NCBI GenBank assembly: GCA_903958915.1
Contig: CAJBVC010000916.1
Location: 1 to 20,410, forward strand
DNA: 20,410 nt
Direction of reading: 5' to 3'
Source: an uncultured beta proteobacterium
GTDB lineage: Bacteria > Pseudomonadota > Gammaproteobacteria > Burkholderiales > Burkholderiaceae_C
Shown: positions 1 to 20,410 of the stretch, piece by piece
How positions within the stretch are numbered: position 1 is the stretch's first letter
Layout of the letters: each line of letters opens with the position of its first letter
The notes under the pieces: model-generated
What the model was told of the DNA's origin: nothing
Seen by the model: only the letters and a program-made list of their open reading frames with translations
Database searches by the model: none
Made by a program: the position numbers and the translations under genes

Positions 1-741
1 ATTTCTGAAGGTCCCTTCGGGGATGAAGCTGCTGTCGTAATCGCGTCCTCCATCAGCAGCTCCGTAGCCTGCAAAGTGCTTGACGCTCCCCAGAACCCGG
101 TTTGGCGTGCCCAGCTTAGGTCCCTGAAACCCAAGAACCTGGGCCCGAGCCATTGCTGCCCCGAGAAACGGATCTTCTCCTGCCCCCTCCACTATGCGAC
201 CCCAGCGCGCATCGCGTGCGATGTCAACCATGGGGCCGAATGTCCAATTGATCCCGGCAGCGGACGCTTCATGGGCGGCAATGGATTGGGCCCGCTCGAC
301 CAGCGCCGGATTCCAGCTTGCTGCCATGCCCAGTGGCACGGGGAAGACCGTCTTGTATCCATGAATCACATCAAATCCAAAGAGCATAGGAATCTTCAGC
401 CGACTCTCTTGCACGGCGATTCTTTGAAGACGTGCAATCAGCGCACTGTCCATCGTCCAGAGCACCGCGCCTGCACTGCCGTTTCGAATGAGTTCATCGG
501 CACTTTTTTCTTCGGCACCTAGCTGCGTGAGCTGCCCTACTTTTTCGGTCAAGGTCATCCGCTTGATCAAGGCAGTAGCGCGGCGCTGTACTGTGGCCTC
601 ATCCATGACAGCAGAGCTCAGCGGTGCTGCATGGGTCACTGCAACCAATCCGCCCAAGAACGCAGACATCAACCATTTGGTGTGTGCTCTTGTTGTATTG
701 ACTGTCGTTGTATCGAGCATGGTTTCAGCAACGTGTTTCAT
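1..741 (-). CDS. GH3 family beta-glucosidase, N-terminal part (cut by window edge)
   Basis: This is the first 247 codons of a GH3 glycosidase; the 3' end lies beyond the left edge. Such enzymes remove terminal beta-linked glucose from oligosaccharides, here probably in the periplasm. After an N-terminal export signal (hydrophobic run WLMSAFLGGLVAVTHA, cleavage likely before APLSS) come GH3 landmarks: RMTLTEKVGQL, PMLFGFDVIHGYKTVFP, GPMVDIARDARWGRIVEGAGEDP and the KHFAGYGAADGGRDY segment at about residues 225-239. The nucleophile Asp region is not reached. The ATG at 741 is preceded by an in-frame stop; the ATG at 720 is an alternative that gives a cleaner signal peptide. Neither has a clear Shine-Dalgarno. 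It follows the GH1 gene and a small lipoprotein ORF on the same strand, with a 15-base gap, so co-transcription is likely. BglX-like by motif; exact linkage preference is unknown. Confidence 0.93.
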   Translation of the reverse strand, partial: MKHVAETMLDTTTVNTTRAHTKWLMSAFLGGLVAVTHAAPLSSAVMDEATVQRRATALIKRMTLTEKVGQLTQLGAEEKSADELIRNGSAGAVLWTMDSALIARLQRIAVQESRLKIPMLFGFDVIHGYKTVFPVPLGMAASWNPALVERAQSIAAHEASAAGINWTFGPMVDIARDARWGRIVEGAGEDPFLGAAMARAQVLGFQGPKLGTPNRVLGSVKHFAGYGAADGGRDYDSSFIPEGTFRN

Positions 742-756
742 CGGTAATGGAGATGG

Positions 757-900
757 TTATGCATCCATGGCTGCTGGCGTTGTCGCATGTGTCGGCTTGT
801 CATCTTGTGCTGCGTCTGCGCCGCCGCATCCAATCAAGGCTACAGCGCTCAGCGACATCAACCACGCCATTACCCATGAATTGGTATTTGTTTCAAGCAT
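757..900 (-). CDS. small putative lipoprotein, 47 residues
   Basis: This short ORF lies between the two beta-glucosidase genes. Its ATG overlaps the GH1 stop in the string ATGCTTGA, an 8-base overlap typical of translational coupling, and a GGGG run lies about 9 bases upstream of the start. The protein starts MLETNTNSWVMAWLMSLS, has a hydrophobic stretch and then a lipobox LIGC with Cys25. A 22-residue polar tail rich in Asp, Thr and Ala ends in AAMDA. This is the layout of a small lipoprotein: signal peptide, lipidated Cys, short soluble tail. I do not recognise a family. It could be a tiny envelope lipoprotein, or the surviving leader of a decayed larger gene. The lipobox and the tight overlap make chance less likely, but no homology can be claimed. 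Confidence 0.5.
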   Translation of the reverse strand: MLETNTNSWVMAWLMSLSAVALIGCGGADAAQDDKPTHATTPAAMDA

Positions 901-2269
901 TTTTATGCCCCATACTCACTTCACCTTTGTGGCGTCCTATCATTTCACGGTACCAATGTGCACTGCGTTTGAGTGTGCGTTTCTGAGTTGAGTAGTCCAC
1001 GTGAACTAATCCAAAGCGCTTGGCATAGCCCGACTCCCATTCAAAGTTATCCATGAGGCTCCAGTAGAAATATCCGCGAATGTCAACGCCTGCTTGTCGC
1101 GCATTGGCTACGCTTTGCAGATGCATGCGTAGATACTCGATACGTGCTTGGTCTTCGACCTTTCCGTCGCGCAATACGTCGACGCATGCCATGCCGTTTT
1201 CTGTGATGAAGACAGGCGGGAGCTTGTAGTCGCGATTGACATCCTTCAACAGTTCGAAGAGCCCGTCCGGGTAGATTTCCCACCCCATGTCGGATTCACC
1301 AAGTACCTTAGGGGGAGGCACTTCCGGTTGACTGGCGCTTGCCCAAATTCGTGTGTAGTAGTTGATACCGAGGAAGTCAATGGGGGTATGGATGACTTCC
1401 ATGTCCCCAGCGCGAATGTCCGGATAGTGTGCGATGCCCGGGTCTTGCGGATAGACACCACGGAAGATCGGGTCCATAAACCAACGGACAAAGCTGCAGT
1501 ATTCAGTTTGTGCTTTGGCCCGATCGTGCGCACTATCAGTGGCCGCGCTCACGCTGGATTGATTCAGCACGATTCCGAATTGTGTGCGCACACCTGCCGC
1601 GCGCATAGCCTTCACTGCCAGGCCGTGCGACAGCAACAGGTGATGCGACACTTGTGCCGCCAGTTGAGGGTCACGATAACCCGGAGCGAATTTTCCGGTG
1701 AGGTTGCCCAGAACAGCCGTACACCATGGCTCGTTGTGAGTTGCCAGGCTCGTCAGACGATCTCCAAATTTCCTTCCGATGACTTCAGCATAATTTGCAA
1801 AATGCTCGGCTGTCGTACGCAGACCCCAACCGCCCTCTTCCTGTAAATGTTGCGGCAAGTCCCAGTGGTATAGCGTGCCATGCGGCTGCAGTCCACGCTC
1901 CAACATGCCGTCGATCAAGCGTTCGTAGAAGTCCAGTCCCTTAGGATTAAGAGCGCCGCGCCCCTGTGGCTGTACGCGCGGCCACGCAAATGAAAAGCGG
2001 TACGCGTCAACGCCCAATCCCTTGATCAGATCAAGATCTTCTTTCCAGAGGTGGTAGTGGTTACATGCGGTTTGACCACTGTCACCATTCAGAACTTTTC
2101 CGGACTGACGCGAAAAGACATCCCATATGGATTCTCCGCGTCCATCTTCTGACGCCGCTCCTTCGATTTGATAGGCACTCGTGGCAACTCCCCAGACAAA
2201 CTCCGGCCCCAAGGCTGACTGCATTTGCGCCTCGTTCATCTCTTCCACACTTAAGCCAGTCTTTTTCAT
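893..2269 (-). CDS. GH1 family beta-glucosidase
   Basis: A complete family 1 glycosidase of 458 residues, the usual length for a bacterial beta-glucosidase; it cleaves cellobiose-like or aryl beta-glucosides to glucose. FVWGVATSAYQIEGA opens the fold at residue 24. The acid/base Glu180 lies in THNEP (177-181), and the nucleophile Glu357 lies in ITENG (355-359). The C-terminal sugar-binding segment is WSLMDNFEWESGY (403-415). There is no signal peptide, so it is cytoplasmic, unlike the exported GH3 partner downstream. The annotated ATG has AGGA almost touching it; the ATG at residue 16, preceded by GAGG five bases away, is a credible alternative start. It is the first gene of a minus-strand unit with the small lipoprotein and GH3. 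Two LacI-type operators lie 80-125 bases upstream (2349-2360 and 2379-2394). Confidence 0.96.
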   Translation of the reverse strand: MKKTGLSVEEMNEAQMQSALGPEFVWGVATSAYQIEGAASEDGRGESIWDVFSRQSGKVLNGDSGQTACNHYHLWKEDLDLIKGLGVDAYRFSFAWPRVQPQGRGALNPKGLDFYERLIDGMLERGLQPHGTLYHWDLPQHLQEEGGWGLRTTAEHFANYAEVIGRKFGDRLTSLATHNEPWCTAVLGNLTGKFAPGYRDPQLAAQVSHHLLLSHGLAVKAMRAAGVRTQFGIVLNQSSVSAATDSAHDRAKAQTEYCSFVRWFMDPIFRGVYPQDPGIAHYPDIRAGDMEVIHTPIDFLGINYYTRIWASASQPEVPPPKVLGESDMGWEIYPDGLFELLKDVNRDYKLPPVFITENGMACVDVLRDGKVEDQARIEYLRMHLQSVANARQAGVDIRGYFYWSLMDNFEWESGYAKRFGLVHVDYSTQKRTLKRSAHWYREMIGRHKGEVSMGHKNA

Positions 2270-2348
2270 TTCCTAAGGGATTCCTCAAATGCGCCTCACG
2301 CTTGATGTCAAACGCCTGCACAGCAATTTCGACACATTCAACAAAATG

Positions 2349-2360
2349 GACAGCGCTGTC
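2349..2360. promoter_or_regulatory. LacI-type operator, gene-proximal copy before the GH1 gene
   Basis: GACAGCGCTGTC is a perfect 12-base palindrome with central CG, the usual centre of LacI-family operators. It lies 80 bases upstream of the GH1 start. Its centre is 32 bases from that of the second palindrome at 2379-2394. Confidence 0.7.
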
Positions 2361-2378
2361 ATATTCAATGAGGCGAAT

Positions 2379-2394
2379 TAGACAGCGGTGTCTA
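2379..2394. promoter_or_regulatory. LacI-type operator, distal copy before the GH1 gene
   Basis: TAGACAGCGGTGTCTA is a 16-base palindrome with one mismatched pair. With its flanks it matches the site at 19082-19097 at all but one position across about 21 bases, although that site lies 16.7 kb away before another gene set. Such long shared identity between two intergenic regions points to a common regulator, most simply the LacI protein encoded at 2491-3549. Confidence 0.75.
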
Positions 2395-2461
2395 TTTGAC
2401 TGGTATTGGGGTTTTCCCGATCTGTTGCTGCCAGCGCAATGTTCTTGAAATTGGCTGACTT

Positions 2462-2479
2462 GGCCAGGGCACTCTGGCC
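2462..2479. terminator. possible hairpin after the LacI gene
   Basis: GGCCAG and CTGGCC form a 6-base-pair stem around a 6-base loop, 12 bases beyond the stop of the LacI-family gene. An overlapping alternative pairing (AGGGC with GCCCT) also exists. No run of T follows on the minus strand, so a true intrinsic terminator is doubtful; it may only mark the 3' end of the regulator transcript. Confidence 0.25.
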
Positions 2480-2490
2480 CTCCGGGCTAT

Positions 2491-3549
2491 TCAGCGTTTC
2501 GCAGGTTTACCCGTTGACATACGAATAACGAGTTCATGCTCAAGCACCCGATGCTCTGATTCAATTGATTCCTCTGGAGCATCCTCCTGGGACTTTCCAG
2601 TTCCGATCAACATCTCAACTGCCATGCGTGCCATTTCATAAGTAGGCTGACTTACCGTAGTCAATTGTGGCCACACCAGTTTGGCTGCGGGAGAGTCATC
2701 GAAACCAGCAATGGATAGCGCTTTGGGCACATCAAGGCCGATGCTTTGTGCACCAGCAAGTACACCCAACGCCATCTCATCATTACTGGCAAATATGGCC
2801 GTCGGTCGATTCCTCGTCCCTAGAATTTTGTGGGCAGCCTCGACACCCGACTGAAACTTGAAGTCACCTGTGTAGACGAAGTCTTTGTTTACCGTGAGTC
2901 CGCGGGACTTCATGGCTCGCACGTATCCCTTGTAGCGTAGCGCAGAGGCTGCCTGATCTGCTGGGCCTTTGACAAATGCGATTTCTTTGTGGCCTAGATC
3001 GACAAGGTGAAGGGTGATTTCTTCAGCGGCCAATACATCGTCCATGCGAACACTGGGAATCCCTTCCCGTTCACGTGCCGGCGACATCAGCACGCAGGGG
3101 GTTCCGCTGTCGCGGAGTGCTTTGAGTACATGCGGGTTGTCACAAAGTGGCGGTGTAAGAATCATGCCGTCGGGCCGCAATGCGCTGACCATGTGGTCGA
3201 CTTGTTGGGCCAGGTCCGGAGCATCATCGCGGAGAGATTCGACAACCAGGTGGTAACCCGATTCGCGGCAACGCAAGGTCGCACCCTGTTGCACGCCACT
3301 TACAAACGCTGCGCTGGGATCGTAATAAAGTAGCCCGATCAGAAACGAGCGCGCTCCGGCCAGACTTCGTGCACTAAGTTTCGGACGGTATTTCATTTCC
3401 CCAACGACTTTGAGCACATGCTCCCTGGTAGAGCTATGGACCCCGGTCTCCCGATTCATTACTCGGGACACCGTTTTAATTGAGACTCCGGCCACACGTG
3501 CCACATCCGTGATGGTTGGGGAAGAATTTGCTCGGTCGTTTATTGCCAT
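2491..3549 (-). CDS. LacI-family transcriptional regulator
   Basis: A 352-residue regulator of normal LacI/GalR length. The N-terminal helix-turn-helix is at residues 11-32 (TITDVARVAGVSIKTVSRVMN), followed by the hinge YRPKLSARSLAG (54-65) and a periplasmic-binding-protein-like effector domain that starts at IGLLYYDPS. Effector-domain landmarks include AIFASNDEMALGVL and the AGFDDSPAAKLVWPQLTTVSQP segment typical of sugar-responsive members. Family knowledge: such proteins usually repress transport and catabolic genes and are released by a sugar or sugar phosphate. It sits between the GH1 unit and the divergent MFS-glucokinase unit. The matching operators before both units and at 19.05-19.10 kb suggest it controls the whole locus. 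The effector cannot be read from sequence; glucose, cellobiose or a glucuronate-containing disaccharide are candidates. Confidence 0.93.
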   Translation of the reverse strand: MAINDRANSSPTITDVARVAGVSIKTVSRVMNRETGVHSSTREHVLKVVGEMKYRPKLSARSLAGARSFLIGLLYYDPSAAFVSGVQQGATLRCRESGYHLVVESLRDDAPDLAQQVDHMVSALRPDGMILTPPLCDNPHVLKALRDSGTPCVLMSPAREREGIPSVRMDDVLAAEEITLHLVDLGHKEIAFVKGPADQAASALRYKGYVRAMKSRGLTVNKDFVYTGDFKFQSGVEAAHKILGTRNRPTAIFASNDEMALGVLAGAQSIGLDVPKALSIAGFDDSPAAKLVWPQLTTVSQPTYEMARMAVEMLIGTGKSQEDAPEESIESEHRVLEHELVIRMSTGKPAKR

Positions 3550-3659
3550 GGTTTGTCGAAAGGTCTGTTGAAGGCCGATGAACAGCCATTGTCGTCCCGA
3601 ATTCAGACGCCAAGCATAGTCGAAGGTAAACGCCCTAACTGGTATCGGTATTTCACCTA

Positions 3660-3688
3660 ATGACAGCGTTGTCAGTTTTCAGTATGAT
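3660..3688 (+). promoter_or_regulatory. sigma-70 promoter with overlapping LacI-type operator
   Basis: ATGACA (3660-3665), a 17-base spacer and TATGAT (3683-3688) form a good sigma-70 promoter for the plus-strand MFS-glucokinase-MATE unit. The palindrome TGACAGCGTTGTCA (3661-3674, one mismatched pair) covers the -35 box and the start of the spacer, so repressor binding would block polymerase. The expected transcript start is near 3695. The ATG at 3660, which begins the longest open frame, is therefore inside the -35 element and is not a translation start. Confidence 0.7.
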
Positions 3689-3745
3689 GCCCGCAAAATC
3701 ATCAGCCGGGATGTCCGTGTGCAGCGAGACGCCCAGCTACATTGC

Positions 3746-3750
3746 AGGAG
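3746..3750 (+). promoter_or_regulatory. ribosome binding site that decides the MFS start
   Basis: AGGAG lies eight bases before the GTG at 3759. It fixes the MFS start downstream of the promoter, and the encoded protein then begins in the usual way for the family, a few residues before FAWVPTAYLAEGIPF. Confidence 0.7.
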
Positions 3751-3758
3751 ACATCATT

Positions 3759-5090
3759 GTGAACAGCCCCTCGGCAAACCGATCCCCCTTCGCATGGGTT
3801 CCTACCGCATATCTGGCCGAGGGCATTCCGTTTGCCATGGTCATCTGGGTTGCAGGCACCCTGTTCAAAGACCTCGGGCATAGCGACAGCGAAATTACGC
3901 TGTCCACAGCGAGCATTGGCATTATGTGGTCGCTTAAGCCACTCTATGCAGGCTTTCTGGATATGTTCAAGACCAAACGCTTCTGGGTCATTGCCATGCA
4001 GTTGGTGATGGCAGCGTTGCTGGGCTTGTGGGCCTCATCACTAGCATTAACCAACTACTTTGTTGTAGTCATTCTGCTTCTTTGGCTTCTGGCCTTCGCA
4101 TCAGCTACGCAGGACATTTGCATTGATGGCGTTTACATCACCAGTCTGGGTGCGTCTGATCAGGGCAAGTTCATGGGGATACAAGGCGCCTTCTGGAATG
4201 CCGGCCGCATTTTTGCGACAGCTGCAATTGTCGGCATCGCAAGTCTTCTGCAAAGAAATGGCATGGACGCGCGTGCTGCCTGGGCAACAGCATTGGGGGT
4301 CAGCATGGGTGCGATGGCACTCTTGGCGATTTATCACTCATTTGTATTGCCTCCTGGCTCGCGATCCGAACGACCGGCTACCGCATTGGCAGTAGCGCTC
4401 ACTTTCAGAGACCAGTTTCTGGATTTTCTGCAAAAGCCTCACTTGCTCGGAATGCTCACGTTTGTTTTTCTATATCGACTTGGTGAAGGATTTCTGCTCC
4501 TGGAAGCACCGCTCTTTATGCAGGGGCAAGTGAGCAATGGGGGACTGGGCATGTGTGCAACCTCTGCAGTCAGCGCAGCTTGCCCCCACTTGCTTGAAAG
4601 CAAAGCACTCATTGATGGCCTCATAAGCACGGTAGTCAGTCTTGCCTTCGGCCTGTTGGGTGGAATCTTTGCGGGGAGATATGGATTGAACCGCAAAACA
4701 CTTGTCTTTATGGCTGTCTGCCTGAATTTGCCTCACATCACCTTCTACATTTTGAGCTGTATGGTATCCCCGGATGCTCCGGTCTCTCTATCGGTAATTG
4801 CCACGCTGGTGACCATCGAGAAGGCTGGATACTCATTTGGATTTGTTGCGAACATGCTCTACATGATGCAACAAATTTCGCCTGGAAAGTACCACATGAC
4901 GCACTATGCCTATTGCACCGCAATCATGAACCTGACGCTAATACCCACTCAGATGGCCAGCGGAGTTCTTGCAGACCACCTCGGCTTTCAAACGTTTTTC
5001 CTGGTCGTCATGGCAGCGTCGATACCCTCGGTGATTGGTGCCTACTTTGCTCCCTTTCCAAACAAGGTCGACAGCTCATCAAAACACTAA
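3759..5090 (+). CDS. MFS transporter (AmpG/PAT-like carrier)
   Basis: A multi-spanning inner-membrane carrier of 443 residues when started at the GTG at 3759. The longer open frame from 3660 would start inside the promoter and is rejected. The opening (WVPTAYLAEGIPFAMVIWVAGTLFKDLG, followed by an IKPL-like segment SLKPLYAGFLDMFKTKRFW) matches the AmpG/PAT-like MFS group. Members of this group often sit in sugar clusters and carry oligosaccharide, muropeptide or amino-sugar substrates. About twelve hydrophobic helices can be traced. A charged cytoplasmic loop of about 25 residues follows helix six. The central loop between helices seven and eight is longer than usual and carries several Cys residues (MCATSAVSAACPHLLESK). 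It is first in a unit with glucokinase and MATE genes. The likely substrate is a glucose- or glucuronate-containing oligosaccharide; this is inferred from context only. Confidence 0.85.
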   Translation: MNSPSANRSPFAWVPTAYLAEGIPFAMVIWVAGTLFKDLGHSDSEITLSTASIGIMWSLKPLYAGFLDMFKTKRFWVIAMQLVMAALLGLWASSLALTNYFVVVILLLWLLAFASATQDICIDGVYITSLGASDQGKFMGIQGAFWNAGRIFATAAIVGIASLLQRNGMDARAAWATALGVSMGAMALLAIYHSFVLPPGSRSERPATALAVALTFRDQFLDFLQKPHLLGMLTFVFLYRLGEGFLLLEAPLFMQGQVSNGGLGMCATSAVSAACPHLLESKALIDGLISTVVSLAFGLLGGIFAGRYGLNRKTLVFMAVCLNLPHITFYILSCMVSPDAPVSLSVIATLVTIEKAGYSFGFVANMLYMMQQISPGKYHMTHYAYCTAIMNLTLIPTQMASGVLADHLGFQTFFLVVMAASIPSVIGAYFAPFPNKVDSSSKH

Positions 5091-5117
5091 CGCCGATTGT
5101 CCGGCAGCGACAAACCT

Positions 5118-6095
5118 ATGAACACAAGTTTCCCCCGCTTGCTCGGAGATATAGGCGGCACCAATGCACGCTGGGCTTGGCAATCAAGCGCAGAAGCACC
5201 TTTGCAGGATGTAGCCGTGCTTTCATGTGCAGAAAACTCCAGCCTGCTTGAGTCAGCATCCCACTACCTTGATCTCCACGGTTTGGGACAACCTGCTGCG
5301 GCCAGCCTGGGAGTCGCAACTGCAATTAGCGGTGACACTGTCAGATTTACCAACAGCAATTGGTCATTCTCTATTGCAGAACTCAAAGGACACTTGCAGA
5401 TCGATCAATGTGTAGTCATCAATGACTTCACTGCACTGGCATTGAGTTTGCCGGCACTCACCGAGCACGATCTTCTGCGAATTGGCGGACGCGACGCAAA
5501 GCCTGCAGCACCAATCGCCTTGCTCGGACCAGGCACCGGTCTGGGTGTCTCCGGCCTGATTCCTGACAGACGTGGAGACTACGTAGCCCTAAGCGGCGAA
5601 GGTGGCCATGTAACGCTAGCGGCCAGTGATGCAAATGAAGCCGATGTTCTGAAAGAATTGCGTAGTCAGTTTGGACATGTGAGTGCCGAAAGAGTTCTGT
5701 CCGGTTCCGGTTTGATTCACCTTTACAACGCAGTGTGCAAGGTTAACGGCGTATCTGCTACAGCTCTTAATCCACAACAATTCAGTGACCTTGCCATCGG
5801 TCAGACTGATCTCCACTGCGGCCAGACTGTCCAAATCTTTGCCAGCTTCCTCGGAAATGTGGCTGGCAACCTCGCACTTTCACTGGGAGCCACTGGCGGT
5901 GTCTATATTGGAGGAGGTGTAGTACCCCGCTTAGGTACCGCCTTCGATAGAAATATATTTCGCAACAGTTTTGAGGCCAAGGGACGTTTCTCTTCCTATC
6001 TGGAATGCATCCCCTGCTGGCTTATTACTGCGCCTACTCCCGCACTATTGGGCGCATCGCGCGCCCTCGATCTGCATGTTCATGCGCGGCAATGA
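5118..6095 (+). CDS. glk: glucokinase (Glk family)
   Basis: A 325-residue ATP-dependent glucokinase of the bacterial Glk family, close to the E. coli length, which makes glucose 6-phosphate in the cytoplasm. The phosphate-binding loop LLGDIGGTNARWAW is at residues 8-21. The catalytic Asp103 lies in INDFTALALSLPAL, and LGPGTGLGVSGL (136-147) and SGEGGHVTLAASD (159-171) follow. The C-terminal GGVYIGGGVVPRLG motif completes the set. I chose the ATG at 5118; a TTG at 5097 would add seven residues with no family support. The gene starts 27 bases after the MFS stop, so the two are very likely co-transcribed. In context it phosphorylates glucose released by the GH1 and GH3 beta-glucosidases, whose unit carries matching operators. 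Confidence 0.95.
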   Translation: MNTSFPRLLGDIGGTNARWAWQSSAEAPLQDVAVLSCAENSSLLESASHYLDLHGLGQPAAASLGVATAISGDTVRFTNSNWSFSIAELKGHLQIDQCVVINDFTALALSLPALTEHDLLRIGGRDAKPAAPIALLGPGTGLGVSGLIPDRRGDYVALSGEGGHVTLAASDANEADVLKELRSQFGHVSAERVLSGSGLIHLYNAVCKVNGVSATALNPQQFSDLAIGQTDLHCGQTVQIFASFLGNVAGNLALSLGATGGVYIGGGVVPRLGTAFDRNIFRNSFEAKGRFSSYLECIPCWLITAPTPALLGASRALDLHVHARQ

Positions 6096-6163
6096 AAAGA
6101 TAGAACTAGGGTAGGCTCCTCAACCCCATTCAGACGCTTCAAAAATCCACTGTAAGCACTCCG

Positions 6164-7525
6164 ATGTATAGGAAACCTGCAGGCCTGCTTTCTGTGACCT
6201 GGCCACTGCTCACAGATCTGGTTCTGGGACTCACAGTCGGCCTTGCCGGGTTATGGCTCGCTTCCCAGGAGTCGGATGCTGCGGCTGCTGCTTTTACCCT
6301 GGCGAATCACGTCCAAGCGTCGCTGTTTCTGTTGTTCCGGATTGTCAGCATGGGCGTCAGTGTGGTGATCACACAAAATCTGGGCTCTGGAAATCATGCA
6401 TCTGCCCATGATACAGCGCGTGCTGCACTCGGCGCAAGCACATGGTTGGGGCTATTTTCCGGCATCATCGTCGCGCTGTGGCCCGGTTCCCTGCTCCTTG
6501 CATTGAACGCGCCATCGGATGTACTGCCTTTGGCGGTACCGTTTCTTCGCATTCTTGCCATTGCGTTGGCTCTTGATGCACTGAACGCAACCATGGGCGC
6601 TGTCATGCGCGCGCACATGCATACTCGCGACACACTACTCAACATGGCGATCATGCACAGCCTGCACCTGACTGTGTGCCTGCTATTGATGTATGGCGCA
6701 GGCCCCATTCAGGCGATGGGCCTGGCCGGATTCGCCATTGCAGCTGCTGTAAGCCGCATGTTTGCTGTCGTCTTCCACTTGTTCTTATGGCGCTGGCGAT
6801 TGCATCTGATTCCCCAGATCCGAGACTGGTGGCAAGTGAAGTGGGAACTACTAACGCCCGTCTTGCATATTGGACTTCCTGGGGCTGCTGAAAATATTGC
6901 GTATCGGCTGGCTCTACTTTCCACGGTTGCAATGGTGGCGCACATGGGTACAGATGCACTGGCTGAACACGGCTACACCATGCAAATCATGTTCTTTATA
7001 CTGGTCTTCAGCCTTTCCGTTGGATTTGGCAGTGAGATACTGGTTGGCCACCTGATTGGGGCACGCGCCTTGCACAAGGCCCACCGCTTGGTGGTAAAGA
7101 GTGTTCGTCTTGGACTCCTGGTCTCCTTCGGAATGGCACTGGTTGCAGTCCTGTGTGGCCACTGGGCGTTGTCCTTCTTTACATCGGACCTTCGCATCAT
7201 TGAAGTCTGCATTCAGTTGCTCTGGATCACAGTGCTGCTCGAGCCGGGTCGGGCCCTGAATCTGATTGTCATTAACGCGCTGCGCGCCACTGGCGACGCA
7301 CGCTTCCCTGTCATTGCCGGAACGGCATCAATGATTTTTGTGATGTCCGGTGGCTCATGGTTGCTTGGTGTTCATTTCGAATTGGGCCTCCCAGGAATAT
7401 GGATAGCCTACACATTGGACGAGTGGACCCGAGGTCTCATCATGTGTGCGCGCTGGTGGGGCCGTGGGTGGATTCCGGCTGCACGCAGAACCCATCGACG
7501 TCTCATTCAGCAGCGTGAACACTAA
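6164..7525 (+). CDS. MATE family efflux transporter
   Basis: A 453-residue inner-membrane protein with about twelve hydrophobic helices and the two-lobe layout of MATE (MatE) exporters: an early segment LANHVQASLFLLFRIVSMGVSVVITQNLGSG, and a matching second-half segment LAEHGYTMQIMFFILVFSLSVGFGSEILVGHLIGA. The repeated pattern of a helix followed by Gly-rich Q-x-LG or G-H-LIGA turns is typical. MATE proteins expel organic compounds using Na+ or H+ gradients. It starts 68 bases after glk with no clear separate promoter and ends 15 bases before the convergent KDG kinase stop, so it is the last gene of its unit. No clear Shine-Dalgarno precedes the ATG at 6164. Its role in a sugar locus is not obvious: export of a toxic aglycone or a sugar-derived intermediate is possible. 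Confidence 0.87.
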   Translation: MYRKPAGLLSVTWPLLTDLVLGLTVGLAGLWLASQESDAAAAAFTLANHVQASLFLLFRIVSMGVSVVITQNLGSGNHASAHDTARAALGASTWLGLFSGIIVALWPGSLLLALNAPSDVLPLAVPFLRILAIALALDALNATMGAVMRAHMHTRDTLLNMAIMHSLHLTVCLLLMYGAGPIQAMGLAGFAIAAAVSRMFAVVFHLFLWRWRLHLIPQIRDWWQVKWELLTPVLHIGLPGAAENIAYRLALLSTVAMVAHMGTDALAEHGYTMQIMFFILVFSLSVGFGSEILVGHLIGARALHKAHRLVVKSVRLGLLVSFGMALVAVLCGHWALSFFTSDLRIIEVCIQLLWITVLLEPGRALNLIVINALRATGDARFPVIAGTASMIFVMSGGSWLLGVHFELGLPGIWIAYTLDEWTRGLIMCARWWGRGWIPAARRTHRRLIQQREH

Positions 7526-7540
7526 GTCAGGTGCGGAAGA

Positions 7541-8497
7541 CTACGACCGCGGGAAAATCTGTTCAAGTTGTTTCCGATCGGGCAACCCGTCCCAATCACC
7601 GGGGAACTGAACCACGCGCGCTCCAATTGCGTTACCTCGCTCGGTAGCCTGCTGGAGAGTCTCACCTTCAAGCAGGGCACTAATTACGCCAACAGCGAAT
7701 CCATCACCTGGACCCACTGTATCGACGATGCGCTCTACAGGTACCGCTGCCACCAAACCGCTACGATGAGAATCTGCGAAATAGGCCCCCTTCGCGCCCA
7801 ATTTAATCACAACCTGTTTGGCACCCAAATTCAGAAAGAAATCCGCAACTCGTTCGACCCCTTTTGAACCCGATAGAATTTCACCCTCAGATAGCCCTGG
7901 CAATACAAGGTCTGCTTGCTGGGCAAGTCGATTGATGGTTTCGACCATGATCTTCGGCGACTTCCACAGTTGGGGGTGCAGATTGGGATCCAATGAAACA
8001 CTGCGGCGCTGGGTTCTGGCTTCTACAGCCATTTGAAAAGCAAGCTCAAGCGTAGATGCAGACAATGCAGGGGCAATACCCGTCAAATGCAGATGCTTTG
8101 ATAACCCGCAATATTCCGCCGGGTTGTCCGCCAGTCCGAGGCAACTAGCTGCTGAGCCCCGCCGGTGATACTCAATGGAGGGGTCATGGCCTCCGTCTAC
8201 GACTGACTTGAGCATGAACCCTGTGGGGCGCTCGCTATCCACCTGAACATGTGACCGGTCAATCTTTTCTTGGTCAAAAAAATTCAAAAGAAATTTCCCG
8301 AAGCTGTCGTTGCCTACACGGCTGACATATCCCACCCGCAACCCCAACTTGCTTAGGCCTACAGCCACATTGAGTTCGGCACCGGCGCTCAACTTCTTAA
8401 ATTGATGCACCAGCTCCAGCGGACCACTGTGACCCGCAATAAACAGCACCATGGCTTCCCCCATGGTAACCACGTCAACAGGTTGCACACTAGGCAC
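7541..8497 (-). CDS. kdgK: 2-keto-3-deoxygluconate kinase (PfkB family)
   Basis: A PfkB/ribokinase-fold sugar kinase of 318 residues from the GTG at 8497; a GTG at 8524 would give 327 and overlap kduD by 16 bases. I prefer 8497 because AGGTG lies eight bases upstream and the protein then opens close to DVVTMGEAMVLF, as relatives do. The substrate-binding segment KKLSAGAELNVAVGLSKLG and the C-terminal signature DTVGPGDGFAVGVISALL, with the catalytic Asp in GPGDGF, are intact. Placement directly after kduI and kduD points to 2-keto-3-deoxygluconate as substrate, giving KDPG, which an aldolase outside the window would split. PfkB enzymes vary in substrate, so the specific call rests on sequence resemblance plus neighbours. 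It is the last gene of the long minus-strand array. Confidence 0.88.
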   Translation of the reverse strand: MPSVQPVDVVTMGEAMVLFIAGHSGPLELVHQFKKLSAGAELNVAVGLSKLGLRVGYVSRVGNDSFGKFLLNFFDQEKIDRSHVQVDSERPTGFMLKSVVDGGHDPSIEYHRRGSAASCLGLADNPAEYCGLSKHLHLTGIAPALSASTLELAFQMAVEARTQRRSVSLDPNLHPQLWKSPKIMVETINRLAQQADLVLPGLSEGEILSGSKGVERVADFFLNLGAKQVVIKLGAKGAYFADSHRSGLVAAVPVERIVDTVGPGDGFAVGVISALLEGETLQQATERGNAIGARVVQFPGDWDGLPDRKQLEQIFPRS

Positions 8498-8508
8498 TGC
8501 AAAGGCAC

Positions 8509-9270
8509 CTAGCGGGCAAGCCACCCGCCGTCTACAGCGAGTGTATGTCCGTGCACATAATTGGATGCTTTGGAGGCAAGAAACACTGCAGGGCCCGCCA
8601 AATCATTAGGTTCACCCCACCGCCCTGCGGGTATGCGTTCCAGAATTGCGGAATTGCGCTGTGCATCAGCACGCAAGGGGGCCGTGTTGTTTGTGTCCAT
8701 GTAGCCTGGAGCAATGGCGTTAACGTTGATTCCATGCTTCGCCCATTCATTCGCTAACGCTCGGGTCACTCCCATCACCCCACTCTTAGCGGCCGTGTAA
8801 GAGGGAACCCGCACTCCGCCCTGGTAAGACAGCATCGACGCAATATTTATGATCTTTCCGCCAGTGCCCTGCGCCATAAACTGTCGCGCTACGGCCTGCG
8901 AAAAGAAGAACACGGTTTTCATGTTGAGATCAATAACATCGTCCCAGTCTTTTTCTGTGAAGTTAATAGCACCGTCGCGGCGAATGATGCCAGCGTTGTT
9001 GACGAGAATATCGACCGTGCCGGTGAGTTTGAGGGCGGCAGTTACAAGGCCGCTGAGACCACCGATGTCGGACAAATTGGCGCGTAGATCCAAAAACGTT
9101 CGGCCCAAAGCTTCGACATTTTCTTGAGTTTCATGTGGGGCACTTTGGTTGACGCCGACGATGTCCGCCCCAGCCTGCGCCAGTGCCATAGCCATACCTT
9201 GGCCCAGGCCAGTATTGCATCCTGTGACGATGGCCACTCGGCCCTGCAACTGAAAATTCTCGAAATTCAT
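8509..9270 (-). CDS. kduD: 2-dehydro-3-deoxy-D-gluconate 5-dehydrogenase KduD
   Basis: A classical short-chain dehydrogenase of 253 residues that closely follows the KduD pattern. It has the nucleotide-binding TGCNTGLGQG (16-25), NNAGIIRRDG (91-100), and the catalytic triad Ser145, Tyr158, Lys162 in ASMLSYQGGVRVPSYTAAK. The C-terminal RIPAGRWGEPNDL and VHGHTLAVDGGWLAR are hallmark KduD segments. It reduces 2,5-diketo-3-deoxygluconate to 2-keto-3-deoxygluconate in the cytoplasm, using NADH in known enzymes. It lies 11 bases after kduI and 11 bases before the preferred kdgK start, in pathway order. The enzyme is shared by pectin and unsaturated glucuronate routes; the GH88 gene upstream favours the glucuronate route here. 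Confidence 0.96.
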   Translation of the reverse strand: MNFENFQLQGRVAIVTGCNTGLGQGMAMALAQAGADIVGVNQSAPHETQENVEALGRTFLDLRANLSDIGGLSGLVTAALKLTGTVDILVNNAGIIRRDGAINFTEKDWDDVIDLNMKTVFFFSQAVARQFMAQGTGGKIINIASMLSYQGGVRVPSYTAAKSGVMGVTRALANEWAKHGINVNAIAPGYMDTNNTAPLRADAQRNSAILERIPAGRWGEPNDLAGPAVFLASKASNYVHGHTLAVDGGWLAR

Positions 9271-9281
9271 GATCGCTCTTA

Positions 9282-10118
9282 TTAACGTAAGGTGGTCATA
9301 GGTATATGGTCCATATCCGGAAAGACCTGGTTTTCCCCGACCATGCCCCAGATGAAGGTGTAGGCCTGGGTACCTACTCCGGTGTGGATGCTCCAGCTCG
9401 GGTTGATAACCGCTTGTTCGTTGCCCACCACCACATGGCGGGTTTGAGTGGGTTCGCCCATCATGTGGAACACCACCGCGTCCGACTTCATGTCGAAATA
9501 GAAGTACACCTCCATGCGCCGATCATGGGTATGGCAGGGCATGGTGTTCCAAACGCTACCCGGCTCCAGCTGGGTCATACCCATAAGCAGCTGACAGGTC
9601 GGAAGCACGCTGGGCACAAAGAATTTGTAGATGGTGCGCCGGTTGCTCGTCTCTGCAGATCCCAACGTTTCGGGTGAAGCCTGCGCCAGAGTTACCGTGC
9701 GGTGGGGGTATGCAGTGTGGGCGGGGGCACAATTGCAATAGAGCTTGGCAGGAGCATCGCTGCTCACGCTGGAAAACTCAAGCTCTTTGGCACCCTGCCC
9801 CACATAGAGTGCTTCACGCGGCCCCACTTCAAACGTAGCTCCATCCACCACTACTACTGCGGCCCCGCCAATATTGATCAACCCCAGTTCCCGACGTTGC
9901 AAAAAGAAGTCGGTGCCCGAGTGCTTTCCCAGTGACGCGTCAAACGTCACGCCTTGGGACACCGGCATGATTCCGCCCACAATTATTCGATCAATCTGGC
10001 TATAGGTCAGGGTAGCCTTGTCTGGTTGAAACATCTCCTCGACAAGAAAGTGTCGGCGCAGACCTTCTGTATCGAGCGTTCGGGCGTGTTCGCTGTGAAT
10101 GGGCTGACGGATTTGCAT
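9282..10118 (-). CDS. kduI: 5-dehydro-4-deoxy-D-glucuronate isomerase KduI
   Basis: A 278-residue cupin-type isomerase that converts 4-deoxy-L-threo-5-hexulose uronate to 2,5-diketo-3-deoxygluconate. The metal ligands are present at the same positions as in the E. coli enzyme: His196, His198 and Glu203 in [15 protein letters not shown], and His245 in [10 protein letters not shown]. The N-terminal [26 protein letters not shown] and the C-terminal [17 protein letters not shown] are also characteristic. It takes the open-chain product that forms once GH88 frees unsaturated glucuronate. It starts 36 bases after the two-repeat exported protein gene and is followed at 11 bases by kduD, so it is in the same minus-strand transcript. 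Length and motifs are complete. Confidence 0.97.
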
Positions 10119-10154
10119 GTTGAAATTCGGTGAGTTTGTAAAACGTCTTTGAGA

Positions 10155-11369
10155 CTAAGGTTGCTTGCTAGATGACGAAGGCAAGTTCACCGTGATACTT
10201 TTGAGAATGATGGGATCGGTTACCTTTGAGCCATTAGGGATCAGTTGCAAGCCCACCACTTCAATTTGGTTGCGCTTTTTGCCGTGACTTCTGAAGTCCT
10301 CATCAGTCAACGTCAAAACGACATCGTTACCAGCCTCGCCGGCAAATGTGGCTAGCTTGCGTTCAGCTCCACTCCAACGACCATAGCCCGCTGAGCCTGC
10401 TTGTACAAACAAGTAAAGATTTAATTTACCTTCATCAAAGTAGACCTTGGGAATATTCATCGCGTACTTCACTTCGAAGCGGTCAAAGTTGTGGATGCCA
10501 CCAAGGGGTTGCGCCAAAGTTACTTTGCCGGAATGCCCCGGGGGAAGTTGCCCAGGAGCCCATTGCGGAGACAGTTTGAGTGCCGCCTTCTTAGCATCTA
10601 GGCTACGACCTACGTCTAGATCTTCGTCGGAAATGCGTGCAGCTATTGCACTAATAGTCGATGCGTTGTCATACGCAAATGAGTAAAAGGACTTGGGATT
10701 GACGACCACCGCTTCAGGGGCGGGTGGAACAATTCTGGTCGTATGAAACCGCAGGCCCAGATTGCGAATACCGATAGGTGCAGAGACCATGGAGCCTCTA
10801 CGGTGCAAAAGCAAATTGATGCGCTCAATAGCTCTGAGCTTGTCTTCAGGCTCATTGAAATCAAGCGCGACAATGCGGATTTTCTTGTATCGACCAGCGC
10901 TATTTGCAAAGTCTGCCATGGTGAACGTACGGCCATTGAACAAATAGTCGCCCTGCGCGCCCGCTTGCAGAGAAAAGACAAACTGCATCTTGCCTTCTTC
11001 TACGTATTCCTTCGGCATGTTGACTTCAAACTCGACTTCGACCTGCGTACAGTCACGCACTGGCATCAGCTGATAAATGTGCAACCTGCTGGTTTCCACA
11101 TTGCTGATGCCTTTAATTTCCGAACTCCGATCTTGGGCCGTCCATAGTGGCTCTATGGTGAGTGTGGGTTCAGTGGCATCCGCGCGAAGCGTCAACTGAT
11201 GGTTGCCCAGGTGCACTGTGTCTACGGTCCATAAGGCGGGCTTGGTCAGATCGACGCGCAGGTCAGCCTCTGGAACGCCAACTTGCGCACAACAGGCGGC
11301 CGCTGAAAGCATCGCCACCATCGCCAACAGTTTTTTGACCTCCGCCAAAGATATGAATTCCCTCGTCAT
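10155..11369 (-). CDS. exported protein with two carbohydrate-binding-like repeats, function unknown
   Basis: I do not recognise a named family. The 404-residue protein starts with an export signal (MTREFISLAEVKK, then LLAMVAMLSAAACCAQ); Cys26 or Cys27 could be lipidated, but AAAC is a weak lipobox. The mature part holds two diverged copies of one module, about residues 37-209 and 223-396. Both share a VNMPKEYVEEGKMQFVFSLQAG-like core (copy two: MNIPKVYFDEGKLNLYLFVQAG), then an aromatic segment, a block of beta strands with a D-F turn, and an ending of the type PIxIRNLGLRF or PIILKSITVNL. That pattern of strands and aromatics resembles beta-sandwich carbohydrate-binding modules. No catalytic motif is visible. 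The ATG overlaps the aldo/keto reductase stop as ATGA, so it is translationally coupled. A periplasmic or surface sugar-binding role is inferred from context. Confidence 0.8.
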   Translation of the reverse strand: MTREFISLAEVKKLLAMVAMLSAAACCAQVGVPEADLRVDLTKPALWTVDTVHLGNHQLTLRADATEPTLTIEPLWTAQDRSSEIKGISNVETSRLHIYQLMPVRDCTQVEVEFEVNMPKEYVEEGKMQFVFSLQAGAQGDYLFNGRTFTMADFANSAGRYKKIRIVALDFNEPEDKLRAIERINLLLHRRGSMVSAPIGIRNLGLRFHTTRIVPPAPEAVVVNPKSFYSFAYDNASTISAIAARISDEDLDVGRSLDAKKAALKLSPQWAPGQLPPGHSGKVTLAQPLGGIHNFDRFEVKYAMNIPKVYFDEGKLNLYLFVQAGSAGYGRWSGAERKLATFAGEAGNDVVLTLTDEDFRSHGKKRNQIEVVGLQLIPNGSKVTDPIILKSITVNLPSSSSKQP

Positions 11370-12274
11370 GGAATGCTATGCCCGTTAGCGGCCACCCAAA
11401 GCGCGTACCAATCTTCACGCTCCAATGTCAGGGTGGACGCAAGTACAGCGCTTTCTATGCGTTCCAACTTGTTAGTGCCAATGACAGGTAAAGGACGACT
11501 CGGGTGCCCCATCACCCATGCATAGGCAAGTTGTTCAAGCGTTGCACCGCCGTACTTACTGGCCAATACACTGGCCGCTTTGGCAAGGCGAATTGCTGCT
11601 GGGTTGCTTGCATCGAACAATTTGCCACCTGCCAGTGGACTCCACGCCATGGGTTGCACTCGAAGTTGCTGGCAGAGATCAAAGGTGCCATCCACAACGG
11701 CATCCATATTCAGCAAATGGAATTCCACCTGATTCGTGATCAGGGGAGTGTCCATCCGGCTATTTAAAGCCTGAAATTGCGTGGGTGTGTAGTTGGATAC
11801 GCCAGCGCACTGAATCTTGCCCTCTTGCATTAGCGCATTAAGACCCTGAGCTGTATCGTCAATGCTGGTGAGCCAATCTGGACGATGAACCAGAAACAAA
11901 TCGATTTTCTCGCGCCGGAGCAACCTCAGTGAAGTTTCCACGCTCTTTTTTGTTTGCTCTGCGGATGCGTCATAAAAGCCGACAGTGCGCTCTGGGTTTT
12001 TGGGGTTAGGTACATAGATTCCCGACTTGGTAACGATGCGCAGCTTGTCGTTCAGACCTGGGGAAAGGGCTATGGCCTCGCCGAGAGCTGCTTCGACGTT
12101 ATACCCACCATATATTTCCGCGGTATCAATGGTCGTAATTCCCAGCTCTACGCACCGGTTCAGTCTGCGATTGATTTCCTGGTTGGAGGGCGCACCATCG
12201 AGCATGCGCCAGGTTCCATACACCATTCGCGAGGAGAATATGTCATTGGAAGTAGGGGATGAAGTAGCGCTCAT
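11366..12274 (-). CDS. aldo/keto reductase (YdhF-like)
   Basis: A 302-residue NADPH-type aldo/keto reductase of the YdhF-like group. The catalytic tetrad is readable: Asp50 and Tyr55 in DTAEIYGGY, Lys83 in IVTKSGI, and His130 in LVHRPD. Barrel landmarks GVSNYTPTQF and QVEFHLLNMD, and the cofactor segment PVIGTNKLERIESAV, are present. There is no signal peptide, so it is cytoplasmic. The start overlaps the GH88 stop by four bases (ATGA), and its own stop overlaps the next ATG in the same manner. The substrate is unknown; reduction of an aldehyde or ketone in the uronate pathway, such as the open-chain 4-deoxy-5-keto-uronate, is a reasonable inference because the gene is locked between GH88 and the Kdu genes. 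Confidence 0.88.
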   Translation of the reverse strand: MSATSSPTSNDIFSSRMVYGTWRMLDGAPSNQEINRRLNRCVELGITTIDTAEIYGGYNVEAALGEAIALSPGLNDKLRIVTKSGIYVPNPKNPERTVGFYDASAEQTKKSVETSLRLLRREKIDLFLVHRPDWLTSIDDTAQGLNALMQEGKIQCAGVSNYTPTQFQALNSRMDTPLITNQVEFHLLNMDAVVDGTFDLCQQLRVQPMAWSPLAGGKLFDASNPAAIRLAKAASVLASKYGGATLEQLAYAWVMGHPSRPLPVIGTNKLERIESAVLASTLTLEREDWYALWVAANGHSIP

Positions 12275-13431
12275 GGATTTGCGTTTGTTAGGTTTAGAGC
12301 ACTGTCATATGCGAGTAGTGCTTCAAGGAGGTAGTAGTCCCCAAATATGAGACTGGTGTTGGTCAACCTATGGCTGGCATCAGAGTGGTAGTTACGCGCT
12401 TGGTAACGCAATGCACTGGCGAAATCTGAGCTTGTCGAAAAGTACGGCTCCTTGACAAGACTGCTGAGCGTTTGGACTGCAGCATCCCAATACTTGGTCT
12501 TATCAACCAACGTTGAACTAAATCGGCTAAGTCGAAAGAACGCACAAGCTGCCAAAGCGGCAGCACTCGAGTCTTTGAACTCAACGCTAACTAAATCGCT
12601 ATTGAAATCTGAGGGCGGGACATGGTCCTCAGGCAATCTGGCCAAATAATATTGGGCCGCTTCGATGGATTGCTTTAGATAGGCATCAACACCTGTTACT
12701 TCGTACAAATAGGCATAACCGTAGATGGCCCAGGTCTGCCCCCGTGACCAACAGCTTTCATCGTGCATGCCCTGATGGGTGTATTTGCGCTTAACTTGAC
12801 CGGTGGCAGGATCCAAGTCCAGCACATGGTATGTGCTGTCATCCACCCTGAAGAATTCAACAATTGAGCGATCTGCATGGTCCAACGCAATTCGCTTGAG
12901 ATCTGCAGGACCACCATTGTCTGAAGCCCATATCAGCAACTCCAGGTTCATCATATTGTCAATGATGACAATATAGTTTCTGGAGTCATCGATGTCACCC
13001 CAGGATCGAATCAGCCCTACTTTCGGGCTAAAGCGTTTGGCCAAGCTTTGTGCAGCCTGGAGCACCACCGATTTGTAGCGCTGCTCGCCAGTCAACCGGA
13101 ATGCGTGTCCGAAACTGTCCATAATCATGAAGCCCAAATCATGGTTGGTGGTGGTGAACTGTTCTTCTGCCAGGCCCACCGTCCACGTATCGGCACGATG
13201 CCGCCATTGTTCCCGGTCTGGCCAGTCACGCCGCTTAGCAAATTCATAGGCGTACCAAAGTGCCCCTGGGTAGAAACCACTCACCCAGTCTGGCGCAGGA
13301 ACCGTGGACCAAATAGCTCCTTTGGCCTCGTTGGGATACGCTGTTTTGTCAAGTTGCTCTGCGTCGTAGGCTGCAAGCTTGCGAGCGATGCTGGCAATTG
13401 CCGCATCGACGTCAATATTTGAGTTATTCAT
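12271..13431 (-). CDS. GH88 unsaturated glucuronyl hydrolase
   Basis: A 386-residue alpha/alpha-barrel hydrolase of family GH88. It removes the 4,5-unsaturated glucuronate left at the non-reducing end by a polysaccharide lyase; the freed sugar opens to 4-deoxy-5-hexulose uronate. Asp98 in TNHDLGF and Asp158 in IVIIDNMMNLELL correspond in sequence context and spacing (60 residues) to the paired catalytic and binding Asp residues of Bacillus UGL. PDWVSGFYPGALWYAYE (47-63), YTHQGMHDESCWSRGQTWAIYGYAYLY and EFKDSSAAALAA are also typical. No signal peptide is evident, so oligosaccharides are probably imported first. It lies 33 bases after the SDR gene and overlaps the aldo/keto reductase by ATGA. 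GH105 is the main alternative; the WSRGQTWAIYG and HDLGF context favours GH88. Confidence 0.92.
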   Translation of the reverse strand: MNNSNIDVDAAIASIARKLAAYDAEQLDKTAYPNEAKGAIWSTVPAPDWVSGFYPGALWYAYEFAKRRDWPDREQWRHRADTWTVGLAEEQFTTTNHDLGFMIMDSFGHAFRLTGEQRYKSVVLQAAQSLAKRFSPKVGLIRSWGDIDDSRNYIVIIDNMMNLELLIWASDNGGPADLKRIALDHADRSIVEFFRVDDSTYHVLDLDPATGQVKRKYTHQGMHDESCWSRGQTWAIYGYAYLYEVTGVDAYLKQSIEAAQYYLARLPEDHVPPSDFNSDLVSVEFKDSSAAALAACAFFRLSRFSSTLVDKTKYWDAAVQTLSSLVKEPYFSTSSDFASALRYQARNYHSDASHRLTNTSLIFGDYYLLEALLAYDSALNLTNANP

Positions 13432-13464
13432 TGCATTCGAGGTTTGAGGCTTGCTAACGGTGAT

Positions 13465-14196
13465 TTACTTTGCCAAAGCCTTTTCTAGTGCAGAGGCCAA
13501 CTCCAGTCCTGAATAGTCCTGAGCACGCATGAAGCGACCACTGACGCCATCATTGAGCAAAGCAGGCACCAAGGCACCAGGAAGTACGGTTACCGGATCA
13601 TTGGGCGCATTGGGGCCACCCAGATCTGTGCGTAACCAACCTGGATCCAGCAGATTCATTTGCACGCCGGTACCGGCCAGCTTGGGCACAAAGTCCCGCA
13701 CAAACTTGTCTACCGCAGCTTTGGAGACGGAATAGGCGGATAACTCAGGCTGCTCTTGAATTCCTGAGGTTAGGTTAATGATCCGCCCCCACTTACGTTC
13801 AATCATGGATGGCAGCAGACGATTGCATATCCTTGCCAGACTTATGACATTCACTTCAAAACTAGTGCGATAGTCCTCGGCAGGAGTCTCCAAATGGTTC
13901 TGCCGGTAGGGCGTCATAATTGCTGCGTTGTTGTAGACAATGTCGATTTGTCCCGCTTTGGAAAGGGCCTCATCCAAGAAACGGTCGACCTGGCCCTGAT
14001 CAGAAAGCTCCCCAGAAACGGTGATGACCTGTACCCCTAGCAGCTTGAGTTTTTTTGCAATGATTTCGGTATGAGCCAATTCTCGACTGTGCAATATGAG
14101 GTTGGAGCCCAAATTTGCGAGCCCTTCACTGATGTGCAGACCTACGCCCCTGCTTGCGCCGGTAATGAGTGACCATTTGCCATGTAGTGTTTTCAT
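13465..14196 (-). CDS. SDR family oxidoreductase
   Basis: A 243-residue classical short-chain dehydrogenase. It has the cofactor motif TGASRGVG (12-19), the NNAA motif (89-92), and the triad Ser144, Tyr155, Lys159 (LTSGIQEQPELSAYSVSK). The PGWLRTDLGGPNAP segment after the active site is seen in several poorly characterised SDRs. An Arg after the first Gly motif and HSRE after beta-2 would suit NADP(H), but this is only a hint. The gene follows the molybdopterin subunit by 80 bases and precedes GH88 by 33 bases on the same strand. The substrate is not readable; a role in reducing a keto-uronate or handling the molybdoenzyme product is inferred. It is not a second KduD: the C-terminal signature is missing. 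Confidence 0.85.
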   Translation of the reverse strand: MKTLHGKWSLITGASRGVGLHISEGLANLGSNLILHSRELAHTEIIAKKLKLLGVQVITVSGELSDQGQVDRFLDEALSKAGQIDIVYNNAAIMTPYRQNHLETPAEDYRTSFEVNVISLARICNRLLPSMIERKWGRIINLTSGIQEQPELSAYSVSKAAVDKFVRDFVPKLAGTGVQMNLLDPGWLRTDLGGPNAPNDPVTVLPGALVPALLNDGVSGRFMRAQDYSGLELASALEKALAK

Positions 14197-14276
14197 AGAA
14201 CTTTACTTTCTGAATAGATAGATGACTGCGGGCACGACTTTGCCTCGTGCACAGATTGGTACATCGAAACTCCGTA

Positions 14277-17108
14277 CTAAGCGAAGTGGAGATGCGTGAA
14301 GGTAGCTTTGATTGCTTGCGCTTCGTTATGCGAAGTCGCTGCCAAGCCCAAGAATCCGCTCCTTGAAATACTTTGACGGTGTTGGCAATATTGCTTCCAC
14401 TGAACTCCATCGCGACTGCTTTGGCAGATAAACAGATCCTCTTTTCGGATTAACTTCAGCCATACATGGGGAAAATTCACCGGAAAGTCGGGTATCTGCG
14501 GTAGCGGCTGTGGCGGGTATACGGCTGAGCATGTGCCGCCTTTCTTTATGCGGGACTGAAACTCAAGGCCACCATTATTTTTATTACGTGGATCGTTGTT
14601 GCCAAACGCCACAAGCATGACATGTTCAGACCCGTCATCCAAAGTCGACCTGTACATGATCCCTGCCTTGGAATACAGGTCTGCCATCTCTACGGATTCA
14701 ATCTTCACACTGATTTCGAAATCCCCATTGGCCGGTACATGTGCAAAGTGACACTCATCACGCAGTCCCCAAATATCTGCCCCTCCAGCAGAAACTTCCA
14801 CGGAGTTGTTTAACTGCTGTGTGTGTCCTGAGATGCGTGGTGAGCCGATATCAAGACCAAGGAGTTTGAGATTATTCATAGCGTGTGGATTGGTTTGATG
14901 AGTGCGCAGCGCTGTTTTTGAGATTGGAAGTCGTCGGATGCGGGTTCCAGTCGCTGCATAGATCGCATTGCAGACGGCGGGTGCCAGTGGCGGCAAAGCA
15001 GGCTCTCCCAGACCGGTCGGAGGGCTATTGCTTTCGATAAAGTAGACGTCGATCTGGGACGGGGCAGCATTTATGCGCAGTAAGGGGAAGTCATTGAAAT
15101 TCGACTCATTGACTTTTCCCTGCCCGATCGTTAACTCCTGCAACCACGTCGAACTCAATCCGTCAATGATCGATCCTTGAACCTGGCTTTCAGCTCCGCT
15201 GTAATTAACGATTGGGCCGACATCAACTGCCGCGACAACACGATTCACCACCAGTACTCCATCTGCTGAAACGGTAACCTCGGCCACTTCTGCCACATAG
15301 CCCTGGTGGCAAAAATGAAAGGCGATGCCCTGCCCAGAGCCGATTGGCATCTTTTTGCCCCATCCTGCCTTCTCCGCCGCCAGCCTAAGCACTGATTTCA
15401 TTCGCGCAGTGTCGAAAGGTGGATCCCATCGCCCGGTCCCCGAGAAGATGCGGGATGTGCCTAGAAGTTGCAAGCGAAAGTCCAATGGGTTCTTTCCAGC
15501 TTGATGTGCCAGTTCATCGATGAAGCTCTGAGTTGCGAACGCAATTCCGTTGCTGCCTGGCGCGCGGTACCAGCTTGTCGGTACGTTGCAGCTAATGACG
15601 GACTTTTCCAATCGATAGTTTGGAACAAATCGACCGGGAAACTCACGTCCTTCTATGTCGGCCGCCATTCCCGGTTGTTTGACATTGTTTAAGCCAACGG
15701 TGACAAAGTGGTTTCTCCAGGCGGTGAGGTTTCCCGAACTATCAAGGCCTGCCTCGAGAAAGTGCCAACCGGGAGGTCGATATTGCCCATGTTGGGTATC
15801 GCTTTCGCGTGTCCACGTCAACTTCACAGGGCGACCGATTCGGTGGGCTATAGCAGCTGCCTCCGCTACAAAGTCGTTCGTTAGACGGCGCCCGAACGCT
15901 CCGCCGCAGCGCGTAAATTGCATCACCACCTTGGTCTTGGAGACTTTGAGGACAGTCGCGGCGAGGTCCCGCGCACCCTCTGGATTCTGTGTTGGCGCAA
16001 TGATTTTCATCCCGCCATTCGCCATTGGAATGGCAAGGGCGTTCATCGGCTCCAAGGGTGCATGGTGCAGAAATGGGTAGTGATACTCGCCCGTAACGAC
16101 CGATGAAGCGATACTAAGCGCCAGCTTGGTGTCGCCTGTGTTTTGGACAAGCGATCCCTGGCCTTTTCCCAACTGTGCCGCCTGGTGCTCGTAACTTTCC
16201 GAACTTTCTTCTTTCCTTGCGCTGGAAGCCCAGACGACGTTCAATTCGTCTTGAGCGACAAAAGTCACCCAGGTGGACTCCCCCACAATAGCAACTCCAG
16301 GTAGTAGTCCATAGTAGTCAGAGGTGCCATCCAGGATGAATGCGTCAACGATTCCGGGAAGTTTCCTTATGTGATCTAAGTTTGCGGACAGTGCCTTGGT
16401 GCCAGGGATGGGACATTTGGCATACACGGCATGAACCATTCCAGGAGTAGTTTGATCGATACCAAACAGCGCCTGGCCTTTAACGATCGCATGGTTGTCG
16501 ACTCCGCCGATTCGCTTCCCAAGCAGCTTGCCTTCCTTTTTTCTTCGCGGCGCAATGTCTTTCGATCGCGGTAATGGTAATTGCGCGGCCTTTGTGGCGA
16601 GTTCACCAAACCCCAGCGACCGACCGGATGGAATATGCCAGACGCGACTGTTCTCCGCTGCACATTCTTTTGACGACACGGTCCACATGGATGCCGCAGC
16701 CTGAATCAACATCGTGCGTGCGATTTCACCTGCCTTTTGTAGCGGCTGATAACTGTCAAAAACTGACATACTTCCACCGGCTTCTTGCGGGCCAAGTTCA
16801 GCCCTAAGGTCACCGTACTCGATTTGTACCGCTGTGAAATCTGCGCCTATTGAATCTGCCAAGATCATTGGCAATGAAGTCTTTACTCCCTGCCCGAGCT
16901 CTGGAATCTTCGCAACGATATGAACTGTTCCATCGGGAAGAATCTTCACAAATGGACTCGGTGCGAACTGCCTATTTGAAGCGTGGTTCTTGGCTCCCCT
17001 GCCGGACGTCGATGGTTGCGCATATGTCATGCTCACCAATAGTCCTCCACCCAGGAGAGAGGAGACCTGCAGAAACTTTCGACGCGATCCTGAGTGCAGC
17101 GCGTTCAT
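14277..17108 (-). CDS. Tat-exported molybdopterin-binding oxidoreductase (IorB-like) with C-terminal lectin-like domain
   Basis: Large subunit of a xanthine-oxidase-family molybdenum hydroxylase, 943 residues from the ATG at 17108. That start overlaps the small-subunit stop as ATGA and places SRRKFLQVSSLLGGGLLVS, a twin-arginine signal, at residues 8-26; the longer frame to 17180 is rejected. The core (about 45-740) follows isoquinoline 1-oxidoreductase beta subunits: cofactor loops CGGAFGRR (401-408) and WYRAPGSN (513-520), and the catalytic Glu702 in PTGLGEPALPPLAP. Residues from about 744 to the end form an extra module absent from ordinary family members: GGADIWGLRDECHFAHVP, DLYSKAGIMYRSTLDDGSEHVM, and a closing GFLGLAATSH stretch. 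It resembles the concanavalin-A-like (DUF1349-type) modules often attached to secreted carbohydrate-active enzymes. The substrate is unknown; a sugar or aldehyde in the periplasm is inferred. Confidence 0.9.
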   Translation of the reverse strand: MNALHSGSRRKFLQVSSLLGGGLLVSMTYAQPSTSGRGAKNHASNRQFAPSPFVKILPDGTVHIVAKIPELGQGVKTSLPMILADSIGADFTAVQIEYGDLRAELGPQEAGGSMSVFDSYQPLQKAGEIARTMLIQAAASMWTVSSKECAAENSRVWHIPSGRSLGFGELATKAAQLPLPRSKDIAPRRKKEGKLLGKRIGGVDNHAIVKGQALFGIDQTTPGMVHAVYAKCPIPGTKALSANLDHIRKLPGIVDAFILDGTSDYYGLLPGVAIVGESTWVTFVAQDELNVVWASSARKEESSESYEHQAAQLGKGQGSLVQNTGDTKLALSIASSVVTGEYHYPFLHHAPLEPMNALAIPMANGGMKIIAPTQNPEGARDLAATVLKVSKTKVVMQFTRCGGAFGRRLTNDFVAEAAAIAHRIGRPVKLTWTRESDTQHGQYRPPGWHFLEAGLDSSGNLTAWRNHFVTVGLNNVKQPGMAADIEGREFPGRFVPNYRLEKSVISCNVPTSWYRAPGSNGIAFATQSFIDELAHQAGKNPLDFRLQLLGTSRIFSGTGRWDPPFDTARMKSVLRLAAEKAGWGKKMPIGSGQGIAFHFCHQGYVAEVAEVTVSADGVLVVNRVVAAVDVGPIVNYSGAESQVQGSIIDGLSSTWLQELTIGQGKVNESNFNDFPLLRINAAPSQIDVYFIESNSPPTGLGEPALPPLAPAVCNAIYAATGTRIRRLPISKTALRTHQTNPHAMNNLKLLGLDIGSPRISGHTQQLNNSVEVSAGGADIWGLRDECHFAHVPANGDFEISVKIESVEMADLYSKAGIMYRSTLDDGSEHVMLVAFGNNDPRNKNNGGLEFQSRIKKGGTCSAVYPPQPLPQIPDFPVNFPHVWLKLIRKEDLFICQSSRDGVQWKQYCQHRQSISRSGFLGLAATSHNEAQAIKATFTHLHFA

Positions 17109-17575
17109 GACTTTGCACCAATCGTCTTGGCTGCTTCTTTGATTGCTGCGCGAATGCGTACGTAGGTTCCGCAACGGCACAGAATTCCAACCATAGCTGC
17201 GTCGATTTGCCTATCAGTCGGTGTTGGATTTCGCTTCAACAATGCTGCGGCGGCCATGATTTGCCCTCCCTGGCAGTAGCCGCATTGTGGTACATCAAGG
17301 TCGCACCATGCGCGTTGCAGCGGATGCGCTCCTGCAGGATCGAGTCCTTCAATCGTGGTAATCGATTGAGACCCAACATTGGATACTGAGATCATGCAAG
17401 ACCGCTTAGCCACACCATCTATGTGGACCGTACATGCGCCGCAAATGCCCATTCCACAGCCGTACTTGGTTCCAGGTAGCGACAAGTTGTCCCTTAGAAC
17501 CCACAGCAGTGGAGTGTCATCAGCCACATCGACAGTGCGGAATTGGTCATTGATCTTTAGTGTGAAGGTTGTCAT
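17105..17575 (-). CDS. [2Fe-2S] subunit of molybdenum hydroxylase (IorA-like)
   Basis: A 156-residue iron-sulfur subunit that carries electrons from the molybdopterin subunit encoded next. The plant-ferredoxin-type cluster is bound by Cys40, Cys45, Cys48 and Cys60 (YGCGMGICGACTVHIDG, then SC). The second cluster is bound by Cys98, Cys101, Cys133 and Cys135 (QCGYCQGGQIM and CRCGTYVRIRAAI). I start at the ATG at 17575, with AGGA five bases upstream; the open frame extends to 17602 without family support. It has no signal peptide, so it presumably travels with the Tat-carried large subunit, as in related periplasmic enzymes. No FAD subunit and no cytochrome c subunit is encoded nearby, so the electron acceptor is unclear. 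Confidence 0.94.
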   Translation of the reverse strand: MTTFTLKINDQFRTVDVADDTPLLWVLRDNLSLPGTKYGCGMGICGACTVHIDGVAKRSCMISVSNVGSQSITTIEGLDPAGAHPLQRAWCDLDVPQCGYCQGGQIMAAAALLKRNPTPTDRQIDAAMVGILCRCGTYVRIRAAIKEAAKTIGAKS

Positions 17576-17638
17576 AGAGGTCCTGTAAATTGATCGGATC
17601 AAGTTTCAGTTCTCAGAGTAAGTTTGGGGCGACTGGAT

Positions 17639-19018
17639 CTACTGCCCTGGAGCGACATATGCACTTTGTCCACCGTTTTCCTGCCAATGGCGATGAACTT
17701 TCCAACCCACCGCAACCGACGCAAATGCCATTAGGCTTCCTGCCAGAAACGTGTATCGGTAATTGTTGCCAAGCTGATCCAACGCCATACCAAGAATTGG
17801 CGCTAACAACATACTGAAGAGTGCTTGAAATAGTCCTGCAGCGGCTGCAAACTGTGCAAACTTTAACTGGGGATAGAGCAGTTGTCCGATTGCAGCTGTT
17901 CCTGTCCAATAGATTCCTGAGACGATCCCATGTGCCAGAAGTGCAAATCCAAACGATTGCTGATCGTTCATCAGAAAATAGCAAATGAGGGATAGGCTGC
18001 CATATAGCATCAGTGACACCTGACCGACTCGGATGGCGTGGAAACGATCAACCAACCAACCAATGGGTATCGACAAGGCGAATGAACACGCGAATGTTGC
18101 TACAAGATATTTCCCATAGGTTTCCATACTCATACCGTAGCTTTTCGCCGCGTAGATGGCAAATGTGTTCACCGGCAAGAATGTTGCTGTACTCAAACCA
18201 ATGAAGCAAAAGACCCAGATGTAGTAGCGCTGTGAGAGGCAATCGCGGTAGTAGTCCCTTAGTGCGCCTTGAAGCGCATATGTTCCAGGTTCACGCGGTA
18301 GGGGCGGAGGGTATTGCCCCTCTTTGACGCGAAAACACATCAGGGAGAAGCCGAGACCGTATAGCAAGCCGACTCCGACAAAGAATGCCGTGTAGTTCTG
18401 TTCGACTTTGCCGATGATCTGGTAGTTGAAGATCATGCCGACTGCCAGACCAACCGCTCGGAACATGCCGTAAAAACGCCCAAGCCATTCACGCGGCACC
18501 ACGTCGTTCACTAAGCCATTGAAGACGGAGTTGGAGATGACCACGCCTATCTCAAAGATCGTCCAGAACAGGGTCATCATGAGCAGGATCGATGTGCTCT
18601 TGGTTTCCTCGCTAGCGCCTAACCAATGATGTAATTCAGCTCCAATGAGTGGACTGAATCCCAATCCAATCATCGCGAGTGAGACGAATGGCGTTGGCAA
18701 CAGAAGGAAGGGAATGCGCCGCCCCCAACGTCCACGATGCCTATCGCTCCAGTAGCTAATAACCGGACCAACAAGAAAGATCATCGCTTGGGGAATGGTG
18801 ACGAGGAAAAGCCCTGTCACAAGGTCCGACGCGTTGTACTGTTTAAGCATCAGTTGCGCAACCGGTGCTGCGGAACGTTCGCGCAGCATGTACGCCAGAT
18901 CACCAAACAGGAGCCATGCAGACAAAGTGATGAGTCCGACCGACGTATACGTGAGACTGCCAACCGACCATCTACATGCGGACCGCTGTAGTGGCTTTGT
19001 AGAAGCGCTAGTGATCAT
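17639..19018 (-). CDS. MFS sugar transporter (GPH/SLC45-like)
   Basis: A 459-residue inner-membrane carrier with about twelve helices. The loop motif SYWSDRHRGRWGRRIPFLLLPTP after helix two is the D-R-x-x-G-R-R-x-P signature shared by glycoside-pentoside-hexuronide symporters and sucrose-carrier-like MFS proteins. FEIGVVISNSVFNGLVNDVVPREWLGRFYGMFRAVG in the middle supports the same group. These proteins bring in mono- or disaccharides, often uronides, with H+ or Na+. It is the first gene of the long minus-strand array, starting just below the operator pair at 19055-19097 and ending 63 bases before the [2Fe-2S] gene. The most likely cargo is the unsaturated or glucuronate-containing oligosaccharide that cytoplasmic GH88 then cuts. 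No strong Shine-Dalgarno precedes its ATG. Confidence 0.88.
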   Translation of the reverse strand: MITSASTKPLQRSACRWSVGSLTYTSVGLITLSAWLLFGDLAYMLRERSAAPVAQLMLKQYNASDLVTGLFLVTIPQAMIFLVGPVISYWSDRHRGRWGRRIPFLLLPTPFVSLAMIGLGFSPLIGAELHHWLGASEETKSTSILLMMTLFWTIFEIGVVISNSVFNGLVNDVVPREWLGRFYGMFRAVGLAVGMIFNYQIIGKVEQNYTAFFVGVGLLYGLGFSLMCFRVKEGQYPPPLPREPGTYALQGALRDYYRDCLSQRYYIWVFCFIGLSTATFLPVNTFAIYAAKSYGMSMETYGKYLVATFACSFALSIPIGWLVDRFHAIRVGQVSLMLYGSLSLICYFLMNDQQSFGFALLAHGIVSGIYWTGTAAIGQLLYPQLKFAQFAAAAGLFQALFSMLLAPILGMALDQLGNNYRYTFLAGSLMAFASVAVGWKVHRHWQENGGQSAYVAPGQ

Positions 19019-19052
19019 GTTCGGTCGTTTAATAATGCGTTTAGCAATTGCG

Positions 19053-19081
19053 TTGACAACGTTGTCTGTACTGGCTAAGAT
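19053..19081 (+). promoter_or_regulatory. sigma-70 promoter for the leader ORF-xdhC unit
   Basis: TTGACA (19053-19058), a 17-base spacer and TAAGAT (19076-19081) form a near-consensus promoter reading right. The first operator (19055-19066) overlaps its -35 box and the second (19082-19097) covers the expected start point near 19088, an ideal layout for repression. Confidence 0.75.
19055..19066. promoter_or_regulatory. LacI-type operator, first copy in the divergent region
   Basis: GACAACGTTGTC is a perfect 12-base palindrome with central CG. It overlaps the -35 box of the rightward promoter and lies 37 bases upstream of the leftward MFS start, so it could govern both directions. Confidence 0.7.
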
Positions 19082-19097
19082 TAGACAGCGTTGTCTA
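19082..19097. promoter_or_regulatory. LacI-type operator, second copy in the divergent region
   Basis: TAGACAGCGTTGTCTA is a 16-base palindrome with one mismatched pair, centred 29 bases from the first copy. Read toward the minus-strand gene, the order (16-base site, then 12-base site) is the same as before the GH1 gene, and the flanking bases AAA and AT are also shared. Confidence 0.75.
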
Positions 19098-19122
19098 TTT
19101 GGTTAATACTAGGAGTTACCCT

Positions 19123-19209
19123 ATGAATCAACTTATTCGAATATCCCTGGCGACGGCATCCGCCAGGGCGGCAGCGCAAAGCGCGGTTGGAATTCAGGAT
19201 TACTTCTGA
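19123..19209 (+). CDS. 28-residue leader-like ORF before xdhC
   Basis: A short ORF with a strong ribosome site: AGGAG at 19111-19115 lies seven bases before its ATG. It encodes 28 residues, from MNQLIRISLATASARAAA to GIQDYF, and ends three bases before the xdhC ATG. It begins like a signal peptide (polar start, one Arg, Ala-rich run), but it stops too soon to be an exported protein. xdhC itself lacks a well-spaced Shine-Dalgarno, so ribosomes finishing here could start xdhC by coupling. A perfect 8-base-pair hairpin lies inside the ORF. It may be a leader peptide, a micro-protein or the stump of a deleted gene; no homology is recognised. Confidence 0.45.
   Translation: MNQLIRISLATASARAAAQSAVGIQDYF
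19145..19168 (+). other. perfect 8-bp stem-loop inside the leader ORF
   Basis: CCCTGGCG and CGCCAGGG pair perfectly around an 8-base loop. It lies about 57 bases after the expected transcript start. No T-run follows, so it is not a simple intrinsic terminator; it could slow ribosomes, stabilise the mRNA or act in attenuation. Confidence 0.5.
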
Positions 19210-19212
19210 TAC

Positions 19213-20259
19213 ATGGAAAATTTGGACCTTGGAGTACTAAGTGATGTGTCTACCTGGATGCGGGCAGGTCATTCGGTCAGCTTAATCACCGTTGTAGAAA
19301 CCTGGGGCAGTGCGCCTCGCCCCCCTGGCGCCCTGTTAGCTGTGAGAGATGACGGAGTTGTCAGCGGTTCTGTGTCAGGTGGCTGTGTTGAAGACGACCT
19401 GATTGCACGTGCTAAATCAGAAATGCAGGCCTGTACAAAACATATGGAGGCCAAGCCCTCCATGCTGGCTTATGGAATCGGCAAGGACGAAGCCGCACGC
19501 TTTGGACTGCCCTGCGGCGGCTGTTTGCGACTGGTGCAGGAACCACTGCACGACGTAGCTTGGATAGACGCCGTTCTGGCACGGGCCGCCGCCCATCGAC
19601 TTGTTGCGCGTACTTTGACACTGGCTACCGGCGAAGTCACTCTGCAAGATGCCCTGCGTTCGCAGCCCATGAAATTCGATGGTTTGACATTGACGACGCT
19701 TTTTGGCCCGCGCTGGCGTCTAGTGCTAATCGGTGCAGGGCAGTTATCGCAAGTTGTTGCCACCATGGCCACAGCGCTAGACTTTGAAGTACTGGTGTGT
19801 GATCCGCGAGAGGAGTATGCACTTACCTTCGATGCGAAGCGAACTTCAGGTATGCGCCGCGTACAAGGCATGCCAGACGACGTTGTGCGCGAATTGCGCC
19901 CGGACGCACACACTGCCATCGTAGCTTTAACGCATGATCCAAAGTTAGACGACATGGCTTTGATAGAGGCATTGGTCAGCGATGCGTTCTATGTGGGTGC
20001 CTTGGGTTCGCGTCGCAACCAGCAAGCGCGCAAGTTGCGTCTAGCCGAGCACTTTGAATTAACCGATGCACAGCTCGCACGCCTACATGGACCTGTCGGC
20101 CTGCGATTAGGGGCACGCACCTCAGCCGAGATTGCGGTGTCGATCGTGGCCGAAATTGTGCAAGCGAAGAATTCTCTGCCACTAGCTGACACAGGAGTTC
20201 CGCTTGTCGTCCAAGCTGAACGTTCCAGCTTATCTGCATTACCCTGCGCTGTCGGTTGA
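19213..20259 (+). CDS. XdhC/CoxI family molybdenum-cofactor maturation protein
   Basis: A 348-residue XdhC-type accessory factor. XdhC proteins hold the molybdenum cofactor, aid its sulfuration and pass it to xanthine-oxidase-family enzymes. The N-terminal XdhC/CoxI domain shows VVETWGSAPRPPGALLAV, GSVSGGCVEDDL (52-63) and YGIGKDEAARFGLPCGGCLRL. The C-terminal Rossmann domain follows with LVLIGAGQLSQVVA, the acidic VCDPREEY, YVGALGSRRNQQARKLRL and GPVGLRLGARTSAEIAVSIVAEI. It is divergent from, and shares a control region with, the operon that encodes the molybdoenzyme at 14277-17575, its natural client. Its stop overlaps the next start (TGATG). Upstream, its ATG lies three bases after the 28-residue leader ORF. 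Confidence 0.93.
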   Translation: MENLDLGVLSDVSTWMRAGHSVSLITVVETWGSAPRPPGALLAVRDDGVVSGSVSGGCVEDDLIARAKSEMQACTKHMEAKPSMLAYGIGKDEAARFGLPCGGCLRLVQEPLHDVAWIDAVLARAAAHRLVARTLTLATGEVTLQDALRSQPMKFDGLTLTTLFGPRWRLVLIGAGQLSQVVATMATALDFEVLVCDPREEYALTFDAKRTSGMRRVQGMPDDVVRELRPDAHTAIVALTHDPKLDDMALIEALVSDAFYVGALGSRRNQQARKLRLAEHFELTDAQLARLHGPVGLRLGARTSAEIAVSIVAEIVQAKNSLPLADTGVPLVVQAERSSLSALPCAVG

Positions 20260-20410
20260 TGACAGCGTTTCCAATTTCCATTGAGGAAGCTGCCAGCCTG
20301 CCGGTTGTTCTGGTGCTCGCTTCTGGACGCGGCGAGCGCTTCTTGGCATCTGGCGGTACCTCCCACAAACTGCAGGCCGATCTAGGTGGCAAGACAGTTT
20401 TGCAGCGTAC
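20259..20410 (+). CDS. MobA/MocA-like nucleotidyltransferase, N-terminal part (cut by window edge)
   Basis: Only the first 50 codons are inside the window. The reading starts at the ATG that overlaps the xdhC stop in TGATG. After a short lead (MTAFPISIEEAASLP) comes VVLVLASGRGERF, the nucleotide-binding G-x-G-x-R-F signature of NTP transferases such as MobA and MocA, and then HKLQADLGGKTVLQR, which fits the K-L-x-x-x-LGGKxVL pattern that follows it. MocA adds CMP to molybdopterin to make the dinucleotide cofactor used by bacterial xanthine-oxidase-family enzymes. Coupled to xdhC and facing the molybdoenzyme operon, it very likely serves that enzyme. The insert ASGGTS between the loop and HKL is slightly longer than in the plainest family members. 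Confidence 0.82.
   Translation, partial: MTAFPISIEEAASLPVVLVLASGRGERFLASGGTSHKLQADLGGKTVLQR

Follow-up and report, generated by a model that had tools for sequence, protein, structure and literature searches.

The five GACA-N4-TGTC palindromes of the window (the whole stretch of 20,410 nucleotides analyzed) are predicted, with high confidence, to be bound as operators by the LacI-family product of 2491-3549, which would be a BglR-like repressor acting on beta-glucoside use and controlling all four gene units. Computed here were the sites, their specificity in the genome, their recurrence next to relatives of the lacI gene, the correspondence between motif and recognition helix, and the overlap with promoter elements. 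Together with the fact that no other LacI protein with this helix was found in the genome, these results strongly support the proposal of the first-pass annotation that one operator family belongs to the local LacI. Very probably, a single repressor controls a beta-glucoside uptake set and, which is unusual, a neighboring uronic-acid/molybdenum-enzyme operon, while the switch sequence itself is of an ordinary, well-known kind.

Gene content and position of the palindromes

The window is part of a draft genome (4.5 Mb, 93% complete, 6% contamination, 982 contigs). The contig ends at 20410, and the GH3 and MobA-like genes are both cut by contig ends. Given the 6% contamination, the contig could even be misbinned; in that case the genome-wide motif counts would concern another organism, and the evidence from relatives would be unaffected. 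In genomes of the same genus, an ortholog of the LacI protein was absent from the one checked and the transporter MFSb from the four checked. The following genes, putative operators and sigma-70-like promoters (the latter from a consensus promoter search) were assigned:

1-720, minus strand: GH3, N-terminal part, cut by the contig end (Pfam PF00933)
893-2269, minus: GH1 beta-glucosidase-like enzyme (Pfam PF00232, E 2.5e-153; PDB beta-glucosidases)
2349-2360: putative operator O1, GACAGCGCTGTC, GH1-proximal; aligned to the operator upstream of GH1 in the related locus L037
2379-2394: putative operator O2, TAGACAGCGGTGTCTA, GH1-distal; centre 32 bp from O1
2491-3549, minus: LacI-family regulator, helix SIKTVSRV (Pfam PF00356 and PF13377)
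3660-3675: putative operator O3, ATGACAGCGTTGTCAG, in the gap between lacI and MFS, where it overlaps the -35 box
3660-3688, plus: promoter ATGACA-17-TATGAT of the MFS unit
3711-5090, plus: MFS transporter MFSa, AmpG-like (Pfam, scanned from 3720; NCBIfam 2A0125 below cut-off)
5118-6095, plus: glucokinase (Pfam PF02685, scanned from 5097)
7541-8524, minus: PfkB-type sugar kinase (Pfam PfkB), candidate KDG kinase judging from its neighbors
8509-9270, minus: KduD (NCBIfam kduD over cut-off)
9282-10118, minus: KduI (NCBIfam equivalog over cut-off)
12271-13431, minus: GH88-like unsaturated glucuronyl hydrolase (PDB relatives 3wiw, 1vd5; Pfam GH88 below cut-off)
14277-17108, minus: xanthine-oxidase-family molybdopterin subunit (Pfam, scanned to 17180)
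17105-17575, minus: 2Fe-2S subunit of the molybdoenzyme (Pfam Fer2, Fer2_2, scanned to 17602)
17639-19018, minus: MFS transporter MFSb, leading gene of the leftward operon (Pfam; relatives)
19032-19059, minus: promoter TTGTCA-16-CATTAT towards the MFS/molybdoenzyme operon
19053-19068: putative operator O4, TTGACAACGTTGTCTG, overlapping the -35 boxes of both divergent promoters
19053-19081, plus: promoter TTGACA-17-TAAGAT towards XdhC
19082-19097: putative operator O5, TAGACAGCGTTGTCTA, immediately after the rightward -10 box; 29 bp from O4, centre to centre
19213-20259, plus: XdhC-family maturation factor (Pfam XdhC_C, XdhC_CoxI)

The molybdoenzyme has the marks of the xanthine oxidase family, namely MoCoBD domains, a subunit with two [2Fe-2S] domains and a gene for an XdhC-type chaperone (Pfam), and the best solved relative of its large subunit is an aldehyde dehydrogenase large subunit (PDB 8gy3). 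The N-terminus of the molybdopterin subunit appears twin-arginine-like by eye, and its C-terminus gave a weak DUF1349 match below cut-off. PDB searches with a 404-aa protein and with a lyase-like protein of L037 returned no matches, and the whole window gave no Rfam match to an RNA element at gathering scores.

As claimed earlier, there were exactly five matches to GACANNNNTGTC in the window (2349-2360, 2381-2392, 3662-3673, 19055-19066 and 19084-19095). All five carry the central CG, as do the even palindromes of 1173 out of 1303 LacI-family regulators according to the cited part of PMC4052901. Shuffling gave an expectation of 0.37 for GACA-N4-TGTC in the window, and five copies were reached in none of 100 shuffles. 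Twelve palindromes of the type NNNN.CG.NNNN were present, five of them with GACA and no other word repeated. In three copies the palindrome is imperfect, deviating at the base that adjoins the central CG. Sites had been proposed to stand only before gene units, and they were indeed confined to the three intergenic gaps that exceed 100 bp (221, 161 and 194 bp), with none in the nine shorter ones; intergenic DNA makes up 4.6% of the window under the gene limits of this analysis, and the chance of all five sites being intergenic is about 2e-7. The flanks said to be shared by the 16-base copies at 2379 and 19082 agreed in 21 of 22 bases (ATTAGACAGCGKTGTCTATTTG).

The sites lie 42.5-117.5 bp from the nearest assigned start, within the 30-140 bp upstream of start codons where most LacI-family operators are found. 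O1 and O2 are centered 85.5 and 117.5 bp upstream of the GH1 start, and O4 and O5 lie 152.5 and 123.5 bp from that of XdhC. Since O3 (3662) is also 118.5 bp upstream of lacI, lacI may be autoregulated. The centre spacings of 32 and 29 bases were reproduced, but their interpretation as three helical turns holds for the first pair only, as 29 bases correspond to about 2.8 turns. Tandem sites of relatives were spaced by 21-24 (28 pairs), 27 (one pair) or 33-34 bp (six pairs); passages of PMC4052901 name 13, 22 or 32 bp as preferred spacings in the LacI family.

Association of the motif with the LacI protein

A genome scan for the motif had been set beforehand as a refutation test, and its outcome was favorable. 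The sequence GACANCGNTGTC had 13 further copies in the genome, each within an ORF (an open frame that may not be a gene), and the 16-mer with at most one mismatch occurred eight times, five of them in the window, compared to one hit for a reversed-pattern control. The three 16-mer and thirteen 12-mer matches elsewhere all being within ORFs, no further regulon members were found in the genome. A matrix built from relatives scored the five sites at 19.9-23.8, the next best position in the window, a coding stretch, at 9.8, and 30 random windows at 17.9 at the highest (mean 7.7), a test that is only partly independent because the training copies were chosen by the same 12-base pattern.

In 80 loci around lacI relatives (1.47 Mb), 123 motif copies were counted versus 2, 6, 0, 0, 3 and 9 for six control patterns. 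The motif was present in 34 of 40 betaproteobacterial loci and absent within the fetched flanks of the other six; a pair 21-34 bp apart was found in 32 of these 40 and in none of 40 more distant loci. According to an ORF script, copies lay within a long ORF in five of the 34 motif loci (L043, L046, L055, L056 and L058). Targets in the few loci inspected included GH1, GH9, a TonB receptor and MFS genes, and the same operator is kept before beta-glucoside genes near related regulators, as in a BglR-type system. Across the relatives' whole genomes, the number of motif copies did not rise above background (control 0-7 per genome); G030 had nine scattered copies and no pair, and G144 a pair off the lacI contig.

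The motif was found in 61 of 70 loci whose LacI carries the helix S-x-K-TVSRV (absent in nine) and in none of ten with other helices, and none of eight control palindromes occurred in more than 11 of the 70; these counts include copies anywhere in the locus, coding or not, and overstate independence because the loci are related to one another. In the cited sections of PMC2978694, an arginine at AA-20 of the TVSR helix goes with G at NT-6 and AA-15/16 set NT-5/-4. SIKTVSRV with the half-site TGACA agrees with the AA-20/NT-6 rule, and the helix tracks the motif.

Binding by a different LacI-family protein of the same organism can be given very little credence. An assembly of 93% completeness in 982 contigs could lack a LacI paralog; however, the genome search gave three LacI HTH domains, of which only that of the window has S.KTVSRV, the other two having GVGTASRV and SPSTVSRI, and lacI is located between two operator regions, as in L037. 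This candidate was rejected. The same applies to chance or a plain convergence of -35 boxes on TTGACA, whose probability is practically negligible: half of the motif, TGACA, does belong to the sigma-70 -35 consensus TTGACA, but neither the second half nor the central CG is accounted for, and the shuffles, the control patterns at relatives' loci, the 16-mer genome counts and the helix correspondence all speak against it.

Promoters and the leftward operon

The four transcription starts proposed earlier are predictions: consensus promoters were detected for the MFS unit and for both divergent directions, and none was found for GH1. Three of the five sites (O3, O4 and O5) coincide in part with sigma-70-like promoter boxes or border on them, which fits repression. 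When the lacI/MFSa gap was compared with that of L037, the longest identical blocks were the O3 operator and the -10 box. Among 162 site-orientations, 25% had a -10-like hexamer 16-18 bases from the operator NNGACA, compared with 4.9% at control offsets.

It is highly unlikely that LacI activates transcription, or both activates and represses it, at some sites, an option suggested by the distal GH1 site, by the missing GH1 consensus promoter and by a dual LacI-family regulator predicted in PMC4052901 (section 11), but opposed by the promoter overlap of O3, O4 and O5. It also seems unlikely, although less so, that LacI owns the sites and governs only MFSb and XdhC, the molybdoenzyme and uronate genes being mainly transcribed from another promoter. 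There is room for such a promoter in the larger gaps of the leftward operon, 80 bp (14197-14276) and 63 bp (17576-17638), and one minus-strand promoter-like site at 12998 scores 10/12; this site, however, lies inside the GH88-like gene, and all nine junctions are tight (five gaps of 11-80 bp, four overlaps). Between 6000 and 19000, promoter-like sites numbered 6 versus 10.0 in shuffles and terminator-like sites 11 versus 13.5, giving no signal for internal starts or stops. Control of the entire set by the LacI repressor is preferred, with the molybdoenzyme and XdhC placed in the regulon on the basis of the divergent operators and the tightly packed, presumably co-transcribed leftward operon. 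The notion of a self-contained regulon including the molybdoenzyme is qualified by the contig end, the cut genes and possible misbinning.

A proposed beta-glucoside regulon with a lineage-specific addition

From these results we infer binding, repression, the inducer and read-through of the whole leftward operon. LacI dimers would occupy the sites and block RNA polymerase as long as the inducer, probably a beta-glucoside or glucose, is missing; at both 3660 and 19053 the operator half NTGACA would double as -35 box, and the rightward -10 box would lie between O4 and O5. Release of LacI by the inducer would switch on four units together: GH1-(lipoprotein)-GH3, MFSa-glucokinase, the MFSb-molybdoenzyme-uronate operon on the left and the XdhC-MobA-like genes on the right.

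By gene content and site layout, rather than regulator orthology or motif identity, the locus resembles the Shewanella BglR regulon, for which the cited part of PMC2996990 describes a novel LacI-type regulator whose predicted sites precede divergent operons, together with beta-glucosidases, transporters, a glucokinase (ROK-type, in contrast to PF02685 in the window) and an outer-membrane transporter, comparable to the TonB receptor near relatives of the locus; unlike in the window, uronate catabolism or a molybdoenzyme is not mentioned in that part. Caulobacterales BglR1-3 and GluR are likewise LacI regulators predicted for beta-glucoside or glucose genes (passages of PMC4052901). The Asticcacaulis loci L082 and L084 carry GACAACGCTGTC with a LacI identity of about 47%. 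NagR of Shewanella or Xanthomonas may have a near-identical operator, but an exact-word literature search did not confirm this likeness, and the NagR passages of PMC5343134 contain no motif.

The core (GH1, MFS and lacI) is common to the relative L037. The genomes G013, G034 and G366 resemble the window in having MFSb (44-47%), a KduD-like SDR (55-59%) and GH88 (about 33%) within a few kb, but these clusters adjoin another LacI (34% identity) with a different recognition helix, and no GACA palindrome was found in the 17 kb fetched. MFSb was detected in none of 368 genomes of a class-wide sample besides its own (1e-70), in none of the genomes of L037, L038, L039 and L041 (1e-30) and in no viral contig. 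The molybdoenzyme had two distant matches in the L037 genome (36% and 32%). Among 29 other loci with molybdoenzyme relatives in the family, two (L121 and L140) held a motif copy, both inside the Fer2 gene and therefore not in a promoter.

The molybdoenzyme/uronate part appears to have been added in this lineage, the GH1/MFSa part being common to relatives. The best description of the regulon is a beta-glucoside core that is conserved, joined by a lineage-specific addition. Similarity suggests that this operon was possibly acquired by horizontal transfer. Tentatively, at somewhat less than even chances, a beta-glucoside LacI regulon may have captured a foreign, Opitutaceae-like operon for the molybdoenzyme and for unsaturated uronates. 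This operon, whose transporter/GH88 part is found next to a LacI of its own in relatives, would have lost that control and been rewired by the operator pair in the shared divergent promoter. Glycan cleavage, the breakdown of uronates, a molybdenum aldehyde dehydrogenase in the periplasm and the maturation of its cofactor would then all be induced by one sugar signal, perhaps to use a heteroglycan with beta-glucose and glucuronate.

The locus would illustrate clearly how a local repressor can take a neighboring, possibly imported operon into its regulon; the related genome G034 keeps the beta-glucoside and uronate parts under separate regulators. Placing a molybdenum enzyme, together with its chaperone, under a sugar signal would suggest a substrate in which beta-glucose and uronic acid are both present, and this link makes an uncharacterized molybdoenzyme testable.

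Operator copies in the window and the genome

The pattern GACANNNNTGTC occurs five times in the window (expected 0.37), a number reached in none of 100 shuffles. The sites form a pair before the GH1 gene, a single copy between lacI and the MFS gene ahead of glucokinase (MFSa, 3711-5090, +) and a second pair in the divergent region between XdhC and another MFS gene (MFSb, 17639-19018, -). The first-pass annotation had placed them only in front of gene units, and indeed all five are intergenic and confined to the three gaps exceeding 100 bp, intergenic DNA making up 4.6% of the window by the assigned gene limits.

The genome-wide motif scan proposed there was performed on the 4.5 Mb draft (982 contigs; estimated 93% complete, 6% contaminated), of which the window is one whole contig; the counts would describe another organism if this contig were misbinned. 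GACANCGNTGTC was found 18 times, five of these in the window, compared with 7 hits for the reversed-pattern control. Each of the 13 copies outside the window lies within an open reading frame (ORF), the coding status being less sure for two own-genome loci (L005, L010) with short overlapping ORFs. For the 16-base WWGACARCGYTGTCWW with at most one mismatch, eight copies were obtained (control 1), the five of the window and three within ORFs. As the other copies all lie within ORFs, the motif is locus-specific as an intergenic element within this assembly. A matrix derived from the copies in 40 betaproteobacterial loci around lacI relatives (L037-L076) scored the five sites at 19.9-23.8, the rest of the window at 9.8 or less and 30 random windows at up to 17.9; since its training copies were picked by the same 12-base pattern, the result chiefly shows the absence of weaker sites in between.

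Helix, operator and pairing among LacI relatives

The LacI-family protein (2491-3549, -) carries the sole regulator domain among the window's scanned proteins, as had been claimed. Its recognition helix reads SIKTVSRV, and the other two of the three LacI helix-turn-helix domains found in the genome read GVGTASRV and SPSTVSRI. In an excerpt of PMC2978694 on the LacI family, an arginine at AA-20 is associated with G at NT-6, and residues AA-15/16 are associated with NT-5/-4. In the loci around the best 80 of 425 LacI relatives (1.47 Mb), 123 motif copies were detected, six control patterns giving 2, 6, 0, 0, 3 and 9. The motif was present anywhere in the locus in 61/70 loci with helix S.KTVSRV and in 0/10 with other helices (Fisher p 6e-8, the loci being related), while eight control palindromes were present in at most 11/70 and 2/10, respectively. 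Nine SPKTVSRV loci hold motif variants with T or A beside the central CG, in agreement with the AA-15/NT-2 link in the same excerpt.

The motif was found in 34 of the 40 betaproteobacterial loci, in five of these with copies placed within a long ORF by the ORF script, and a pair at most 40 bp apart in 32; the 40 more distant loci (L077-L116) gave 27 and 0, respectively. Outside the window, the two sites of a pair are 21-24 (28 pairs), 27 (1) or 33-34 (6) apart, and spacing peaks of 13, 22 and 32 bp are given for tandem LacI sites in an excerpt of PMC4052901. Both window pairs had been described as about three helical turns apart, which is half right: the spacing of 32 matches a published peak, whereas 29, like the 27 of the closest relative, does not.

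Of the 16 selected whole genomes that were analyzed, two (G013, G366) lack a lacI relative; the 14 that have one comprise 11 of the 13 LacI matches outside the own genome, together with the genomes from which L037, L038 and L041 come. The strict motif GACARCGYTGTC occurs in 1-9 copies per genome (control 0-7); counts alone are not above background in the relatives, and it is the pairing that stands out. Pairs 22-34 bp apart were found in 12/14 lacI-bearing genomes, in 11 of them on the same contig as lacI and no more than about 6.5 kb away; pair and lacI lie on different contigs in G144, and no pair was found among the two single sites of G034 or the nine of G030. Two operator pairs with 23 bp spacing share one intergenic region in L047, L049 and L050 (near 20070-20350), the gene to its left in L047 encoding a TonB receptor.

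Promoters and the beta-glucoside core

Two promoter-like sites were obtained in 2200-3800 (shuffles 0.9) and three in 18900-19300 (shuffles 0.6); four of the five overlap operators.

Promoter-like sites
3660, +, ATGACA-17-TATGAT, overlaps operator
19053, +, TTGACA-17-TAAGAT, overlaps operator
19082, +, TAGACA-17-AATACT, overlaps operator
19059, opposite strand, TTGTCA-16-CATTAT, overlaps operator
3137, fifth site, inside lacI

For GH1, a consensus promoter was not found in the scan of 2200-3800. In the window and the 40 betaproteobacterial loci, which are related, a -10-like hexamer (4 of 6 matches, fixed A2 and T6) stands 16-18 bases from the operator NNGACA in 25% of 162 site-orientations, compared with 4.9% at control offsets; with the offset shifted by one base the fraction is 33%. 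The excess at the operator offset argues that an operator half often doubles as a -35 box, and such a role would point to repression by occlusion.

To the right of the divergent operators, a 28-codon ORF (19123-19209) with a good ribosome-binding site (AGGAG) stops shortly ahead of the start of XdhC, for which a clear ribosome-binding site is missing; the ORF is a possible leader peptide or gene remnant. The contig ends within a MobA-like gene (20259-20410; weak, E 0.0025, below the cut-off).

The closest relative, L037, belongs to a 2.7 Mb Comamonas sp. lk MAG (LacI 77%), whose genome holds three motif copies: GH1 is preceded by a pair, and the third lies between MFSa and lacI. When the MFSa/lacI gap is aligned with that of the window, the longest identical blocks are the operator and the GTATGAT box; upstream of GH1, both operators and CATTGAA are kept, with a five-base indel between the operators. 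Genes behind the sites in relatives, assigned by Pfam for the proteins of L037, L038, L045 and L047, include GH1, GH9 and GH5 cellulase-like enzymes, a TonB receptor and a tryptophan-halogenase-like protein. The operator set would define a beta-glucoside regulon of the BglR kind, the same kind as described for Shewanella BglR in an excerpt of PMC2996990.

Upstream of the GH1 operators, the block GGGGTTTTCCCG (2408-2419) is identical in L037 and is possibly the site of another regulator. In the same relative, an Alginate_lyase-family protein (L037:11440-12636) is encoded downstream of the operator-fronted GH1 gene, which hints at a possible place for uronate glycans in the regulon of L037 too. 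The MATE transporter (6164-7525) comes after glucokinase in the window; its L037 relative (76%) adjoins MFSa.

The uronate/molybdoenzyme operon and its possible capture

Ten genes run leftward from 19018 down to 7541.

Leftward gene order (- strand)
MFSb, 2Fe-2S subunit, molybdopterin subunit, SDR, GH88-like enzyme
continued: aldo-keto reductase, 404-aa protein without family, KduI, KduD, PfkB kinase

Unsaturated glucuronyl hydrolases of solved structure were obtained as matches for the GH88-like protein (best E 6e-53, others weaker), and the 404-aa protein (10155-11369) gave no Pfam, NCBIfam or PDB match at the thresholds used. The molybdopterin subunit (14277-17108) is extended at its C-terminus by ~200 aa, in which DUF1349 gives a weak match; among the best 120 of 5273 relatives, this extension is common to 15 (920-966 aa, the query's own cluster included), most others stopping near 735 aa.

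A search of the other 398 genomes of the family yielded MFSb relatives (E <= 1e-80) in three, none of them among the four same-genus genomes; the LacI ortholog (1e-60) is absent from the one same-genus genome in the ortholog search. Both absences bear on the possible misbinning of the contig. A GH88 relative (1e-40) is present in 4/18 selected genomes, the own genome and the three with MFSb (G013, G034, G366), where it lies a few kb from MFSb. In these three the cluster adjoins another LacI (34%) with helix SVMTVSRA, ALVTTSRA or ALVTASRA, and the 17 kb retrieved contain no GACA site. An ortholog of the window's LacI (68%) is present in G034 as well, on a contig other than that of the cluster, and the two sites of this genome stand at an MFS gene (38%) and at a GH1-glucokinase pair. 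Because the G034 cluster lies beside the other LacI without a GACA site and the sites lie near the orthologous LacI elsewhere, the beta-glucoside and uronate parts would there be under separate regulators; in the window, both parts share one operator family. The best named relatives of MFSb (among the best 120 of 1435) are from Lacunisphaera (63%), Oleiharenicola (60%) and an Acidobacteriota bacterium (59%), and those of the molybdoenzyme (among the best 120 of 5273) from Didemnitutus, Lacunisphaera and Opitutus (58-59%); Lacunisphaera and Oleiharenicola are Opitutaceae.

Taken together, the operator set is real, and its first-pass interpretation as one LacI operator family uniting the locus is largely right. 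In the literature searched, judged by title or abstract start, no LacI regulon joining these functions was found; systems of this kind are well known, and the particular combination is of modest novelty. Capture of an imported operon by the regulon would be a reasonable but unproven explanation for it.
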